From Nesterenkonia sp. (GTDB taxonomy: Bacteria > Actinomycetota > Actinomycetes > Actinomycetales > Micrococcaceae), in the NCBI RefSeq assembly GCF_029265375.1, contig NZ_JAJUJJ010000007.1:1-64000 (forward strand): a stretch of DNA of 64,000 nucleotides, read 5' to 3'. The position numbers and the translations under genes were made by a program. Below are positions 1 through 64,000 of the stretch, piece by piece (position 1 is the stretch's first letter; each line of letters begins with the position of its first letter). Below the pieces are notes generated by a model. It had not been told where the DNA came from. It was given only the letters and a program-made list of their open reading frames with translations, and searched no databases.

Positions 1-467
1 TCAGCCAGCAGATCCTCGGCCACCCTGCCGCAGGGCACATGGGGAGCGCAGACGACGACGTCGACGTCGTCATCCTCCACGTCCTGCAGTGAGCCTACGG
101 AGGCGGGATTTCCGTCCGGAACGGCGAGCACCATCTCATTGCCGGCCACATCCCGGGGCCGCCCCGCGAGCAGGCCCTCCTCAGCGGCCTTGCTCATCCA
201 GTGCTCGTCTGCGGTGATGAGCACATCACCGTCGGCACCGTGACTCAGCTGCTCGACCAGGGTGGCCGAACCGGCGGCCTGCAGCCTCACGGAGGTGCCG
301 GTCTCTGCCGTGAAGTCATCTGCGATCTCCTCCATCACCTCGTGCATAGAGGCGGCGACGAACACCGTCAACTCCTCATCGTCGGCGCGCGCGCAGGAGC
401 TGAGGAGCGCGGCAGCGATCAGCAGCCCGGCGCACAGCGCACCGGGGAAGCGAGGTGAAGACTTCAT
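1..467 (-). CDS. modA: Molybdate ABC transporter substrate-binding lipoprotein ModA (partial)
   Basis: This is the N-terminal 155 residues of a periplasmic-binding-type protein that captures molybdate outside the membrane for an ABC importer. The rest lies beyond the window edge. The protein starts with a short basic n-region, a hydrophobic stretch and a lipobox ending LLSSC, so it should be a lipoprotein. The ModA-type segments LTVFVAASM, GSATLVEQL and DGDVLITAD are visible. The ATG overlaps the moaD stop (ATGA), so it is translationally coupled to moaD and moaA on the minus strand. This links molybdate uptake to cofactor synthesis. modBC would be expected just outside the window. Confidence 0.9.
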   Translation of the reverse strand, partial: MKSSPRFPGALCAGLLIAAALLSSCARADDEELTVFVAASMHEVMEEIADDFTAETGTSVRLQAAGSATLVEQLSHGADGDVLITADEHWMSKAAEEGLLAGRPRDVAGNEMVLAVPDGNPASVGSLQDVEDDDVDVVVCAPHVPCGRVAEDLLA

Positions 468-805
468 CCGCCGGCGAAAGGGGGAAGAATATCCAGCTGG
501 TCGCCGTGACGCAGCACCGCAGTCTCCGGCCGAGCCTGACGACCATTGAGCAGATAACTGCTGCGGGCGCACACCCGGGACAGGCTGGCTACCGCGCAGG
601 CCCCGGCCTGAGGCGGCGGCAGCTGCTCGGGCAGGGCGGACAGAACCTCCCCCAACGGCTGTTCGGCACCGCTGAGCTGCATGGTCAGCTCCCCGGTGCC
701 GGCGGCCTCCTCGGCCGCGGCGAAGAAGCGTATGGTGACCGTCCCGGCAGAGGGGGCCGGCTGCGCGAACGAGGTCTGGGCCTCAGGCGTAGATGACACG
801 ATCAT
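464..805 (-). CDS. moaD: Molybdopterin synthase sulfur carrier subunit MoaD
   Basis: MoaD is the small ubiquitin-like subunit of molybdopterin synthase. Its C-terminal glycine carries the thiocarboxylate sulfur used to convert cPMP to molybdopterin, working with MoaE. The 113-residue product ends in the expected Gly-Gly (PPFAGG) after the typical HGDQLDILPP segment. The ATG at 805 overlaps the end of moaA by 4 nt. An upstream in-frame ATG at 898 would lie deep inside moaA and is rejected. No adenylating enzyme (MoeB/ThiF type) is seen nearby, so MoaD activation must be encoded elsewhere. Confidence 0.9.
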   Translation of the reverse strand: MIVSSTPEAQTSFAQPAPSAGTVTIRFFAAAEEAAGTGELTMQLSGAEQPLGEVLSALPEQLPPPQAGACAVASLSRVCARSSYLLNGRQARPETAVLRHGDQLDILPPFAGG

Positions 806-1950
806 CCTCCAATGGCGGACATAGAGCGCTGCGGACGGGTGAATCCGGGCAGTTCGAAGCCCGGCCGGTCGGTGCCGTGGGCCGCGGGCTTGACCCACAT
901 GGCTTCGGCCCAGCGGTGCGCGATGTCCGCATCGGTGGCCGATTCATCGCGCAGCAGGGCGGAGAGGTCGGTCTCCTCGGTGGAGAACAGGCAGCTCATC
1001 ACCCGGCCCTCCGCGGTCACCCGGGTGCGGGTGCACGCTGAGCAGAACGGTTCGGTCACCGAGGCGATGATCCCCACCCGGCCCAGCACGGCCTGCTCCC
1101 CGCGGCGGCGGACGTCGAAGCGTTCGGCTGGGGCGCTGCCCCGATCCTCGTCGGTAGGAGTCAGTTCGTAATGGTCGCTGAGCAGCTGACGGACCTCGGC
1201 TGCGGTGACTGTGGCCTCACGCTTCCACTGCTGATCGGCATCCAGGGGCATCTGTTCGATGAAGCGCAGCTCATAGCCGTGCTGCAGCGACCAGGCCAGC
1301 AGGTCCGCCGCACCCTGATCATTGAGTCCGCGCATCAGCACGGCGTTGATCTTCAGCGGCGTCAGACCAGCGGCGGCAGCCCCCTCCACTCCGCGCAGCA
1401 CCTTGTCCAAACTGTCCCTGCGGGTAAGTTCCGCGAAGGACTCGCGGTGAATCGTGTCCAGCGAGATGTTCACCCGATCCAGCCCAGCGGCCACCAGGGC
1501 CTCCGCCCGCCGTTCCAGACCGATGGCATTGGTCGTCAGTGCGATCGGCAGCTCCGGATGGTCGGCGCGGATACCGCCGATGATCTCTTCCAGGTCCTTG
1601 CGCACCAGCGGCTCGCCGCCGGTCAGCCGCAGCTCGCGCACCCCCAGAACCTCGACGCCGATGCGCACCAGCCGGCGGATCTCCTCAGCGGAGAGCAGCT
1701 GCTCACGGCGCAGCCAGGGCAGCCCCGCCTCGGGCATGCAGTAGGTGCAGCGAAGATTGCATTTATCAATCAGCGAGATGCGCAGATCCGTGGCGCGCCG
1801 ACCATAGCGGTCCAGCAGCCCATCCGCTGCAGGATTCAGACCACCGGCCGGCATCGCCGGTGCCTGGCGCGACGCAGCGCCCTGCTCCGCAGCCGGATGC
1901 GGACCCTGCTGATCCGGCCGACGGGGGTGGATTGCTACGCTGACTGCCAT
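802..1950 (-). CDS. moaA: GTP 3',8-cyclase MoaA (radical SAM)
   Basis: MoaA is the first enzyme of molybdenum cofactor synthesis and cyclises GTP with a radical SAM mechanism. The CNLRCTYC motif (CxxxCxxC) binds the SAM cluster. The C-terminal EPFCSACTRTR segment and a further Cys (VMSCLF) form the second FeS site. The protein ends in Gly-Gly, as the family requires. From the ATG at 1950 it is 382 aa, slightly long. A second ATG at 1854 would give 350 aa and begin near the conserved LLDRYGRRATDLRISL. A TAACAT -10-like box 8 nt before 1950 supports a leaderless start there. The start overlaps the divergent moeA start. Confidence 0.93.
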   Translation of the reverse strand: MAVSVAIHPRRPDQQGPHPAAEQGAASRQAPAMPAGGLNPAADGLLDRYGRRATDLRISLIDKCNLRCTYCMPEAGLPWLRREQLLSAEEIRRLVRIGVEVLGVRELRLTGGEPLVRKDLEEIIGGIRADHPELPIALTTNAIGLERRAEALVAAGLDRVNISLDTIHRESFAELTRRDSLDKVLRGVEGAAAAGLTPLKINAVLMRGLNDQGAADLLAWSLQHGYELRFIEQMPLDADQQWKREATVTAAEVRQLLSDHYELTPTDEDRGSAPAERFDVRRRGEQAVLGRVGIIASVTEPFCSACTRTRVTAEGRVMSCLFSTEETDLSALLRDESATDADIAHRWAEAMWVKPAAHGTDRPGFELPGFTRPQRSMSAIGG

Positions 1951-1964
1951 GGCCTCGCATGTTA
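1936..1964. promoter_or_regulatory. Overlapping divergent leaderless promoters of moaA and moeA
   Basis: The ATGs of moeA (1949, plus) and moaA (1950, minus) overlap within the same CATG. On the plus strand TACGCT (1936-1941) lies 7 nt before the moeA ATG. On the minus strand TAACAT (reverse of 1959-1964) lies 8 nt before the moaA ATG. Both fit TANNNT -10 boxes at the distance typical of leaderless actinobacterial mRNAs. The -35 regions are poor. The assignment is inferred from spacing only. Confidence 0.45.
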
Positions 1965-3289
1965 CGCGCCCCACGGCGCGGGAGCCAGTCCCCGTGCACA
2001 TCAACCGGCTGCAGACCCTGCTCAGCGAGGTTCTGGCAGATCGCGAGACTGAGACGGTGCCGGTGGGCCCTGCCCTCGCCGGACGCACGGTCGCGGCGCC
2101 GGTGACTGCCCCGATAGCGCTGCCCAGCTTCGACAACTCCCAGATGGACGGCTTCGCCGTGCGGAGACAGGACCTGACCGCGGGCGAGTGTGCGGTGCCG
2201 CTGGCCTTTGCAGTGCCTGCCGGCGCCGCGGCCCCTGCGCTGCCGCAAGGAGCCGCCGCGGCGGTGATGACAGGCTCTGAGATCCCCGCAGGCGCAGACA
2301 TGGTGGTACCGGTGGAGCGGACCAGGGACGGCTTCGCGCACCTGAACTCAGCGGGGCGTCCCGGGGCGACGGTGCAGTTCTCCGACCTCCAGCCAGGCGA
2401 TCTGACGCCCGGGCGCTTCATCCGCCCTGCCGGCTCGGATGTGCGAGCCGGTCAGCAGCTGCTCCGGCCCGGCGACCTGCTCACCCCGAGGCGGATCGGC
2501 CTGCTGGCCGGCTGCGGAATCGCCGAGATTCGTGTCTGGGAGCAGCTGCGCACCCTGGTGCTCTCCACCGGCGAAGAGATCCGGCCCGCCGGCGCCGCCC
2601 TGGGGCCGGGCCAGATCTATGACGCCAATGCGCCGATGATCGCGGCGGTCTGCGCCGGATGGGGCCACCGGACGACGACGGCTCAGGCCTCCACCGACGA
2701 CCCGGAAGACTTTCTCGCCGCCCTGGACCGACTGCTGGACGAACACCGGCCGCACCTGCTGATCACCGCCGGAGGAGTCAGCGCCGGCGCCTTTGAGGTG
2801 GTGCGCCAGGCGCTGCAGCCTCGCGGCATCAGGTTCGGGCCCGTAGCCCAGCAGCCCGGCGGGCCCCAGGGAGCCGGGCGCCTGCAGACCGCGGCGCCCC
2901 CGCCGACCTCGCTTGCAGAAACCGTGCCCTCGCACGCCCCGGATTCCGCCGTGCCGGCCGTCGTCGCCCTGCCCGGCAACCCGGTCAGCGCCGCCGTCAG
3001 CCTGCAGACCCTGCTCCGACCGGCACTGGCAGCGCTCGACCCCGCCTGCCCCGCCCCCCAACGGGTCCGCGCGCGCCTGACCGAGCCGGTGGACTCCCCG
3101 GCGGGACTCCGGCAGTACCGCCGAGTGCGTCTGGTCGACGTCGGTGAAGACGCCCACCGGGCGGAGCTGGTCGGCGGCCCAGGGTCTCATCTGCTGGGCC
3201 ACCTGGCCGCGGCCGACGCCCTGCTGGAGCTGAGCGACGACGATACCCACGTGCCGGAGGGAAGCCTCCGCCCCGCCATCGTGCTCTAA
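1949..3289 (+). CDS. moeA: Molybdopterin molybdenumtransferase MoeA
   Basis: MoeA inserts molybdate into adenylylated molybdopterin. The family signature FDNSQMDGFAV (residues 61-71) is present, with TGEEIRPAG, ITAGGVSAG and ALPGNPVSA further on. The protein is 446 aa, longer than the usual roughly 400. The extra length is mainly a low-complexity Pro/Ala/Gly insert of about 25 residues just before ALPGNPVSA, where most MoeA proteins have a tight loop. An alternative GTG at 1994 would give 431 aa. It is divergent from moaA and followed 9 nt later by moaC. Confidence 0.92.
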   Translation: MASHVTRPTAREPVPVHINRLQTLLSEVLADRETETVPVGPALAGRTVAAPVTAPIALPSFDNSQMDGFAVRRQDLTAGECAVPLAFAVPAGAAAPALPQGAAAAVMTGSEIPAGADMVVPVERTRDGFAHLNSAGRPGATVQFSDLQPGDLTPGRFIRPAGSDVRAGQQLLRPGDLLTPRRIGLLAGCGIAEIRVWEQLRTLVLSTGEEIRPAGAALGPGQIYDANAPMIAAVCAGWGHRTTTAQASTDDPEDFLAALDRLLDEHRPHLLITAGGVSAGAFEVVRQALQPRGIRFGPVAQQPGGPQGAGRLQTAAPPPTSLAETVPSHAPDSAVPAVVALPGNPVSAAVSLQTLLRPALAALDPACPAPQRVRARLTEPVDSPAGLRQYRRVRLVDVGEDAHRAELVGGPGSHLLGHLAAADALLELSDDDTHVPEGSLRPAIVL

Positions 3290-3292
3290 TCT
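3287..3292 (+). promoter_or_regulatory. Candidate -10 box of moaC
   Basis: TAATCT lies 6 nt before the moaC ATG at 3299, overlapping the moeA stop codon. The short G-run between them (GGGGGA) is a poor, very close ribosome site. moaC may therefore have its own leaderless promoter in addition to read-through from moeA. This is spacing evidence only. Confidence 0.3.
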
Positions 3293-3298
3293 GGGGGA

Positions 3299-3805
3299 AT
3301 GGCAGACGACGGCTCCCGCAAGACCTCACTGACCCACCTGAACGACGACGGCAGCGCACATATGGTTGATGTCTCCCAGAAGTCGGTGACAGTGCGCACC
3401 GCCTCAGCGCAGGCGGTGCTGATCACCACCGAGGAGGTGACCCGGCTGCTGGCCGCCGATGACCTGCCGAAGTCCGATGCGCTGTCCACCGCCCGGATCG
3501 CCGGAATCATGGCGGCGAAGAAGACCCCTGAACTGGTGCCGCTGTGCCACCCGCTGCCGATCAGCAAAGTCAGCGTGGAGGTTCAGCTCGACGCCCCAGC
3601 CCCGGGCAATGCGCTGATCACAGCCGAAGTGCGCACCACCGGGCGGACCGGAGTGGAGATGGAGGCGCTGACCGCCGCCTCGGTGGCCGCCCTGACCCTG
3701 TACGACATGATCAAAGCCGTGGACCGCAGCGCAGTCATCACCGACCAGCAGGTGCTGGCCAAATCCGGAGGAAGGAGCGGCACATGGGTGCGCCGTGCAG
3801 TCTGA
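3299..3805 (+). CDS. moaC: Cyclic pyranopterin monophosphate synthase MoaC
   Basis: MoaC converts the MoaA product, 3',8-cyclo-GTP, into cyclic pyranopterin monophosphate. The 168-residue protein has the full family layout: HLNDDGSAHMVDVS at the start, LCHPLPISKV in the middle, and MEALTAASVAALTLYDMIKAVD followed by the KSGG segment near the end. The last 22 bases overlap the start of the mogA-moaE fusion, so the two are probably translated together. Confidence 0.95.
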   Translation: MADDGSRKTSLTHLNDDGSAHMVDVSQKSVTVRTASAQAVLITTEEVTRLLAADDLPKSDALSTARIAGIMAAKKTPELVPLCHPLPISKVSVEVQLDAPAPGNALITAEVRTTGRTGVEMEALTAASVAALTLYDMIKAVDRSAVITDQQVLAKSGGRSGTWVRRAV

Positions 3806-4791
3806 CGCCGGTGATCGTGTCCACCCGCGCGGCCGCCGGCACGCGGGCCGACAAGTCCGCCCCGCTCATCGCCGATGCCGCCGAGCGGGCCGGATTCACC
3901 GTGCGCGAGCCGGTGATCGTTCCCGACGGCGAGGCCGTTGGAGACGCCCTGCGCCAGCTGCTGGAGGAGGATCCCCCCGCAGTGATCATCACCTCCGGAG
4001 GCACCGGAGTCACTGCGGACGACCGCACCCCGGAATTCACTGAGCCGCTGCTGGACATCCGGCTCCCCGGGATCACAGAGGCGCTGCGCAGCGAGGGCCG
4101 AAGCCAGACGGCGCTGGCCGCGCTCAGCCGCGGCGTGGCCGGAGTGGCAGGCTCCACGGTGGTCGTCAACCTCCCGGGATCGCCCACAGCCGTCACCCAG
4201 GGGATGGCCGTGCTGGCTGAGATGCTGCCGCATCTGTGTGATCAGCTCGCAGGGGACCGCGGCCACCACACGGCTGACATCCGGCAGCGGTCCGGGGCAT
4301 CGGAGCGGACGCAGGAATCGGCAGCGCTTGAGTCCGCGCAGCGGACCGCATCGACCGAACCCGACCAGGAGTCCGGCACGGTGGTGCACACCGGCATCTG
4401 TGACCGCCCACTGGACCCGGCTCGGGCGGAGCAGGAGACCGCGACGGCGCACGAGGGCGCCGTCGTCGTGTTCTGCGGAGTGGTGCGCAACCATGATCAG
4501 GGCCGGCAGGTGGAGCGCCTTGACTACACCGCACATCCCAGCGCCGCCGCGGTATTGGAGCAGACGGCGGCTGAGGTGGCCGCAGCCCATCCGCACGTCC
4601 GGCTCTGGGCCGAACATCGCATCGGGCAGCTGACTCTGGGCGATCACGCGCTGGTGGCGGCCGCGGCCTCGGCACACCGGGCCGAAGCCTTCGCTGCCTG
4701 CGCCGAGCTGGTCGAGCAGATCAAGCAGCGCGTGCCCATCTGGAAGGAGCAGTTCTTCACCGACGGCACACGGGAGTGGGTCGGCCTGTAG
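3784..4791 (+). CDS. MogA/MoaB - MoaE fusion protein
   Basis: One 335-residue chain joins two Moco enzymes. Residues 8-155 are a MogA/MoaB domain (molybdopterin adenylyltransferase) with the ITSGGTGVTADDRTPE motif at 69-84 and the LPGSPTAV loop near 130. Residues about 157-198 are a polar linker rich in Gln, Glu and Ser. Residues about 200-335 are MoaE, the large subunit of molybdopterin synthase, with FCGVVRNHD and the active-site segment KQRVPIWKEQ (Lys313 and Lys321). The ATG at 3784 follows GGAAGGAG. Fusions of this kind occur in some actinobacteria. MoaD, the MoaE partner, is encoded separately on the opposite strand. Confidence 0.9.
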   Translation: MGAPCSLTPVIVSTRAAAGTRADKSAPLIADAAERAGFTVREPVIVPDGEAVGDALRQLLEEDPPAVIITSGGTGVTADDRTPEFTEPLLDIRLPGITEALRSEGRSQTALAALSRGVAGVAGSTVVVNLPGSPTAVTQGMAVLAEMLPHLCDQLAGDRGHHTADIRQRSGASERTQESAALESAQRTASTEPDQESGTVVHTGICDRPLDPARAEQETATAHEGAVVVFCGVVRNHDQGRQVERLDYTAHPSAAAVLEQTAAEVAAAHPHVRLWAEHRIGQLTLGDHALVAAAASAHRAEAFAACAELVEQIKQRVPIWKEQFFTDGTREWVGL

Positions 4792-4802
4792 ACCGCAGCG
4801 GT

Positions 4803-5405
4803 TCAGCCTCCGGCAGCGTCAGCCCCGGGCAGCGGCAGCGAGTCGATGTCATCACCGCCGGGGAGATCCGTGCAGTCCACATGCGCGACCCCATGGCGCC
4901 GCAGATACTCCCGCGCCCCGATATCGGCACGCAGCTGGCCGGACAGCTCCGCCCAATGATCCCGGCCGATGAACACCGGATGGCCCGGTCTCCCGCCGTA
5001 GCTGGCCCGGCGCAGGTCAGCAGGCGAGAGCGGCTGGGCCAGCACCCGGGCCACCGCCTCCGGGACCATGCGCGGAAGGTCGACCAGGGTGATCAGCGCC
5101 CCGCACGGCTGTGCGCCCGATGCGGCGGCCCGGCGCTGGGCGGCCTGCAGCCCGGCCCCCACCGATGCCGAGATCCCCTCCTCCCAGTCTGGGACGACCA
5201 CCGGCTGCGCACCGTCGGGAACCAGGTCAGCGGCCTGCTCGGCCTGGGCGCCGAGCATCACCAGCACCTCGTCAGCGCCGGCTGCGCTGAGCAGATCGGC
5301 AGCGATCCTCACCCAGGGAGTTCCTGCCTCATCGCGCAGCAGAGCCTTCGGCCGGCCCATGCGCCGCCCAGCGCCTGCGGCCAGCACCAGCCCCACAAAA
5401 CTCAC
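4803..5405 (-). CDS. mocA: MocA-like molybdopterin cytidylyltransferase / NTP transferase
   Basis: This 200-residue protein has the nucleotidyltransferase fold of the MobA/MocA group. The nucleotide-binding start is LAAGAGRRMGRPKALL (8-23), followed by TLVDLPRMVPE and RPGHPVFIGRDHW. MocA makes the molybdopterin cytosine dinucleotide used by bacterial xanthine-oxidase-family enzymes. One such enzyme is encoded next door, so MocA is preferred over MobA, but sequence alone does not settle CTP versus GTP. It ends convergent with the mogA-moaE gene, 11 nt away. Its ATG overlaps the stop of padR (ATGA-like overlap), so the two share a transcript. Confidence 0.8.
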   Translation of the reverse strand: MSFVGLVLAAGAGRRMGRPKALLRDEAGTPWVRIAADLLSAAGADEVLVMLGAQAEQAADLVPDGAQPVVVPDWEEGISASVGAGLQAAQRRAAASGAQPCGALITLVDLPRMVPEAVARVLAQPLSPADLRRASYGGRPGHPVFIGRDHWAELSGQLRADIGAREYLRRHGVAHVDCTDLPGGDDIDSLPLPGADAAGG

Positions 5406-5959
5406 TCAGCAGCCCCCCTGGGCTGATCGGGCTGCTCCATCCGGGCCGCCAGGTTCTGCCAGAATTCCAGGGCGGCACGTTCCATCGCTATGCCCAGCTC
5501 CAGGGGGATCAGTCGGGAGGCCAAGGAGTCCACGGAGCCGAAGCGCTCCTGCATGGATTCATAGGTGGTCAGGCGTTCCTGGTGCTGCCGCACCTGCTCG
5601 CGCGCCAGAGAGAGGATGTCCTCATCGGAGGCGAGTTCGGAGAAGAACAGCTTCAGCTCGGCGACGTCGCGCACCTGCATCGGCTCCGTCTCCGGTACGG
5701 CCAACCACTCCTGCAGGGCGCGCCGGCCCTCCTCGGTCAGCGAGAAGGTCTGCCGGCGGCGGCCGCCGTTCTCCGTGGTCACATCCAGCAGCCCCGCTTC
5801 GGCCAGGCGGCGTGGCTCGGAGTAGAGCTGGGCGTGGGGAAAAGGCCAGAAGTACCCGACCGAATGACCCACCGCCCGTTTGAGGTCATAGGACGTCGAG
5901 GGTCCGCGCAGGCCCAGCAGCCCCAGCACCACATAGGACGTCGTCGTCAGTCGAACCAT
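5402..5959 (-). CDS. PadR-family transcriptional regulator
   Basis: The 185-residue protein has an N-terminal winged helix typical of PadR (TTSYVVLGLLGLRGPSTSYDL, then GYFWPFPHAQLYSEPRRL and the wing GRRRQTFSLTEEGR). A C-terminal helical dimerisation domain (Vir-like) follows. PadR proteins commonly repress genes for phenolic-acid metabolism and respond to aromatic ligands. It is divergent from the molybdenum hydroxylase operon and co-transcribed with mocA, so it is the obvious candidate controller of both. That role is inferred from position. Confidence 0.85.
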   Translation of the reverse strand: MVRLTTTSYVVLGLLGLRGPSTSYDLKRAVGHSVGYFWPFPHAQLYSEPRRLAEAGLLDVTTENGGRRRQTFSLTEEGRRALQEWLAVPETEPMQVRDVAELKLFFSELASDEDILSLAREQVRQHQERLTTYESMQERFGSVDSLASRLIPLELGIAMERAALEFWQNLAARMEQPDQPRGAAE

Positions 5960-6022
5960 AACTGCTCATTCTCTCACCTCGTTGCCGCAGGCGGTTCAGG
6001 CAGTTGCGCGGCACCGCGACGC

Positions 6023-6056
6023 TATGTATGTTAGGTCACATAGTATGAAACATAAC
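6023..6056. promoter_or_regulatory. AT-rich repeat-bearing operator candidate between padR and the hydroxylase operon
   Basis: In a GC-rich setting this stretch is unusually AT-rich. It carries related half-sites: TATGTATGTT at 6023, TATGTT at 6027-6032 and its inverse AACATA at 6049-6054, plus ATAGTATG between them. PadR operators are usually ATGT/ACAT dyads with an 8-10 nt gap, so this is a plausible PadR site lying over both promoters. It is imperfect and unproven. Confidence 0.4.
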
Positions 6057-6105
6057 GTCCGTATCAGAGTGTGCGGGCGGTGGAGCATCTCGCAAGGGAG
6101 CGGAA

Positions 6106-8550
6106 GTGGCGCAGAGCGGAAGCGGCAACTACGTGGGTCAGGCCCTGGCGCGCGTGGAGGACCCGGCGCTGGTGACCGGCCGGGGGAGGTTCCTGGACGA
6201 CCTGGACCCGGTCCCGGGCACTCTGGTCGCCGCAGTGGTGCGCAGCCCGCATCCGCACGCCCGCATCCGCGAAGTCGACCTGGAGCGAGCACGGCAGCAC
6301 CCCGGCGTGGCCGCCGTCATCGGCCCCGAGGAGGTCCTCGAAACCCTCCGGCCCTTCCCGCTGTCGCTGAAGACCCCGATGCCGTACTACCCCACCGGCA
6401 CCGATAAGGTCCGCTTCGTCGGCGAACCGGTGGCGGTGGTGGTGGCTACTGACCGCTACACCGCAGAGGACGCGGCCGAGCTGGTGCACATCGACTATGA
6501 GCTGCTGCCTGCGGTGGTCGACACTGCCGAGGCCGAGCGTGAGGATGCCCCGCTGCTGCACGACACTGCTGAGAGCAATGTGGCAAGCGACCGGCTCTTC
6601 ACCTTCGGCGACGTCGAGGCGGCCTTCGACGGCGCAGCCCACGTGGTCAGCGGCGAATACAGCTTCCCGCGCTACTCCTCCACGCCCATGGAGTGCTACT
6701 CGGTGATCTCCGAGTGGCGGGAGGAGGCGGACGGGCCGCAGGTCACCGCCTGGTCGAACTTCCACGGACCCTTCTCCATGGTTCCGGTGCTGGCCGGGGC
6801 CCTGGGCATCGGGACCGCGCAGCTGCGGCTGATCATTCCCCAGGACAATGGGGGCAGCTTCGGCATCAAGGCCGGGATCTACCCCTATGTGGCGCTGATG
6901 GCGGTCGCCAGCAAGTACGCCGGTCGCCCGGTGCGCTGGACCGAGGACCGGATCGAGCACCTGCTCGCCTCCTCGGCCGGCTCAGACCGGGTGATGCGCT
7001 TCTCCGCCGCGGTCAGTGAGTCGGGCATGGTCGAAGCCCTCGACGTCGACTTCCGGGAGAACGTCGGCGCCTATCTGCGTCCCCCGGAGCCGGCCACCCT
7101 CTACCGCTGCTTCGGCAATATCACCGGCGCCTACCGGATTCAGAACGTGCGGCTGCGCTCGCGGGCAGTAGTCACCAATAAGGCGCCCACTGGACTCAAC
7201 CGCGGCTTCGGCGGTCAGCAGCTCTACTTCGGCCTGGAGCGGCTGATGGACAAGATCGCCCGCACCCTCGGGGAAGACCCCGTCGAGCTGCGTCGCCGCA
7301 ATCTGGTGCCCTCCTCCGCCTTCCCCTACGCCACCCCCACCGGCGGCATCTACGACTCCGGGGACTACGAGCAGGCGGTGGCCAAGGTGGTGGAGTCCAG
7401 CCAGTATCAGCAGCTGCGCGCCCGGCAGGAGGAGGCCCGCAGCCGCGGCGAGCTCGTCGGCACCGGCATCGCCCTGGCCGTAGAGCCCTCAGCGACCAAT
7501 ATCGGCTACGTCGGCCTGGCCACTCCGGCTGAGGAGCGGCCCCCGGGCAGGGATAAGTCCGGCTCCACTGAGCATGTGCGGGTCTCGGTGGACCCGTTCG
7601 GAACCGTCTCGGTGCTGCTGGGCACTGTCCCGCAGGGGCAGGGTCATGCCACGGTGGCCCGCCAGGTGGTGGCCGACCGGCTGGGCCTGCCGCTGGCGAG
7701 CGTGGTGCCCAAAGTGGATATGGACACCGACAGCACGCCGTGGACGGTGACCTCCGGCAGCTACTCCTCCCGGTTCTCCCCGCTGCTGACCTCCGCCCTG
7801 GTGGAGGCCGCCGACCGGGTGGCTGAGACCATCAAAGTGGCCGCCGGAGTGCTGCTGGAAGCATCGCCGCAGGATCTCGAGCTCGCCGAGGGCACGGTCC
7901 GGGTGGCTGAGCATCCCCAGCGTTCGGTCGCATTTCGGCACGCGGCCGGTCTGGTCCACTGGGACCCCGGCTCCCTGCCGGACGGCATCGACGCGCAGCT
8001 CTACGCGGAGGCCGCCTTCACCCCTCCGCAGTCCACCGCAGCCTCCCGCACCGATCAGATCAACTCGTCCCTGTGCTACGGCTTCGTGGCCGAGGTGGTC
8101 CAGGTGCGCATCGACCCAGACACCTATGAGATCTCCATCGAGCAGGTCAATGCGGTCCACGACGCCGGCACCGTGCTGAACCCGCTGCTGATCGAAGGGC
8201 AGGTCCACGGCGCCATGGTGCACGGACTCGGCGGAGCCCTCTATGAGGAGATGGCCTACGACCAGAGCGGCCAGCCGACCTCCACATTCATGGACTACCT
8301 GGTGCCGACCTCCGCAGAGGCCGACTTCCCGCTCACCGGAGACCGGGTGGTCACCCCCTCACCGGTGACCAAGCTCGGCGCCAAGGGCTCCGGGGAAGGC
8401 AGCAGTATGAGCTTCCCCGCCGCGGTGGCCAGCGCCGTGGAGGACGCTCTCTCGGCCCATCGCATTGAGATCACCTCGCTTCCGCTGCACGGCAATGTCA
8501 TCCATGACCTGCTCAGCGGCTCCGAAGACCAGAAGACTGCCCAACACTGA
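6106..8550 (+). CDS. Xanthine-oxidase-family molybdenum hydroxylase, large subunit (CoxL/HcrA-like)
   Basis: This 814-residue catalytic subunit binds the molybdopterin cofactor. It opens with RVEDPALVTGRGRFLDD (residues 16-32), has the molybdenum-site segment NRGFGGQQ (365-372) and ends with KGSGEGSSM, in which Glu764 sits where the family base is. The loop LYRCFGNITGAYR differs from the VAYRCSFR loop of true form I CO dehydrogenase, so CO oxidation is unlikely. GTG at 6106 follows AAGGGAG. The next genes encode an enoyl-CoA hydratase-like protein and the FAD and FeS subunits, then a CoA ligase. A CoA-thioester substrate, as in 4-hydroxybenzoyl-CoA reductase, is a reasonable inference. Confidence 0.88.
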   Translation: MAQSGSGNYVGQALARVEDPALVTGRGRFLDDLDPVPGTLVAAVVRSPHPHARIREVDLERARQHPGVAAVIGPEEVLETLRPFPLSLKTPMPYYPTGTDKVRFVGEPVAVVVATDRYTAEDAAELVHIDYELLPAVVDTAEAEREDAPLLHDTAESNVASDRLFTFGDVEAAFDGAAHVVSGEYSFPRYSSTPMECYSVISEWREEADGPQVTAWSNFHGPFSMVPVLAGALGIGTAQLRLIIPQDNGGSFGIKAGIYPYVALMAVASKYAGRPVRWTEDRIEHLLASSAGSDRVMRFSAAVSESGMVEALDVDFRENVGAYLRPPEPATLYRCFGNITGAYRIQNVRLRSRAVVTNKAPTGLNRGFGGQQLYFGLERLMDKIARTLGEDPVELRRRNLVPSSAFPYATPTGGIYDSGDYEQAVAKVVESSQYQQLRARQEEARSRGELVGTGIALAVEPSATNIGYVGLATPAEERPPGRDKSGSTEHVRVSVDPFGTVSVLLGTVPQGQGHATVARQVVADRLGLPLASVVPKVDMDTDSTPWTVTSGSYSSRFSPLLTSALVEAADRVAETIKVAAGVLLEASPQDLELAEGTVRVAEHPQRSVAFRHAAGLVHWDPGSLPDGIDAQLYAEAAFTPPQSTAASRTDQINSSLCYGFVAEVVQVRIDPDTYEISIEQVNAVHDAGTVLNPLLIEGQVHGAMVHGLGGALYEEMAYDQSGQPTSTFMDYLVPTSAEADFPLTGDRVVTPSPVTKLGAKGSGEGSSMSFPAAVASAVEDALSAHRIEITSLPLHGNVIHDLLSGSEDQKTAQH

Positions 8551-8562
8551 AGGAGAAGATAT

Positions 8563-9342
8563 ATGCCCCTCACCGGCGGAGAGATCCGGCTCGAACGCAG
8601 CCACGACGGCCGAGTCGCCAATCTCACACTGAACCACGGGCGGTTCAACATCATCACCATGGAGACCCGCAGCCTGATGGCGGAGCGCTTCGCGGAGATC
8701 GACCAGGACGATGACATCCAGGCGGTGGTGATCCGCGGCGAAGGTGAGCACTTCACCTCCGGCGGAGACATCGCCGGATTCATGGAGGTTGAGCCCTATG
8801 ATCTGACCGATCTCGGTCAGGACATCACCGCGCCGGCCCGCTCACCGAAGCCGGTGATCACCGCCGTGGACGGCTACTGCTTCGGCGTCGGATTCGAACT
8901 GGCCCTGGCCACCGACATCCGGCTGGCCACCAGCCGCACCGAGTTCGCCCTGCCGGAGATGCGCCTGGGCATGATCCCCGGTTCCGGAGGAACCCAGCGC
9001 CTGGCCCGGCTCATCGGCCTCTCCCGCGCAAAGTACCACGTGATGACCGCTGAGCGGATCAAAGCGCAGCAGGCTCTGGACTGGGGCATCGTCGCCTCGG
9101 TCAGCGACGACGCCGAGGGCTTGGAGGCCGAGGTCGAGCGTGTGCTCTCCGCCCTGCTGGGGTACTCCCCAGTTGCGCTGCGCACGGTCAAGGAGGTGCT
9201 GGACCGCGGAATCGACGCCCCGCTGTACTCCGGCATCGAACTGGAGCGGAAGTCCTACGCCATGCTGCGCGCCACCCACGACTTCGCCGAAGGCGTGGCG
9301 GCGTTCACCGAGAAGCGCAAGCCCCGCTTCGAGGGTCGCTGA
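8563..9342 (+). CDS. Enoyl-CoA hydratase/isomerase-family protein with an altered active site
   Basis: This is a 259-residue crotonase-fold protein. The oxyanion-hole segment SGGDIAGF (66-73) and the PEMRLGMIPGSGGTQRL segment with the first catalytic Glu (Glu132) are intact. By alignment from memory to rat enoyl-CoA hydratase, the second catalytic Glu falls at Tyr158 (SRAKYHVMTAERI). A normal syn-hydration mechanism is therefore doubtful. An isomerase, hydrolase or ring-modifying activity on an acyl- or aryl-CoA is possible. It lies between the large and FAD subunits of the hydroxylase, 12 nt after the former and 1 nt before the latter, which suggests it acts on the same substrate. Confidence 0.85.
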   Translation: MPLTGGEIRLERSHDGRVANLTLNHGRFNIITMETRSLMAERFAEIDQDDDIQAVVIRGEGEHFTSGGDIAGFMEVEPYDLTDLGQDITAPARSPKPVITAVDGYCFGVGFELALATDIRLATSRTEFALPEMRLGMIPGSGGTQRLARLIGLSRAKYHVMTAERIKAQQALDWGIVASVSDDAEGLEAEVERVLSALLGYSPVALRTVKEVLDRGIDAPLYSGIELERKSYAMLRATHDFAEGVAAFTEKRKPRFEGR

Positions 9343-9343
9343 C

Positions 9344-10243
9344 GTGAAAGCTGCGCCCTTCTCCTACGTGCGTCCCACCAGGCTCGACGACGTCGTCGCC
9401 GAGCTGGAGCGCGCTGAGAGCACCGGAGGCGGCAAAGTGATCGCCGGTGGGCAGTCCCTGCTGCCGGTCCTGGCCATGCGTCTGGGTCGCCCTAAGACCC
9501 TGGTGGACATCACCCGAGTGAGGGAGCTGGCCGAACTGCAGGACGACGTCGGCACCGTGCGCATCGGCGCAGCCGTGCGGCAGCGAAGAGTTGAGCGCGA
9601 GCTGGCCCGCCGGGTCCCGCTGGTGGGGCGCGCCCTGCCGTGGGTGGGCCACCGGGAGATCCGCAGCCGCGGGACCGTCTGCGGCTCGCTGGCGCATGCC
9701 GACCCCTCCGCTGAGCTGCCCGCGGTGGCGCTGTGCCTGGACGCGACGCTGACCGTGGTCGGGCCCGAAGGACGGCGACGCGTCCCGGCGGCAGAGTTCT
9801 TCACCGGCGCGATGTCCACTGTGCTTGCCCCCGCGGAGCTGGTCACCTCGGTCACCGTTCCGACCCCCAGGGCGGGAGAGGGCTTCGGCTTCGAGGAGCT
9901 GGCCCGTCGCCACGGCGATTTCGCCCTGGCCGGCGCCGCCGCGCGTGTGCGCCGCGACGGTGATGCAGTCACCGAGGCGGCGCTGGTGGGATTCGGGGTG
10001 GCCGACCGGGCCCAGCACCGTGACCTCACCGTCCCTATGGCGCAGGCGGTCAGCCAGCACGGGGCCGATGAGAAGGCCCTCACCACCACCCTGGCCGAGG
10101 CCGTGGACCAGATCGCCGCGGAGGTGGTCACCGCCTCGGACGCCCACGCCTCACAGCAGTACCGCCGCCGCCTCATGCGGGTGCTGGGCACCCGAGCGCT
10201 GGTGCGGGCCTGGACCGACAGCAGGAGGAGAACCCACGCATGA
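9344..10243 (+). CDS. Molybdenum hydroxylase FAD-binding medium subunit (CoxM/HcrB-like)
   Basis: This 299-residue subunit passes electrons from the FeS clusters through FAD to the acceptor. The FAD-binding segments AGGQSLLPVLAMRLG near residue 30 and GTVCGSLAHADPSAELP near residue 110 are clear, followed by the CO_deh_flav_C-type C-terminal domain. No insertion with four extra cysteines is seen, so it lacks the 4Fe-4S cluster found in HcrB of anaerobic 4-hydroxybenzoyl-CoA reductase. That favours an oxidase or dehydrogenase direction. GTG at 9344 starts 1 nt after the preceding stop. It overlaps the next gene by ATGA. Confidence 0.88.
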   Translation: MKAAPFSYVRPTRLDDVVAELERAESTGGGKVIAGGQSLLPVLAMRLGRPKTLVDITRVRELAELQDDVGTVRIGAAVRQRRVERELARRVPLVGRALPWVGHREIRSRGTVCGSLAHADPSAELPAVALCLDATLTVVGPEGRRRVPAAEFFTGAMSTVLAPAELVTSVTVPTPRAGEGFGFEELARRHGDFALAGAAARVRRDGDAVTEAALVGFGVADRAQHRDLTVPMAQAVSQHGADEKALTTTLAEAVDQIAAEVVTASDAHASQQYRRRLMRVLGTRALVRAWTDSRRRTHA

Positions 10244-11499
10244 GCCCCACAGCTGCGCCCCTGAACGCCCTGAAGAGCCGACTGAGCAGCTGGCGCCAGG
10301 ACCCAGGCGCAGCCGAAGACCGGCAGCAGGTGCTGCGCGTCGAGGCCGAGGAGACTCTCCGCGTCTCCTTCACCGTCAACGGCCGACCCGCCGAGGTGGA
10401 CGTCGCCCCCCGGGTCACGCTCTCCGATGCGCTGCGCGACCACTTGGGCCTGACCGGCACGCATATCGGCTGCGAGCACGGGGTGTGCGGGATGTGCACA
10501 GTCATCGTCGACGGCGATGCCGCCCGCGCCTGCCTGCTGCTGGCCTGCCAGCTCGAAGGCGCCGAGATCATGACCGTCGAGGGACTGGGCAAGCCCGACG
10601 ACCTGCATCCGCTGCAGGAGTCCTTCAGTCGCCACCACGCTCTGCAGTGCGGCTTCTGCACCCCGGGAATGCTGATGAGCGCCTACGACCTGCTTGACCA
10701 CGAGCCAGGCGTCGCCCAGGACGAACTGCCGGAGAAGATGTCCGGGGTACTGTGCCGCTGCACCGGCTACCGGCACATCATGGACGCCGTCTCCGACGTC
10801 GCCCAGCAGAATCCCGAGGGCGTGCCGGCCCCGCGCAACTGCGGAACCGGCCAGCTGCTGCCGCGCAGCAGCACCGGCGGACCCGGTTCCAGCGCAGAGG
10901 ACGAGCTGCAGAGCCGGGGTCCGGCCGAGATCACCCTGCCCAGCTCCCAGCCGACCGTCACCGTCAGCGTGGAGGAGCACGTCCAGGCCACCCCGGAGGA
11001 GATCTGGGAGGTGCTGCAGGACACCGACCGGGTGGCCCGCTGCCTGCCCGGGGCCGAGCTGGTCGAAGACTTCGGCAATGACCGCTATCTGGGCCGGATA
11101 CGCGTCGCACTGGGACCGGTGAAGCTCTCCTTCGTCGGCGATATCCACGTCACCGAACGCGATGAGCAGAACCGCTCCATCCGCGCAGTCGCCCAGGCCG
11201 AGGACGCCGCCGGAGGCAGTGTGCAGGCCGGGGTCGCCTTGGCGGCCAAGCCGCACGAGGGCGGCAGCCTGCTCTCGGCCGACGCCGAACTGTTCATGGT
11301 CGGCAAGATCGCTCAGATGGGACGCTCACTGGCCGGCGATGTCAGCGCTGATATGTTCGCCCAGTTCACCCAAGCCCTCGATGCCACCGCCCGCGGCGAG
11401 GAGCCGACCCAGGCCCAGGCACCGAGCGCCGTGGCGATGTTCACCCGCCTGATGTCCCAGCGCGCACAATCGCTCGTGGACCGCCTGAGAAGGAGATGA
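10240..11499 (+). CDS. 2Fe-2S small subunit fused to a CoxG-like domain
   Basis: Two functions are joined in 419 residues. After a 40-residue extension, residues 41-185 are the small FeS subunit with Cys78, Cys83, Cys86 and Cys98 for the plant-type cluster and Cys137, Cys140, Cys172 and Cys174 for the second cluster. A Gly/Ser-rich linker follows. Residues about 240-390 are a CoxG/SRPBCC domain (EEIWEVLQDTDRVARCLPGAELVE). In CO dehydrogenase operons CoxG is a separate protein thought to anchor the enzyme to the membrane. The fusion would tether this enzyme to the membrane or quinone pool directly. Confidence 0.88.
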   Translation: MSPTAAPLNALKSRLSSWRQDPGAAEDRQQVLRVEAEETLRVSFTVNGRPAEVDVAPRVTLSDALRDHLGLTGTHIGCEHGVCGMCTVIVDGDAARACLLLACQLEGAEIMTVEGLGKPDDLHPLQESFSRHHALQCGFCTPGMLMSAYDLLDHEPGVAQDELPEKMSGVLCRCTGYRHIMDAVSDVAQQNPEGVPAPRNCGTGQLLPRSSTGGPGSSAEDELQSRGPAEITLPSSQPTVTVSVEEHVQATPEEIWEVLQDTDRVARCLPGAELVEDFGNDRYLGRIRVALGPVKLSFVGDIHVTERDEQNRSIRAVAQAEDAAGGSVQAGVALAAKPHEGGSLLSADAELFMVGKIAQMGRSLAGDVSADMFAQFTQALDATARGEEPTQAQAPSAVAMFTRLMSQRAQSLVDRLRRR

Positions 11500-11500
11500 C

Positions 11501-13057
11501 ATGCAGTTAGGCCGCACCTTGGAATGGACGGCAGCCCGCTTCCCGGAGCGGACCGGCTTCGCCGGAGAGCGCCGTATGACCTACCGCCAGTGGGACGAGC
11601 GCACCAATCAGATCGCCCAGGCGCTCGCCTCCGCCGGGGTCACCCGCGGCGACCGCATCGCCACCTTCCTGGCGAACACGGAGGTGATGGCCTCCACCCA
11701 CCTGGCGCTGCAGAAGCTGGGCGTGATGTCCACCCCGCTGAACATCCGCCTCTCCGCCGCCGAGCTGGCCTACTGCCTCGACGACGCCGAACCCGCGGTG
11801 GTGATCACTGACGATTACGCCGCTGAGGTGGCCGGCGAGGCGCTGAGCAGCAGCAGCCACCGGCCGCGGGTGCTGCACGCCGGTTCCCGCCCAGTTCAGG
11901 GGGCCGAAGACTTTGAGGAGACCGTCGCGGCGGCCGATACCTCCGCCCCCGGGGTCGAGGTGGCCGAATCCGATCCCAGCGTGATGCTCTACACCTCCGG
12001 CACCACGGGCCGGCCCAAAGGGGTGCCGCGCACCCAGCGCAATGAGTACGCCGCCTCCACCGCCCATGTGATGCAGTGCCAGTACGCCTATGGGGAGTCC
12101 ACCTTGGGCGCGATGCCGATGTATCACACCATGGGCCTGCGCTCACTGCTGTCCATGGTCGTCATCGGGGGCAAATTCGTGGAGCTTCCGGCCTATGACG
12201 CTCGCCGCGCCATCGAGCTGATTGCCGCGGAGCAGATCAGCGCGCTCTACCTGGTGCCCACCGCCTACTGGGCGCTGGCTCAGACCGGTCAGCTCAGCCG
12301 CATCGCCCCCTCCGTGCGGAAACTGGCCTTCGCCGGGGCGCCCATGACCTCTGCACTCTGCCAGCGACTCACCCGGGAGCTGGACCCGACGGTCTTCGTC
12401 AACCACTACGGATCCAGTGAGGTCTACACCTTCTCCATCGCCGAGGATGCCACAGCCAAGCCGGGCTGCGCCGGGCGGGCCGGACTGCATTCCCGCCTGA
12501 TGGTGGTCGACCCGCAGACCCAGAGCGGCCACCAGCAGCTGCCGGTGGGGGAAGTGGGCGAGATCGTCGCGAGCCTGGACTCGGATGAGTCCTTCCAGGG
12601 CTACTGGAACCGTCCCGACGCCGATACCAAGTCCCTGCGCGAGGGCTGGTACCACACCGGCGACCTGGGACACCTCGACGAGGACGGCGACCTCTGGGTC
12701 GACGGCCGGGTCGACGACATGATCATCACCGGCGGCGAGAACGTGCACCCCGTGGAGGTCGAAGATGTGCTCTCCCACCACCCGGAGATCGCCGAGGTGA
12801 CCGTCGTCGGCCTGCCGGACGAGAAATGGGGGCAGGCCGTCACCGCCTTCATCGTTCCCCAGGACGAGACCAAGGACCCCGCCGAGCTGACCGAGGCCAT
12901 CGCCTCCTGGATCCGCACCGAGGCGCAGCTCTCGCCCTATAAGCGGCCCAAGCAGATCCAGATCGTCACTGCCATCCCCAAGTCCCCCGTCGGCAAGATT
13001 CTGCGCCGCAAGCTGGTGGCCGGGGAATACGAGACCCGCGAGACCGCACCCCAGTGA
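11501..13057 (+). CDS. AMP-dependent acyl/aryl-CoA ligase
   Basis: This 518-residue ANL-superfamily enzyme activates a carboxylic acid with ATP and CoA. It has the phosphate-binding loop YTSGTTGRPKG (164-174), YGSSE, YHTGDLGHLDEDGD, the hinge GRVDDMIITGGENVHP and the catalytic-lysine end KSPVGKILRR. Within the family it resembles 4-chlorobenzoate/benzoate- and fatty-acid-CoA ligases. The neighbours (BenE permease, hydroxylase) favour an aromatic acid, but the specificity is not known. It starts 1 nt after the coxS-coxG fusion stop, behind AGAAGGAG, so it is part of the same operon. Confidence 0.85.
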   Translation: MQLGRTLEWTAARFPERTGFAGERRMTYRQWDERTNQIAQALASAGVTRGDRIATFLANTEVMASTHLALQKLGVMSTPLNIRLSAAELAYCLDDAEPAVVITDDYAAEVAGEALSSSSHRPRVLHAGSRPVQGAEDFEETVAAADTSAPGVEVAESDPSVMLYTSGTTGRPKGVPRTQRNEYAASTAHVMQCQYAYGESTLGAMPMYHTMGLRSLLSMVVIGGKFVELPAYDARRAIELIAAEQISALYLVPTAYWALAQTGQLSRIAPSVRKLAFAGAPMTSALCQRLTRELDPTVFVNHYGSSEVYTFSIAEDATAKPGCAGRAGLHSRLMVVDPQTQSGHQQLPVGEVGEIVASLDSDESFQGYWNRPDADTKSLREGWYHTGDLGHLDEDGDLWVDGRVDDMIITGGENVHPVEVEDVLSHHPEIAEVTVVGLPDEKWGQAVTAFIVPQDETKDPAELTEAIASWIRTEAQLSPYKRPKQIQIVTAIPKSPVGKILRRKLVAGEYETRETAPQ

Positions 13058-13115
13058 CCCCAATCCGATACCGAAACCCAGGATGAGTCCTCCCTGACCG
13101 AAGAAGGTGGCCCCC

Positions 13116-14408
13116 ATGACAGTCCCCGACACTCCCCGCAGCGCTGAGACAGCAGACACCACGCACCTGGTGGAAAGGGGGCCAGGGTTCCGCGCCGGTG
13201 TGCGCGACCTCTGGGGAAACTTGAACCCGGCGACCATCGGCGCCGGTCTGGTGGCCGCCATCTTCGGCTGCACCGGACCTGCGCTGATCGTGATCAACGG
13301 GGCCCACGAGGCTGGACTGTCCCCCGGACTGACCGCCTCCTGGATCTTCGGCATCTACGTCTTCGGCGGGCTGATCTCCATCGTGCTCGCGCTGCACTAC
13401 AAGCAGCCGATCACCGGAGCCTTCTCCATCCCCGGAGCCGCCCTGGTGACTGCAGCGCTGCCGAACTACAGCTTCCCGGAGATGGTCGGCGCTTTCCTGC
13501 TGGCGGGGCTTCTGGTGCTGCTGGTCGGGGTCACCGGCCTGGTGCGCAGAGTGGTCCAATGGATCCCGTTCCCCATCGTGATGGCGATGATCGCCGGGGC
13601 GCTGATCCGGTTCGGCATCGAGATCGTCAACTCCGCGGCCGCCGCGCCCGTGGTGGCAGGCGCGGCGCTGCTGGGTTTCGTGCTGCTCAGCCGCTTCCTC
13701 CCGGCGGTCCCCGGGGTGGTGGGCGCCTTGGTGCTGGGACTGATCGCCGCCGGTCTGATGGGAAGCTTCGGCACCCTGGAGGGCGGCTTGGGGCTGACCG
13801 CGCCGCAGCTGATCGCGCCCTCCTTCGACCTGGGCGCGGTGCTGGCGGTGGCGATTCCGCTGGCGCTGCTGGTCATCGGTGCCGAGAATGCTCAGGCCAT
13901 GGGCGTGCTGATGGCCGAGCGGTATAAGCCCCCGTTCAACGTCATGACCATCATCAGCGGCTTCGGTGGCCTGCTGGCGCCGCTGTTCGGCGGACACAAT
14001 GCCAATATCGCCGGTCCGATGACGGCGATCTGCTCCTCCGACCAGGCTGGAGAGGACCGCGCCGGCCGCTATGCCGCCACAGTGGTCAACGGTGTCCTCT
14101 TCGGGCTCTTTGGAGTGTTCGCGGGTGTGACGGTGGCGTTGGTGACGGTCATGCCGGCCGAGCTGACCGCCACCGTGGCAGGCCTGGCGATGATCGGGGT
14201 GCTGGTCCGGTCCTTCCGCGCGAGCTTCCCCGACGGCGGCCTGCAGTTCGGCCCGTTCTTCGCGCTGGTGATCGCCATGAGCGGAGTGACCCTGTTCAAT
14301 ATCTCTGCGCCGTTCTGGGCGCTGGTCGGCGGCGTGCTGGCATCGTTGCTGCTGGAGCCCCGGCACTTTTGGGAACCCCAGGCCGCAGCGCAGAACAAGA
14401 CTGCCTGA
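13116..14408 (+). CDS. BenE-family benzoate/H+ symporter-type permease
   Basis: This 430-residue integral membrane protein has about twelve hydrophobic segments, a hydrophilic N-terminus and the family feature GAFSIPGAALV. BenE proteins take up benzoate and related acids. The ATG at 13116 is chosen because AGAAGG lies 6-8 nt upstream. A GTG at 13107 is too close to it. It follows the ligase by 58 nt and precedes xdhC, so uptake, activation and oxidation sit in one operon. The exact solute is unknown. Confidence 0.85.
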   Translation: MTVPDTPRSAETADTTHLVERGPGFRAGVRDLWGNLNPATIGAGLVAAIFGCTGPALIVINGAHEAGLSPGLTASWIFGIYVFGGLISIVLALHYKQPITGAFSIPGAALVTAALPNYSFPEMVGAFLLAGLLVLLVGVTGLVRRVVQWIPFPIVMAMIAGALIRFGIEIVNSAAAAPVVAGAALLGFVLLSRFLPAVPGVVGALVLGLIAAGLMGSFGTLEGGLGLTAPQLIAPSFDLGAVLAVAIPLALLVIGAENAQAMGVLMAERYKPPFNVMTIISGFGGLLAPLFGGHNANIAGPMTAICSSDQAGEDRAGRYAATVVNGVLFGLFGVFAGVTVALVTVMPAELTATVAGLAMIGVLVRSFRASFPDGGLQFGPFFALVIAMSGVTLFNISAPFWALVGGVLASLLLEPRHFWEPQAAAQNKTA

Positions 14409-14433
14409 GCTGAGTCGGTGAAGGAGACAACTG

Positions 14434-15624
14434 ATGCGTGAAGTAGCCAGTCAGCTGCGTCAGCAGTGGGAGGCCGACCAGCCGGTGGCCCTGGCGACGG
14501 TGGTCTCCACCTTCCGCTCGGCGCCGCGGGAGCCCGGAGCGGCGATGCTCATCACCGGCCGGGGCGAGGTCCTGGGATCAGTCTCGGGAGGCTGCGTGGA
14601 GAGCGCGGTCTACACCAGCGCACAGGAGGTACTGGCCACCGGCGCCCCCCGGCTGGAGCGCTACGGGATCACCGATGGGGACGCCTTCGCCGTGGGGCTG
14701 ACCTGCGGAGGCACACTCGAGGTGTTCATCGAGCGCATCACCGCCGCAGAGTTCCCCGAACTCGGCGACATTCTCGACGACGTTCAGGCCGGCCGGCCGG
14801 TGGGGGTGGCCACCGTAGTGGACCACCCCGACCACGCCCAGGTGGGTCGCCGCACCGCAGTGCGTCTGCCGGAGCCTGCCTCCCCGGGGTGCAGCCCCGG
14901 CGATGACCACCGCCCGGGGGCCGAGCCCGTGCTCGGCTGGGCCGACCGCCGTGCCGAGGCGGCCGCAGCGGAGGATATGCGCGCCATGCTGCGCACCGGG
15001 CGGAGCGGCATCCTCGAGTACGGGCCTGCAGGCCAGCGGCAGGGGGCCGGTCAGCGGATCTTCGTCTCCAGCTTTGCCGCACCCGACCGGATGCTGATCT
15101 TCGGGGCCATCGATTTTGCCGCCTCTGTGGCGCAGATCGGATCCTTTCTGGGCTACCGCGTCACCGTCTGCGATGCCCGGCCCGTGTTCGCCACCGCTCA
15201 GCGGTTCCCCGCCGCCGACGAGGTGGTGGTGCAGTGGCCCGACGACTACCTGCGCCAGGAGAAGCAGGCCGGGCGGGTCAACGAGCGCACCGTCATATGT
15301 GTGCTCACCCACGAACCCACCGTCGATGTGCCGGTCCTCCAGGAGGCGCTGAACGGACCGGCTGTGGGATACATCGGTGTGATGGGCTCCCGGCGCACCC
15401 ACCGGGACAGGTTGCAGCGGCTGCGTGAGGCCGGTCTGAGTGAGGAGCAGCTGGCCCGACTCGCCAGCCCCATCGGACTGGACCTGGGCGGCCGCACCCC
15501 TGCGGAGACGGCGCTGAGCATCGGGGCTGAGATCGTCGCCCACCGCCATGGGGGCAGCGGCCTGCCGCTGAGCCGGCGCAGCGGACCCATCCATAGGGCC
15601 CCCGTCGGTCTCCCGGCAGGGTGA
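14434..15624 (+). CDS. XdhC/CoxI-family molybdenum hydroxylase maturation factor
   Basis: This 396-residue protein has the XdhC/CoxI layout. The N-terminal domain (LATVVSTFRSAPREPGAAM, VSGGCVES, GLTCGGTLEVF) is followed by a Rossmann domain (LIFGAIDFAASVAQIGSFLGY and GVMGSRRTHRDR). XdhC binds the mature cofactor, helps add the terminal sulfur and inserts it into the large subunit. It is the last gene of the hydroxylase operon, 25 nt after the permease and preceded by GAAGGAGA. Its presence supports the neighbouring enzyme being a genuine sulfurated Mo hydroxylase. Confidence 0.88.
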   Translation: MREVASQLRQQWEADQPVALATVVSTFRSAPREPGAAMLITGRGEVLGSVSGGCVESAVYTSAQEVLATGAPRLERYGITDGDAFAVGLTCGGTLEVFIERITAAEFPELGDILDDVQAGRPVGVATVVDHPDHAQVGRRTAVRLPEPASPGCSPGDDHRPGAEPVLGWADRRAEAAAAEDMRAMLRTGRSGILEYGPAGQRQGAGQRIFVSSFAAPDRMLIFGAIDFAASVAQIGSFLGYRVTVCDARPVFATAQRFPAADEVVVQWPDDYLRQEKQAGRVNERTVICVLTHEPTVDVPVLQEALNGPAVGYIGVMGSRRTHRDRLQRLREAGLSEEQLARLASPIGLDLGGRTPAETALSIGAEIVAHRHGGSGLPLSRRSGPIHRAPVGLPAG

Positions 15625-15697
15625 GGGTCTGTGGAGCAGATGTCCACGTTTCCTGTTTAGGCTTATGGCCTGACACGACGACGAGAGGACATACTGC

Positions 15698-16345
15698 GTG
15701 CACCCTATGGGCTCCTCCCCGGATGAGACGCGCCGGCAGCGGCTGAAGTGGTCGGTTGCCGCGGCTGCGTTCCTCATCGGGTTCGTCATTCTGCTGGTGC
15801 TCATGCTGCCGAATCCATGGGCCGTTGCCGCGGGCCTGGTGGTCGGAGGAGCCGCCGGCGCAGGAACCTACGGGATGATGTCCGGGCGAGAGCTGAGCCT
15901 GCAGCGCAGAGCCGCAGAGCTGACATCCACCCAGGCGACGCTGAAGTCCCACCTGGAGGAAATCGACGCAACGGTGCGCAACCGCCCCAACCAGCTGCCG
16001 CCCTCCACCCACGGACAGCTGCGCATGATCGTGGTGGGCCTGCAGGAGATCGTGGACAGATGGGAGACCCTCGCGCGGGCCCCTGAGCAGCAGGACGCCG
16101 TGCACCGCACCATCACTGAGCACCTGCCGCAGACCCTGGAGCTGTTCATCTCGCTTCCGGATTCGGCCAAGCCCCGCCACGCAGAGGAGTTCAAAGCTCA
16201 GGTGGGTCTGCTCGCCGAAGCCGTGGCCAAGACCCGCGACAGGGCGGTGGCGAAGGATCTGCAGGCGCTGCGGACCAACCGATGGCTGCTGGAGGAGTCA
16301 CTCACCGACCCCGATGAGCGCCTCTTCAAAGAGCACGGCCTCTGA
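15698..16345 (+). CDS. Membrane protein with two N-terminal helices and a cytosolic helical domain
   Basis: I do not recognise a specific function. The 215-residue product has two adjacent hydrophobic segments (about residues 19-37 and 41-60), followed by a mostly helical, charged region with several Gln/Glu-rich stretches, and then a conserved-looking tail (LFISLPDSAKPRHAEEF). This resembles hypothetical two-TM proteins that carry 5-bromo-4-chloroindolyl-phosphate-hydrolysis-type or coiled-coil domains in actinobacteria. The GTG at 15698 is preceded by GAGAGGAC. An ATG at 15707 is possible. It stands alone between the molybdenum operon and malate synthase. Confidence 0.7.
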   Translation: MHPMGSSPDETRRQRLKWSVAAAAFLIGFVILLVLMLPNPWAVAAGLVVGGAAGAGTYGMMSGRELSLQRRAAELTSTQATLKSHLEEIDATVRNRPNQLPPSTHGQLRMIVVGLQEIVDRWETLARAPEQQDAVHRTITEHLPQTLELFISLPDSAKPRHAEEFKAQVGLLAEAVAKTRDRAVAKDLQALRTNRWLLEESLTDPDERLFKEHGL

Positions 16346-16351
16346 GACGCC

Positions 16352-16402
16352 GATGCGGCCGGCGGCAGCGGGTCTTGTGCGCCCCGCACCGCCGACCGCA
16401 TC
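16352..16402. terminator. Hairpin between convergent genes
   Basis: GATGCGG (16352-16358) pairs with CCGCATC (16396-16402), and an inner GGCGG/CCGCC pair adds to the stem. It lies between the convergent membrane-protein gene and malate synthase, so it may end transcripts from both sides. There is no T-run. Confidence 0.45.
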
Positions 16403-16423
16403 ACAGCCGGGCGACTGGGTGTG

Positions 16424-18028
16424 CTACTGCAGAATCTCGTATGCCGGCAGCGTGAGGAAGTCCTTGTACTCCTGCTGGTTCAGCACCAGATCCTTGACGA
16501 TCTTCGCGGCCGGCTCGAAGTAGCGGGTGAACATCTCCTCGTCGCCGATATCGCTTCGCAGCCGCCCGACCTCCTCCTCGAGCAGCCGCTCCACCAGCTC
16601 TGCGGTGATGGTCTCGCCGGTGTCTGCGGTGACGGTGGCGTTGTGAATCTGCTGCCAGACCTGAGAGCGGGAGATCTCGGCGGTGGCGGCATCCTCCATC
16701 AGGTTGTGGATGGCCACCGCCCCATTGCCGGAGAGCCACACGGCTGTGTAGTAGACCCCGACGTAGAGGTTGGTGCGCACACCCTGTTCAGTGACCTCGC
16801 CCTCGGCGGCCCCGATGTTCAGCAGGTCTGAAGCGGTCACCGAGACGTCGTCGCGCTTGCGGTCCACCTGGTTGGGCTTCTCGCCCAGAACCTTGGTGAA
16901 CTCCTCAGCGCACAGCTCCACCAGGTCCGGGTGAGCCACCCACGAGCCGTCGTAGCCGTCATTGGCCTCGCGCGACTTGTCCTCGCGCACCTTCTCGATC
17001 GCCTTCTGGGTCACCTCGGGGTCGCGCCGGTTCGGGATGAACGCGGCCATCCCGCCGATGGCAAAGGCCTCGCGCTTGTGGCAGGTCTTCACCAGCAGCT
17101 CGGTGTAGGCCCGCATAAAGGGCTGGGTCATGCCCACCTGTGCACGGTCGGGCAGCACAAACTGCTCGCCCGAGGCGCGGAAGTACTTGATGATGCTGAA
17201 CAGATAGTCCCAGCGCCCGGCGTTGAGCCCTGAGGCGTGCTCGCGCAGCTCGTAGAGGATCTCCTCCATCTGGAAGGCCGCCGGGATGGTCTCGATCAGC
17301 ACCGTCGCCCGTACAGTGCCGTGCGGGATGCCCAGCCGCTCCTCGGCGAAGCTGAACACCTCATTCCAAAGCCGGGCCTCCCGGTAGTGCTCCAGCTTCG
17401 CCAGATAGTAGAAGGGACCCTCGCCCTGCTCGTGCAGCACCTTCGCGTTGTGGAAGAAGTGCAGGCCGAAGTCCACCAGGGAGCCGATGGTCGGCTGACC
17501 ATCGATGGTGATGTTCTTCTCCGGCAGGTGCCAACCGCGGGGACGCACGACGACGGTCGGCAGCTGCACGTCCTCACGCAGCGAGTACTCCTTGCCCTCC
17601 GGGGAGGTGAAGGACAGAGTCCGGCGGGCGGCGTCGTGGAGGTTCTTCTGCGCCTCCACCAGATTGCGCCAGCTGGGGGAGAGCGCATCCTCCAGGCAGG
17701 CCAGCCACACCTTGGCGCCGGAGTTCAGCGCGTTGATGGCCATCTTCGCCGGGGCCGGCGGACCGGTGATCTCCACGCGGCGGTCCTGCAGCGAGGCCGG
17801 CGCCTCGGCCACTCGCCAGTCGCCCTCGCGCACCTGCTGGGTCTCTTCCGGAAAGTCCAGTCGCCCGGAGGCGGCGGCCTCAGCCTGTGCAGTCTCCCGG
17901 GCGTTGAGCAGCTCATTGCGGGTATCGGCGAAGCGGACATGCAGCTCCTCGACGAACGCCAGAGCCTCCTCGGTGAGGACGGCGTCGGTGCCGGGAACGT
18001 CATAGGGGGCAGAGTATGTGATGCTCAT
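16424..18028 (-). CDS. aceB: Malate synthase A
   Basis: Malate synthase condenses glyoxylate with acetyl-CoA to malate. The 534-residue length and motifs match the A form: ITGPPAPAKMAINALNSGAK, WLACLEDALSPSW, VRPRGWHLPEKN, VLIETIPAAFQMEEILYEL and LNAGRWDYLFSIIK. The start ATG at 18028 is preceded by TGAGGAG. It is divergent from an iclR-type gene, and a perfect palindrome sits in the shared promoter. Isocitrate lyase is not in the window, so it may serve a glyoxylate shunt or glycolate/purine-derived glyoxylate. Confidence 0.95.
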   Translation of the reverse strand: MSITYSAPYDVPGTDAVLTEEALAFVEELHVRFADTRNELLNARETAQAEAAASGRLDFPEETQQVREGDWRVAEAPASLQDRRVEITGPPAPAKMAINALNSGAKVWLACLEDALSPSWRNLVEAQKNLHDAARRTLSFTSPEGKEYSLREDVQLPTVVVRPRGWHLPEKNITIDGQPTIGSLVDFGLHFFHNAKVLHEQGEGPFYYLAKLEHYREARLWNEVFSFAEERLGIPHGTVRATVLIETIPAAFQMEEILYELREHASGLNAGRWDYLFSIIKYFRASGEQFVLPDRAQVGMTQPFMRAYTELLVKTCHKREAFAIGGMAAFIPNRRDPEVTQKAIEKVREDKSREANDGYDGSWVAHPDLVELCAEEFTKVLGEKPNQVDRKRDDVSVTASDLLNIGAAEGEVTEQGVRTNLYVGVYYTAVWLSGNGAVAIHNLMEDAATAEISRSQVWQQIHNATVTADTGETITAELVERLLEEEVGRLRSDIGDEEMFTRYFEPAAKIVKDLVLNQQEYKDFLTLPAYEILQ

Positions 18029-18062
18029 GGCAGGCTCCTCACGGTGGGGGTTGCTGCTTCCT

Positions 18063-18077
18063 TTCTATGCCATAGAA
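18063..18077. promoter_or_regulatory. Palindromic IclR operator candidate between aceB and iclR
   Basis: TTCTATGCCATAGAA is a perfect 15-bp dyad (7-bp arms around one C). It overlaps TAGAAT (18073-18078), a -10 box lying 7 nt before the iclR GTG, and lies about 35 nt before the aceB start on the other strand. The position suits repression of both genes by the adjacent regulator. The palindrome is seen directly; the binding protein is inferred. Confidence 0.6.
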
Positions 18078-18085
18078 TCCGCAGT

Positions 18086-18865
18086 GTGAAAGAAGAAGTC
18101 CGCAATACGGACTCTCCGAGGGGGTCCCAGCGTGTCCAGGTGGTGGAGCGGGCCTTCGCGCTGCTGGACTGCTTGGTCAAGCTGGGCGGCAGCGCCTCGG
18201 CCGGGGAGCTGAAGTCCGCCTCCGGGCTGGCCGGGCCCACAGTGCACCGGCTGCTGCACACCCTGATCGGTCTGGGCATGGTGCGCCAGACGGCGGAGAG
18301 GCGCTATGCATTGGGCGCGAACCTGGTGCCTCTGGGCGAAGGCGCGACCCGCCAGCTCGGCGGCTTGGCCGTGCCGCAGATGCAGTCACTGGTGGCGGAG
18401 CTGGGGGAGAGCGTGAATATGGCTGCCATGGAGTCGGAGATGGTCGTCTACATCGCCCAGGCGCCCTCTCCGCATTCGATGCGCATGTTCACCGAAGTGG
18501 GCCGACGCGCCTATATGCACTCCACAGGCGTAGGCAAGGCCATGCTGGCGACGATGCCTGCTGAGCGGGCCCGGGAGGTGCTCATGGCCACCGGTATGCC
18601 GGCGATGACGCCGAAGACGCTGACAAAACCCGAGGCGCTGCTGGAGCAGCTGCCGGTCATCGCCGCGCAGGGCTACGCCCTCGACGACGAGGAGCAGGAG
18701 CTTGGGGTCCGGTGCCTTGCGGTTGCGCTGCCGCAGGGGCCCACACGGATGGGGCTGTCCATCTCGGGTCCCACAGCTCGCATGGACGACGCCTTCGTCC
18801 GCCATGCGGTGCCGCTGATGACTCGGGCAGCTGCCGAGATCTCCCGCAGGCTCACCCGCAGCTGA
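18086..18865 (+). CDS. IclR-family transcriptional regulator
   Basis: The 259-residue protein has an N-terminal winged helix (RVQVVERAFALLDCLVKLGG, then SGLAGPTVHRLLHTLIGLGMV) and a C-terminal effector-binding domain (YMHSTGVGKAMLA, GYALDDEEQELGVRCLAVAL). Divergence from malate synthase is the classic arrangement for regulators sensing glyoxylate, pyruvate or similar small acids. The GTG at 18086 has no ribosome site, but TAGAAT 7 nt upstream fits a leaderless transcript. The protein probably autoregulates through the 18063-18077 palindrome. Confidence 0.9.
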   Translation: MKEEVRNTDSPRGSQRVQVVERAFALLDCLVKLGGSASAGELKSASGLAGPTVHRLLHTLIGLGMVRQTAERRYALGANLVPLGEGATRQLGGLAVPQMQSLVAELGESVNMAAMESEMVVYIAQAPSPHSMRMFTEVGRRAYMHSTGVGKAMLATMPAERAREVLMATGMPAMTPKTLTKPEALLEQLPVIAAQGYALDDEEQELGVRCLAVALPQGPTRMGLSISGPTARMDDAFVRHAVPLMTRAAAEISRRLTRS

Positions 18866-18895
18866 GAGTGCCGTGCGCCGGGACTCCGCTGCTGG

Positions 18896-19336
18896 TCAGC
18901 GCACCACCGAGCTGAGCAGCAGGCTGGTCTCCGAGTTCATCACTCCCTTGACGCCGCGCAGCCGGGTCAGCAGGGAGTCGAACTCCTGCAGATCGGTGCA
19001 GCTGATCTCAGCCACCAAGTCCCATGCGCCGTTGGTGGTGTGCAGCGCGGTGATCTCCGGATAGCCGCGCAGCTCGGCGATGACGTGACTGGTGGGCCGG
19101 CCGAAGAGCTCGATGCAGCTGATCGCCCGGACCTCCCCGACCTCCCGCGGGTCCCGGATGCGCACGCTGAAGCCCACGATGACGCCGGCTGCGGTGAGCT
19201 TGTCGATCCGTTTGGTCACCGTGGCACGTGAGACCCCGAGCCGCTGCGCCAGTGCCGCTACCGGGGCTCGACCGTCCCGGCGCAGCTCCGAAATCAGGCG
19301 CCGGTCGAGGTCACTCAGAGACTCCATGACCATCAT
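18896..19336 (-). CDS. Lrp/AsnC-family transcriptional regulator
   Basis: The 146-residue protein has the Lrp pattern: an N-terminal helix-turn-helix (DLDRRLISELRRDGR, RLGVSRATVTKRIDKL) and a C-terminal RAM ligand-binding domain (FGRPTSHVIAELRGYPEI, GAWDLVAEISC). Possible starts are 19336, 19333 and 19327. The last gives the usual start just before the helix. It is divergent from ocd and ctlX, so it most likely controls ornithine/citrulline catabolism in response to an amino acid. Confidence 0.9.
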   Translation of the reverse strand: MMVMESLSDLDRRLISELRRDGRAPVAALAQRLGVSRATVTKRIDKLTAAGVIVGFSVRIRDPREVGEVRAISCIELFGRPTSHVIAELRGYPEITALHTTNGAWDLVAEISCTDLQEFDSLLTRLRGVKGVMNSETSLLLSSVVR

Positions 19337-19394
19337 GCTAAGGCCAGGGAGTCACTTTGATAAGTCCCTGAGCAGAATTTAAGCGTTCTGGCCA

Positions 19395-19413
19395 TTTCGG
19401 GTGCACATCGAAA
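19395..19413. promoter_or_regulatory. Inverted repeat upstream of ocd, candidate Lrp site
   Basis: TTTCG (19395-19399) is repeated inversely as CGAAA (19409-19413) with a 9-nt gap, in the 125-nt region between lrp and ocd. Lrp sites are degenerate dyads with AT-rich flanks, so this is only a candidate. Confidence 0.3.
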
Positions 19414-19461
19414 ACCGTAGTCTGGCCTCAAAACCAGACCCCACGGCCAAGGGAGGCACAG

Positions 19462-20490
19462 ATGACGCAGTTCGTGGACGTAGCGAGCATGACCCGGTGG
19501 ATCCAGCGCGAGGGCGTGGAGCAGATCATGTCAGGCATGGTGCGCTACCTGGAGTCTGACTTTGCGCGGTGGGAGCGGTTCGACAAGATTCCGCGGGTGG
19601 CCAGCCACACTCCCTTCGGCGTCATCGAGCTGATGCCCACCTCGGACCATGAGGAATACTCCTTCAAGTACGTCAATGGTCATCCGTTCAACCCCGCCCG
19701 CGGCTACCAGACCGTCACCGCCTTCGGCATGCTCGCCGATGTGGACAACGGCTACCCGACGTTCCTGGCTGAGATGACGCTGCTGACCGCGCTGCGCACT
19801 GCCGCCACCTCCGCGATGGTCGCCCGGCATCTGGCCCGGCCGGACTCAGAGACCATGGCGATGATCGGTGCCGGTTCGCAGGCTGAGTTTCAGGCGCTGG
19901 GCTTCCGCGCGGTGCTGGGCATCGAGAAGCTGCGGGTCTATGACGTCGATCCCGCCGCCGTTGAGAAGCTGCGGCGCAATCTGGAGCCGCTGGGCTTCAG
20001 CATCGTGGCCGCCGTCTCCACCGAGGAGGCGGTCGAGGGCGCAGACATCATCACCACCTGCACCGCGGACAAGGCCAAGAACACCATCCTCGCCGCGGAG
20101 CACGTGCGTCCGGGGGTCCACCTCAATGCCGTCGGCGGCGACTGCCCCGGCAAGACCGAGCTGGCCGCTGAGGTCTTCACCGCTGGCCGGGTCTTCGTCG
20201 AGTACCCCGAACAGACGCGGATTGAGGGCGAGATTCAGCAGATGGCTCCGGACTTCCCGGTGGTGGAGTTCTGGCAGGTCCTCACCGGGCAGGCAGAGGG
20301 ACGGCTCAGCCGGGAGGAGATCACCATCTTCGACTCTGTGGGCTTCGCCATCGCCGACTTCTCCGCCCTGCGATACCTGCGCGATGCCACTGCCGGCACG
20401 GATCTGCAGGCCCATCTGGACCTCATCGCCGATCCGGAGGACCCGAAGGACCTGTTCTCCCTGGTCAACTCGATGAAACCGGTGGGCTGA
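19462..20490 (+). CDS. ocd: Ornithine cyclodeaminase-family protein
   Basis: Ornithine cyclodeaminase converts ornithine to proline and ammonia with bound NAD. The 342-residue protein has the family Rossmann segment AMIGAGSQAEFQALGF (about 133-148), the upstream substrate-side region TLLTALRTAATSA and the segment GVHLNAVGGDCPGKTEL. GGGAGGCAC precedes the ATG. It is 3 nt before ctlX, whose product is expected to release ornithine from citrulline, so the two enzymes form a direct chain to proline. The relative mu-crystallin/ketimine reductase family has a similar fold, but the length and motifs fit the ornithine enzyme. Confidence 0.9.
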   Translation: MTQFVDVASMTRWIQREGVEQIMSGMVRYLESDFARWERFDKIPRVASHTPFGVIELMPTSDHEEYSFKYVNGHPFNPARGYQTVTAFGMLADVDNGYPTFLAEMTLLTALRTAATSAMVARHLARPDSETMAMIGAGSQAEFQALGFRAVLGIEKLRVYDVDPAAVEKLRRNLEPLGFSIVAAVSTEEAVEGADIITTCTADKAKNTILAAEHVRPGVHLNAVGGDCPGKTELAAEVFTAGRVFVEYPEQTRIEGEIQQMAPDFPVVEFWQVLTGQAEGRLSREEITIFDSVGFAIADFSALRYLRDATAGTDLQAHLDLIADPEDPKDLFSLVNSMKPVG

Positions 20491-20493
20491 GCG

Positions 20494-21471
20494 ATGACAA
20501 TCCAGGCAGAATCCCCCGCGAGCGAGGTCTTTCCGGCCACGGATTCACAACCCCTCCAGGCGCCGCGGCAGGTGGTGATGGTCCGGCCGCACCGGTTCAC
20601 CATCAACCCGCTCACCGCCGCGGACAACGCCTTCCAGGACGCTGCACCCGCCGGCGGCGACGACGGCGCTGCCGCACGCGCCTACGCCGAGGCCGGGGCG
20701 CTGGCCCACACGCTGCGAGCAGAAGGCGTAGGGGTCTCCCTGTTCGAAGACCGCACCGGCGCCAGCCCGGACAGCGTCTTCCCCAACAACTGGTTCACCA
20801 CCCATCCGGACGGGCGGGTGGTGCTGTGCCCGATGTATGCCCCCAACCGGCGGCAGGAGCGGCGCGACGACGTCGTGGACCATCTGCGCCAGCGGTTTCA
20901 CGTCAGCGAGGTGATCGATCTCAGCCCGGCTGAGCGCCGCGGCGAGTTCCTCGAAGGCACCGGCTCCGTGGTGATCGACCATGTCCAGCGGGTGGCCTAC
21001 GGATCCCGGTCCCACCGGCTGACACCTGGCATCTTCGCCGAGTACTGCCGCCTGCTGGGACTGCGTCCGATGCTCTTCGACGCCGTGGACTCTGCAGGGG
21101 TGCCGGTCTACCACACCAATGTGATGATGAGCGTGGGCCAGACCCTCGCCGTCGTCGCCCCGGATCTGATCCGCCAGCCCGAGCAGCGCCGCGAGGTCAT
21201 AGCCGCGCTCGAGGCCAGTGGGCGCACCATCATCGAGATCGCGGAGCACCAAGTGCGCCGCTATGCCGGAAATGTCATTCAGCTCACCGGTGCGCGCGGG
21301 CCCGTGCTGGCGCTGTCCGCCTCGGCCTATGACGCGCTGCGGCAGGACCAGCTGGCCGCGATCCGCGCAGTCAGCCGGATTGCGGTGGCAGATGTGACCA
21401 CCATCGAGCGCTCCGGAGGATCCGTGCGCTGCATGCTGGCCGGGATCCACCTTCCGCCGCTGACTCACTGA
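20494..21471 (+). CDS. ctlX: CtlX-type citrulline utilisation hydrolase
   Basis: This 325-residue protein belongs to the guanidino-modifying (amidinotransferase/arginine deiminase) fold. It shows FPNNWFTTHPDG, EFLEGTGSVVIDH, YHTNVMMSVG and a C-terminal Cys in SVRCMLAGIHLP that matches the nucleophile position. This pattern matches proteins named CtlX, which hydrolyse citrulline to ornithine. The next enzyme upstream in the operon, ornithine cyclodeaminase, would use that product. A dimethylarginine or arginine substrate cannot be excluded. Its stop overlaps the convergent oxidase gene by 7 nt. Confidence 0.85.
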   Translation: MTIQAESPASEVFPATDSQPLQAPRQVVMVRPHRFTINPLTAADNAFQDAAPAGGDDGAAARAYAEAGALAHTLRAEGVGVSLFEDRTGASPDSVFPNNWFTTHPDGRVVLCPMYAPNRRQERRDDVVDHLRQRFHVSEVIDLSPAERRGEFLEGTGSVVIDHVQRVAYGSRSHRLTPGIFAEYCRLLGLRPMLFDAVDSAGVPVYHTNVMMSVGQTLAVVAPDLIRQPEQRREVIAALEASGRTIIEIAEHQVRRYAGNVIQLTGARGPVLALSASAYDALRQDQLAAIRAVSRIAVADVTTIERSGGSVRCMLAGIHLPPLTH

Positions 21472-22610
21472 TCGCCAGGCTTCCTCGGCGCGGCGTAGGC
21501 CGGGAGCTGCTCCGCAGAGGCGAAGCGGGTGGGCCGGAACTCCTCGAAGAGCGGATTCTGCTGCCCGGTGCTGATCTCCTCCGCCAGAGCCTCGCCCAGC
21601 CAGGGGCCCAGGACCACGCCGCTGTGTGTGACTGCAATCCACAGCCGGTTCTCCGGCTCCCCTGTGGCGGGACCGGCGACCGTCAGGCCGTCGCCGGGGA
21701 TGACGCGGTAGCCGACCCGGACCTCCTCCAGCTGCGCCTCGGCCGAGGGCAGCAGGGCGTGGAGCCGGCGGAGCAGCTCCTCCCCGATCTGCGGCTCCGG
21801 CACCAGTGCGGGGTTGGCAGTCGGGTCGAGGTCCAGGGCCTGCAGGATCAGCCCGTCGTCACCGTTGGGACGGAAGTTGAGATGGTCGCTGGTGATCGGG
21901 CCCTGCAGGCTGTGGCCGGGTGCTCGCACATAGGCCAGATAGCCGAACGCGGCCCCGCCCACCTCTTTGGGCACCATGGGGAGCCGCACTCCCGCCTCAG
22001 CGGCCAGCTCTGTGGTGGAATTGCCCACGGCCAGAACGACGACGTCCCCGCGCAGTTCCGTGCCGGAGAGCAGACTCACCTTGCCCTCGGTCCGGGAGAC
22101 CGAGACCACCGGGTCGATGATCAGCGAGAAGCCCGGGCTCCGCCGCATCTCGGCCACCCGCGAGGCGGCGAGAAGCTGGGGATAGGCATGCCCCTCCCAG
22201 GGGAACAGTGCCACGAGCGCATCCTGGGGAATATGCACCGGTGTCCGCTCCGCCGCCTCCGCCGGCGTGATCCACCGGGCAGCGTAGTCCAGTGACTGCA
22301 GCCGCTCCACCCTCTGCTCCAGGGTGCTCCGGTGCTCCTGCTCGACGGCGAACTCCACGTGGCCGTGCAGCATAACCGTCTCGGGATGCTGTGCCGAGAC
22401 CACATGGGTCCAATGCTTGAGACCCTCGTAGTTCAGCGCGTGGTAGCTCTTAGGGTGCTTCTTATGGCTGTTGATCCAGGCGTAGCTGGTGGAGGTGGTG
22501 CCGGCGGCGACGTCCTCTGCCTCGACCAGGGCGACGTCGTGCCCCCGCCTGAGCAGCGAATATGCGACAGAGACTCCGACGATCCCAGCTCCGACGACGA
22601 TAGTTTTCAT
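21465..22610 (-). CDS. FAD-dependent amino-acid/amine oxidoreductase (DAO family), copy 1
   Basis: The 381-residue protein has an N-terminal dinucleotide-binding fold (VVGAGIVGVSVAYSLLRRGHDV), then the FAD-contacting segment GTTSTSYAWINS and a C-terminal NRLWIAVTHSGVVLGPWLGE segment. These are the marks of the D-amino-acid oxidase/glycine oxidase/sarcosine oxidase family. GGAGGATC precedes the ATG. It follows the RpiR regulator by 41 nt on the same strand. A second, clearly distinct member of the same family is divergently encoded on the other side of the regulator. The substrate is unknown. Confidence 0.85.
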   Translation of the reverse strand: MKTIVVGAGIVGVSVAYSLLRRGHDVALVEAEDVAAGTTSTSYAWINSHKKHPKSYHALNYEGLKHWTHVVSAQHPETVMLHGHVEFAVEQEHRSTLEQRVERLQSLDYAARWITPAEAAERTPVHIPQDALVALFPWEGHAYPQLLAASRVAEMRRSPGFSLIIDPVVSVSRTEGKVSLLSGTELRGDVVVLAVGNSTTELAAEAGVRLPMVPKEVGGAAFGYLAYVRAPGHSLQGPITSDHLNFRPNGDDGLILQALDLDPTANPALVPEPQIGEELLRRLHALLPSAEAQLEEVRVGYRVIPGDGLTVAGPATGEPENRLWIAVTHSGVVLGPWLGEALAEEISTGQQNPLFEEFRPTRFASAEQLPAYAAPRKPGDQ

Positions 22611-22651
22611 AGATCCTCCATAACGCGTGATGGTGGTGGGCGGAATAGCGC

Positions 22652-23524
22652 CTAGCCGGCGGAGAAGCGTTCGCGCAGCTGCTGCACGTAGTTCCGCGTC
22701 TCGATGGCGCGCTCTGGGTTGCGGCGGGCAATCTCAGCGATCAGTACGTCGCAGAGTGCCCAGGCGGTGACAGACTCCGAGGCGGCCCCCGCTGTGGTGC
22801 TGGGCAGTAGGAAGTGCTGGACGCGGCCGGCCAGGGTCTGCGGAAGCCGGTCCTGGCTCAGCACGGTCACGGACCGGGCACGCTCCACCGCGACCTCGGT
22901 GAAGTGCTGCACCGCGGGAAAGATGAACAGGGGGGCCAGGATGACCAGCTCGTCCTCAGGGCCGATGCGAGGGATGCTGTCTGCCGCAGTATGAGCCGTT
23001 CCGGTCAGCGGAAGCGCCTCCACACCGACCCGCTCGAGCTCCAGGCAGAAGTACTGGGCAATGCGGTAGGCGGTGCCGAGGCCGTAGACATTGACCCTTC
23101 GTGCTGAGACGAACGCTTGCGCGGTGTTCGAGACCAGAGCGGGGTCAAGAGTGTCGCTGAGCCGGATCAGCAGGTCGGCGGCTGAGGTGAGCACTGCGCT
23201 CGCCGCGGCGTGGGGGCCGTCCTGCTGGGGTTGGAAGGCCTCGGAGGGAAGGTTCTCCAGGCGGGTGCGGATGACGCTGCCGAGGCTCTGTGAACTGTCC
23301 ACACGTGCTGCGCAGGAGGCCTTCATCTCCTTTGTTCCGGAGAACCCGAGTTTGCGGGCGGCACGTGCCACGGTGGCCTCGCTGGTGGAGGTCAGCCGCG
23401 CAATCTCAGCGGCCGTGCTGGTGGCGAAGCGGAAGGGGTCTTGTTCGGCCAGAGTGGCGACACGGCGCTCCTGCCTGCTGAGATCCGGCGCTCCTGCCTG
23501 CCCTGGCGGGTCCTGGTTGTGCAT
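22652..23524 (-). CDS. RpiR/MurR-family transcriptional regulator
   Basis: This 290-residue regulator has an N-terminal RpiR helix-turn-helix (STAAEIARLTSTSEATVARA, ARKLGFSG) and a C-terminal SIS domain (VNVYGLGTAYRIAQYF, DELVILAPLF). RpiR proteins usually sense phosphosugars, but some members control amino-acid or amine catabolism. The ATG at 23524 is chosen over longer options because it starts just before the conserved helix and the upstream in-frame codons cross the palindrome at 23542. It is divergent from the second oxidase and the symporter. Confidence 0.88.
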   Translation of the reverse strand: MHNQDPPGQAGAPDLSRQERRVATLAEQDPFRFATSTAAEIARLTSTSEATVARAARKLGFSGTKEMKASCAARVDSSQSLGSVIRTRLENLPSEAFQPQQDGPHAAASAVLTSAADLLIRLSDTLDPALVSNTAQAFVSARRVNVYGLGTAYRIAQYFCLELERVGVEALPLTGTAHTAADSIPRIGPEDELVILAPLFIFPAVQHFTEVAVERARSVTVLSQDRLPQTLAGRVQHFLLPSTTAGAASESVTAWALCDVLIAEIARRNPERAIETRNYVQQLRERFSAG

Positions 23525-23541
23525 GCTTTGATTCTGACAGA

Positions 23542-23567
23542 GTGAAGATTTTTCTTCACCTTTGACA
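23542..23567. promoter_or_regulatory. RpiR operator candidate and -35 box of the oxidase-symporter operon
   Basis: GTGAAGATTTTTCTTCAC (23542-23559) is a perfect dyad with 7-bp arms around TTTT. It is AT-rich against a GC-rich background and lies 17 nt before the rpiR start. A consensus TTGACA (23562-23567) follows 2 nt later on the plus strand, towards the second oxidase; the best -10 candidates are TGCACT (23585) or TATGCT (23590). Binding here would block both directions. Confidence 0.6.
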
Positions 23568-23625
23568 TGCATTGGAGGTTTTCCTGCACTATGCTCTAGC
23601 ACACAGCACATTCTTGGAGGCGCGT

Positions 23626-24771
23626 ATGGCAGTAGAGTTCGTCATCGTCGGCGGCGGGGCCTACGGCTGCGCCGTGGCCTACCATCTGGCCGCCGCCGGA
23701 GCCTCCGTGCAGGTGCTCGAGGCCGAGCGGATCGCAGACGGGGCCTCAGGCGGGCCGGGCAAGCGGGGCGTGCGCGCCAACCGCAGAGATCTCCGCGAGC
23801 TTCCCCTGATGAGGGAGGCTAACGACCTGTGGCCGCAGCTGGCTGAGCAGCTGGGGGCTCCCACCGGTTACCAGCGCACAGGGGGCGTAAGCCTGATTGA
23901 GCGAGAGGTGGTCGGAGTCTCCGGCGGACTGGTCTCAGCGCAGGCGCATGCTGCCGCCCAGACGGCCTTCGGAGTCCCCACTGAGGTATGGGATCAGGAG
24001 CGGGTCAGGTCCGCCTTTCCCGGCATTTCGTCGGAGGTGAGGGCGGCGCTCCATGTTCCGCTGGACGGGGTGGCCTCCCAGGCGGAGACGACTGCCGCCT
24101 ACGCTGCTGCGGCGCGCCGGCTGGGCGCCACCATCACAGAAGGAGCCCCCGTCGCCGAGGTGCGGTCCCGGTCTGCAGGAGCGGCGGCGATCAGCGCCTC
24201 GGGTGAGCAGTTCACCGCCTCCCGCGCCGTGCTGCTGGCTGCCAACAGCGGGGTCGCCGAGCTGGCTCAAACAGCTGGGAGCAGCCTCCCGCTGTGGACC
24301 ATCTACCCCCAGGTCCTCTTCCTGACATCCTCCGAGCCCGCCCAGGTTCCCCTGCTCACCGGTCATGACCACAGGGCGCTGTCGGTCAAGATACTCCAGG
24401 ACGGCCTCATCATGCTCTCCGGAGGATGGCGCGGCAGGCGCAACCCTGAGACCGGCAGAGGCGAACTCGACCCGACCGCTGTGACCGGAAATATTGAGCA
24501 GCTGACTACAGTCTTCCCAGAGCTTGGTGAGCTCACCCTGGTCGAGGCCGACGCGAGCAGGCCAGAGTCGGTAGCCGTGGACCAGGTCCCCCTCATCGGG
24601 GCGCTCACCGACCACGTCTATGCAGCAGCCGGATGGTCCGGGCACGGATGGGCCCTGCTTCCGGCGGCCTCGAAGCATATTGCCCATCTGCTGCTGCACG
24701 GGGAACGTACCGCGGAACTCGCACCCCTATCACTCGCAAGAATCCCCACATTAGGAGGTCGTGATGCCTGA
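23626..24771 (+). CDS. FAD-dependent amino-acid/amine oxidoreductase (DAO family), copy 2
   Basis: The 381-residue protein starts with FVIVGGGAYGCAVAYHLAAAGASV, a typical FAD dinucleotide fold, then GASGGPGKRGVRANRRDL, and ends with VYAAAGWSGHGWALLPAASK. These place it in the DAO/sarcosine-dehydrogenase-like family. ATG at 23626 is supported by TTGGAGG; an upstream in-frame ATG at 23572 lies within the promoter. It overlaps the symporter gene by 8 nt. The pairing with a transporter and a regulator suggests oxidation of an imported amino acid or N-methylated amine. The substrate is unknown. Confidence 0.85.
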   Translation: MAVEFVIVGGGAYGCAVAYHLAAAGASVQVLEAERIADGASGGPGKRGVRANRRDLRELPLMREANDLWPQLAEQLGAPTGYQRTGGVSLIEREVVGVSGGLVSAQAHAAAQTAFGVPTEVWDQERVRSAFPGISSEVRAALHVPLDGVASQAETTAAYAAAARRLGATITEGAPVAEVRSRSAGAAAISASGEQFTASRAVLLAANSGVAELAQTAGSSLPLWTIYPQVLFLTSSEPAQVPLLTGHDHRALSVKILQDGLIMLSGGWRGRRNPETGRGELDPTAVTGNIEQLTTVFPELGELTLVEADASRPESVAVDQVPLIGALTDHVYAAAGWSGHGWALLPAASKHIAHLLLHGERTAELAPLSLARIPTLGGRDA

Positions 24772-26131
24772 CATCACGGAAATCGACGGAGCCCTGCTCA
24801 ACTCGCTGCTGGTCTCCATCAGCGTCCTGGGACTGCTGCTGCTGGTCGGCGTGGTGCTGCGCCTGCTCATCCCGGCCCTGCGGAAGTTCTTCATACCCGC
24901 CGCACTCATCGGAGGCCTTCTCGGCCTCAGCCTCGGCCCGCACGCCTTCGGAGTCGTCCCCGAGGACATGAATTCCACCTGGGGGGCGCTCGCGGGTCTG
25001 CTCATCGCCATCGTCTTCGCCCCGATGCTGCTGGGCCAGGAGCTGCCCGGGGTGAAGCAGGCCGCCAAGGAGGCAGGCCCGCATATCTTCTACTCCTACT
25101 TCTCCAGCTTCGCTGTCATTGCGGTTCCGGCGCTGATGACCTTCTTCATCTTCCAGCCGTTCTTCAACACCAATGCGCTGTTCTCCACCATCTTCGAGGT
25201 CTCCTGGCCGGGCGGACACGGCACAGCCGCCGGCATGGAGGAGGCATACCAGGAACTGGGCTGGCAGGACGGCAGCTCGCTGGGCCTAGGGGCAGCCACC
25301 TTCGGGCTGATCTTCGGGATCATCGCCGGCATGATCATGCTGAACATCGCCGCACGCCGGGGTCACCTGGTCAACTACACCGGCACAGCCGCCCTGACCG
25401 ACAGCGATATTCTCAAGGACAGCGCCGCCACTCAGGAGTCCCGGAGCCGGCTGCGCAAGGCCTCCCTGGACAATCTGGCCTTCCACTTCTCCCTGATCGG
25501 CGCTGCTGTCATCATCGGCTATGTGCTCAAGCATTTCGTGGATATGGTCATCACCGGGGTGCCGCTGTTCCCGCTGGCCATGATCGGCGGCCTCATCGTG
25601 CATCTGGCCATCCGGCCGACTCCGATGTACCAGCTGGTGGACAAGTCCACGCTGAACTCCATCGCCGGCATCGCCCTGGACTTCCTTGTGGTGGCCGCGG
25701 TGGCCTCCATCTCGATTCCTGTGGTGCTGGAGAACTGGGTGGCGCTCCTGGTGACGATGATCGTAGTGGCCCTGATCAGCATCGGCATCTTCTACATCAT
25801 CGGGCCTCGCATCTTCCGCGAGCACTGGGTAGAGAACAGCATCGTGAACTTTGGTGCGATGACCGGTGTGGTCTCCGTGGGACTGCTCCTGCTGCGGGCT
25901 GCCGACCCTCAGATGAAGACCAACGCATACCGGGGCTTCGCCCTGCGGGCACCCTTCTCCAGCCCGTTCGTCGGGGGCGGCATCATCACCGCGATGTTCC
26001 CCATCTTGGTGGCGCAGCACGGGAACCTCTGGGTCGGCCTCGGCTGCCTGGGGGCATGCTTGCTGCTGATCGGCCTGGCGATGCTCGTGGGCATCTGGAG
26101 AAAGCCAGCCGTCCGGCGGACGGCAGCCTGA
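24764..26131 (+). CDS. gltS: Sodium/glutamate symporter (GltS family)
   Basis: This 455-residue membrane protein has about 11-12 hydrophobic segments arranged in two inverted halves, as in GltS. The re-entrant-type segments ALIGGLLGLSLGPHAFG and SWPGGHGTAAGMEEAY in the first half and FGAMTGVVSVGLLLLRA in the second are characteristic. It should couple uptake of glutamate or a similar anionic amino acid to sodium. ATG at 24764 lies 5 nt after AGGAGG. It overlaps the oxidase gene, so the two are co-expressed. The substrate may be the oxidase substrate rather than glutamate. Confidence 0.85.
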   Translation: MPDITEIDGALLNSLLVSISVLGLLLLVGVVLRLLIPALRKFFIPAALIGGLLGLSLGPHAFGVVPEDMNSTWGALAGLLIAIVFAPMLLGQELPGVKQAAKEAGPHIFYSYFSSFAVIAVPALMTFFIFQPFFNTNALFSTIFEVSWPGGHGTAAGMEEAYQELGWQDGSSLGLGAATFGLIFGIIAGMIMLNIAARRGHLVNYTGTAALTDSDILKDSAATQESRSRLRKASLDNLAFHFSLIGAAVIIGYVLKHFVDMVITGVPLFPLAMIGGLIVHLAIRPTPMYQLVDKSTLNSIAGIALDFLVVAAVASISIPVVLENWVALLVTMIVVALISIGIFYIIGPRIFREHWVENSIVNFGAMTGVVSVGLLLLRAADPQMKTNAYRGFALRAPFSSPFVGGGIITAMFPILVAQHGNLWVGLGCLGACLLLIGLAMLVGIWRKPAVRRTAA

Positions 26132-26135
26132 CCGC

Positions 26136-27464
26136 TCAGCTGTACCAGGCGGAGGCGTCCTGATCGGGTTCGCCGTCGACGTCGTCGTTATTCTCCGCTG
26201 AGGGGCTGGCGCCCAGCTCCAGCTGGCGGACCACGTCGGCGGGCGGATTGACCATCAGCACCGCCTCATCGCGGTAGCTGCGCAGCTCCTCATCGATGAA
26301 GTTGGGCAGCGCCTCCTCCAGGGAGACGTCGCGGCCCTCGCGCTCGGAGAGCTTCCACCGGTAGTCCAGCAGCTGGTGCATGATCTCAGCGGGCTCCAGC
26401 TTGTCGCGCAGGTCCCGCGGGATTTTGGCGATAGTCGGCTGGAAGACGTTCTGGGTCCACATATGGGCAGCGACAGCCTCGTCGCCGTGCGGATCGGTGA
26501 CCGCCCGGTAGGCGTCGATGGCGCCCAGCAGACGCCGGGCCTGGTTCTCCTGCACATCCAGCCCGGTCAGGGCCATCAGCCGGCGCTGGTGATGGCCCGG
26601 GTCCACCACCTTCGGGCGCAGCAGCAGGTGGCCGGCGTCGCGGGCGGAGCGGATGTCATACTCCTCCACGTCGAAGCCGAGCTCATTGAGCCGGCGGACC
26701 CGCTCCTCGATCAGCCACTGCTGGCCCGGGTCGAAGGCGGTGTCCCCGGTGAGCTCCTGCCACAGCCCCCGGTAGGAGTCGATGAACTGGTGACTGGTGG
26801 CCACCGCGTCGACGTCCTCATCCACAAAGCCGCCCTCCATGAGGTCCATCAGCTCCCCGGCGATATTGACCTGGGCGACCTCCAGGTCATATTCGCGCTG
26901 GCCTGCGGAGAGATTCGGGTGCAGCTCGCCGGTCTCGGCGTCCACCAGATAGGCCTTGAAGTTCCCGGCATCGCGGCGGAACAGAGTATTGGACAGGGAG
27001 ACATCCCCCCAGTAGAAGCCCAGCAGATGCAGCTCCACCATCAGCAGGGCCTGCGCATCGATCAGCCGCTGCAGCGTCGGCTTGCGCATCATCTGGTTGA
27101 ACACCGCGCGGTAGGGCAGGGAGAAGCGCAGATGCCGGGTGACCAGCGCCGGGGAGAGCTCTGTCCCGTCCTCACGGGTGCGCCCGGTGACCTCGGCCAC
27201 CGGCTTCACGCAGGGCGCCCCGAGCTTGCCCAGCTGGCGCAGCATCCGGTACTCGTGGCGTGCCGCGCGCTCGGAGGTTTCCTTGATGGCGATGATCGAC
27301 CCGCCCAGATAGGCGAAGCGCACAATATGGCGGGAGATGCCGCGCGGCAGGGCGGCCAGCACATCCTCCGGCCACTCCACCAGGGGCAGATGCCACGGCA
27401 GGTCCAGCAGCTCCTGGGGAATCGTGCCGGATGCGGTGAGGCTCAGGCCGGGTACCGATGACAT
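26136..27464 (-). CDS. DUF4032-domain protein with a kinase-like fold
   Basis: The function is unknown. The 442-residue protein has an N-terminal region resembling lipopolysaccharide/protein kinases: IIAIKETSERAARHEYRML has the β3-lysine-like Lys followed by a Glu-bearing helix, GFYWGDVSLSNTLF resembles the catalytic loop (D-x4-N), and AYLVDAETGELH resembles the metal-binding DFG-like Asp. The C-terminal part matches the DUF4032 family of actinobacteria. It is the last gene after otsA and otsB on the minus strand, 31 nt after otsB. It ends 4 nt from the convergent gltS gene. Confidence 0.8.
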   Translation of the reverse strand: MSSVPGLSLTASGTIPQELLDLPWHLPLVEWPEDVLAALPRGISRHIVRFAYLGGSIIAIKETSERAARHEYRMLRQLGKLGAPCVKPVAEVTGRTREDGTELSPALVTRHLRFSLPYRAVFNQMMRKPTLQRLIDAQALLMVELHLLGFYWGDVSLSNTLFRRDAGNFKAYLVDAETGELHPNLSAGQREYDLEVAQVNIAGELMDLMEGGFVDEDVDAVATSHQFIDSYRGLWQELTGDTAFDPGQQWLIEERVRRLNELGFDVEEYDIRSARDAGHLLLRPKVVDPGHHQRRLMALTGLDVQENQARRLLGAIDAYRAVTDPHGDEAVAAHMWTQNVFQPTIAKIPRDLRDKLEPAEIMHQLLDYRWKLSEREGRDVSLEEALPNFIDEELRSYRDEAVLMVNPPADVVRQLELGASPSAENNDDVDGEPDQDASAWYS

Positions 27465-27495
27465 GGTGGACAGTCTACGACGACGGCGCGGTGCT

Positions 27496-28296
27496 TCAGC
27501 GGGCAGCCCGCAGATCCGCCAGCCGGTTGAGCACCTCGGCCAGCGACGACGGATCCGGGATCCGGTGCCGCGCACCGGTCTCACCCGGGCCCACTTTCAC
27601 CCCGATATCGCCTTCGCCCAGCACGGCGAAACCGTGCTCATCCGTGACGTCGTCTCCGGCGAAGAACACTGCCTGCGGCTGCAGCCTCTCGCGCAGCAGC
27701 TGGATCGCCTCGCCCTTGGTGGAGGTGACCACCACCGCCTCCAGGATCTTCTTGCCCTCCTTGGCGTGGGCGCCGTCGATCACCGCCAGGGCGGCGCGGG
27801 CCTCATCCAGCACCCGCTCCGCGTAGGCGTCGTCGTCGATGTGGCGCACGTGGATGGCCCCGCCGGCGGGCTTGTGCTCCACCCAGGCGCCGTCGTGCTC
27901 GGCGGCGATCGCCTCCAGGGTCTCGAGCACCTCAGTGCGGGCCGCCTGCTGCGCCGGGCTGAGATTCAGGCCCGAATCCGGCGGCTGCGAACCCGCTGAT
28001 CCGGTGCCGCCGGTCAGGTCCGTCTCCGCCCCGTGGGAACCGATCAGCAGAGTGCCCGGCGGTGGAGAGGAGAGCTCCCGCAGCGTCTGCAGGGGCCGGC
28101 CGGAGACGTAGGCCAGGTCGACGCCGTCGAGGCCGGCGAGCCGCTGGATCGCCTCTGCATTGGCCGGCACGGGCCGAGCCTGCAGAGCGTCGGCCACCAG
28201 TTCAGCCACGCAGCCGTCGAAGTCCAGGCAGACCAGCACCCGGTCCTCGGCTGCGAAACTGCTCAGTGCGGCGTTCAGTTCTTCGGTCAGCGGCAC
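27496..28296 (-). CDS. otsB: Trehalose-6-phosphate phosphatase
   Basis: OtsB removes the phosphate from trehalose 6-phosphate, the second step of trehalose synthesis. This 266-residue HAD-family enzyme has motif I LVCLDFDGCVAEL with the two catalytic Asp, the segment GSHGAE, Lys in HAKEGKKILEAV and motif IV FFAGDDVTDEHGF. GTG at 28296 follows AAAGGAGA. otsA lies 172 nt upstream on the same strand and is separated by a long perfect inverted repeat. Confidence 0.93.
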   Translation of the reverse strand: MPLTEELNAALSSFAAEDRVLVCLDFDGCVAELVADALQARPVPANAEAIQRLAGLDGVDLAYVSGRPLQTLRELSSPPPGTLLIGSHGAETDLTGGTGSAGSQPPDSGLNLSPAQQAARTEVLETLEAIAAEHDGAWVEHKPAGGAIHVRHIDDDAYAERVLDEARAALAVIDGAHAKEGKKILEAVVVTSTKGEAIQLLRERLQPQAVFFAGDDVTDEHGFAVLGEGDIGVKVGPGETGARHRIPDPSSLAEVLNRLADLRAAR

Positions 28297-28342
28297 GGTG
28301 GGTCTCCTTTGCTCGAATGCCGTCCCGTCCAGCGGTCAATTA

Positions 28343-28381
28343 TGCCGCTATTTCGGGCCGTACGCCTGCGAAATAGCGGCA
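28343..28381. repeat. Perfect 13-bp inverted repeat between otsA and otsB
   Basis: TGCCGCTATTTCG (28343-28355) is repeated exactly and inversely as CGAAATAGCGGCA (28369-28381), with a 13-nt spacer. No T-run follows on either strand, so it is not a simple terminator. It could be an RNA hairpin adjusting the otsA:otsB ratio, a dispersed palindromic repeat, or a protein-binding site. The arms are AT-richer in the middle than the surroundings. Confidence 0.85.
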
Positions 28382-28468
28382 CAGATGACCGCTCGGCGAG
28401 GGGCGCGGGGGAGTTCGGGCGATGCGGGCGGCTCGGGGTCGGATGGGGGCGGGGGCGTGGGGCACGGT

Positions 28469-30019
28469 CTACTGTTCGCGCAGGCGCTGCAGGAACTCTT
28501 CGGCCCAGCGCTGCACATTGTGGCTGACCACTTGGCGGCGCAGGCTGCGCATCCGCTTGCGGGCCTCCTCCGGATCGATCTTCGCGGCGGTGACCATCGA
28601 GGCCTTCAGCTCATCAATGTCATGCGGATTGATCAGCAGCGCCTGGCGCAGCTGGTCGGCGGCCCCGGTGAACTCGGAGAGCACCAGCACCCCATCCCCG
28701 GACTTCCGGGCGGCCACATACTCCTTGGCCACCAGGTTCATTCCGTCGCGCAGCGCAGTGACCAGCATGACATCGGCGGCCAGGTAGAGGGCCACCATCT
28801 CCTCCACCGGATAGGAGTGGTGCAGATAGCGGATCGCGGTGTGGCCCATCGTGTCGAACTCGCCGTTGATGCGGCCGACTGTCAGTTCGATCTCATCGCG
28901 CAGCTCCTGATAGGAGGCCACACCCTCCCGGGAGGGCGAGGCAATCTGCACCAGGCACGCATCCCCCACGCGCAGCGCCCCATCCTGCAGGAGCTCCTCA
29001 TAGGCCTTCATGCGATGGCGGATGCCCTTGGTGTAGTCCAGCCGGTCCACACCCAGGAAGATCGTCTTCGGGTTCCCCAACTCCGCGCGGATCTGGGCTG
29101 CCCGGGCGATGATCTTGGGGTCATTGGCCAGTTCGACGATCCTGTCGGTGTCGATCGAGATGGGAAACGCCTTGGCCTCGGCCACCCGGTAGCTGCCTTC
29201 GACCGGGACGGAGAGCTGACGCGGTGCGGTCCCGCGCCCCGGGTCCCCTCCCAGCGGGGAGCCGGCCTCATGGTTCTCCTCCAGCGGCACGTAGATCTGG
29301 TCCGACTTGATGTAGTAGCCCAACCGGTCCCGCACCGCCCGCTGAAAGTTCCGGGCGTCGGAGTCTCTCTGAAACCCGATCAGATCCGCCCCCAGCAGTC
29401 CGCGCAGCACCGAATGCCGCCAGGGCAGCTGGGCGAACAGCCCCGGGGGAGGGAAGGGAATGTGATTGAAGAAGCCGATCCGCACATCGGGGCGCAGTTC
29501 GCGCAGCATCTGCGGAACCAGCTGCAGCTGATAGTCCTGCACCCATACGGTGGCGCCCTGGGAGGCGACCTTCGCCGCCGCCTCTGCGAACCGGCGGTTG
29601 ACCCGGCGGTAGGCCTCGAACCAGTGGCGGTGGAAGTGAGGGCGGGCGATGACGTCGTGATACAGCGGCCACAGGGTGCCGTTGGCGAACCCCTCGTAGT
29701 AGTCCTCCACCTCCTGCTCGCTCAGCGGCACCGGGTGCAGGTGCAGACCGGAGTGGTCGAATGGCTGCAGAGTCTCATCCGCCGCGCCGTGCCAGCCGAC
29801 CCAGGCGCCTTCTGAGGAGGCCATAATCGGCGCCAGCGCGGTGACCAGACCGCCGGGGGAGCGCTGCCAGCCGGTGCTTCCATCCGGATTGGCGACCCGG
29901 TTGACCGCCAGCCGGTTGGCGACCACCACAAAGTCGTAGCCGGTCTGGTACTCCCAGGACCCGGAGGCTGCCTCGGTGCTGGTGCTGCTCTCCGCGTCGT
30001 CGGCTGTCCTTCTGCCCAT
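28469..30019 (-). CDS. otsA: Trehalose-6-phosphate synthase
   Basis: OtsA joins UDP-glucose (or another NDP-glucose) to glucose 6-phosphate. The 516-residue GT20 enzyme has VVANRLAVNR, GWHGAADE, VWVQDYQLQLVPQMLREL, FNHIPFPPPGLFAQLPWR, FLGVDRLDYTKGIRHRMKAY and REGMNLVAKEYVAAR-like sequence (DGMNLVAKEYVAAR). It has a 25-residue Ser/Glu-rich N-terminal extension. The upstream neighbour is a divergent Dsb-like gene 177 nt away. Trehalose is an osmo- and stress protectant, which fits the predicted desiccation- or salt-tolerant lifestyle of this group. Confidence 0.93.
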   Translation of the reverse strand: MGRRTADDAESSTSTEAASGSWEYQTGYDFVVVANRLAVNRVANPDGSTGWQRSPGGLVTALAPIMASSEGAWVGWHGAADETLQPFDHSGLHLHPVPLSEQEVEDYYEGFANGTLWPLYHDVIARPHFHRHWFEAYRRVNRRFAEAAAKVASQGATVWVQDYQLQLVPQMLRELRPDVRIGFFNHIPFPPPGLFAQLPWRHSVLRGLLGADLIGFQRDSDARNFQRAVRDRLGYYIKSDQIYVPLEENHEAGSPLGGDPGRGTAPRQLSVPVEGSYRVAEAKAFPISIDTDRIVELANDPKIIARAAQIRAELGNPKTIFLGVDRLDYTKGIRHRMKAYEELLQDGALRVGDACLVQIASPSREGVASYQELRDEIELTVGRINGEFDTMGHTAIRYLHHSYPVEEMVALYLAADVMLVTALRDGMNLVAKEYVAARKSGDGVLVLSEFTGAADQLRQALLINPHDIDELKASMVTAAKIDPEEARKRMRSLRRQVVSHNVQRWAEEFLQRLREQ

Positions 30020-30196
30020 TCAGTCAGCGCCCCTTTCTCCTCGTGATCATCAGCCTATCGTGGTGTCACCCTCGGCTAGCTGGCTGGAAGTCGGCTGGAT
30101 GCCCGGCCTCGGCGGCCAGGACGCGTCCGGGCCGTTTCAGCAGGTACCCTGGTAGCTGTTGTCCGCCTCCATCTGCAGCACCAACGGAGATATCAC

Positions 30197-31150
30197 ATGG
30201 CTCAATCCACCGGCAGCGCGCGCGAGCAGGCTCGCAGGCTCCAGCAGCAGCAGGAGCGCAGGCAGAAGACGCAGTCGCTGCTGCTGCGCGTCGGCGTCGT
30301 GGTCCTGGCGCTGGTGGTGGTCGTCGGTCTGACCATCTGGGTGATGACCCGCGGAGGCGGCGGCAACTACACCGAGGGTGAGGCCCCGGCTGCGGCCAAT
30401 GAGCAGGGCGGGATCGTGCTGACCTCCTCCTCCGAGCTGGCTGAGGGAGACAACCTGGGCCAGATCGACGCCGAGGACCCCGGTGAGGCAGAAACCGTCG
30501 GTGCGGGCGACCTCCCCCCGGGTGTGGAGCCCCGCGAGGAGGGCGAGCCCCCGCACGTGATCATCTACACCGACGCCGGCTGCCCGCACTGCGGCCAGCT
30601 CGAATCCGCCTACCACTCCATGTTTGCCGAATGGCTCGACGCCGGGGCGATCACCCTGGAGTACCGCTCCCTCAGCTTCGTTGCGCCCCCGTACTCGCAG
30701 CGCACCGCCAACGCCTTCGCCTGCATGGCGGAGGAGGCGCCGGAGCACTACCAGTCCTATCTGGGCACGGTCACCGCCGCGCGCGCCGACGGCTCCACCG
30801 AGTACTCCAATGACGAGCTGGCCGAGCTGGCCCAGCAGAACTACGGGGCCGACATCTCCAACTGCGTCTCCGACGGCACCTACCGGGCCTTCGCCGAGTA
30901 CACCACCAACCTGGCCAGCCAGAACGGGATCAGCGGCACTCCCACCATCTTTGTGGACGACACTGCCGTCGAGCAGCCCATGAACGTCGGGGAAGTCATC
31001 CTCGAGGCCGTCGGCGAGTACCAGGAGGAGTCCGGCGAGCAGGTGCTCGACGAGGTGGAGGAGGACCTCGGGGAGACTGCCCCGGAGGGTGAGTCCGACC
31101 AGACCGAGGCTGAGGACGAGTCCGGGACGGACGACGACGGCGACCAGTGA
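30197..31150 (+). CDS. Membrane-anchored DsbA-like thioredoxin-fold protein
   Basis: The 317-residue product has a basic, Gln-rich N-terminus, one transmembrane segment (about residues 29-50) and an extracellular thioredoxin-like domain with the CPHC active site (Cys129-Cys132) and a cis-Pro loop (SGTPTIFVDD). A DsbA-type role in making or isomerising extracytoplasmic disulfides is likely. The tail of about 45 residues is strongly acidic (Glu/Asp/Gly), which is unusual. CAACGGAGA precedes the ATG. It is monocistronic, divergent from otsA. Confidence 0.87.
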   Translation: MAQSTGSAREQARRLQQQQERRQKTQSLLLRVGVVVLALVVVVGLTIWVMTRGGGGNYTEGEAPAAANEQGGIVLTSSSELAEGDNLGQIDAEDPGEAETVGAGDLPPGVEPREEGEPPHVIIYTDAGCPHCGQLESAYHSMFAEWLDAGAITLEYRSLSFVAPPYSQRTANAFACMAEEAPEHYQSYLGTVTAARADGSTEYSNDELAELAQQNYGADISNCVSDGTYRAFAEYTTNLASQNGISGTPTIFVDDTAVEQPMNVGEVILEAVGEYQEESGEQVLDEVEEDLGETAPEGESDQTEAEDESGTDDDGDQ

Positions 31151-31252
31151 CGCTGGCGACCGCCCGTGAGGTGTGACCCCGGCTCCCGGGCCGGGCTGGT
31201 CATCGACGCCTGCGCGGGTCTAGGATAGGTAGTCGGCGTCTGCCGACGCCAG

Positions 31253-31325
31253 GCCTCCTTAGCTCAGCTGGTAGAGCAACTGTCTTGTAAACAGTCGGTC
31301 GTCGGTTCGAATCCGGCAGGGGGCT
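31253..31325 (+). tRNA. tRNA-Thr (anticodon TGT)
   Basis: The 73-nt sequence folds as a cloverleaf. The acceptor arm GCCTCCT pairs with AGGGGGC (one G-U pair), the D-loop has AGCTCAGCTGGTAGAGC, the anticodon loop is CTTGTAA and the T-arm is GTCGG-TTCGAAT-CCGGC. The discriminator is T, and CCA is not encoded. It stands alone upstream of an MFS gene. Confidence 0.95.
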
Positions 31326-31392
31326 CGAACGCACCCGCATGATGCGGGTTCTCGGCCAACCACCCCGGCCTTCCCTCCTAGGAGATCTTCTC

Positions 31393-32928
31393 GTGTCCGC
31401 CTCATCTGCCGATGGCTCTGCTGCGCCGGAGAGCAACACCGGCGGCGTCCCACTGGTTCTGGACCAGGACCGGATGCCGCTGGCCCACAAGCTGACCATC
31501 GGCGCGCTGCTGGTGGCCACCTTCGTGATGATCCTCAACGAGACCATCATGAACGTGGCGCTGCGGCCGCTGATGGAGGAGTTTGAGATCCCCGAGACCA
31601 CCGTCCAGTGGCTGACCACAGCGTTCATGCTGACCCTGGCCGTGGTGATTCCCACCACCGGCTACATCATCCAGCGCTTCAGCCTGCGCGGAGTCTTCAC
31701 CACCGCCATGCTGCTGTTCCTCTCCGGCACCGCTATGGCCGCTGCGGCGCCGGGCTTCGAGGTGCTGCTGGGCGGCCGCGTGGTGCAGGCCGCCGGCACC
31801 GCGATCATGCTTCCGCTGCTGATGACCACTGTGCTGACCCTGGTCCCGGTGCGGCGCCGGGGTGTGGTGATGGGCAATGTGGGCATCGTGATCTCCGTGG
31901 CCCCAGCCACCGGTCCCGCGCTCTCCGGGCTGATCCTCCACCTTGCGGATTGGCGCTGGCTGTTCCTGGTGATCCTGCCGATCGCCGCACTGGCCCTGCT
32001 TCTGGGACGACCGCGCTTGGCTGCCCAGTCCGGGGCGGCGGAGAAGGGACTGTCAGTCGGCTCGCTGCTGCTGGCGGTGCCGGGATTCGGCGGCGTGGTC
32101 TACGGCATCAGCCAGATCGGCGGCGGCCACGGCACCGAGCAGGTCGACGTCGATGCGGACTCAGGCCCCGGGGTCGACCCCACGGCTGCGGCGGTGCTGG
32201 GAGTCGGAGCGGTCTGCCTGGTCGCCTTCGCGCTGCTGCAGCTGCGGCTCCAACGCACCGACTCCGCTCTGCTGAACCTCAAGCCCTTCACCTACCCCAT
32301 GTACACCCGCAGCCTGCTGATGATGCTGCTGATGATGGTGGCGCTCTTCGGCGCGCTGATTCTGCTGCCGATGTTCCTGCAGGCGGTGCGGGGACTGGAC
32401 ACGCTCAGCACCGGACTGCTGATGCTTCCCGGCGGACTGCTGATGGCCCTGATGGCTCCGGTGGTCGGCCGAATCTATGACCGCATCGGCCCCAAGCCCT
32501 TCGTCATCCCAGGTTCGGCGATCCTGATCCTGGCGCTGTTCGCCATGAGCCTGCTGGGCCCGCAGACCCCCATCGGCTATGTGCTGGTGCTGCACCTGGT
32601 GCTCTCCTGCGGGCTGGCGCTGCTGTTCACTCCGGCCTTCGCCACAGCTATGAACCCGCTGCCCCAGCCGCTCTATTCGCATGGATCGGCAGTGCTCAAT
32701 ACACTGCAGCAGCTGGCCGCCGCCATCGGCACCGCGGCGCTGGTGGCCGTGGTCGGACTGGGCGCGGCTGCCGCGGCGGCCCAGGGCGCAAGCGGCGAGG
32801 AGGCCACCTTGGAGGGCTTCCGCACCGCGTTCCGCGTGGCATCAGGCCTGAGCATCGGCACCCTGCTGCTGGGCATGACCCTGCGCGCCACTCCGGCAGA
32901 GCCGGCGGAAACAGCTCGCGAGGCCTGA
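31393..32928 (+). CDS. MFS drug-resistance-type transporter (DHA2/EmrB-QacA, 14 TM)
   Basis: The 511-residue protein has about 14 hydrophobic segments and the DHA2 marks: LNETIMNVALRPLMEEF in TM1, LTTAFMLTLAVVIPTTGYI, GRVVQAAGTAIMLPLLMTTV in the motif-C region and GRIYDRIGPKP in the middle loop. It is a proton-driven exporter of drugs or metabolites. The GTG at 31393 follows AGGAG by 8-9 nt; a longer start would run into the tRNA. A strong hairpin follows at 33056. The substrate is unknown. Confidence 0.88.
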   Translation: MSASSADGSAAPESNTGGVPLVLDQDRMPLAHKLTIGALLVATFVMILNETIMNVALRPLMEEFEIPETTVQWLTTAFMLTLAVVIPTTGYIIQRFSLRGVFTTAMLLFLSGTAMAAAAPGFEVLLGGRVVQAAGTAIMLPLLMTTVLTLVPVRRRGVVMGNVGIVISVAPATGPALSGLILHLADWRWLFLVILPIAALALLLGRPRLAAQSGAAEKGLSVGSLLLAVPGFGGVVYGISQIGGGHGTEQVDVDADSGPGVDPTAAAVLGVGAVCLVAFALLQLRLQRTDSALLNLKPFTYPMYTRSLLMMLLMMVALFGALILLPMFLQAVRGLDTLSTGLLMLPGGLLMALMAPVVGRIYDRIGPKPFVIPGSAILILALFAMSLLGPQTPIGYVLVLHLVLSCGLALLFTPAFATAMNPLPQPLYSHGSAVLNTLQQLAAAIGTAALVAVVGLGAAAAAAQGASGEEATLEGFRTAFRVASGLSIGTLLLGMTLRATPAEPAETAREA

Positions 32929-32940
32929 GCGCGGCGGGCC

Positions 32941-33044
32941 TGACCCCCCCCGGGCCCGGCTCAGTATCTTGAGCCCCCGAACCCCTGTGTCTGGCACTGT
33001 GGCCTGAACCCCCGAACGCAGCTCGGCAGTCCTGGACCCCCCCC
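32941..33044 (+). repeat. C-tract box array downstream of the MFS gene
   Basis: Four boxes of the form TG(A/G)-x-CCCCC begin at 32941, 32970, 33005 and 33033, spaced 28-35 nt. The first and last have eight C in a row, and the middle two continue as CGAAC. The minus strand therefore carries four G-tracts of five to eight bases. No gene or known RNA motif is seen here. Confidence 0.6.
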
Positions 33045-33055
33045 AGACAGCGAAA

Positions 33056-33086
33056 GGGGGACCAGCCCGCACTGAGCTGGTCCCCC
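33056..33086 (+). terminator. Hairpin after the MFS gene
   Basis: GGGGGACCAGC (33056-33066) and GCTGGTCCCCC (33076-33086) form a perfect 11-bp stem with a 9-nt loop, 127 nt after the MFS stop. There is no T-tail, which is common for actinobacterial terminators. Confidence 0.6.
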
Positions 33087-33211
33087 GCGGCGAGTATCTC
33101 GCCGTGTCGCACCCAAGTAAGCCCCACCTTAGATTGGTCTCGACATATTACGCAAGGGATAAGTTCTGAAATTGCGTCCGCTGGTGCGTGCCGGCGTCGT
33201 GCTAGCCTCCC

Positions 33212-33302
33212 CAGTGACCCAGCGGTGCCCCAGCCGGGGCTGAGAGCCGGTCAGCCGGCAACGCAATGAACCTGATTCGGTTCGCACCGACGGAGGGAAA
33301 GG
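33212..33302 (+). promoter_or_regulatory. TPP riboswitch (THI element)
   Basis: The leader just before tenA has the conserved thiamin-pyrophosphate riboswitch elements in order: GGTGCCCC, GGGGCTGAGA, the variable arm, AATGAACCTGATTCGGTT and GCACCGACGGAGGGAAA. Its 3' end reaches to within about 10 nt of the GTG start. TPP binding probably hides the ribosome site, so excess thiamin would shut off tenA. Confidence 0.92.
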
Positions 33303-33312
33303 GACTTTCACA

Positions 33313-34011
33313 GTGACGCTGTTCGAGGAGCTCAAAGCGGCCGCCGCTCAGCAGTGGGCGGACTACACCGGGCACGAATTCATCCGCCGAATGGGCAGAG
33401 GAACCCTGGCGGAGTCTGCATTCCGGAACTATCTCATCCAGGACTACCTGTTTCTGATCCAGTTCGCCCGCGCGCACGCACTGGCGGCCTATAAGGCGCA
33501 CACCGTGGCGGACCTGGATGTGGCCGGCCGCGGCCTGCGCGCCGCACTGGAGGAGAGTGAGCTGCATGTGCGCCTGTGCTCGCGCTGGGGCCTGAGCCGT
33601 CAGGACCTGGAGGCAGCCGAAGAGCACCCCGCCACCGTCGCCTACACCCGCTACGTCTTGGACACCGGGCTGCGCGGTGACCTGTTGGACATCCATGTGG
33701 CCCTCTCTCCGTGCACCGTCGGCTACGCCGAGATCGGCGCCCGGCTCAAGCTCGCCGCCGAGCAGGATCCGCAGCACCCCTACGCCGAGTGGATCTCCGA
33801 GTACTCCGCCCCGCAGTTTCAGCAGCTGGCAGCCGAGGCCGCCGATACCATCAACGAGCTCGGCCGCCGGTTCCTGGGAACCCCCAGCGCCAACCCGCAG
33901 CGCTTCGCCGCGCTGGCCGAGATCTTCGCGACGGCCACCCGGATGGAGTCGGCGTTCTGGCAGATGGCGCTGGACCTGGGAGCCGCCGAGGAGGCAGACC
34001 GGAAGGAATAG
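33313..34011 (+). CDS. tenA: TenA-family thiaminase II / aminopyrimidine hydrolase
   Basis: TenA hydrolyses aminomethyl-pyrimidine breakdown products so the pyrimidine part of thiamin can be reused. The 232-residue protein has the all-helical TenA pattern: FRNYLIQDYLFLIQFARAHA, the catalytic Cys region SPCTVGYAEIG and the C-terminal ATRMESAFWQMAL with the conserved Glu and aromatic residues. The GTG at 33313 directly follows a TPP riboswitch, which independently supports the thiamin link. It is monocistronic. Confidence 0.93.
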   Translation: MTLFEELKAAAAQQWADYTGHEFIRRMGRGTLAESAFRNYLIQDYLFLIQFARAHALAAYKAHTVADLDVAGRGLRAALEESELHVRLCSRWGLSRQDLEAAEEHPATVAYTRYVLDTGLRGDLLDIHVALSPCTVGYAEIGARLKLAAEQDPQHPYAEWISEYSAPQFQQLAAEAADTINELGRRFLGTPSANPQRFAALAEIFATATRMESAFWQMALDLGAAEEADRKE

Positions 34012-34097
34012 TCTCCGGCGCACCGTGTTGTGCATGATCAGCAGCCGCCGCAGCGTCGGCGGTCGCCGCCGCCGTCGTCGAGCCTGAGAGGTGCATC

Positions 34098-34784
34098 GTG
34101 GCAGAGAAGAAAGCCGTCATCGTCGGAGGCCACGGCAAGGTTGCGCTGCTGGCAGCCGGCAAGCTCATCGACTCCGGATACGCCGTGCAGTCGCTGATCA
34201 GAAACCCCGACCACCGCGACGACGTGGCGGCCACCGGAGCCGAACCGGTGCTGCTGGACATTGAGCAGGCCGACGTCGGCCAGCTGGCTGAGGCCTTCGC
34301 GGGCGCCTCCGCAGTCATCTTCTCCGCCGGAGCCGGCGGAGGGAACCCGGCACGCACCCGCGCGGTGGACCACGAGGCCGCCGTCCGCACCATGGATGCC
34401 GCACAGCAGGCCGGAGTGGGCCGCTACATCATGGTCTCCTACTCCCGCTCCGAGGTGGACATCGGCACCCTGGACCCGGAGAGCTCCTTCTACCCCTATG
34501 CACAGGCCAAGCACCACGCGGACAACTACCTGCGCGGCACTGAGCTGGACTACACCATCCTGGGGCCCGGAAAGCTCACCGATGAGCCGGCCAGCGGCAC
34601 CATCCTGGTCACCGACTCCGAGGGTGCGGCAGCCACCAGCTCCCAGGGCGGGGCGGAAGCCACCTCCACCTCCCGGGAGAACGTGGCCGAGGCAATCCGC
34701 CACTGCCTTGTGCGCGGCGCGGCGGTGCGGCAGACGGTCAACTTCTTCGACGGTGAGACTCCGATCGCTGAGGCGATCAGCTGA
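34098..34784 (+). CDS. NAD(P)-binding SDR-like oxidoreductase (YwnB/HSCARG type)
   Basis: This 228-residue atypical short-chain dehydrogenase has an N-terminal nucleotide site VGGHGKVALLAAGKLIDSG, an FSAGAGGG segment, the YMVSYSRS region in place of a YxxxK motif and the FYPYAQAKHHADNYLR helix. Proteins like this are annotated as NAD(P)H-binding or sugar epimerase-like, and their substrates are rarely known. GTG at 34098 follows GAGAGGTG. It stands alone between tenA and tRNA-Val. Confidence 0.8.
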   Translation: MAEKKAVIVGGHGKVALLAAGKLIDSGYAVQSLIRNPDHRDDVAATGAEPVLLDIEQADVGQLAEAFAGASAVIFSAGAGGGNPARTRAVDHEAAVRTMDAAQQAGVGRYIMVSYSRSEVDIGTLDPESSFYPYAQAKHHADNYLRGTELDYTILGPGKLTDEPASGTILVTDSEGAAATSSQGGAEATSTSRENVAEAIRHCLVRGAAVRQTVNFFDGETPIAEAIS

Positions 34785-34902
34785 GCCACCGGCATGACCG
34801 AGGTCACAGGGTCGGCTGCCAGAGCCGAGTTGGGGACTTCCGCGGGCAGGTGCTAGTCTTTTACGGCACTGCTCTGCGGCCACACGCCGTCAGGAAGTCC
34901 GG

Positions 34903-34976
34903 GGATCCGTAGCTCAGTTGGTTAGAGCGCACGCTTCACACGCGTGAGGTCGATGGTTCGAGTCCATTCGGATCCA
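34903..34976 (+). tRNA. tRNA-Val (anticodon CAC)
   Basis: The 74-nt cloverleaf has acceptor arms GGATCCG and CGGATCC, a D-arm AGCTCAGTTGGTTAGAGC, an anticodon stem CACGC/GCGTG around TTCACAC and a T-arm with GGTTCGAGTCC. The discriminator is A, and CCA is not encoded. Confidence 0.95.
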
Positions 34977-35042
34977 CTCTATGAGGCAATCTGCCTCCTG
35001 CCGGCCTGAATCTCAGGTCTGGACCTACTGCTGTCACCGTGT

Positions 35043-35066
35043 CAGACCCGCCCCCGGACGGGTCTG
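35043..35066 (+). terminator. Hairpin downstream of tRNA-Val
   Basis: CAGACCCG (35043-35050) and CGGGTCTG (35059-35066) form a perfect 8-bp stem with an 8-nt loop, 67 nt after the tRNA. There is no T-run. Confidence 0.4.
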
Positions 35067-35138
35067 CTCGGCGTCGGCGCCGGCCTTGCTTCTGCCCCGC
35101 AGCCTAGGCCAAGGTTGTTGTGATCTCAGGAGGGAGCC

Positions 35139-37094
35139 ATGTCGGAGAGGGAACCCAGCACCCAGTCTTCCGAAGCCTCGCTCAGTGGGGCCGGCTCCGG
35201 CGCGCCTGCTGAGGAGCAGCAGAGCACCACGCCCATCGATCCGGTGATCTCCGAGCCCCCCACGGACACCAGCCTGATCTCGGTGGTCAAGCCCTCCGAA
35301 GACACCGAGGAGGACGAGGGCTTCGTCAAGTCCCTGACCGGTTCCATAGCCGCCTCCTGGCGCTCCGCCGCGGAGGAGGCGCAGCTGGAGTGGGAGGAGT
35401 ACGACGCCGAAGCAGCCGCTCGGGCAGCCGAGGAGGCAGAGGCGGCCGAGCACGCGGTGACCCGCCATGAGTTCAGCGAGGACTTCTCGCTGGCCGAAAG
35501 CGCCGAGCCCAGCACCTCCACCGGTATGCACCCGGCTCAGTCCGGCCCGGCGACCACCGGCCCCTCCATGCCGCTGCCGACGGTTCCGGTGCGCCGCCGA
35601 TCGGTCCTGCGGCCCTCCTGGTTCAAGCCGAAGAAGGGCCGCCAGCCTGCCAAGCGCGGCAACCTGCTGGACCGCACTGTCTTCGACCGGCGGGTCAACC
35701 CGCAGCATGTGTTCAACAAGATCATGCAGACCGAGCGCCCGGTGACCGGCAACGAGTCGATCATCGATCGGCTGGCGGGCACCCCCTATGAGAACCCGGT
35801 CCAGGGAGAGCTGCACGCCGAGACTGATCAGCTGGCGACCATCAATTTTGTGCTGGACCTCGGCGAGGCGCTGTTCCGCTACGGCGCCGGCGCGCTGGAG
35901 GTGGAGACCTCGATCATTGCGGTGACCGCAGCCTTCGGGATGCGCAACACCGATGTGGACATCACTAACCAGTCGATCAGCCTGAACTGGGCTCCGGAGG
36001 GCAAGATCCCCTACTCCCGGGTGCGCGTGGTGCGCTCCTGGTCCAACAACTTCAACGCGCTCTCGGCGGTCCACCGGCTGGTCACAGACATCACCCAGGG
36101 CCGGCTCACCCGCTCGGAGGCCGAACAGCGGTTGGAGGAGATCACCCGCCAGCCCAAACCCTATCCGCGGTGGATGGTGACGCTGGCCGGCGCGCTGTTC
36201 GCAAGCCTGTTCGCCAGCTTCCTGGGCGCCCCGGTGCTCGACGCCGTCCTGGGCTTTGTGGCCACGCTGCTGGTGCTGTGGGTCAACCGCACCTTGACCA
36301 TGTGGCGGGTCCCGGAGTTCTTCACACTGGCCGCCGGAGGCTTCCTGGTCTCAGCCTTCGCCATGACCGCCTTCGGCTTCGAAGCCAACATCACGCCCTC
36401 GATGGTCACCGCCGGCGGGCTGATGATTCTGCTGCCCAGTGTGCGGATCGTCGGTGCCTTCCAGGACGCGATCAACGGGTTTCCCCTCACTGCCGCCGGG
36501 CGGCTGGTCTCCACCATGATCGCCTTTGCGGGAATGACCGCCGGGATCATGACCGCGGTGATCGGAGCTGATCTGGCCGGCGTGGTGCAGACCGAGCTGG
36601 CCCAGGGGCTGACTCGGATCTATCCGCCTCCGGTGCTGATTCTGCTGGTCTTCTTCGCCTGTGCGGCGGCCGCCATCGTGGAGCAGTCCCGGCCGGTGCT
36701 GATCATCCCCACCGGAGCAGTGGGCGCCATCGGCTTCTGCGGCCTCTACGCCGGGGAGCTGATCGGGCTGGGGGACCGGTTCACCCCGGTCATCGGCGGT
36801 GCAGTGGTCGGCGCGCTGGGACGCGTCATCGCCCTGCGGCTGGGCGCTCCCCAGCTGGTGGTGGCGGTCCCGGGAATGATGTTCATGCTGCCGGGCCTGA
36901 TGGTCTTCCGCGGGATGTATCAGATCGCCATTGAGAACACCGCCGCCTCCATGATGGGCGGACTCTTCGAGCTGTTCAACGCGCTGATCATCATTATGGC
37001 CATCGCGGCCGGCATTGTGCTCGGCGATGTGATCATGCGGCCCTTCACCTCCGGGCTGCAGTCCAATGAGCGGTCCCGCGGCCGGCGACGCTGA
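35139..37094 (+). CDS. Threonine/serine exporter (ThrE family) with a long N-terminal extension
   Basis: The 651-residue protein has a ThrE core in residues about 230-640. A soluble domain with LDLGEALFRYGAGALEVETS and RVVRSWSNNFNALSAVHRL comes first, then about ten hydrophobic segments. ThrE exports threonine and serine in Corynebacterium, where it is about 490 aa. Here the first 170-200 residues are an extra, highly acidic, Ala/Glu-rich cytosolic region (EEAQLEWEEYDAEAAARAAE) likely to form a charged helix. CAGGAGGGAG precedes the ATG. It is monocistronic after tRNA-Val. Confidence 0.85.
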   Translation: MSEREPSTQSSEASLSGAGSGAPAEEQQSTTPIDPVISEPPTDTSLISVVKPSEDTEEDEGFVKSLTGSIAASWRSAAEEAQLEWEEYDAEAAARAAEEAEAAEHAVTRHEFSEDFSLAESAEPSTSTGMHPAQSGPATTGPSMPLPTVPVRRRSVLRPSWFKPKKGRQPAKRGNLLDRTVFDRRVNPQHVFNKIMQTERPVTGNESIIDRLAGTPYENPVQGELHAETDQLATINFVLDLGEALFRYGAGALEVETSIIAVTAAFGMRNTDVDITNQSISLNWAPEGKIPYSRVRVVRSWSNNFNALSAVHRLVTDITQGRLTRSEAEQRLEEITRQPKPYPRWMVTLAGALFASLFASFLGAPVLDAVLGFVATLLVLWVNRTLTMWRVPEFFTLAAGGFLVSAFAMTAFGFEANITPSMVTAGGLMILLPSVRIVGAFQDAINGFPLTAAGRLVSTMIAFAGMTAGIMTAVIGADLAGVVQTELAQGLTRIYPPPVLILLVFFACAAAAIVEQSRPVLIIPTGAVGAIGFCGLYAGELIGLGDRFTPVIGGAVVGALGRVIALRLGAPQLVVAVPGMMFMLPGLMVFRGMYQIAIENTAASMMGGLFELFNALIIIMAIAAGIVLGDVIMRPFTSGLQSNERSRGRRR

Positions 37095-37154
37095 ACCTGG
37101 CCCATCCAGACCGCCCCGCCGGGCCGGTCAGCCGGCAGCGCCCGCCCCACCTGG

Positions 37155-37856
37155 TCAGACTGTGGGAAGCCGCCAGTCCACAGGCGCGGCGCCCATCTGC
37201 TCTAAGGCCGCGTTGGTCCGGGAGAAGGGGCGGGAGCCGAAGAACCCGCGGCGGGCCGAGAGCGGCGAAGGGTGGGCGGAGGTGATCACCCGGGTGTGCT
37301 CACCGGCGTTCAGCACCGGCTGCAGCTGCCGTGCCTGCGCTCCCCAGAGGATGGAGACCAGCGGTGTGCCGCGCTCGACCAGGGCGCGTACGGCCGTCTC
37401 GGTGATGGCTTCCCACCCGATGCCGCGGTGCGAGGCAGGGGCGCCGGCCGCCACGGTCAGCACCCGGTTGAGCATCAGAACTCCCTGCTGCGCCCAGGCG
37501 GTGAGATCCCCGTGCGGACTCGGGGGCACGCCCAGATCCGACTCCAGCTCGGCGAAGATATTGATCAGGCTGCGCGGCAGCGGGCGCACGTCAGGGGCGA
37601 CGGCGAAGGACTGACCCGTCGGATGCCCCGGAGTCGGATAGGGGTCCTGGCCGATGATGAGGACCTTCACCTGGTCGAAGGGCTGGCGAAAGGCTCGCAG
37701 CACATTCTGCGGGGCCGGCAGGATCCGCTCCCCGGCCGCACGGCGCCGCTGAATCTCCTCGCGCACACGGCGGAACTGCGGCTCGGCCGGAGCCAGTGCC
37801 TCATCCCAGCCCGGATCCAGCGGTGCAATCAGTTCAGACGAGACAGCCACGGCCAC
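37155..37856 (-). CDS. ung: Uracil-DNA glycosylase (family 1)
   Basis: UDG removes uracil from DNA to start base-excision repair. The product is 233 aa from the GTG at 37856. It has the water-activating motif [18 protein letters not shown] with the catalytic Asp, a [10 protein letters not shown] segment with the uracil-binding Asn, and the DNA-intercalation loop [15 protein letters not shown] with the catalytic His. Earlier in-frame starts up to 37916 exist, and the start is uncertain because no clear ribosome site is seen. It is convergent with the ThrE-type gene. Confidence 0.93.
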
Positions 37857-38036
37857 TACCCTACGATGAACCGGCGGCGACCTACCGGTCACGGTGCGTT
37901 TGTGCACCCCGGACACGCCGGGCCGCCGTAGTATGTCCGGTGAGATGTTGCCCGGGGCGGAAGCGATTCAGGGCCAGTGCAGCGTACCGCCGGACCGCGC
38001 AGACGACCGAGCAAGCACCGATGTGAGGATCCAGAG

Positions 38037-38675
38037 ATGACCCAGTTCCCCCATGATGAGTTCGACGACGTCCCGCCGTATAAGTCTGATGAGGTGGGCA
38101 AGCACCGCGCTCCCGGTGCGGCCGCTGCCTCCGGGGGCACCGGCAGCGGCCTGAAGTGGATCGGGCTGCTGGTCGCCGTCGTGCTGGTCATCGGTGCCGT
38201 GGCATGGGTGCTCTCCCAGACCGGCGGTGATGAGACTCCTGCTGCCGAGCAGAACGGGCCGGAGCAGACAGCTGAAGGCGACGGCGGAGAGTCCCCCGAA
38301 GCTGAGGCCGAGGCGGACGGCGCCAGGGAGGCCGACGGCGAGGAAGCCGCCGGCGAAGAGGGCGCTGAGGAGCCTGCCGAGGACGTCAATATGGACTACA
38401 GCCTGATCGTCTACAACTTCGACGGCACCCCGGGGGTAGCCGGGGAAGTCCGGCAGACGCTGACGGACGCCGGCTACAACGTGGTGAGTCAGGACAACTG
38501 GAACCCGGGCTGGACCACCTGCGGGGAGAGCGCACCGGTGGTGGTCCATCCCCCGGCTGAGGAGGAGCTGGCCCAGATGATCGCCGAGGAGCTGGGCGCA
38601 GCCACCTGCGCCAGCGACGGCTGGACAGCCCATGAGGTGATCGCCGTGGCCGTGGGGGCAGAGAGCCTGCAATAA
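38037..38675 (+). CDS. LytR C-terminal-domain membrane protein
   Basis: The 212-residue protein has a hydrophilic N-terminus, one transmembrane helix (about residues 40-60), a 65-residue Glu/Ala/Gly-rich acidic linker and an extracellular LytR_C-type domain (YSLIVYNFDGTPGVAGEVRQTL ending at residue about 210). LytR_C domains are found with cell-wall polymer ligases, but this protein lacks the LCP catalytic domain. Two Cys (in WTTCGES and AATCASD) could form a disulfide. GAGGATCCAGAG precedes the ATG. It lies just upstream of groEL but is separated by its own hairpin. Confidence 0.8.
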   Translation: MTQFPHDEFDDVPPYKSDEVGKHRAPGAAAASGGTGSGLKWIGLLVAVVLVIGAVAWVLSQTGGDETPAAEQNGPEQTAEGDGGESPEAEAEADGAREADGEEAAGEEGAEEPAEDVNMDYSLIVYNFDGTPGVAGEVRQTLTDAGYNVVSQDNWNPGWTTCGESAPVVVHPPAEEELAQMIAEELGAATCASDGWTAHEVIAVAVGAESLQ

Positions 38676-38678
38676 GGC

Positions 38679-38786
38679 GCCAGCGCCTTGCACTCCGTTC
38701 GCTCGCTCCGCCCCGGTCTGAGGCTCGGGGCGGGTCCCGCCTCACTCTCTTACTGCGAGAGCACAAGGGGCCAGCGCCTTGCACTC
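38679..38786 (+). repeat. 17-bp direct repeat upstream of groEL
   Basis: GCCAGCGCCTTGCACTC occurs at 38679-38695 and again at 38770-38786, 91 bp apart. The second copy supplies the -35 box (TTGCAC) and the left arm of the first CIRCE site of groEL. The first copy sits directly after the stop of the LytR_C gene. Confidence 0.8.
38708..38733 (+). terminator. Hairpin after the LytR_C gene
   Basis: CCGCCCCG (38708-38715) and CGGGGCGG (38726-38733) make a perfect 8-bp GC stem with a 10-nt loop, 33 nt past the stop codon. It separates this gene from groEL. Confidence 0.45.
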
Positions 38787-38839
38787 TCTGGGGCAGAGTG
38801 CTAAAAATTGTCTTAGCACTCTCGTGTCGAGACTGCTAA
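38778..38839 (+). promoter_or_regulatory. Two tandem CIRCE (HrcA) operators over the groEL promoter
   Basis: CIRCE is TTAGCACTC-N9-GAGTGCTAA. The second site (38813-38839) reads TTAGCACTC, 9 nt, GACTGCTAA, with one mismatch. The first (38778-38804) reads CTTGCACTC, 9 nt, GAGTGCTAA, with two mismatches in the left arm. The inner arms also face each other as a perfect dyad with an 8-nt gap. A promoter TTGCAC (38779) - 17 nt - TAAAAA (38802) overlaps the first site. HrcA should repress here until heat stress. The rest of the 334-nt gap before groEL has no gene. Confidence 0.85.
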
Positions 38840-38985
38840 GACGAACCCATCAGGTGAGGCACCGGGGACCTCTGCAGCCGCAGAGGCAGCCCCACAGCCC
38901 TTGGTGACGCTTGGGCTGGCCGTCCGTCGCGGGCATCTGACTCCAGGTTCGACGTATTGACGCGAAGACCGTCCGAATCTACTGA

Positions 38986-40647
<1,662 letters not shown>

Positions 40648-40662
40648 CAGCCCCCGCACCGA

Positions 40663-40699
40663 CTGAGGGCCCCGCAGGTGGATCCTGCGGGGCCCTCAG
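40663..40699 (+). terminator. groEL terminator
   Basis: CTGAGGGCCCCGCAGG (40663-40678) and its exact inverse CCTGCGGGGCCCTCAG (40684-40699) form a 16-bp perfect stem with a 5-nt loop, 15 nt after the groEL stop. It also lies past the 3' end of the convergent WXG100 gene, so it may stop both transcripts. Confidence 0.8.
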
Positions 40700-40754
40700 C
40701 GTGTCTGGGGTCCGCTGTGCGCTGCGGCAGGCTGTACGGAGCGCCTGCGCTGCC

Positions 40755-41045
40755 TCAGTAGCCGAACATCTTGGTGTTGGCCTGCTCGGTCTCCTCATAC
40801 TGCTGGGAGGCCACGGCCATCGCCTGGCGCACACTGGCAAGCGCCTGCTCCACCTGCACTTGGGTGGAGCGCCACTGGGTGAGCACATCCTGAAAGGCGG
40901 CCGAGGCCGAGCCTTTCCATGTGCTCTCCAGTTGGCGCAGCTGGCTCTCCATAGAGCTGACGTCGCTCTGGATCCGGCTCAGCGTGGCCTCCACCGTGCT
41001 GGCCTTGGCGGCAAGATCAGCGGTGTCGATCTGAAAGACTGCCAT
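40755..41045 (-). CDS. WXG100-family secreted protein (ESAT-6-like)
   Basis: The 96-residue protein is a helical hairpin with the WxG turn (TWKGSAS, about residues 43-49) between two coiled-coil-like helices, and a YEETEQANTKMFGY tail whose Y-x3-E pattern matches the secretion signal of type VII substrates. Such proteins are exported by EccC-type ATPases. No type VII secretion gene or partner lies in the window, so it is an orphan. AAGGAA precedes the ATG. It is convergent with groEL. Confidence 0.88.
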   Translation of the reverse strand: MAVFQIDTADLAAKASTVEATLSRIQSDVSSMESQLRQLESTWKGSASAAFQDVLTQWRSTQVQVEQALASVRQAMAVASQQYEETEQANTKMFGY

Positions 41046-41079
41046 GACGAGTTCCTTCCCTGAAGCGTTCCTGGGGTCA

Positions 41080-41097
41080 GGGAGCCCCGCGGCTCCC
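41080..41097. terminator. Hairpin between the sensor kinase and WXG100 genes
   Basis: GGGAGCC (41080-41086) and GGCTCCC (41091-41097) form a 7-bp stem with a CCGC loop in the 171-nt gap. It lies 120 nt past the kinase stop and could end the two-component operon. Confidence 0.4.
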
Positions 41098-41216
41098 AGG
41101 ACTCACGCTAGGGACGGGACGTCAGTCCCAGGATCGCAGCGACGCCTGTGGGGAGCGCAGGGCATGGCGGCCACGTCGGCGTCCTGGTGGGGAAAACTAG
41201 GCGCGTCCCGGCACGC

Positions 41217-42776
41217 CTACCGATCGCGGGATTCGCGGGCAGCGCTGCGCAGCTGCTCGAGATCCTCCTCATCGACCTCGAGCTCATGGTCCTCATCCGT
41301 CTCCGGAGCCTCCGCCATGGGCAGGCGCAGGGTCATCGTGGCACCGCCGCCTTCGGTCTCTGAGTAGCGCACGCTGCCGCCGTGCTGGGCGGCGATGGCC
41401 GCGCAGATCGCCAGCCCCAGGCCGGTGCCTCCGGTCTCCCGCTGGCGAGAATTGTCCGCCCGGTAGAACCGTTCGAAGATCTTCGCCACGTCCTCTTCAG
41501 CGATTCCCTCACCGTGGTCGCGGACCTCCAGGACAGACTCCGGTTCGCCGTCCAGGAGACTGTCAGTGCCCACAGCCAGTTCGATGGGACTGCCCTCCGG
41601 GGTGTACCGCAGCGCGTTGGTCATCAGATTGGTCACGATCTGGCGAATCCGCCCCTCGTCCCCATTGACCGGGGCAGGCTGCGGGGCGCCGCCGTCCAGG
41701 CCGATGACTCGCACCTCACGGTCCGGCGCGTTGACCGCAGTGTCCATCACCGTCTCATGAGCGATGATGTTCAGATCCAGCGGCTGGATCTGCAGCGGCC
41801 GCTGCTCATCCAGCCGGGCCAGAGTCAGCATGTCCTCCACCAGCTGACCCAGCCGGGTCGCCTCAGACTCGATCCGGCCCATGGCCGCACCCACGGCGTC
41901 CGGGTTGTCATCGAGTCCGCCCTGCCGGTACAGCTCAGAGAAGCCGCGGATGGTCACCAGGGGAGTGCGCAGCTCATGCGAGGCGTCCTGGATGAAGCGG
42001 CGCATCTTCTGCTCGGAGGCGATCTTGGAGTCGAATGCGGCCTCAATATGCTCCAGCATCACATTCAGTGAGCCGGCCAGCCGGCCGATCTCAGTCTCCG
42101 GGGGCGCAGTGGTCTCCACACGCTGGGAGAAGTCCCCGTCCGCGATGGCCGCTGCGGTCTTCTCCACCTGCAGCAGCGGCCGGAACGCCCGGGTGACCAG
42201 CGAGTAGGCGATGATGGAGGCCCCCAGAGTGGCCAGCAGCCCAATAGTGGCCACCAGGAATGTGGCTCGCTCCACGGAGGTGGCCACATTGTCTAGCGGC
42301 AGCGCAATGATCAGGGTCTCCTCCCCATTGACCAGCGGCCGGACATGGACCCGGAAGCCCCGCGAATTCTGCCGGGTCCCGGGCACGTCGAAGGATTCGC
42401 CGTGCAGCTCCAAGGCCTGCTCATAGGTCAGCGCGGGGATCTGCGGAGCATCGGCATCCTCGCTGAATGCCTGCATCGACTGCAGAGGCCGGCCGTCCTC
42501 ATCGAGCAGCCATCCGTAGAACCGCAGCACGGCCCGGTGGTCATCCCAGTTCAGCTCATTGCCCCGCTGCAGGTCGTAGAGGTAGCTGGAGACGGCGTCC
42601 GCGTTGGTCTGCAGGTCCTCATCCATGCTGCGGACCAGCTCCTGCCGGAACAGGGAGGCTGAGACGAACGTGGTGACGATCAGGGTCAGCAGCAGCAGGC
42701 TGGTGGTGATGGTGACCAGCTGGGTGCGCAGGGAGGCCCGCCGCCAGGCGTGATTGGCTGCGGAGAAGATGCGCAT
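41217..42776 (-). CDS. Two-component sensor histidine kinase (HAMP, HisKA, HATPase)
   Basis: The 519-residue kinase has two transmembrane helices (about residues 22-44 and 175-197) enclosing an extracellular sensor of about 130 residues. A HAMP linker follows, then the H-box FIQDASHELRTPLV with the phospho-accepting His, the N-box TNLMTNALRYTPEGSP, and the G-boxes VRDHGEGIAEED and GGTGLGLAICAAI. The layout resembles mycobacterial TrcS/MprB-type kinases. The acidic tail (Glu/Asp-rich) is a local feature. The cognate regulator is encoded 44 nt upstream. The stimulus is unknown. Confidence 0.9.
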   Translation of the reverse strand: MRIFSAANHAWRRASLRTQLVTITTSLLLLTLIVTTFVSASLFRQELVRSMDEDLQTNADAVSSYLYDLQRGNELNWDDHRAVLRFYGWLLDEDGRPLQSMQAFSEDADAPQIPALTYEQALELHGESFDVPGTRQNSRGFRVHVRPLVNGEETLIIALPLDNVATSVERATFLVATIGLLATLGASIIAYSLVTRAFRPLLQVEKTAAAIADGDFSQRVETTAPPETEIGRLAGSLNVMLEHIEAAFDSKIASEQKMRRFIQDASHELRTPLVTIRGFSELYRQGGLDDNPDAVGAAMGRIESEATRLGQLVEDMLTLARLDEQRPLQIQPLDLNIIAHETVMDTAVNAPDREVRVIGLDGGAPQPAPVNGDEGRIRQIVTNLMTNALRYTPEGSPIELAVGTDSLLDGEPESVLEVRDHGEGIAEEDVAKIFERFYRADNSRQRETGGTGLGLAICAAIAAQHGGSVRYSETEGGGATMTLRLPMAEAPETDEDHELEVDEEDLEQLRSAARESRDR

Positions 42777-42820
42777 ACCCCGATCCTAAAGCCCGGCCCG
42801 CCGGCGGTGCCCGCCGGCCG

Positions 42821-43555
42821 CTAGGAGCTCAGGCCCTGGCTGCGCTGGCGGCGCTCCCAGGTCTGCAGCACATACCCGACCCCGCGCTTGGTCTGGATGG
42901 CCGGGGCGCCCTCGGCGCCGGAGTCGATCTTCCGGCGCAGATACGAGATGTAGGACTCCACAATGGAGGCATCCCCGTTGAAGTTGTACTCCCAGACGTG
43001 GTCGAGGATCTGCTGCTTGGACAGCACCCGGTTCGGGTTCATCATCAGGTAGCGCAGCAGCTTGAACTCAGTGGGGGAGAGCTCAATGACCTCCCCGTCG
43101 CGGCGCACCTCATGGGCGTCGTCGTCGAGCTCCAGATTGTCGATGGCGATCACCGCGTCCTTATCCTCATACGGCGCGGTGCGGCGCAGCACTGCCTTGA
43201 TGCGCGCGACCACCTCATCCAGGGAGAACGGCTTGGTGACGTAGTCGTCGCCGCCGACGGTGAGCCCGGTGATCTTGTCCTCAGTGTCATCGCGGGCGGT
43301 TAGGAACAGCACTGGGAAGTGCTTGCCGGAGGCGCGCAGCCTCCGGGTGACGGTGAAGCCGTCCATATCGGGCAGCATGACATCCAGCACCGCCAGATCG
43401 GGCTGGAACTCCTCGGCGGTGTCCAAGGCCTCACGGCCGTTGGACGCAGCGGCGACGTCAAAGCCGGCAAAGCGCAGCGAGGTGGCCAGCAGTTCACGGA
43501 TGTTCGGCTCGTCGTCGACGACGAGCAGCTTGGCTTCGGGAGTTTTCTCAGTCAC
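42821..43555 (-). CDS. OmpR/PhoB-family response regulator
   Basis: The 244-residue regulator has an N-terminal receiver domain with the acidic pair DDE (14-16), the phospho-acceptor Asp58 in LAVLDVMLPDMDGF and Lys in YVTKPFSLDEV. A C-terminal winged-helix DNA-binding domain follows (LSPTEFKLLRYLMMNPNRVL, SYISYLRRKID, TKRGVGYVL). It precedes the kinase gene in one operon. It resembles TrcR/PrrA-type regulators, but the target genes cannot be read from this window. Confidence 0.92.
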   Translation of the reverse strand: MTEKTPEAKLLVVDDEPNIRELLATSLRFAGFDVAAASNGREALDTAEEFQPDLAVLDVMLPDMDGFTVTRRLRASGKHFPVLFLTARDDTEDKITGLTVGGDDYVTKPFSLDEVVARIKAVLRRTAPYEDKDAVIAIDNLELDDDAHEVRRDGEVIELSPTEFKLLRYLMMNPNRVLSKQQILDHVWEYNFNGDASIVESYISYLRRKIDSGAEGAPAIQTKRGVGYVLQTWERRQRSQGLSS

Positions 43556-43656
43556 GACCGCCAGTGTCCACCTATTTCCTGGAGATCAGCTGAGCACATG
43601 CTGGCCGCCCGGTCAGTGCCTGGGAGCTGCAGTGCCCTTGCATCTGTGCAGCAGGG

Positions 43657-43896
43657 TCACCGGCCCCCGGTCGAATTGAGACGACGACGGCGAGCCACGC
43701 TGAGCAGCACGTATAAGCACATCAGAGCGAAACCGGCAGGAAAGCCCCAGAGCGTGAGCCAGTACAGCCCCGGATGCGGATCCGAGCCCGCGGCATAGCA
43801 GCCCAGAATCACCAGCAGGGCGGCGAAGGCGCTCGCGGTCACAGCCACGCCGACCAGAAGAGTCGCCCGGGAGGCCGGGCCGGGTGCAGAAGACAT
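43657..43896 (-). CDS. Small two-helix membrane protein
   Basis: The function is unknown. The 79-residue product has two hydrophobic segments (about 13-34 and 45-66) joined by a short loop with DPHPGLYW, and a basic Arg-rich C-terminus that would sit inside by the positive-inside rule. This matches small proteins annotated as hypothetical in related actinobacteria. It is separated by 102 nt from the response regulator and is divergent from the cold-shock gene. Confidence 0.65.
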   Translation of the reverse strand: MSSAPGPASRATLLVGVAVTASAFAALLVILGCYAAGSDPHPGLYWLTLWGFPAGFALMCLYVLLSVARRRRLNSTGGR

Positions 43897-44011
43897 AGCA
43901 CTGCAGTCTACTGGGGAAGACTCAGGGGTACTCTGTATGTTCTAGATCTACAGCGAAACCCACCACCGCCCCGCTGCAGTGCGGGCCCTAGAGAGGATGA
44001 GGTAGACAGAC

Positions 44012-44395
44012 GTGCCCACCGGAAAAGTGAAGTGGTTCGACGCCGAAAAGGGCTTCGGATTCCTGACCGGCGATGACGGACAGGAGGTGTACCTTCACCA
44101 GTCCGCCCTGCCGGCGGGCACCAGCTCGGTGAAGGCCGGCACCCGCATGGAGTACGGCGTGGCCGACGGTCGCCGCGGCAAGCAGGCCTTGAGCGTGCGC
44201 ATCCTGGGTGAGGCGCCCTCGGTGGTGCGCGCCACCCGCAAGCCCGCCGAGGAGATGGGCGAGCTGGTCCAGGACCTGGTGAACCTGCTGGACAACACCA
44301 CGGGCCAGCTGCGCAAAGGCCACTACCCCAAGCCTGAGCAGTCCAAGAAGATCGCCGCCCTGCTGCGCCGCGTGGCCGACGATTTCGACGCCTGA
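44012..44395 (+). CDS. Cold-shock-domain protein with a helical C-terminal extension
   Basis: Residues 1-68 form a CspA-type domain with KWFDAEKGFGFL (RNP1) and EVYLHQSAL in place of the usual VFVHFSAI (RNP2). The remaining 59 residues (EEMGELVQDLVNLLDNT to RRVADDFDA) are predicted helical and are not part of the classic 67-residue family. RNA or single-stranded DNA binding is expected. GTG at 44012 follows GAGGATGAG. It is followed 23 nt later by a DUF3027 gene, a pairing that recurs in actinobacteria. Confidence 0.88.
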   Translation: MPTGKVKWFDAEKGFGFLTGDDGQEVYLHQSALPAGTSSVKAGTRMEYGVADGRRGKQALSVRILGEAPSVVRATRKPAEEMGELVQDLVNLLDNTTGQLRKGHYPKPEQSKKIAALLRRVADDFDA

Positions 44396-44418
44396 CCGCC
44401 CCGACAGAGACGGACACC

Positions 44419-44754
44419 ATGCCTGCCTATAAGAAGGATGCCCTGCTGGCCGAGGCTGTGGAGGAGGCCCGGGCCGCCCTGATCGAGATCGCCCCGCGGG
44501 AGCAGATCGGCGAGCACCTGCGCGCCGAGGCCGAAGGGGACCGGCTGGTCACCCACCGATTCGCCGCCTCGCAGCCCGGCTACCGGGGCTGGGAGTGGTT
44601 CGTCACCCTGGCGCGGGCGCCGCGGAGCAAGAAAGTCACTGTCTGCGAGCTCGGACTGCTGCCCGGCGAGGGCGCGCTGCTGGCCCCGGAATGGGTGCCC
44701 TGGTCCGAACGGGTCACCGAGGACGAGAAGGCCGCCGCCGAAGCGGCCTCCTGA
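44419..44754 (+). CDS. DUF3027 protein (short form)
   Basis: The function is unknown. The 111-residue product carries the core of DUF3027: EHLRAEAEGDRLVTHRFA, PGYRGWEWFVTLARAPRSKK and LLAPEWVPWSERV. Related proteins, such as mycobacterial homologues, are longer and continue past the PWSERV motif. Here the gene stops about 15 residues later. Whether this is a natural short form or a loss is unclear. The cold-shock gene just upstream is the usual neighbour. Confidence 0.85.
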   Translation: MPAYKKDALLAEAVEEARAALIEIAPREQIGEHLRAEAEGDRLVTHRFAASQPGYRGWEWFVTLARAPRSKKVTVCELGLLPGEGALLAPEWVPWSERVTEDEKAAAEAAS

Positions 44755-44765
44755 AGCTGTGTTCC

Positions 44766-45890
<1,125 letters not shown>

Positions 45891-46029
45891 TCATCGAGTC
45901 GGTCGGGCGGGAGTAGTCATCGACCAGGGCGCAGATATGCTGGTGGCACGCGTGAGCCGCAGAATCATCTCGGCTCCGCAGGCGCCCCAGCGGCCGACGG
46001 TGATCACAGTACCAAGGAGAGGCCCCACG

Positions 46030-46755
46030 TTGACCGACCTCATCGACACCACGGAGATGTACCTGCGCACCATCCTCGATCTGGAGGAGGAGGGCATTGT
46101 GCCGCTGCGGGCCCGCATCGCCGAGCGGTTGGAGCACTCCGGTCCCACGGTGTCGCAGACTGTGGCGCGCATGGAGCGCGACGGCCTGCTGCGGCTGACC
46201 GAGTCGCGGCACCTGGAGCTGACCGAGACCGGCCGCGAGCTGGCCGTACAGGTGATGCGCAAGCACCGCCTGGCCGAACGGCTGCTCTCTGATGTGATCG
46301 GACTGGAGTGGCCCTATATCCATGAAGAGGCCTGCCGCTGGGAGCATGTGATGAGCGAGCGGGTGGAGCGCCGGCTGGTGGAGATCCTGGAGGATCCGGT
46401 GGAGTCCCCCTACGGCAATCCGATCCCCGGGCTGGAGAAGCTGGGGGTGACCCGCGGTGCGCACCCGGCCATGCTGGCCCGGACCACGCTGCGTGAGGTG
46501 GCCGAGCTGCAGTCCGCCCAGGAGCCGGGCGGTGCCGCCGCGGAGTGGAAGGTCCAGCGCCTGGCGGAGTCCATCCAGGTGGAGCCGGAGGTGCTGGAGC
46601 AGCTGCTGGAGGTGGGACTGCGGCCCGGCGCGAAGCTCAGCGTCGCCGGGGTCGCCGAGGCCTATGCGCTGCTGAACGTGGAGGATGACGACGGCGCCCT
46701 GGAGGTCGAACTGCCGCTGGAGGTCGCCCAGCACATCTTCGTCAACGAGGCATAG
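46030..46755 (+). CDS. ideR: Iron-dependent repressor IdeR/DtxR
   Basis: The 241-residue metal-dependent repressor matches IdeR closely along its length. TTEMYLRTILDLEEEGIVPL carries the metal-ligand Met. SGPTVSQTVARMERDGLL is the recognition helix. EEACRWEHVMSERVERRL carries the Cys, Glu and His metal ligands, and GNPIPGLEKLG follows. A C-terminal SH3-like domain is present. With iron bound it would repress siderophore and uptake genes. The TTG at 46030 is preceded by AAGGAGAGG; there is no ATG at the expected place. Confidence 0.93.
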   Translation: MTDLIDTTEMYLRTILDLEEEGIVPLRARIAERLEHSGPTVSQTVARMERDGLLRLTESRHLELTETGRELAVQVMRKHRLAERLLSDVIGLEWPYIHEEACRWEHVMSERVERRLVEILEDPVESPYGNPIPGLEKLGVTRGAHPAMLARTTLREVAELQSAQEPGGAAAEWKVQRLAESIQVEPEVLEQLLEVGLRPGAKLSVAGVAEAYALLNVEDDDGALEVELPLEVAQHIFVNEA

Positions 46756-47062
46756 CCCCACGAGTTTCCATCTATAACGTTTCTGTGACAGACTGGACGG
46801 CCGTGTCGCGGAGTTGTGACATTTCGTGCGTCTCCGGCCGCTCTCCCCACGGAAATTCAGGGAAGTCCCAGGAAACCTTCGGGATGAGCCACGCCCACCG
46901 TGACCTGAGCGTGACATTTATATCAATCTGTTATAAAGTCGATCGCGTGCTTGGGGCAGATGTCCGAGATGCCCCGAACGCCCGACGCCGGCAGAGCCCC
47001 TGCAAGTCGGCAAGGGACCGTTCGATGAACTACCGCAGCAGCAGGGAAAGGTTTCAGAACAA
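46756..47062 (+). promoter_or_regulatory. Long leader of the NlpC/P60 gene with a promoter candidate
   Basis: The 307-nt gap before the NlpC/P60 gene contains no gene. GTGACA (46911-46916) and TATAAA (46932-46937) with a 15-nt spacer look like a promoter. TGTGACATT also occurs at 46815. About 120 nt of transcribed leader follow, with several possible stems (for example GGGGC at 46950 with GCCCC at 46971). Wall-hydrolase genes of this type are often under c-di-AMP riboswitches, but I could not match the conserved core. Confidence 0.4.
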
Positions 47063-47974
47063 GTGACAGACAACATGACGACTATGTCGCGCCGGGAGCG
47101 GCGCCGCGCAGCCAACAAGGCTCAGGCCGCCTCCGCAGGACGCGCTACCGCGGCAGTGCTCGCCGCCTCCGGTCTGGTGATCAGCACCGGAGTGGCCGCC
47201 AACGCCACTGAGTCCAGCAATGAGGGCCGTGAGTCCAGCACCGTTCAGCTCAACGCCTCCGAGCTGAATGTTGAGCGTGCCTCCCAGCAGAGCGCCGCGG
47301 CCGTGACCGCCTCCAGCGACGTCGAGCTGACCTTCGACCGTCCGGCCGTGAGCTCTGAGGCTGCTCCGCAGCCGGATCCGGCGCCGGCTGTGCAGGCCAC
47401 CACCGCCTCCCACCAGACTCAGCAGCAGACCGAGACTCAGAGCCAGCCGCAGGCTCAGCCCCAGGCGGAGCAGCAGACCCAGGCTCAGCCGGCGCAGCAG
47501 CAGGCTCAGCCCCAGGCTGAGGAGCAGGCTCAGCCCCAGGCTGAGGAGCAGACTCAGAGCCAGCCGCAGACCCAGACCTACGAGACCGGCGCCACCACCG
47601 CGGGCGAGGCCGAGCAGCCCTCGGCTCCCTCCGGCGGCGGCTCGGCAGTCGTCAGCGCTGCTTACAGCACTTTGGGTACTCCCCATGTCATGGGTGGCAC
47701 CACTCCAGGAGCCGGATTGGACTGCTCAGGCATGATCCAGTACGCCTACGCCCAGGCCGGCATCAGCGTCCCGCGCACCACCTACGGCATGATGGGCCTG
47801 CCTCAGGTCTCCAGCCCGCAGCCCGGCGACATCGTGATCTCCAACGGTGGCGGCCACGGCGGTATCTATGTGGGCAATGGGCAGGTCATCTCGACTACCT
47901 CCAGCGGCGGCGTGCGTGTCCACGGACTGCACGAAAGCTGGCACCAGGTGACCAGCTACCACCGCCCGGGCTGA
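47063..47974 (+). CDS. Secreted NlpC/P60 peptidoglycan hydrolase
   Basis: The 303-residue product has a basic N-terminus (SRRERRRAANK), a signal peptide (about residues 28-50, ending GVAANA) and a disordered Gln/Pro/Glu/Ala-rich spacer of about 90 residues with tandem repeats. The C-terminal NlpC/P60 domain (about 195-303) has catalytic Cys in GLDCSGMIQYAY and His in GGGHGGIYVG. It should cleave D-glutamyl-meso-DAP-type stem peptides during growth or division. GTG at 47063 or ATG at 47075 are both possible. Confidence 0.92.
   Translation: MTDNMTTMSRRERRRAANKAQAASAGRATAAVLAASGLVISTGVAANATESSNEGRESSTVQLNASELNVERASQQSAAAVTASSDVELTFDRPAVSSEAAPQPDPAPAVQATTASHQTQQQTETQSQPQAQPQAEQQTQAQPAQQQAQPQAEEQAQPQAEEQTQSQPQTQTYETGATTAGEAEQPSAPSGGGSAVVSAAYSTLGTPHVMGGTTPGAGLDCSGMIQYAYAQAGISVPRTTYGMMGLPQVSSPQPGDIVISNGGGHGGIYVGNGQVISTTSSGGVRVHGLHESWHQVTSYHRPG
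47504..47551 (+). repeat. 24-bp tandem repeat inside the NlpC/P60 gene
   Basis: Two exact, adjacent 24-bp copies (47504-47527 and 47528-47551) encode AQPQAEEQ twice. Degenerate copies lie on both sides. Repeats of this kind change length easily by slippage, always in frame. Confidence 0.85.
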
Positions 47975-48004
47975 TCGGACGGTTCAGTCCAGGGACACTC
48001 ACCG

Positions 48005-48038
48005 TGTGGGGTGCGATCCGGAAGGGTCGCACCCCACA
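48005..48038 (+). terminator. NlpC/P60 gene terminator
   Basis: TGTGGGGTGCGA (48005-48016) and TCGCACCCCACA (48027-48038) pair perfectly. Three further pairs close a GGAA tetraloop. A short T-rich stretch (TGTTTCTG) follows. It lies 31 nt after the stop. Confidence 0.8.
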
Positions 48039-48146
48039 GGTGTTTCTGCTCACATTGGACGATGTGACCGGGGGCGGGGATATAGTGAATCCGGCAGTAT
48101 TCGCCCTCAAGGCAGGCACTGACGCGGTGGCTGCCGTTAGGAACCG

Positions 48147-48671
48147 ATGATGCGCACCCTGGTGCTCAACGCAGGCTACGAGCCGCTGAGTGTGGTGACC
48201 TCACGCCGGGCGGCTGTATTGGTCATGCGCGGAAAGGCAAGCATCCTGGCCGAGGACGGCAGTCCCATCGTCTCCCCCTCCGCCCTGACACCCAGGCCAG
48301 CGGTCATCCTGCTGCACCAGTACGTCCGGGTGGTGCGGCGCCGCCCGGCGGCGCCTTCGCGGAGAGGCATCCTGCGGCGGGACCGCCGCCAGTGCGGATA
48401 CTGCGGCAAGCCCGCCGCCACGGTGGATCACGTCATCCCGAAATCCCGCGGAGGCGACTCCGGATGGGAGAACCTGGTGGCATGCTGCGGGCCCTGCAAT
48501 GTGCGCAAAGGCGACAAAACCCTCGAGCAGCTGGGCTGGCAGCTGCGGATCACACCGCAGGCGCCGCCTCATCACATGTGGCTGCCCGCCGAGCTGGACG
48601 CCCCGCGTGAGGTATGGATGCCGTTTCTGGAGTACAGCAGCCCTGAGCTGCGCAGCGGCGCGGCCGCCTGA
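48147..48671 (+). CDS. HNH endonuclease
   Basis: The 174-residue protein has an N-terminal family segment (TLVLNAGYEPLSVVTSRRAA) and an HNH nuclease core: CGYCGKPAATVDHVIPKSRGG, then NLVACCGPCNVRKGD, with two CxxC zinc pairs (CGYC and CGPC). This is the common stand-alone actinobacterial HNH type. A role in DNA repair or defence is not established. TTAGGAA precedes the start; an ATG at 48150 is equally good. A 37-nt gap separates it from the DUF6457 gene. Confidence 0.9.
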   Translation: MMRTLVLNAGYEPLSVVTSRRAAVLVMRGKASILAEDGSPIVSPSALTPRPAVILLHQYVRVVRRRPAAPSRRGILRRDRRQCGYCGKPAATVDHVIPKSRGGDSGWENLVACCGPCNVRKGDKTLEQLGWQLRITPQAPPHHMWLPAELDAPREVWMPFLEYSSPELRSGAAA

Positions 48672-48708
48672 GACCCGTGCCAGAGATCACCCCTGCGAAG
48701 GAGCCGAA

Positions 48709-49023
48709 TTGACCGAACAGACCCCTGCCGCCGCCGATGCGCTGAGTGCACCCACCCGGGAGGCGCTGGAGCTGTGGATACGTGAACTGGTGCATCACCT
48801 GGAAGTGGAGGGTCTGCAGGTCGATGTGGAATCGGTGGTGCGGATCTCCGACTACGCCGATTCCACTGTGGTGGACCCGGCGGGCCCGGTGACCACCTTC
48901 CTCATCGGCTATGTGGCAGGGCTGGCCGAGGCGAGCGGCCAAGCAGATTTCGCCACCTGCCACCGGGCCGCCACGCGGGTGGCCGAACGGCTGCTGAACC
49001 GCCGCCGGGCGGCTGTGGGATGA
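48709..49023 (+). CDS. DUF6457 protein
   Basis: The molecular function is unknown. The 104-residue helical protein has ALELWIRELVHHLEV at the start and VRISDYADSTVVDPAGPVTT, FLIGYVAGLAEAS and ATRVAERLL further on, matching DUF6457. In other actinobacteria this domain is often fused to or next to a MobA-type nucleotidyltransferase, which hints at Moco metabolism. Here it is 45 kb away from the Moco genes. TTG at 48709 follows GAAGGAG. Confidence 0.75.
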   Translation: MTEQTPAAADALSAPTREALELWIRELVHHLEVEGLQVDVESVVRISDYADSTVVDPAGPVTTFLIGYVAGLAEASGQADFATCHRAATRVAERLLNRRRAAVG

Positions 49024-49041
49024 GCAGTCCTGCGGCGGTGT

Positions 49042-49076
49042 TGGTCTAAGCCTCTGCGTAGCGTAGGCTTAGACCA
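49042..49076. terminator. 12-bp inverted repeat after the DUF6457 gene
   Basis: TGGTCTAAGCCT (49042-49053) and its exact inverse AGGCTTAGACCA (49065-49076) can pair, and the 11-nt spacer can extend the stem further after a mismatch. It begins 18 nt after the stop, so a terminator is the simplest reading. It is also AT-richer than its surroundings and lies upstream of the cold-shock leader. Confidence 0.6.
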
Positions 49077-49196
49077 TTGAACGTCATTGCTTCACCCCAG
49101 TGGCCTCAAGAAAATCTCCGCGTGCACCTGGCCAGGTGTACGCGGGTCACGCACCGACAAATCGGTGTATCGCAAGAAACACAGTTAGGAAACATC
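49077..49196 (+). promoter_or_regulatory. Leader of the cold-shock gene
   Basis: About 120 nt between the inverted repeat and the csp start hold no gene. Cold-shock mRNAs usually have long structured leaders that control translation at low temperature. GTTAGGAAACATC supplies the ribosome site (AGGAAA, 6 nt before the ATG). No exact thermosensor motif was recognised. Confidence 0.4.
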
Positions 49197-49400
49197 ATGG
49201 CCACTGGCACCGTAAAATGGTTCAACGCTGAAAAGGGCTTCGGCTTCATCGCTCCCTCCGACGGCACCGATGACGTCTTTGTGCACTTCAGCGCAATCAA
49301 CGCTTCAGGCTTCCGCTCCCTCGAGGAGAACCAGCAGGTGGAGTTCGAGACCGCTCGCGGCCCGAAGGGCCTGCAGGCGGAGAACGTCACTCCCCTCTGA
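49197..49400 (+). CDS. cspA: Cold-shock protein CspA family
   Basis: The 67-residue single-domain protein has both RNA-binding motifs: KGFGFI (RNP1) and VFVHFSAI (RNP2), in [16 protein letters not shown] and [11 protein letters not shown]. It should act as an RNA chaperone. The ATG at 49197 is the universal start ([10 protein letters not shown]); longer in-frame starts lie in the leader. A terminator follows at 49445. This is the second cold-shock protein in the window. Confidence 0.96.
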
Positions 49401-49444
49401 AAAGTCTTATAGGCCCCAGTCACTAGACTGCGGCTGACGCACTG

Positions 49445-49477
49445 AGGCCCCGGCCCGCCCCGCGCGGACCGGGGCCT
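49445..49477 (+). terminator. cspA terminator
   Basis: AGGCCCCGG (49445-49453) and CCGGGGCCT (49469-49477) form a perfect 9-bp stem followed by TTGTGTGTG. It is 45 nt after the cspA stop. Confidence 0.75.
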
Positions 49478-49522
49478 TTGTGTGTGCTGAGTGAGCGAAC
49501 GACGTCGTCGCCGCCGGACTGC

Positions 49523-50386
49523 TCAGCTGACCGCGATCAGTCCCACGCCGCAGGCCACCACCACGGCTCCGGCGACTCGCCGCACCGGATCCCGCTCCCC
49601 GAAGAACCACCAGGCCAGCAGCGCTCCGATGATGATGGAGGACTCCCGCACCGGCGCCACCAGCGCCACCGAGGTGGTCGTCATCGCGTAGAGCACCAGG
49701 ATGTAGGCCAGCGGCGACAGCGCAGCGATGATCAGTGCGGGCCGGCGATCCAGCATCCACGTGCGCCTGATCTCTGTCCGGCGGCGCACCACCCACGGCA
49801 GCATCAGCACCGCCTGGAAGAACCCGCCGAGACCGAAGTAGAGGATCGGCTCAATGCCCAGGGTGTTCACGCTGAAGTTGTCCCAGAGCGTATAGGTGGC
49901 GATCGCCGCCCCAGTGGCCGCACCGTAGAACAGGCCGGTGCCCAGTCCGGAGGCGCGCTGGAAGAGCCTGCGCCCCGTGACGATGAGGATCCCGCCGATC
50001 ACCGCCAGACCACCCACCAGCGCCAGTGGCGCCGGACGCTCGCCCAGCAGGCACACGGCCACCACCATGGTCAGCATCGGCCCGACTCCACGGGCCACCG
50101 GATAGACCACGCCCAGCTCGGCACGCCGGTACCCGGTCTGCAGCAGCATGGCATAGCAGACATGCAGCACTGCGGTCACGGCCGAGGCGACCAGCAGCTC
50201 CCAGCCATAGCTGACCTCGCTGAAGAGCATGTACGTCAGGCCTACGGGCAGGCAGAGCGCGCATCCCAGGGAGTAGTAGAGCCAGACGAATACGGTGGTA
50301 TCGCCGCGTGAGGTCTTGGCCGCCAAATTCCACACCGCGTGGAAGATCGCGGCGGCGAGCACCATAGCCAGCGCCGCGGCGCTCAT
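49523..50386 (-). CDS. EamA/DMT-superfamily transporter
   Basis: The 287-residue membrane protein has ten hydrophobic segments in two repeated EamA halves (IFHAVWNLAAKTSRGDTTVF in the first and LWDNFSVNTLGIEPILYF in the second), and ends with RRVAGAVVVACGVGLIAVS. Members export amino acids, nucleosides or other metabolites. The substrate is unknown. It is monocistronic. The 224 nt upstream, before the tyrosine-kinase gene, hold no recognisable gene. Confidence 0.85.
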   Translation of the reverse strand: MSAAALAMVLAAAIFHAVWNLAAKTSRGDTTVFVWLYYSLGCALCLPVGLTYMLFSEVSYGWELLVASAVTAVLHVCYAMLLQTGYRRAELGVVYPVARGVGPMLTMVVAVCLLGERPAPLALVGGLAVIGGILIVTGRRLFQRASGLGTGLFYGAATGAAIATYTLWDNFSVNTLGIEPILYFGLGGFFQAVLMLPWVVRRRTEIRRTWMLDRRPALIIAALSPLAYILVLYAMTTTSVALVAPVRESSIIIGALLAWWFFGERDPVRRVAGAVVVACGVGLIAVS

Positions 50387-50610
50387 CCGGTCGTCTCCAC
50401 AACCGGCACCCTACCAACGGCTGGCCCCGCCCGGCGTCGTCGCCCGCAGCCGGTCCCGCGGCCCCGGATGCAGCCGGCCTGGGGCACTCACCCTCGCATC
50501 ACCCCTCGTCTCACCCCGGTTTCGGGCCTGAAACCTCCCACGGCGGCCTATGCTCAAAGCTCGGGCTGCACCCCTGCGGGCGGTCCCGCACAGAGGGAGG
50601 ACTCACGGCC

Positions 50611-51820
50611 GTGGAACTGCGAGACTACGTTCGAATCCTGCGTCGAGGCTGGCTGCTGGTGGCCGCCGTCGTCGTCACCTGCCTGGCGGCCGCCGGTCAT
50701 CGATGACCTGGACCTGCCGCAGACGCCCCTGGAGCTGGCCGAGCAGGTGGAGGTCGCCACCCAGACCGGCACGGTCATCCTGCAGATCCGGGTGAGCGAT
50801 GAGGTCCCGGGGTGCGCCGCCGCGATCGCCAACGGCATCACCTCCAGTCTGCAGGAGAGCGTGCGCCGGGTGACTCCGCAGGCTGCGGCGGACTCCACAT
50901 CGCTGACCCTGACCAGGATCCAGCAGGCCGCCGTCCCGGAAGACCCCTCCTCGCCGCAGCCGCTGATCGACCTCGGCCTGGGCCTGGTGGTGGGCATCTC
51001 CGCTGGGATCGGGCTGCTGGCGCTGCGCCAGATGCTCGACACCCGGCTGCGCAGCGTGGAGGCTATCCGCCAGGCCGCCCAGGCGCCGGTGCTCGGCGGC
51101 ATCGGCGAGGACCCGGGCGCCTCCGCCTGCCCTTTGGTGATGCAGGCGGACCCGTGCAGCCCCCGCGCCGAGTCCTTCCGCACACTGCGGACCAACCTGC
51201 AGTTCCTCAACCCTGATGCGCATTCCCGCAGCTTTGTGATCACCTCCTCGGTGCAGGGGGAGGGAAAGTCGACGACGGCGGTGAACCTGGCCATCAGTCT
51301 GCGCCAATCCGGGGAGCGGGTGCTTCTGGTGGATGCCGATATGCGCCGCCCCAAAGTGGCCGAGGACCTGGGGCTGGAGGGCGCGGTGGGACTCTCCGAT
51401 GTGCTGGCCGGAGGCGTCCGGCTGGAGGACGTGATTCAGCGGTGGGGCCCCGATGATCTGGCGGTGCTGCCCGCCGGGACGGAGCCGCCCAACCCTAATG
51501 AGCTGCTCGGCAGCGAGCGGATGAACCGGCTGCTGCACCAGATGCATGAAGACTTCGACGTCTTACTCTTCGACACCCCGCCGCTGCTTCCGGTCAGCGA
51601 TGCAGCCATGCTGGCCGCGCTGACCTGCGGCGCGATCCTGGTGGTGGCCTCCGGGCGGGTCAGCCAATCAGAAGTGGCCGAATCGGTGGAATGCCTCGCC
51701 ACGGTCAAAGCGCAGCTGCTCGGGGTGGTGCCCACCCGGCTGCCCACCCGGGGGCCGGATGTCCACCTCAACGGCCGCTACCAGCAGACCTACTCCTACA
51801 CCGCAGGGCCTGTCCGATGA
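50611..51820 (+). pseudogene. Exopolysaccharide chain-length regulator / tyrosine autokinase, frameshifted by an internal deletion
   Basis: The gene starts normally at GTG 50611 behind GAGGGAGG, with the Wzz-type opening VELRDYVRILRRGWLLVAA and the first transmembrane helix. The frame then meets TGA at 50704 after 31 codons. From about 50690 a different frame continues with the end of the Wzz ectodomain (PVIDDLDLPQTPLELAEQV), the second transmembrane helix and a full BY-kinase: Walker A QGEGKSTTAVNLA, Walker A' LLVDADMRRP, Walker B LLFDTPPLLP and a C-terminal Tyr cluster (RYQQTYSYT). About 60 ectodomain residues are missing at the junction. The kinase half could still be made only from an internal start. 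Confidence 0.75.
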
Positions 51821-52698
51821 GGCGCATACCAGCGTCAGAGCGCGCTCCGGCGGCGCCGCCGGAGGTCTTCCGCACAGTGGTGATCTGCACCGGCAATGTC
51901 TGCCGCTCCCGGATGGCCGAGCAGCTGCTGCGCGCCCGCGCGGAGAAGTTTGCCCCGGCCCTGGCGGAGCGGCTGCAGATCCGCAGCGCCGGAGTGGAGG
52001 CGCTGCACGGTGCATCTATGGACCCCTATGCCGCGCTGCTGTCCCGGCACCACGGCGGGGATCCGGCTGCCCACCGGGCCAAGCAGCTGACAGCCCCGAT
52101 GGTCGCCGGAGCCGATCTGGTGCTCACCGCAGCGGCTGAGCACCGCGCCGCCGCCGTCAGGCTGGTGTCGCGGGCAGCCTCGCGGACGTTCATGCTCACG
52201 GAGTTCGCCGCCCTGCTGGATGATGTGGCAGACCGTCTGCCGGTGCTGCCGCAGCAGTGGAGCGGCTGGCCGGTCAGCCTGCGCCTGAGCTGGATCATCG
52301 CCCAGGCCGGACGGCGTCGTGGCCTGACGCCGGCTTCAGAGCCCCGCCCAGAGGGCATCGTGGACCCCTATCAGCGCGATGACACCGTCTACCGGGTGTG
52401 CAGCCGGCAGATCGTCCACACCGTGGACCGCATCCACCGGGCCTCGCTGCGGCTTTCCGAACGCATCGGCGAGCGCACTGGTGAGCTGCTGCCCTTGGAG
52501 AGGCCGCGCCCGCGGCGAGGCGCACAGCCGAGGAGCCCGGCCCGGGCGGGCGGCTCAGATCGCTGTTCTTCCACGCCTATGTGGCCTGCACACTGGGCGT
52601 CAACGCGGTGGTGCTCATACCGGTGGCCTCACCGGGAGTGGTGGGGGATAACACTGTGTTCTCCATCAGCTGGATCCTGCTGCACCTGCTGGCCGTAG
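51817..52698 (+). CDS. Low-molecular-weight protein tyrosine phosphatase
   Basis: The 293-residue product has the catalytic P-loop CTGNVCRS (CX5R) near residue 25 and the general-acid segment IVDPYQRDDTVYR near residue 190. In exopolysaccharide loci such phosphatases dephosphorylate the tyrosine kinase encoded upstream. Its ATG overlaps the kinase stop (ATGA). An insert of about 70 residues in the middle makes it longer than the usual 150-200 aa. The last 70 residues are Arg/Pro-rich, non-conserved and overlap the next gene by 118 nt, so the true end is doubtful. Confidence 0.8.
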   Translation: MRRIPASERAPAAPPEVFRTVVICTGNVCRSRMAEQLLRARAEKFAPALAERLQIRSAGVEALHGASMDPYAALLSRHHGGDPAAHRAKQLTAPMVAGADLVLTAAAEHRAAAVRLVSRAASRTFMLTEFAALLDDVADRLPVLPQQWSGWPVSLRLSWIIAQAGRRRGLTPASEPRPEGIVDPYQRDDTVYRVCSRQIVHTVDRIHRASLRLSERIGERTGELLPLERPRPRRGAQPRSPARAGGSDRCSSTPMWPAHWASTRWCSYRWPHREWWGITLCSPSAGSCCTCWP

Positions 52699-53813
52699 TG
52701 ATGCTGGCGACTGCACGGCGCCGGGACTCCCTGCTTCTGCTGGTGGCTGCCGGCATCGGGCTCTACATAGTCCTCAGTGCGGCCTGGTCGGTCGCCGTGA
52801 CCGAGTCTCTGGTTCATGGGGCGATGGCGGCGGGCAATATTGCGGTCGCCTATCTGCTGGCCATGGAGAAGACTCCTGGGCAGATCGTCCGCCTGTTCCT
52901 CAGAGTGCTGCTGGTGCTCACCATCGCCGGACTGGCGGCCGCGGCGGTGGGGTATGGGCAGGTGCTCGACTACGATCCGCACGCCCGGGAGAACTTTCTG
53001 GGCGGGGAGCGGCTGCGCGGATTCTTTCCGCACAACATTATGGCCGGATTCTACGGCGCGATCGGTCTGGCGCTGGCGCTGACCCTGCTGCGCGGGCTGC
53101 GGAGAGCATCGGCAGCCGCACTCTTCGCCCTCTGGGTGCTGCTGACCGGCTCAGCCACCGGCCTGGCGCTGAAGCTGCTGGCCGCAGCGGCGGTGCCCGC
53201 CGCCCGTCTGCTGGTGCCCCGGGTCTCCGGCACCGCCCTGCTGGTGGTGGCCGGGCCAGCAGGTCTGGCGCTGGGCCTGCTCACCTGGCACGTGTGGGAG
53301 CCGATGGTCCAGCTGCTGGGCAGAGACCCCACGATGACGGGGAGGACGGTGCTGTGGGAATGGGGCATGGACGCCATTGCCGAACGCCCGGTGGGCGGTT
53401 GGGGGTTCAACGCCTACTTCCACAGCGGCTATGGAGCCGAGCCCAGCCTGTACGTGCCGGAGTTCAACAACTATGAGATCGCCCATTTCCACAACTCCTT
53501 CATCCAGACCGCCGTGGATCTGGGGATCGTGGGCCTGCTGATCCTGCTGGCGGTGCTCAGCTGCGCGACCTGCTGGGCCTACCTCTATGTCCGCGGCGCT
53601 GACCGACGCACCGGGATGGCCCTTCTGATGGTGATGGTGATCTTCGCTGTGGCCTCGCCCACCGAGTTCCTGTTCTTCAACTACAACCAGTTCGCGATGT
53701 TCGCGCTGTTCACCATCTTCTTCGCCCTGGCCCGCGCTCGCCGGGGTCCACATCGGGACTCGGACAATGCGCTCGGAAGTCCACGACGACGTCGCCATCG
53801 TTCTCTGCGCTGA
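52581..53813 (+). CDS. O-antigen ligase/polymerase-like membrane protein
   Basis: The 410-residue protein has about ten hydrophobic segments and the Wzy/WaaL-type pattern: RGFFPHNIMAGFYGAIGLAL near the middle, MTGRTVLWEWGMDAIAERPVGGWGFNAYF and FHNSFIQTAVDLGIVGLLILL near the end. It should polymerise or ligate exopolysaccharide repeats. The GTG at 52581 is inside what looks like the first helix (the in-frame codons just upstream read RSLFFHAY), so the real start may be earlier and disturbed. A hairpin follows at 53834. Confidence 0.78.
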   Translation: MACTLGVNAVVLIPVASPGVVGDNTVFSISWILLHLLAVVMLATARRRDSLLLLVAAGIGLYIVLSAAWSVAVTESLVHGAMAAGNIAVAYLLAMEKTPGQIVRLFLRVLLVLTIAGLAAAAVGYGQVLDYDPHARENFLGGERLRGFFPHNIMAGFYGAIGLALALTLLRGLRRASAAALFALWVLLTGSATGLALKLLAAAAVPAARLLVPRVSGTALLVVAGPAGLALGLLTWHVWEPMVQLLGRDPTMTGRTVLWEWGMDAIAERPVGGWGFNAYFHSGYGAEPSLYVPEFNNYEIAHFHNSFIQTAVDLGIVGLLILLAVLSCATCWAYLYVRGADRRTGMALLMVMVIFAVASPTEFLFFNYNQFAMFALFTIFFALARARRGPHRDSDNALGSPRRRRHRSLR

Positions 53814-53833
53814 GCGCGGGATTCGCCTGAGCC

Positions 53834-53857
53834 GCTGCGCAGGTTCTCCTGCGCAGC
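53834..53857 (+). terminator. Terminator after the ligase-like gene
   Basis: GCTGCGCAGG (53834-53843) and CCTGCGCAGC (53848-53857) form a perfect 10-bp stem with a TTCT loop, 20 nt after the stop. Confidence 0.65.
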
Positions 53858-53883
53858 ACCGGGCAGCCGGCAGGAGCGCGGAC

Positions 53884-54030
53884 TCACTCAGCGGATGTGT
53901 GCAGCTGCAGCCCCTGGATGAACTCATCGGCGGGCAGCAGCAGACGTTCGACGTCATGCTGGGTGTAGAGCCGAAAACCACCGGCGGTGCGGCCGGAGGG
54001 CTCTACCGTCACGTTAGGGTAGGGTTCGTC
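53884..54030 (-). pseudogene. Remnant of a MerR-family regulator
   Basis: The frame ending at 53884 reads EPSGRTAGGFRLYTQHDVER followed by LLL, which is the wing and second helix of a MerR DNA-binding domain. The first recognition helix is missing upstream, and after LLLP the sequence no longer follows the family and stops 15 residues later. At most 49 codons remain. It is divergent from the SulP gene, a place where MerR regulators are common. A short functional peptide from the in-frame GTG cannot be excluded but is unlikely. Confidence 0.55.
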
Positions 54031-54103
54031 GACGGCGGCTTCTCGGCCGCCGAATCCCACCCCCGCCGTTCTGGCAGTCCGCCATGTCCCGAAGGAGACT
54101 TCT

Positions 54104-55648
54104 GTGCCTGACGCCCCTCTCTCCGATCCTGCCCCGGTGCCGCAGCCTGTGTCCGGGGCGCCGGAGGTGGACCGCTCCCACTCCATCCTGGCGGCTCTGA
54201 AGTCACCGCGTCGGCTGCGCACCGAAGCCCTGGCCGGCCTCGTCGTCGCGCTGGCGCTGATCCCAGAGGCGATCGCCTTCTCGATCATCGCCGGCGTCGA
54301 TCCCCGTGTGGGCTTGTTCGCCTCGTTCACCATGGCGGTCACCATCGCTCTGGTCGGAGGCCGCCCGGCGATGATCTCGGCTGCCACCGGCGCTATCGCT
54401 CTGGTGGTTGCTCCGGTGGCGCGCGAGTACGGCCTGGACTACCTGGTCGCCACGGTGATCCTCGCCGGCGTGCTGCAGGTCCTGCTCGCCGCCGTCGGCG
54501 TGGCCAAACTCATGCGCTTCATCCCCCGCTCGGTGATGGTCGGCTTCGTCAACGCGCTGGCCATCCTGATCTTCACCTCCCAGATCCCCCACCTGACGGA
54601 TGTGCCGTGGATGGTCTACCCCCTGGTCATCCTGGGTCTGCTGATCGTCTTCCTCTTCCCGCGGCTGACCACGGTGATCCCCGCCCCGCTGGTGACCATT
54701 GTGGTGCTGACCATCATCACAGTGGCGGCCTCCATCGCGGTGCCGACGGTGGGGGATGAGGGTGAGCTGCCGGACTCGCTGCCGGAGCTGCTCATCCCGG
54801 ATGTTCCCTGGAACCTGGAGACTCTGCGGATCATCTTCCCGTTCGCCCTGACGATGGCGCTGGTGGGCATCCTCGAATCCCTGCTGACGGCCAAGCTGGT
54901 CGACGACGTCACCGACACGCACTCGAACAAGACCAGGGAGACCTGGGGGCAGGGTGTGGCCAATATGGTCACGGGCTTCTTCGGCGGCATGGGCGGCTGC
55001 GCCATGATCGGGCAGACCATGATCAACGTGAAGGCCTCCGGCGCGCGCACGCGGCTGTCGACCTTCCTGGCCGGCATCTTTCTGCTGGTTCTGGTGGTCG
55101 CTCTCGGGGACGTGGTGGCCATCATCCCCATGGCGGCGCTGGTGGCCGTGATGATCTTCGTCTCCTGGGCCACCTTCGACTGGCACAGCGTTCACCCGGC
55201 CACTCTGCGGCGCATGCCCAAATCGGAGACCACGGTGATGCTTTCCACGGTGGTGGTCACTGTATGGACTCACAACCTGGCCTACGGCGTGGGCATCGGC
55301 GTTCTGGTGGCCATGGTGCTCTTCGCCCGGCGGGTGGCGCACTTCACCCGCGTGGTGCGGCTGGACCGCAGCGATGAGGACAACCAGCGGGTCTACCGGG
55401 TGGAGGGCGAGCTCTTCTTCGCCTCCTCCAACGACCTGGTCTACCAGTTCGACTACACCGGGGATCCCGAGGAGATCATCATCGATATGTCCCAGGCCCA
55501 CCTGTGGGACGCCTCCACCGTGGCGTCGCTGGATGCCGTGGTCACCAAGTACGAGGCCAAGGGAAAGAACGTCACCATCGTGGGTATGGATCCCCACAGT
55601 GCGGCACGGCACGACCGGCTCAGCGGAAATCTCGGGGCCGGGCACTGA
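54104..55648 (+). CDS. SulP-family anion transporter with STAS domain
   Basis: The 514-residue protein has a SulP transporter core of about 10-14 membrane segments (ALALIPEAIAFSIIAGVDPR, FTMAVTIALVGGRPAMISAA, GQGVANMVTGFFGGMGGCAM) and a C-terminal STAS domain from about residue 420 (YRVEGELFFASSNDLVYQFD, IDMSQAHLWDASTVASLDAV). Such proteins carry sulfate, bicarbonate or dicarboxylates. GTG at 54104 follows GAAGGAGA. The substrate is not known. It ends 17 nt before a tRNA gene on the opposite strand. Confidence 0.9.
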   Translation: MPDAPLSDPAPVPQPVSGAPEVDRSHSILAALKSPRRLRTEALAGLVVALALIPEAIAFSIIAGVDPRVGLFASFTMAVTIALVGGRPAMISAATGAIALVVAPVAREYGLDYLVATVILAGVLQVLLAAVGVAKLMRFIPRSVMVGFVNALAILIFTSQIPHLTDVPWMVYPLVILGLLIVFLFPRLTTVIPAPLVTIVVLTIITVAASIAVPTVGDEGELPDSLPELLIPDVPWNLETLRIIFPFALTMALVGILESLLTAKLVDDVTDTHSNKTRETWGQGVANMVTGFFGGMGGCAMIGQTMINVKASGARTRLSTFLAGIFLLVLVVALGDVVAIIPMAALVAVMIFVSWATFDWHSVHPATLRRMPKSETTVMLSTVVVTVWTHNLAYGVGIGVLVAMVLFARRVAHFTRVVRLDRSDEDNQRVYRVEGELFFASSNDLVYQFDYTGDPEEIIIDMSQAHLWDASTVASLDAVVTKYEAKGKNVTIVGMDPHSAARHDRLSGNLGAGH

Positions 55649-55665
55649 GTACCCAGCCGGGTTCG

Positions 55666-55738
55666 TGCCCCAGGCAGGATTCGAACCTGCGACACCCGCT
55701 TTAGGAGAGCGGTGCTCTATCCCCTGAGCTACTGAGGC
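55666..55738 (-). tRNA. tRNA-Arg (anticodon CCT)
   Basis: Read on the minus strand, the 73-nt cloverleaf has acceptor arms GCCTCAG and CTGGGGC, a D-arm TAGCTCAGGGGATAGAGC, an anticodon loop CTCCTAA and a T-arm GCAGG-TTCGAAT-CCTGC. The discriminator is A. CCA is not encoded. Confidence 0.95.
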
Positions 55739-55866
55739 CAAGACGTACCGGACCATCCTACCGGCTCGCTTCGCCGCAGCGTCAGCCGCCGTCGTCCCTA
55801 TTCTTTCCGGCGGCCGGCCGGCTTCCCACCATCTCCAGCGTGAGGCGGCTCACATAGACTGGCGGC

Positions 55867-57144
55867 ATGAGTCCGCTGTTCACCCCGCCCGCGCCCGGCC
55901 GCACCCCCGACCCCAGCCTGGCCCACCGGCGCTGCGAGGCCACCGTCACCCTCACCGACGCCCACGGCGAGCCGCTGAGCGGAGTCGAGGTCACCGTGGA
56001 GCAGGTTCGCCATGCCTTCAGCTTCGGCTGCACGGGATTCGAGCTCATCGACTGGGTCAACGGACGCTCCCGGGACCCGGAGTACGACGACGCCTTCGCC
56101 GAGCACTGGCTGGCGCTCTTCGACACCGTTACCCTCCCTTTCTACTGGGGAAGCTTCGAACCCGAGCAGGGCGCCGACCGCACCCAGGAACTGCTGCGCA
56201 CCGCCGAATGGTTCGCCCAGCACGGAGTGCGCACCAAGGGCCACCCGCTGGTGTGGCACACGGTCTCCGCACCCTGGCTGCTGCAGAAGCCTCTGGAGGA
56301 GGTCGAGCAGCTGCTGCGTGCCCGCATCCGCCGGGAGGTGACCAGCTTCGCCGGTGTCATCGACACCTGGGACGCCATCAACGAGGTGGTGATCATGCCG
56401 GTCTTCACCGCTGAGGACAACGCGATCACCCGGCTGGCCCACGTCAAAGGCCGGGTGGAAATGATGCGCATCGCCTTCGAGGAGGCCCGCGCCGCCAATC
56501 CGCGGGCCACCCTTCTGCTGAACGACTTCGACATGTCCACCGCCTACGAGTGTCTGATCGAAGCTGCCCTGGAGGCCGGTATCCGGATCGACAAGCTCGG
56601 CCTGCAGTCCCATATGCATCAAGGCCCATGGGGTGAGGAGAAGACACAGCAGGTGCTCGAGCGGTTCTCCCGGTACAACATTCCGCTGCACTTCACCGAA
56701 ACCACCATCCTCTCCGGCTCCGCTGTGCCCGAACACATTGTGGATCTCAACGACTGGCAGGTCAGCGCCGAAGACTGGCCCTCGACGCCGGAGGGCGAGG
56801 AGATCCAGGCTGAGGAGATCGAGGCCCACTACCGCCGCCTGGTGGCCCACCCCAGCGTGGAGGCCATCACCTACTGGGGGCTGCCCGATCGCGGCATGTG
56901 GCTCAACGCACCCGGAGGGATGCTGCGCCGGGACGGCACCCCGAAGCCGGCCTACCACCGGCTGCGCGAACTCCTGCGTTCCGAGTGGTGGCTGCCGGAG
57001 ACCGCGCTGCGCGCCGACGACGAGGGGCGCATCCGGTTCAGCGGCTTCCTCGGAGACTACCGGGTCACCGCCGGCGGGGAGTCCGCCCAGCTCAGCCTCG
57101 AGACCTCCGGAAACGCAGAACTCAGCGTGCAGATGCTGGCCTGA
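55867..57144 (+). CDS. GH10 endo-1,4-beta-xylanase-type glycoside hydrolase (no signal peptide)
   Basis: The 425-residue protein is a GH10 barrel (about residues 45-365) with WDAINEVV carrying the acid/base Glu173, LHFTETTI carrying the nucleophile Glu278, KGHPLVWH and a conserved Trp segment TYWGLPDRGMW. An N-terminal beta-rich segment (VTLTDAHGEPLSGVEVTVEQ) and a C-terminal small beta-domain are added. There is no signal peptide, so it should act in the cytoplasm on imported xylo-oligosaccharides or another short glycoside. TAGACT lies 6 nt before the ATG, as in leaderless genes. No other xylan gene is nearby. Confidence 0.88.
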   Translation: MSPLFTPPAPGRTPDPSLAHRRCEATVTLTDAHGEPLSGVEVTVEQVRHAFSFGCTGFELIDWVNGRSRDPEYDDAFAEHWLALFDTVTLPFYWGSFEPEQGADRTQELLRTAEWFAQHGVRTKGHPLVWHTVSAPWLLQKPLEEVEQLLRARIRREVTSFAGVIDTWDAINEVVIMPVFTAEDNAITRLAHVKGRVEMMRIAFEEARAANPRATLLLNDFDMSTAYECLIEAALEAGIRIDKLGLQSHMHQGPWGEEKTQQVLERFSRYNIPLHFTETTILSGSAVPEHIVDLNDWQVSAEDWPSTPEGEEIQAEEIEAHYRRLVAHPSVEAITYWGLPDRGMWLNAPGGMLRRDGTPKPAYHRLRELLRSEWWLPETALRADDEGRIRFSGFLGDYRVTAGGESAQLSLETSGNAELSVQMLA

Positions 57145-57200
57145 GCAGCAACATCCTGGGAAAGCGAGTGGAGAGGCCGGTGATCAGCACGCCGGGGTCG

Positions 57201-57812
57201 TTATCTGCCGGAGCGCTGCGCCAGGGCATCGCGCCCCACCACGGCCACCACCGCGGCGCCCACTAACGCCAGCAGCACCCAACTGGCGGTGGTGAACGCC
57301 GAGGCCCAGCCCACCAGCTGCGGATCAGGCGGAACCTGCCCCAGGGCCTGGTCAATCAGCACATTCTCCGTAATGTCCACGGCGGCAAGCGCCGCGGCCG
57401 CCGCCAGGACCAGCCACCGCCACCGGCCGCGGGCGAGCAGTCCCAGTGCTGCCCAGGCCGCCAGGAAGACCGCCACCGGGAAGATGGTGCCGGCGGTCTT
57501 GTGCACAAAGCTCAGCTGCCCGGCCGCCTGGTCCTCCATCGCCTCCTGCAGTGCCGCGATCTCTTCGGCGCTGTAGCCGCCTGCCCGGGCATCGGGCATG
57601 GTCAAACCCTGGGCGAAGTGCGTCAGCTGCGGCATGGCGTAGGCATGCAGGTACAGTCCCATCACGGCGGCGACGCCCAGCAGAACGTAGACCAGGATGC
57701 GCGGCGAGCTCTGCTCCTCCGGCGCCGGCCGGGGGATCCTCTGCCGGGACCTTGGAGCCCGGCCGCCTGGCTGCTGCGGGTTTCCGCGCGCCTTCTTCCT
57801 CCGTTTGGACAT
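57201..57812 (-). CDS. Four-helix membrane protein with a basic N-terminus
   Basis: The function is unknown. The 203-residue product has a 35-residue basic, Pro/Arg-rich N-terminus (SKRRKKARGNPQ), then four hydrophobic segments with a larger external loop after the first (MPQLTHFAQGLTMPDARAGGYS). The ATG at 57812 is preferred over 57833 because it starts at MSKRRKK, the usual opening of small actinobacterial membrane proteins. It is convergent with the GH10 gene and divergent from vapBC. Confidence 0.65.
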   Translation of the reverse strand: MSKRRKKARGNPQQPGGRAPRSRQRIPRPAPEEQSSPRILVYVLLGVAAVMGLYLHAYAMPQLTHFAQGLTMPDARAGGYSAEEIAALQEAMEDQAAGQLSFVHKTAGTIFPVAVFLAAWAALGLLARGRWRWLVLAAAAALAAVDITENVLIDQALGQVPPDPQLVGWASAFTTASWVLLALVGAAVVAVVGRDALAQRSGR

Positions 57813-57852
57813 GGCCCCCATCATCTCAGGCACGCAGCACCACGCGGGATGC

Positions 57853-57858
57853 TAATAT
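57853..57858 (+). promoter_or_regulatory. -10 box of leaderless vapBC
   Basis: TAATAT lies 6 nt before the vapB ATG at 57865, with no ribosome site between. This fits a leaderless transcript. The AT-rich run TAATATGTTTTT stands out in the GC-rich background. Confidence 0.5.
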
Positions 57859-57864
57859 GTTTTT

Positions 57865-58122
57865 ATGCGCACCACTGTTGATCTCCCAGACGATCTGATG
57901 CGTAGGGCTAAGGCGCGGTCTGCAGAGCGGGGCGAGTCTCTCAAGCAGATGTTTGTCCGCCTGCTGGAGCGGGAGGTGGCCGCCCCGGGAAGCGGGGCAC
58001 CACATGGTCGCGTGTCGCTTCCATTGGTGGGCAGTGATTCTGAGCGGCCCGCCGTCACCTACACCAACCGAGATCTTGCGGAGATCCTTGATCATGACGA
58101 GGCCGAACAGCTGAAGCGATGA
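57865..58122 (+). CDS. vapB: VapB-type antitoxin (RHH)
   Basis: The 85-residue protein opens with MRTTVDLPDDLMRRAKARSA, a ribbon-helix-helix DNA-binding start, then a GESLKQMFVRLLEREV helix and a C-terminal tail (YTNRDLAEILDHDEAEQLKR) expected to bind and block the toxin. Its stop overlaps the toxin start (ATGA), the normal arrangement for a toxin-antitoxin pair. It should autorepress through its own promoter. Confidence 0.88.
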   Translation: MRTTVDLPDDLMRRAKARSAERGESLKQMFVRLLEREVAAPGSGAPHGRVSLPLVGSDSERPAVTYTNRDLAEILDHDEAEQLKR

Positions 58123-58550
58123 GCTGCCTGCCTGATGTCAACGTCTGGCTCGCCGGAGTGTGGGGCAGACACACGCACCACTCCGCGGCGCGACGATGGT
58201 TCGACGGCACCGATGGCCCGGTTGTTCTCTGCCGCATCACCCAAATGTCCCTGTTGCGACTGCTCACCATTCCCGCGGTGCTGGGGGAGGACGCTCTCAC
58301 CCGTGCTCAGGCGTGGCAGGTGATGGACCAGCTCGCGGCCGATGCACGGGTGATCTGGTCTGAGGAGCCTGCTGAAACAGAGGCGGTGTGGCGGACTATG
58401 TCCTCTCGGAATGAGGGCAGCCACAAGCTCTGGACAGATGACTACCTCGCGGCCTTCGCCCAGGCGGGCCGTCACACCCTAGTGACCTTCGACGCCGAAC
58501 TGGGCCGCAGGCACCCTTCGGTGCGCACCACCGTACTCGCCCAGGACTGA
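58119..58550 (+). CDS. vapC: VapC-type PIN-domain toxin
   Basis: The 143-residue PIN-domain ribonuclease has Asp6 (LPDVNVWLAG), the downstream acidic residue in SEEPAETEAVW, Asp in LWTDDYLAAFAQ and Asp in TLVTFDAELGRR, the four-acid pattern that holds the catalytic metal. The TxxLRLLT segment (QMSLLRLLTIP) is typical of the VapC group. It should cleave RNA when freed from VapB. The target is not known. Confidence 0.9.
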   Translation: MSCLPDVNVWLAGVWGRHTHHSAARRWFDGTDGPVVLCRITQMSLLRLLTIPAVLGEDALTRAQAWQVMDQLAADARVIWSEEPAETEAVWRTMSSRNEGSHKLWTDDYLAAFAQAGRHTLVTFDAELGRRHPSVRTTVLAQD

Positions 58551-58582
58551 GCGTCCCCGGCCGCCCGTAGACTGGAGGGGAT

Positions 58583-61021
58583 ATGGAATTCCTCTTCACC
58601 CCTCCGACTCAGCGCGGCCCAGCCGGCGCCGCCGCAGGCGCCCCGCCCGCCGGCGCTGCAGGCTCACCCCATACCGATGCAGCTGCCGTGGGGACGAACA
58701 CGACGGGCTCGGCGGAGTCAGCCACTGCGGGGCTGAATCCCCAGCAGAAGGAAGCTGTGCTGCACACCGGCTCCCCGCTGCTGATCGTCGCCGGCGCAGG
58801 CTCGGGCAAAACCCGCGTGCTCACCCAGCGGATCGCCCACCTGGTCCAGACCGGTGCCGCCCGCCCGCATGAGATCCTGGCCATCACCTTCACCAATAAG
58901 GCCGCCCGGGAGATGAAGGGGCGCATCGCGCGGCTGATCGGGCCGGCGGCAGAGCGGATGTGGATCTCCACCTTCCACTCCTCCTGCGTGCGCATCCTCC
59001 GGTCGGAGGCGGCCACCATCGGCCGGAAGTCCACCTTCACCATCTACGACGCCGCCGACTCCCTGCGGCTGATCACCCAGATCGCCAAAGAGCACCAGCT
59101 GGATCCCAAACGGTTCAACCCACGGGCGATCCGGAACAAGATCTCGGCGCTGAAGAATGAGCTGGTCGACGCGGAGGACTACTCCGCCAAAGCTCCGGGC
59201 GAACCGTTCAGCGAGGCAGTGGCCACCATCTTCGGCGAGTACACCCAGCGGCTGCGGGCGGCCAACGCCTACGACTTCGACGACCTGCTGGCTGAGACCG
59301 TCTACATGTTCGAGGCCTTCCCTGCCGTGCTGGACAACTACCGGCGCCGGTTCCGCCATGTGCTGGTGGACGAGTATCAGGACACCAATCACGCGCAGTA
59401 CCGCTTCATCCGGCAGCTCACCGGACCGGACTATGAGGTGCAGACCCCGCCGGCAGAACTGACGGTGGTGGGCGACTCCGACCAGTCGATCTACGCCTTC
59501 CGCGGTGCCGATATCCGCAATATCGTCGAATTCGAGCGGGACTACCCGCAGGCGAGGGTCATCAAGCTGGAGCAGAACTACCGCTCCACCCAGAACATCC
59601 TTTCGGCGGCCAATGCGGTGATCAGCCAGAACCCCTCGCGCACCGAGAAGAACCTCTGGACCGAGAACGGCAGCGGCCCGGCGGTGGTGGTCCACACCGC
59701 CCACAGCGAATCCGACGAGGCCGAATGGATCTCCCGCACCATCGACGCCCTGGGGGATGAGCACGGGATCCGGCCCAGCGACGTCGCGGTCTTCTACCGC
59801 ACCAACGCGCAGTCCCGCTCCCTGGAGGAGCGGCTGATCCACCGCGGCATCCCCTACCGGGTCATCGGCGGCACCCGGTTCTACGACCGCAAGGAGATCA
59901 AGGACGCGCTGGCCTATCTGCACGTGATCAACAACCCGGACGACGACGTCAACCTGCGCCGGATCCTCAACGAGCCCAAGCGCGGCATCGGGGACCGGGC
60001 CGAAGGTGCCGTCGCCGCTCTGGCCTCCCGCGACCGCATCAGCTTCTTCGAGGCGCTGCGCCGGGCAGAGGAGGCCCCGGCGATCGCGGCACGCAGTGTC
60101 AAGGCCATCGGCTCGTTCGTGCGGATGATGGACGATGTGGCCGCCTTGGCCGCCTCTGAGCAGCCCTCGGTGGTGCTGGAGGCCGTGCTGGAGCAGTCAG
60201 GCATGATGGCTGCGCTGCGCGAGTCTAAAGACCTGCAGGACGAGTCCCGGGCCGATAACCTCGGCGAGCTGGTGGCGGTGATGAAGGAGTACGAGGCCAC
60301 CTCAGAGGCGCCGAGCCTGGCCGACTTCCTGGAGCAGGTCAGCCTCATCGCCGACGCCGATGCGATCCCCTCCGCAGGGGATGAGGAGTCCCAGCGTCTG
60401 GCCGCCGAGCAGGGACAGGTCACCCTGATGACCCTTCACACCGCCAAGGGGCTGGAATTTCCTGTGGTGTTCCTCACTGGTATGGAGCACGGCGTCTTCC
60501 CGCACCAGCGGTCCATGGGCGATGCCGAGCAGCTGGCCGAGGAGCGCCGCCTGGCCTATGTGGGGCTGACCCGCGCCGAGCAGCGGCTCTACTTGACCCG
60601 GGCCGAATCCCGCAGCCTCTGGGGCCAGGTGCAGTACAACCCGCCCAGCCAGTTCCTGGCCGACCTTCCCGAGGAGCTGGTGGAGTACAGCGGAGTCTCC
60701 ACTGATCGCGGCGGCGGACGCGGCGCCGCGGGCCGCAGCCTCGGCTGGGGAGCCGAACCCTCGCTGACTGGGCCCGCAGCGCAGAGGCCGGAGGTCTCAT
60801 TCACTCCGGCCCGCGGGGCAGCCAGCACCCGCACCCAGGTCAACCCCGAACGGGAGATCCCCGCCCTGAACCCTGGCGACCAGGTCAAACACGCCAAGTT
60901 CGGCGTCGGAGAGGTGCAGAGCCTGGAGGGAAGCGGCGACAAAACCGTGGCGAAGGTCAGCTTCGCCGGGTCTGAGAAGCGACTTCTCCTGCGATATGCT
61001 CCCCTTGAGAAGATCGGCTAG
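58583..61021 (+). CDS. pcrA: ATP-dependent DNA helicase PcrA/UvrD
   Basis: This superfamily 1A 3'-5' helicase (812 aa) acts in repair, recombination and RNA polymerase removal. It has the Q motif GLNPQQKEAV, Walker A AGAGSGKTRVLTQRIA, Walker B VLVDEYQDTNHAQY, motif III GDSDQSIYAFRGA, motif V TLMTLHTAKGLEFPVVFLTG and motif VI YVGLTRAEQRLYLT. The C-terminal 50 residues (GDQVKHAKFGVGEVQSLEG) form the Tudor-like domain that contacts RNA polymerase. A Gly/Ala/Thr-rich N-terminal tail of about 45 residues is extra. GGAGGGGAT precedes the ATG. Confidence 0.95.
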   Translation: MEFLFTPPTQRGPAGAAAGAPPAGAAGSPHTDAAAVGTNTTGSAESATAGLNPQQKEAVLHTGSPLLIVAGAGSGKTRVLTQRIAHLVQTGAARPHEILAITFTNKAAREMKGRIARLIGPAAERMWISTFHSSCVRILRSEAATIGRKSTFTIYDAADSLRLITQIAKEHQLDPKRFNPRAIRNKISALKNELVDAEDYSAKAPGEPFSEAVATIFGEYTQRLRAANAYDFDDLLAETVYMFEAFPAVLDNYRRRFRHVLVDEYQDTNHAQYRFIRQLTGPDYEVQTPPAELTVVGDSDQSIYAFRGADIRNIVEFERDYPQARVIKLEQNYRSTQNILSAANAVISQNPSRTEKNLWTENGSGPAVVVHTAHSESDEAEWISRTIDALGDEHGIRPSDVAVFYRTNAQSRSLEERLIHRGIPYRVIGGTRFYDRKEIKDALAYLHVINNPDDDVNLRRILNEPKRGIGDRAEGAVAALASRDRISFFEALRRAEEAPAIAARSVKAIGSFVRMMDDVAALAASEQPSVVLEAVLEQSGMMAALRESKDLQDESRADNLGELVAVMKEYEATSEAPSLADFLEQVSLIADADAIPSAGDEESQRLAAEQGQVTLMTLHTAKGLEFPVVFLTGMEHGVFPHQRSMGDAEQLAEERRLAYVGLTRAEQRLYLTRAESRSLWGQVQYNPPSQFLADLPEELVEYSGVSTDRGGGRGAAGRSLGWGAEPSLTGPAAQRPEVSFTPARGAASTRTQVNPEREIPALNPGDQVKHAKFGVGEVQSLEGSGDKTVAKVSFAGSEKRLLLRYAPLEKIG

Positions 61022-61136
61022 GCGGCCGCCTGTCCGGGCTGAGGTCCGCGGCTTTCCGGCTGCCAGGGGCACACGTGTGCCCGCAGAGCTGAGCTTCATC
61101 AAGTGAAGATGACTTCGACGCAGAAGGACACCACCC

Positions 61137-62300
61137 GTGGACCTGTATGAGTACCAGGCGCGCGATCTGTTCGAGGCACACGGTGTACCCGTGCTGGCCG
61201 GCATCGTGGCGCAGACCCCGGAAGAAGCGAAGGCAGCGGCAGAGCAGATTGGCGGCGTCGTCGTCGTCAAGGCTCAGGTCAAGGTCGGCGGCCGCGGCAA
61301 AGCCGGCGGCGTGAAGCTGGCCAAAACCCCGGAGGAGGCCTACGAGCACGCTCAGGCGATCCTGGGCATGGACATCAAGGGGCACACGGTGCACCGGGTG
61401 ATGATCGCTCAGGGAGCCGACATCGCCGAGGAGTACTACTTCTCCATCCTGCTGGACCGCGCCGAGCGCAACTACCTGGCCATGTGCTCCAAGGAAGGCG
61501 GCGTGGAGATCGAGCAGCTCGCCGTCGAGTCCCCGGAGAAGCTGGCCAAGGTCAACTTCGACCCCAATGAGGGCATCACCGAGGCCAAGGCCGCTGAGAT
61601 CGCCGAGAAGGCCGGCTTCTCCTCCGAAGAGGTCCCCGCCCTGGCCGAGGTCTTCCAGCAGCTGTGGACCGCATTCTCCTCCGAGGACGCCACCCTGGTG
61701 GAGGTCAACCCGCTGGTGAAGACCGGCGAGGGCCGCATCATCGCCCTGGACGGCAAGGTCACCCTGGATGAGAACGCCGCCTTCCGTCAGCCCGGCCACG
61801 CAGAGCTGGTGGACGAATCGGCCGAGGACCCGCTGGAGGCCAAGGCCAAGGCCAATGACCTGAACTACGTGAAGCTCGACGGTCAGGTCGGGATCATCGG
61901 CAACGGCGCCGGCCTGGTGATGTCCACCCTGGACGTGGTCGCCTACGCCGGTGAGGCGCACAACGGGGTTAAGCCCGCCAACTTCCTGGACATCGGCGGC
62001 GGCGCCTCCGCAGAGGTCATGGCCAACGGGCTGGACGTCATCCTCGGCGATGACCAGGTGAAGTCCGTCTTCGTCAACGTCTTCGGCGGAATCACCAGCT
62101 GCGACGCCGTGGCCAACGGAATCGTCAAGGCCCTGGAGATCCTGGGTGACACCGCCACCAAGCCGCTCGTGGTCCGTCTCGACGGCAACAACGTGGAGGA
62201 GGGCCGCCGCATCCTGGCTGAGGCCAACCACCCACTGGTCATCACCGCTGACACGATGGACGGCGGTGCCGACAAGGCCGCCGAGCTGGCAAACAAGTAA
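61137..62300 (+). CDS. sucC: Succinyl-CoA synthetase beta subunit
   Basis: SucC with SucD interconverts succinyl-CoA and succinate while making ATP or GTP in the citric acid cycle. The 387-residue protein has the ATP-grasp start [18 protein letters not shown], the segments [18 protein letters not shown] and [19 protein letters not shown], and the C-terminal [12 protein letters not shown] and [20 protein letters not shown] at 61137 follows AGAAGGA. It is 18 nt before sucD, so the two form one operon. Confidence 0.97.
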
Positions 62301-62318
62301 GGACTGAAGGCTAATACC

Positions 62319-63233
62319 ATGTCGATCTACCTGAACAAGGACTCCAAGGTCATCGTCCAGGGCATCACCGGCGGTGAGGGAACCAAGCACACCGCCCTGA
62401 TGCTCAAGGCCGGCACCAACGTGGTCGGCGGCGTCAACGCGCGCAAGGCCGGCACCACCGTCTCCCACAAGGACGCCGAGGGCAACGACCTCGAACTGCC
62501 GGTGTTCGGCAGCGTCTCCGAGGCGATGGAGAAGACCGGGGCGGACGTCTCGGTGGTCTTCGTGCCGCCGAAGTTCGCCAAGGACGCCGCCATAGAGGCC
62601 ATCGAGGCCGGCATCGGCCTGCTGGTGGTCATCACCGAAGGCATCCCGGTGCAGGACTCCGCGGAGTTCTACAACCTGTCGCTGACCAAGACCGGCCCCG
62701 ACGGCAAGCCGGCCACCCGGATCATCGGCCCCAACTGCCCGGGCATCATCACCCCCGGTGAGGCCCTGGCCGGCATCACCCCGGCCAACATCACCACCAA
62801 GGGCCCGATCGGTCTGGTCTCCAAGTCCGGCACCCTGACCTACCAGATGATGTACGAGCTGCGCGACATCGGGTTCTCCACCTCCATCGGCATCGGAGGC
62901 GACCCGGTGATCGGCACCACCCACATCGACGCCCTGGAGGCCTTCGAGGCCGATCCCGACACCAAGGCCATCGTGATGATCGGTGAGATCGGCGGCGACG
63001 CCGAGGAACGCGCCGCTGAGTACATCAAGGCCAACGTCACCAAGCCGGTGGTCGGCTATGTGGCCGGCTTCACCGCCCCGGAGGGAAAGACCATGGGCCA
63101 CGCCGGCGCAATCGTCTCCGGATCCTCCGGCACTGCAGAGGCGAAGAAGGAGGCCCTGGAGGCCGCCGGAGTCAAGGTGGGCAAGACCCCATCAGAGACC
63201 GCCGCGCTGCTGCGCGAGGTCTACTCCGGCTGA
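62319..63233 (+). CDS. sucD: Succinyl-CoA synthetase alpha subunit
   Basis: The 304-residue alpha subunit binds CoA and carries the phosphohistidine. Visible motifs are [48 protein letters not shown] and [20 protein letters not shown], in which the His is the phosphorylated residue. It ends at a clear terminator. Confidence 0.97.
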
Positions 63234-63252
63234 TTCCGGCCGCATTCGCTGA

Positions 63253-63293
63253 AGGCGCCCGTCCCACAGCAGGGGCGGGCGCCTGCGGTTTTT
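63253..63293 (+). terminator. sucCD terminator
   Basis: AGGCGCCCGTCCC (63253-63265) pairs with GGGGCGGGCGCCT (63272-63284) through 13 positions with one G-U. The sequence GCGGTTTTT follows. It starts 20 nt after the sucD stop. This is the clearest intrinsic terminator in the window. Confidence 0.9.
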
Positions 63294-63347
63294 CAGGGGT
63301 GCGGTGTGCGGCCAGGTTCTGGTGCGCGGCGCAATGCGCTGGGCTGC

Positions 63348-63809
63348 TCAGCCTCCCTCGGAGCCTTCGCCGAGCTCACGCTCCGGGTGCGGGCCGAACC
63401 GGAAATGCCGTCCAGAGACCTCCGTGGGCGTGATCCGCACAAAATGGTCCTTCATTGTGGGGGTCCACGGCGTCAGCCCCAGCGCTTCGGCCTCGGCAAT
63501 CTCTGCGCCGGACTCCAGGCGGCGGGCAGTGCCGCGCACAATCACCGACCAGGCCTGGTCCGAGAGGATTCCGTCCGCCTCGAAGAGCACGTTCTCATTG
63601 ACCGCCACCTCGGCCAGCTTGGTCCCGGGCGCGGTGCGGAAGACCAGCGTGCGCTCGTCGGCGACCACATTGACCGGGAAGATGTCGGCCCGTTCGCCCA
63701 CCACGGCCACCAGGCGACCGTGCTGAATGCGTTCCAGCAGCGTCCAGCACTGCTCCTGGCTGAGAATGAGGACCGGTTCGTCATGAGGGTGGTCAAACAT
63801 CAATGCCAT
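63348..63809 (-). CDS. Pyridoxamine 5'-phosphate oxidase-family flavin-binding protein
   Basis: The 153-residue protein has the split-barrel PPOX layout: LERIQHGRLVAVVGERADIFPVNV, LVFRTAPGTKLAEV, NENVLFEADG and VIVRGTARRLE. Such actinobacterial proteins bind FMN or F420 and reduce small substrates, and many remain uncharacterised. ATG at 63809 follows GAGAAGG. A perfect palindrome lies 50 nt upstream and a VIT1/CCC1-like gene lies further up on the same strand. Confidence 0.82.
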   Translation of the reverse strand: MALMFDHPHDEPVLILSQEQCWTLLERIQHGRLVAVVGERADIFPVNVVADERTLVFRTAPGTKLAEVAVNENVLFEADGILSDQAWSVIVRGTARRLESGAEIAEAEALGLTPWTPTMKDHFVRITPTEVSGRHFRFGPHPERELGEGSEGG

Positions 63810-63858
63810 CGCCTTCTCTCCTGTGAGCCAGTTCACCCGGCAGATTCAGTTTACACCG

Positions 63859-63881
63859 GTTTTCTACAGCGTGTAGAAAAC
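63859..63881. promoter_or_regulatory. Perfect 10-bp dyad operator upstream of the PPOX gene
   Basis: GTTTTCTACA (63859-63868) and TGTAGAAAAC (63872-63881) are exact inverses separated by GCG. On the minus strand the dyad lies over the -35/spacer region of a promoter with -10 TAAACT (reverse of 63848-63853). The CTACA/TGTAG core resembles BlaI/CopY-like or related repressor sites. The repressor is not in the window. Confidence 0.65.
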
Positions 63882-63913
63882 ACTGAGAGGGCCCGGGCTG
63901 CTGTCCCTCGAAC

Positions 63914-64000
63914 TCAGGCCACGGTCACACCCAGCACCGAGCCCAGCCCATAGGTGACCACGGCAGCGCCGAGGCCGATCCCCAGCTGGCGCAGCGCGCG
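63914..64000 (-). CDS. VIT1/CCC1-family transporter (C-terminal end only)
   Basis: Only the last 28 codons are inside the window. They read RALRQLGIGLGAAVVTYGLG, then SVLGVTVA and stop. This pattern (a basic RxxxRQL turn followed by a Gly/Ala-rich helix) is how VIT1/CCC1 iron/manganese transporters of actinobacteria end. The rest of the gene lies beyond position 64000. Identification from so short a piece is tentative. Confidence 0.55.
   Translation of the reverse strand, partial: RALRQLGIGLGAAVVTYGLGSVLGVTVA

Follow-up and report, generated by a model that had tools for sequence, protein, structure and literature searches.

A predicted HmfABCDE-type furoate-degradation operon of actinobacterial layout in Nesterenkonia sp.

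Described furoate gene clusters and the Nesterenkonia locus

2-Furoic acid originates from furfural. In the hmf route 2-furoate is converted to 2-furoyl-CoA, then to 5-hydroxy-2-furoyl-CoA and finally to 2-oxoglutarate. The hmfABCDE genes have been described for Cupriavidus basilensis HMF14 and for Pseudomonas pseudoalcaligenes CECT 5344, in the latter published with benE and psfD (available text of PMC6678421). Among the titles and abstract openings listed by literature searches, none described furoyl-CoA genes in Actinomycetota.

The window, that is, the whole stretch of 64,000 nucleotides of Nesterenkonia sp. DNA analysed here, begins at base 1 of contig C17 and very probably carries an HmfABCDE-type furoate-degradation operon of actinobacterial layout at 6106-14408. 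Three xanthine-oxidase-family subunits, an acyl-CoA ligase and a crotonase are encoded in one operon, which is the gene content of HmfABCDE, and judged from its predicted proteins the region most likely corresponds gene by gene to HmfABCDE plus BenE. This turns what had been read in the preliminary description as a route that could not be matched to a known pathway into a testable assignment.

All genes of the operon lie on the forward strand. The first, at 6106-8550, encodes the predicted HmfA-like large molybdenum subunit of 2-furoyl-CoA dehydrogenase (PF01315, PF02738 and PF20256, with tree position and motifs in agreement), followed at 8563-9342 by an HmfE-like crotonase, the predicted 2-oxoglutaroyl-CoA hydrolase (PF00378, tree position and glutamate positions). 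The predicted FAD subunit spans about 9344-10243 (PF00941, PF03450), its start being approximate with a GTG at 9344, and the predicted 2x[2Fe-2S] subunit at 10240-11499 is fused to a CoxG domain (PF00111, PF01799 and PF06240 in one frame). An HmfD-like AMP-forming ligase, the predicted 2-furoyl-CoA synthetase, occupies 11501-13057 (PF00501, PF13193, tree position). A BenE-family permease and proposed furoate importer lies at 13107-14408 (PF03594), scoring barely above the TIGR00843 cut-off (206.4 against 203.4 bits), and an XdhC-type maturation factor at 14434-15624 (PF02625, PF13478). Divergent to the operon is a PadR-family regulator at 5402-5959 on the reverse strand (PF03551), the end of which is overlapped by a gene for a MocA/MobA-like nucleotidyltransferase (NTP transferase) on the same strand at 4803-5405 (PF12804, E 1.2e-26), a possible finisher of the cofactor for the dehydrogenase.

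The remainder, at 3-4791 on both strands, consists of general molybdenum cofactor (Moco) genes: modA (3-572) and, identified by Pfam/NCBIfam, moaD (464-898) and moaA (about 802-1854) on the reverse strand, and moeA (1949-3289), moaC (3299-3805) and a single reading frame joining mogA and moaE (about 3784-4791) on the forward strand. Pfam and NCBIfam thus recovered all of the genes named previously, i.e. the Moco set, PadR, the three subunits, crotonase, ligase, BenE and XdhC. The span of 464 to 15,624 formerly given for them holds for the gene set but not for modA, which is cut by the contig end and lies mostly outside it.

With substrate, reactions and regulation taken by analogy from the named pathway, BenE would import 2-furoate, the ligase would convert it to 2-furoyl-CoA and the three-subunit Mo/FAD/2x[2Fe-2S] dehydrogenase would hydroxylate ring carbon 5, its maturation aided by XdhC and perhaps also by the CoxG domain. 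The hydroxylated product would tautomerise to the enol-lactone 5-oxo-2-furoyl-CoA, from which the crotonase HmfE would yield 2-oxoglutarate for the citrate cycle. Local regulation probably falls to PadR. The part of the earlier proposal in which a heteroaromatic acid is taken up aerobically, activated with CoA and hydroxylated by a Mo enzyme is consistent with this scheme.

As far as the available text of PMC6678421 describes them, the clusters of CECT 5344 and HMF14 share with the window the three-subunit Mo dehydrogenase, ligase and crotonase, and CECT 5344 also has BenE and an XdhC-like maturation gene, PsfD, to which the XdhC of the window is the counterpart. They differ in having an AraC-type regulator where the window has PadR, whereas in the window the crotonase gene lies between those of the large and FAD subunits and CoxG is carried on the FeS subunit.

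Related loci and their arrangement

Further resemblances were found among loci recovered for comparison. Cupriavidus pinatubonensis L004 has the same hmf gene set, but with CoxG fused to the large subunit. Geobacillus kaustophilus pHTA426 (L002) shares the large, FAD and FeS subunits, crotonase, XdhC, MocA-like protein and ligase, and is unlike the window in its separate CoxG gene, the order large subunit-CoxG-FAD-FeS-ligase-crotonase and an HmfF-like UbiD. Priestia megaterium pNCT2_4 (L003) likewise shares the three subunits, crotonase, XdhC and MocA-like protein, together with BenE; as annotated, the large subunit of L003 is without the C-terminal motif, and the stretch has no listed ligase gene. 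Paraburkholderia aromaticivorans L099 carries genes for LysR, UbiD, UbiX, the large, FAD and FeS subunits, ligase, crotonase, a GMC oxidoreductase and an MFS carrier, and Paracoccus yeei L100 those for the large, FAD and FeS subunits, ligase, crotonase, BenE and XdhC.

A total of 80 loci were compared, 66 of them actinobacterial. The order large subunit-crotonase-FAD-FeS was conserved in all 59 actinobacterial loci possessing the four genes, so that the arrangement in the window is not a matter of chance. In 62 of 64 actinobacterial loci CoxG and the FeS subunit formed a single fused protein, and a PadR homologue adjoined the operon in 56 of 66, or 47 of the 48 with a length of 19 kb or more. 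XdhC was present in only three of the 66, which weighs against the furoate reading. Five of the actinobacterial loci had no large-subunit match above the coverage limit and seven no ligase match. In the long locus L066 the large-subunit match is split in two pieces. A short actinobacterial contig, L080, is a counter-example outside the 59, with the order FAD-FeS-ligase-crotonase and no CoxG fusion.

BenE and an MFS carrier did not occur together in any of the 80 loci, a mutual exclusion in keeping with the published suggestion that furoate is the cargo of BenE. Aldehyde dehydrogenase genes were found in 18 of the 80. Hmf-type gene sets appear, from predicted genes, to be scattered through Actinomycetota in a layout of their own, including Nesterenkonia, Georgenia, Nocardioides, Saccharopolyspora and Pseudonocardia among others. 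The less described part is this layout: PadR, the crotonase gene within the dehydrogenase genes, and the CoxG-FeS fusion. The assignment and this spread among actinobacteria are of use in cleaning up furfural and in settling which enzyme brings about the opening of the ring derived from furan.

Quick trees without bootstrap were built from the window and 42 (large subunit), 40 (ligase) or 46 (crotonase) rows, taken from 89, 82 and 96 matching rows respectively. In the large-subunit tree the window and the hmf-like loci of Bacillota and Proteobacteria shared one clade spanning three phyla, from which CO dehydrogenase and other paralogues stood apart. The crotonase tree gave the same grouping, separate from the crotonase paralogues, with a long-branch warning at the base. 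The ligase tree agreed with both but was less clean, a second Geobacillus ligase lying among those of Bacillota. This large-subunit grouping comes close to the placement within a characterised clade that the preliminary description had set against its own reading, the reference hmf-like loci having been assigned by gene content and the sequences of the demonstrated furoate users C. basilensis HMF14, CECT 5344 and GO16 standing outside the trees. Identities to the window, determined for 99 loci at a coverage of at least 60%, were at least 42% for the large subunit of hmf-like rows versus 34-37% for CO dehydrogenase and other paralogues, and at least 43% versus at most 37% for the crotonase. The large-subunit motifs PTGLNRGFGG and DNGGSFGIK were common to the hmf-like loci with small changes.

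Alternative substrates and enzymes

The actinobacterial branch might have a different five-membered heteroaromatic acid as its substrate, for example thiophene-2-carboxylate or pyrrole-2-carboxylate, and degrade it through the same logic of CoA activation, hydroxylation and ring opening. The core proteins of the window are only 35-57% identical to those of three Bacillota/Proteobacteria loci, which makes such a substrate conceivable (XdhC is only 28-31% identical to its equivalents there), and the long branch to the actinobacterial clade in the large-subunit tree, 0.7 changes per column, points the same way, as does the failure to find a UbiD decarboxylase in the window's own genome. It is nevertheless improbable, given that the active-site motifs are near those of the proteobacterial loci and that relatives are linked to furan-specific genes. 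Within the fetched stretches (up to about 10 kb), UbiD was found in 10 of the 80 loci, seven of them among the 66 actinobacterial ones, a low share that in itself tells against the furoate reading; these seven comprise Georgenia L013, whose large subunit is 85% identical to that of the window, and six more. A gene for a UbiX-type flavoprotein was found in eight loci, six actinobacterial. Among solved structures, the closest to the UbiD proteins of Geobacillus and Sinomonas was 6h6v (E 4e-167 and 4e-138), listed as HmfF in the available part of PMC10176493, the next best other protein scoring 7e-64 and 2e-57. The presence of an HmfF-type decarboxylase near some relatives, Georgenia included, therefore ties the family to furans. 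As its genome yielded no UbiD, the Nesterenkonia host probably handles 2-furoate, perhaps furfural, and not furandicarboxylate.

CO dehydrogenase, xanthine dehydrogenase and 4-hydroxybenzoyl-CoA reductase have the xanthine-oxidase-family fold and the subunit make-up in common with the predicted furoyl-CoA enzyme, and among solved structures the large subunit came nearest to a CoxL (8uem, E 5e-124). That the operon encodes one of these enzymes beside unrelated CoA genes is, however, very unlikely from family scores and context. The large subunit reached 479 bits against the NCBIfam cut-off of 950 for CO dehydrogenase, 379 against 995 for TIGR03194 of 4-hydroxybenzoyl-CoA reductase, and 322 against 916 and 319 against 780 for XdhA. 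The tree, whose comparison set held CO dehydrogenase and other paralogues with HcrA outside it, placed the window apart from the CO dehydrogenase rows. Two earlier observations were borne out: the loop PTGLNRGFGG differs from the TPYRGAGRP of four rows above the NF040766 cut-off, and the FAD subunit, with two cysteines only, lacks the 4Fe-4S insert of 4-hydroxybenzoyl-CoA reductase. The same reading is further opposed by the crotonase gene lying between dehydrogenase subunit genes in each of the 59 loci.

Equally hard to credit is a private module uniting Moco synthesis with the enzyme of a new aromatic-acid pathway, the self-contained unit formerly proposed. The two sets of genes do adjoin, and the mocA-like gene and padR overlap at the end of the latter, but the gene set matches hmf, 28 of the 30 genomes compared within the genus have MoaC against two of 30 with the hmf crotonase (own genome counted in both), and in N. 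cremea the two lie on separate contigs (C2 and C6). The genome of the window also encodes another Mo enzyme, a formate-dehydrogenase-like selenoprotein. On the basis of the genus counts the Moco genes are ordinary neighbours, outside the predicted furoate module.

The upstream region and the crotonase

A CTATGT-N10-ACATAG dyad lies upstream of the operon. As a conserved PadR operator it was rejected, the core TATGT-N10-ACATA being absent from all 55 of the further stretches inspected. An earlier dyad pattern gave one match, in L026, and none in the window. The dyad ACCG-N5-CGGT occurred in 16 of 56 stretches (maximum of 10 in 20 shuffles), and was given no weight because part of the stretches reach into coding sequence.

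It is tentatively proposed that HmfE is a two-step crotonase, which would both open the enol-lactone of 5-hydroxy-2-furoyl-CoA and cleave the 2-oxoglutaroyl thioester. One step of the hmf pathway has no gene assigned to it in the available text of PMC6678421 (2019), and a two-step HmfE, if true, would fill it; the separate putative 5-hydroxy-2-furoyl-CoA hydrolase listed for the GO16 cluster counts against the proposal. After masking of the core genes, 17 flanking families recurred in at least four of the 80 loci and none was identified as a hydrolase, leaving the crotonase as the only recurrent gene able to perform either step. Also counted in support are the two crotonase glutamates, which were conserved in 88 of 88 rows, the window's own gene appearing twice among them.

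Gene content of the locus

Every gene named in the preliminary description was found in the window, but modA lies mostly outside the span proposed there and is cut by the start of contig C17, of which the window covers bases 1-64000. The mogA and moaE genes form one reading frame, and mocA (4803-5405, minus strand) encodes an NTP transferase. Within the locus at 6106-14408, the FeS subunit of the xanthine-oxidase-family dehydrogenase carries a fused CoxG domain; the large subunit of this enzyme was the sole PF02738 protein found in the 2.72 Mb genome. The FAD subunit contains two Cys residues and therefore has no capacity for a 4Fe-4S insert, whose absence had already been noted. A dyad, CTATGT-N10-ACATAG, is located upstream of the large subunit at about 6020-6045 and was absent from 55 other loci examined. 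Directly past the operon (16424-18865) are genes for malate synthase (minus strand) and an IclR-type regulator (plus strand); ornithine cyclodeaminase-like, dimethylargininase-like and DAO-type FAD oxidoreductase genes form a row at 19462-22610.

Correspondence with hmf loci

The route had been described as one not matched to a known pathway; however, the same gene set is present in public plasmid records and in hmf loci of cited papers. The Geobacillus kaustophilus pHTA426 locus encodes XdhC, a MocA-like protein, the large subunit, CoxG, FAD and FeS subunits, an HmfD-like ligase and an HmfE-like crotonase, with UbiD (an HmfF-type decarboxylase) upstream. The large, FAD and FeS subunits, ligase and crotonase are accompanied by an MFS carrier and XdhC in Cupriavidus pinatubonensis, by BenE and XdhC in Paracoccus yeei, and by UbiD, UbiX, a GMC oxidoreductase and an MFS carrier in Paraburkholderia aromaticivorans. 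The gene set in these four plasmid loci is the hmf set of P. pseudoalcaligenes, B. phenoliruptrix and P. umsongensis GO16, given in excerpts of the respective papers as including benE (PMC6678421), as HmfH, HmfD, HmfABC, HmfFG and HmfE (PMC4101177), and in a table (PMC12064950). On the Priestia megaterium plasmid pNCT2_4, the annotated large subunit (8989-11408 of the fetched locus) stops short of the C-terminal Glu motif, and the annotation lists no adjoining ligase gene. In Halalkalibacterium ligniniphilum the hmfE-like gene occurs twice, in nearly identical copies at 1933 and 9968 of the locus.

Identities between the window and the Geobacillus and C. pinatubonensis loci were, respectively, 49 and 46% for the large subunit, 51 and 50% for the crotonase, 46 and 46% for the ligase, 51 and 57% for the FeS subunit and 37 and 41% for the FAD subunit. 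Over 99 loci compared at a coverage of at least 60%, large subunits of hmf-like loci were at least 42% identical to that of the window, against 34-37% for CODH and other paralogues; for the crotonase the values were at least 43% and at most 37%, with 93% for Nesterenkonia cremea.

All three trees were quick searches without bootstrap. In the large-subunit tree, 18 actinobacterial rows (window included), six from Bacillota and 11 proteobacterial rows each fell on one side of a branch (SH-aLRT 100, 97 and 100%) and were jointly split from eight outgroup rows at 99%; long branches met in the outgroup only, the long rows being those of the outgroup and two ingroup loci (L086 and L083), and seven rows had odd letter composition. 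The crotonase tree split 40 hmf-like rows from seven paralogues at 95%, with a long paralogue row attaching at the base, and grouped the Bacillota at only 79%. Actinobacterial ligases grouped at 100% and divided into two sister groups, one with the gene ahead of the large subunit and the other with it after the FeS gene; the ligase outgroup did not fall on one side of a branch, because a second Geobacillus ligase sits among the Bacillota rows.

Gene order was compared in the best 80 of at least 526 confirmed loci (66 Actinomycetota, nine Pseudomonadota, five Bacillota). The order large subunit, crotonase, FAD, FeS, first noted in the window, recurred in all 59 actinobacterial loci of this set with all four genes. 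The FeS-CoxG fusion was present in 62 of 64 actinobacterial loci, the exceptions being two short contigs, L062 and L080, the latter with a differing gene order; PadR adjoined in 56 of 66. Where large-subunit and ligase matches were both present, the ligase gene preceded the large subunit in 49 of 57 loci and followed the crotonase in eight, as it does in the window and N. cremea. BenE (14/80) and an MFS carrier (22/80) never occurred together (hypergeometric P 0.007, kinship of loci ignored), and neither was present in 24 of the 48 actinobacterial loci at least 19 kb long. In a more distant family of Actinomycetota, represented by two loci (L111 and L112), the order is large subunit, ligase, crotonase, FAD, FeS, and a CoxG homologue is encoded separately farther along; one of the two has a UbiD sharing 71% identity with the Geobacillus protein. 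In Pseudonocardia sp. CNS-004 the large-subunit match (about 7500-9993 of the locus) is split in two pieces, which may reflect either a gene break or a sequencing error.

Proposed pathway and the question of substrate

By analogy with the hmf route, 2-furoate would be imported by BenE and converted to 2-furoyl-CoA by the ligase. The dehydrogenase would hydroxylate C5, electrons presumably passing from Mo through two [2Fe-2S] clusters to FAD and on to an acceptor, and the crotonase would then yield 2-oxoglutarate. Core genes masked, 17 neighbour families recurred in at least four of the best 80 loci: transporters, aldehyde and acyl-CoA dehydrogenases, regulators, UbiD, UbiX type, XdhC, dehydrogenase subunits (a large-subunit paralogue among them), other oxidoreductases and one DUF1932 family. 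No hydrolase was identified among these 17, which makes the crotonase the leading candidate for lactone opening.

The locus is, with high probability, a known pathway laid out in an actinobacterial arrangement. That the actinobacterial branch acts instead on another five-membered heteroaromatic acid is improbable, although the differing order in L080 and the tree warnings slightly lower confidence in the known pathway and slightly raise that in another substrate. Neighbouring genes provide a link to furans. At no less than 45% identity and 60% coverage inside the fetched stretch, UbiD was present in 10 of the best 80 loci, seven of them actinobacterial; a UbiX-type flavoprotein (PF02441) occurred in eight, four also having UbiD, and an aldehyde dehydrogenase gene in 18. 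Among proteins with solved structures, by far the best match of the Geobacillus and Sinomonas UbiD was 6h6v, identified in an excerpt of the source as HmfF of Pelotomaculum thermopropionicum (PMC10176493). No UbiD was found in the window's genome. The chemistry is ordinary, and the modest interest of the operon lies in its spread and layout.

Spread and molybdenum cofactor genes

The large subunit was detected at E 1e-180 in five of 396 genomes sampled from the phylum, own genome included. The molybdenum module had been regarded as self-contained; MoaC, however, was found in 28 of the 30 congeneric genomes, far more commonly than the hmf crotonase (two of 30 at E 1e-70, own genome included), and in N. 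cremea the two are on separate contigs (C2 and C6). Since the window's genome also has a molybdopterin oxidoreductase gene with an in-frame TGA, the cofactor genes very likely serve further enzymes as well. This formate-dehydrogenase-like gene, on contig C42 at about 9500-17400, contains one in-frame TGA, has SelA and a tRNA-Sec gene nearby and very likely encodes a selenocysteine enzyme; several further genomes of this genus likewise show an in-frame TGA.
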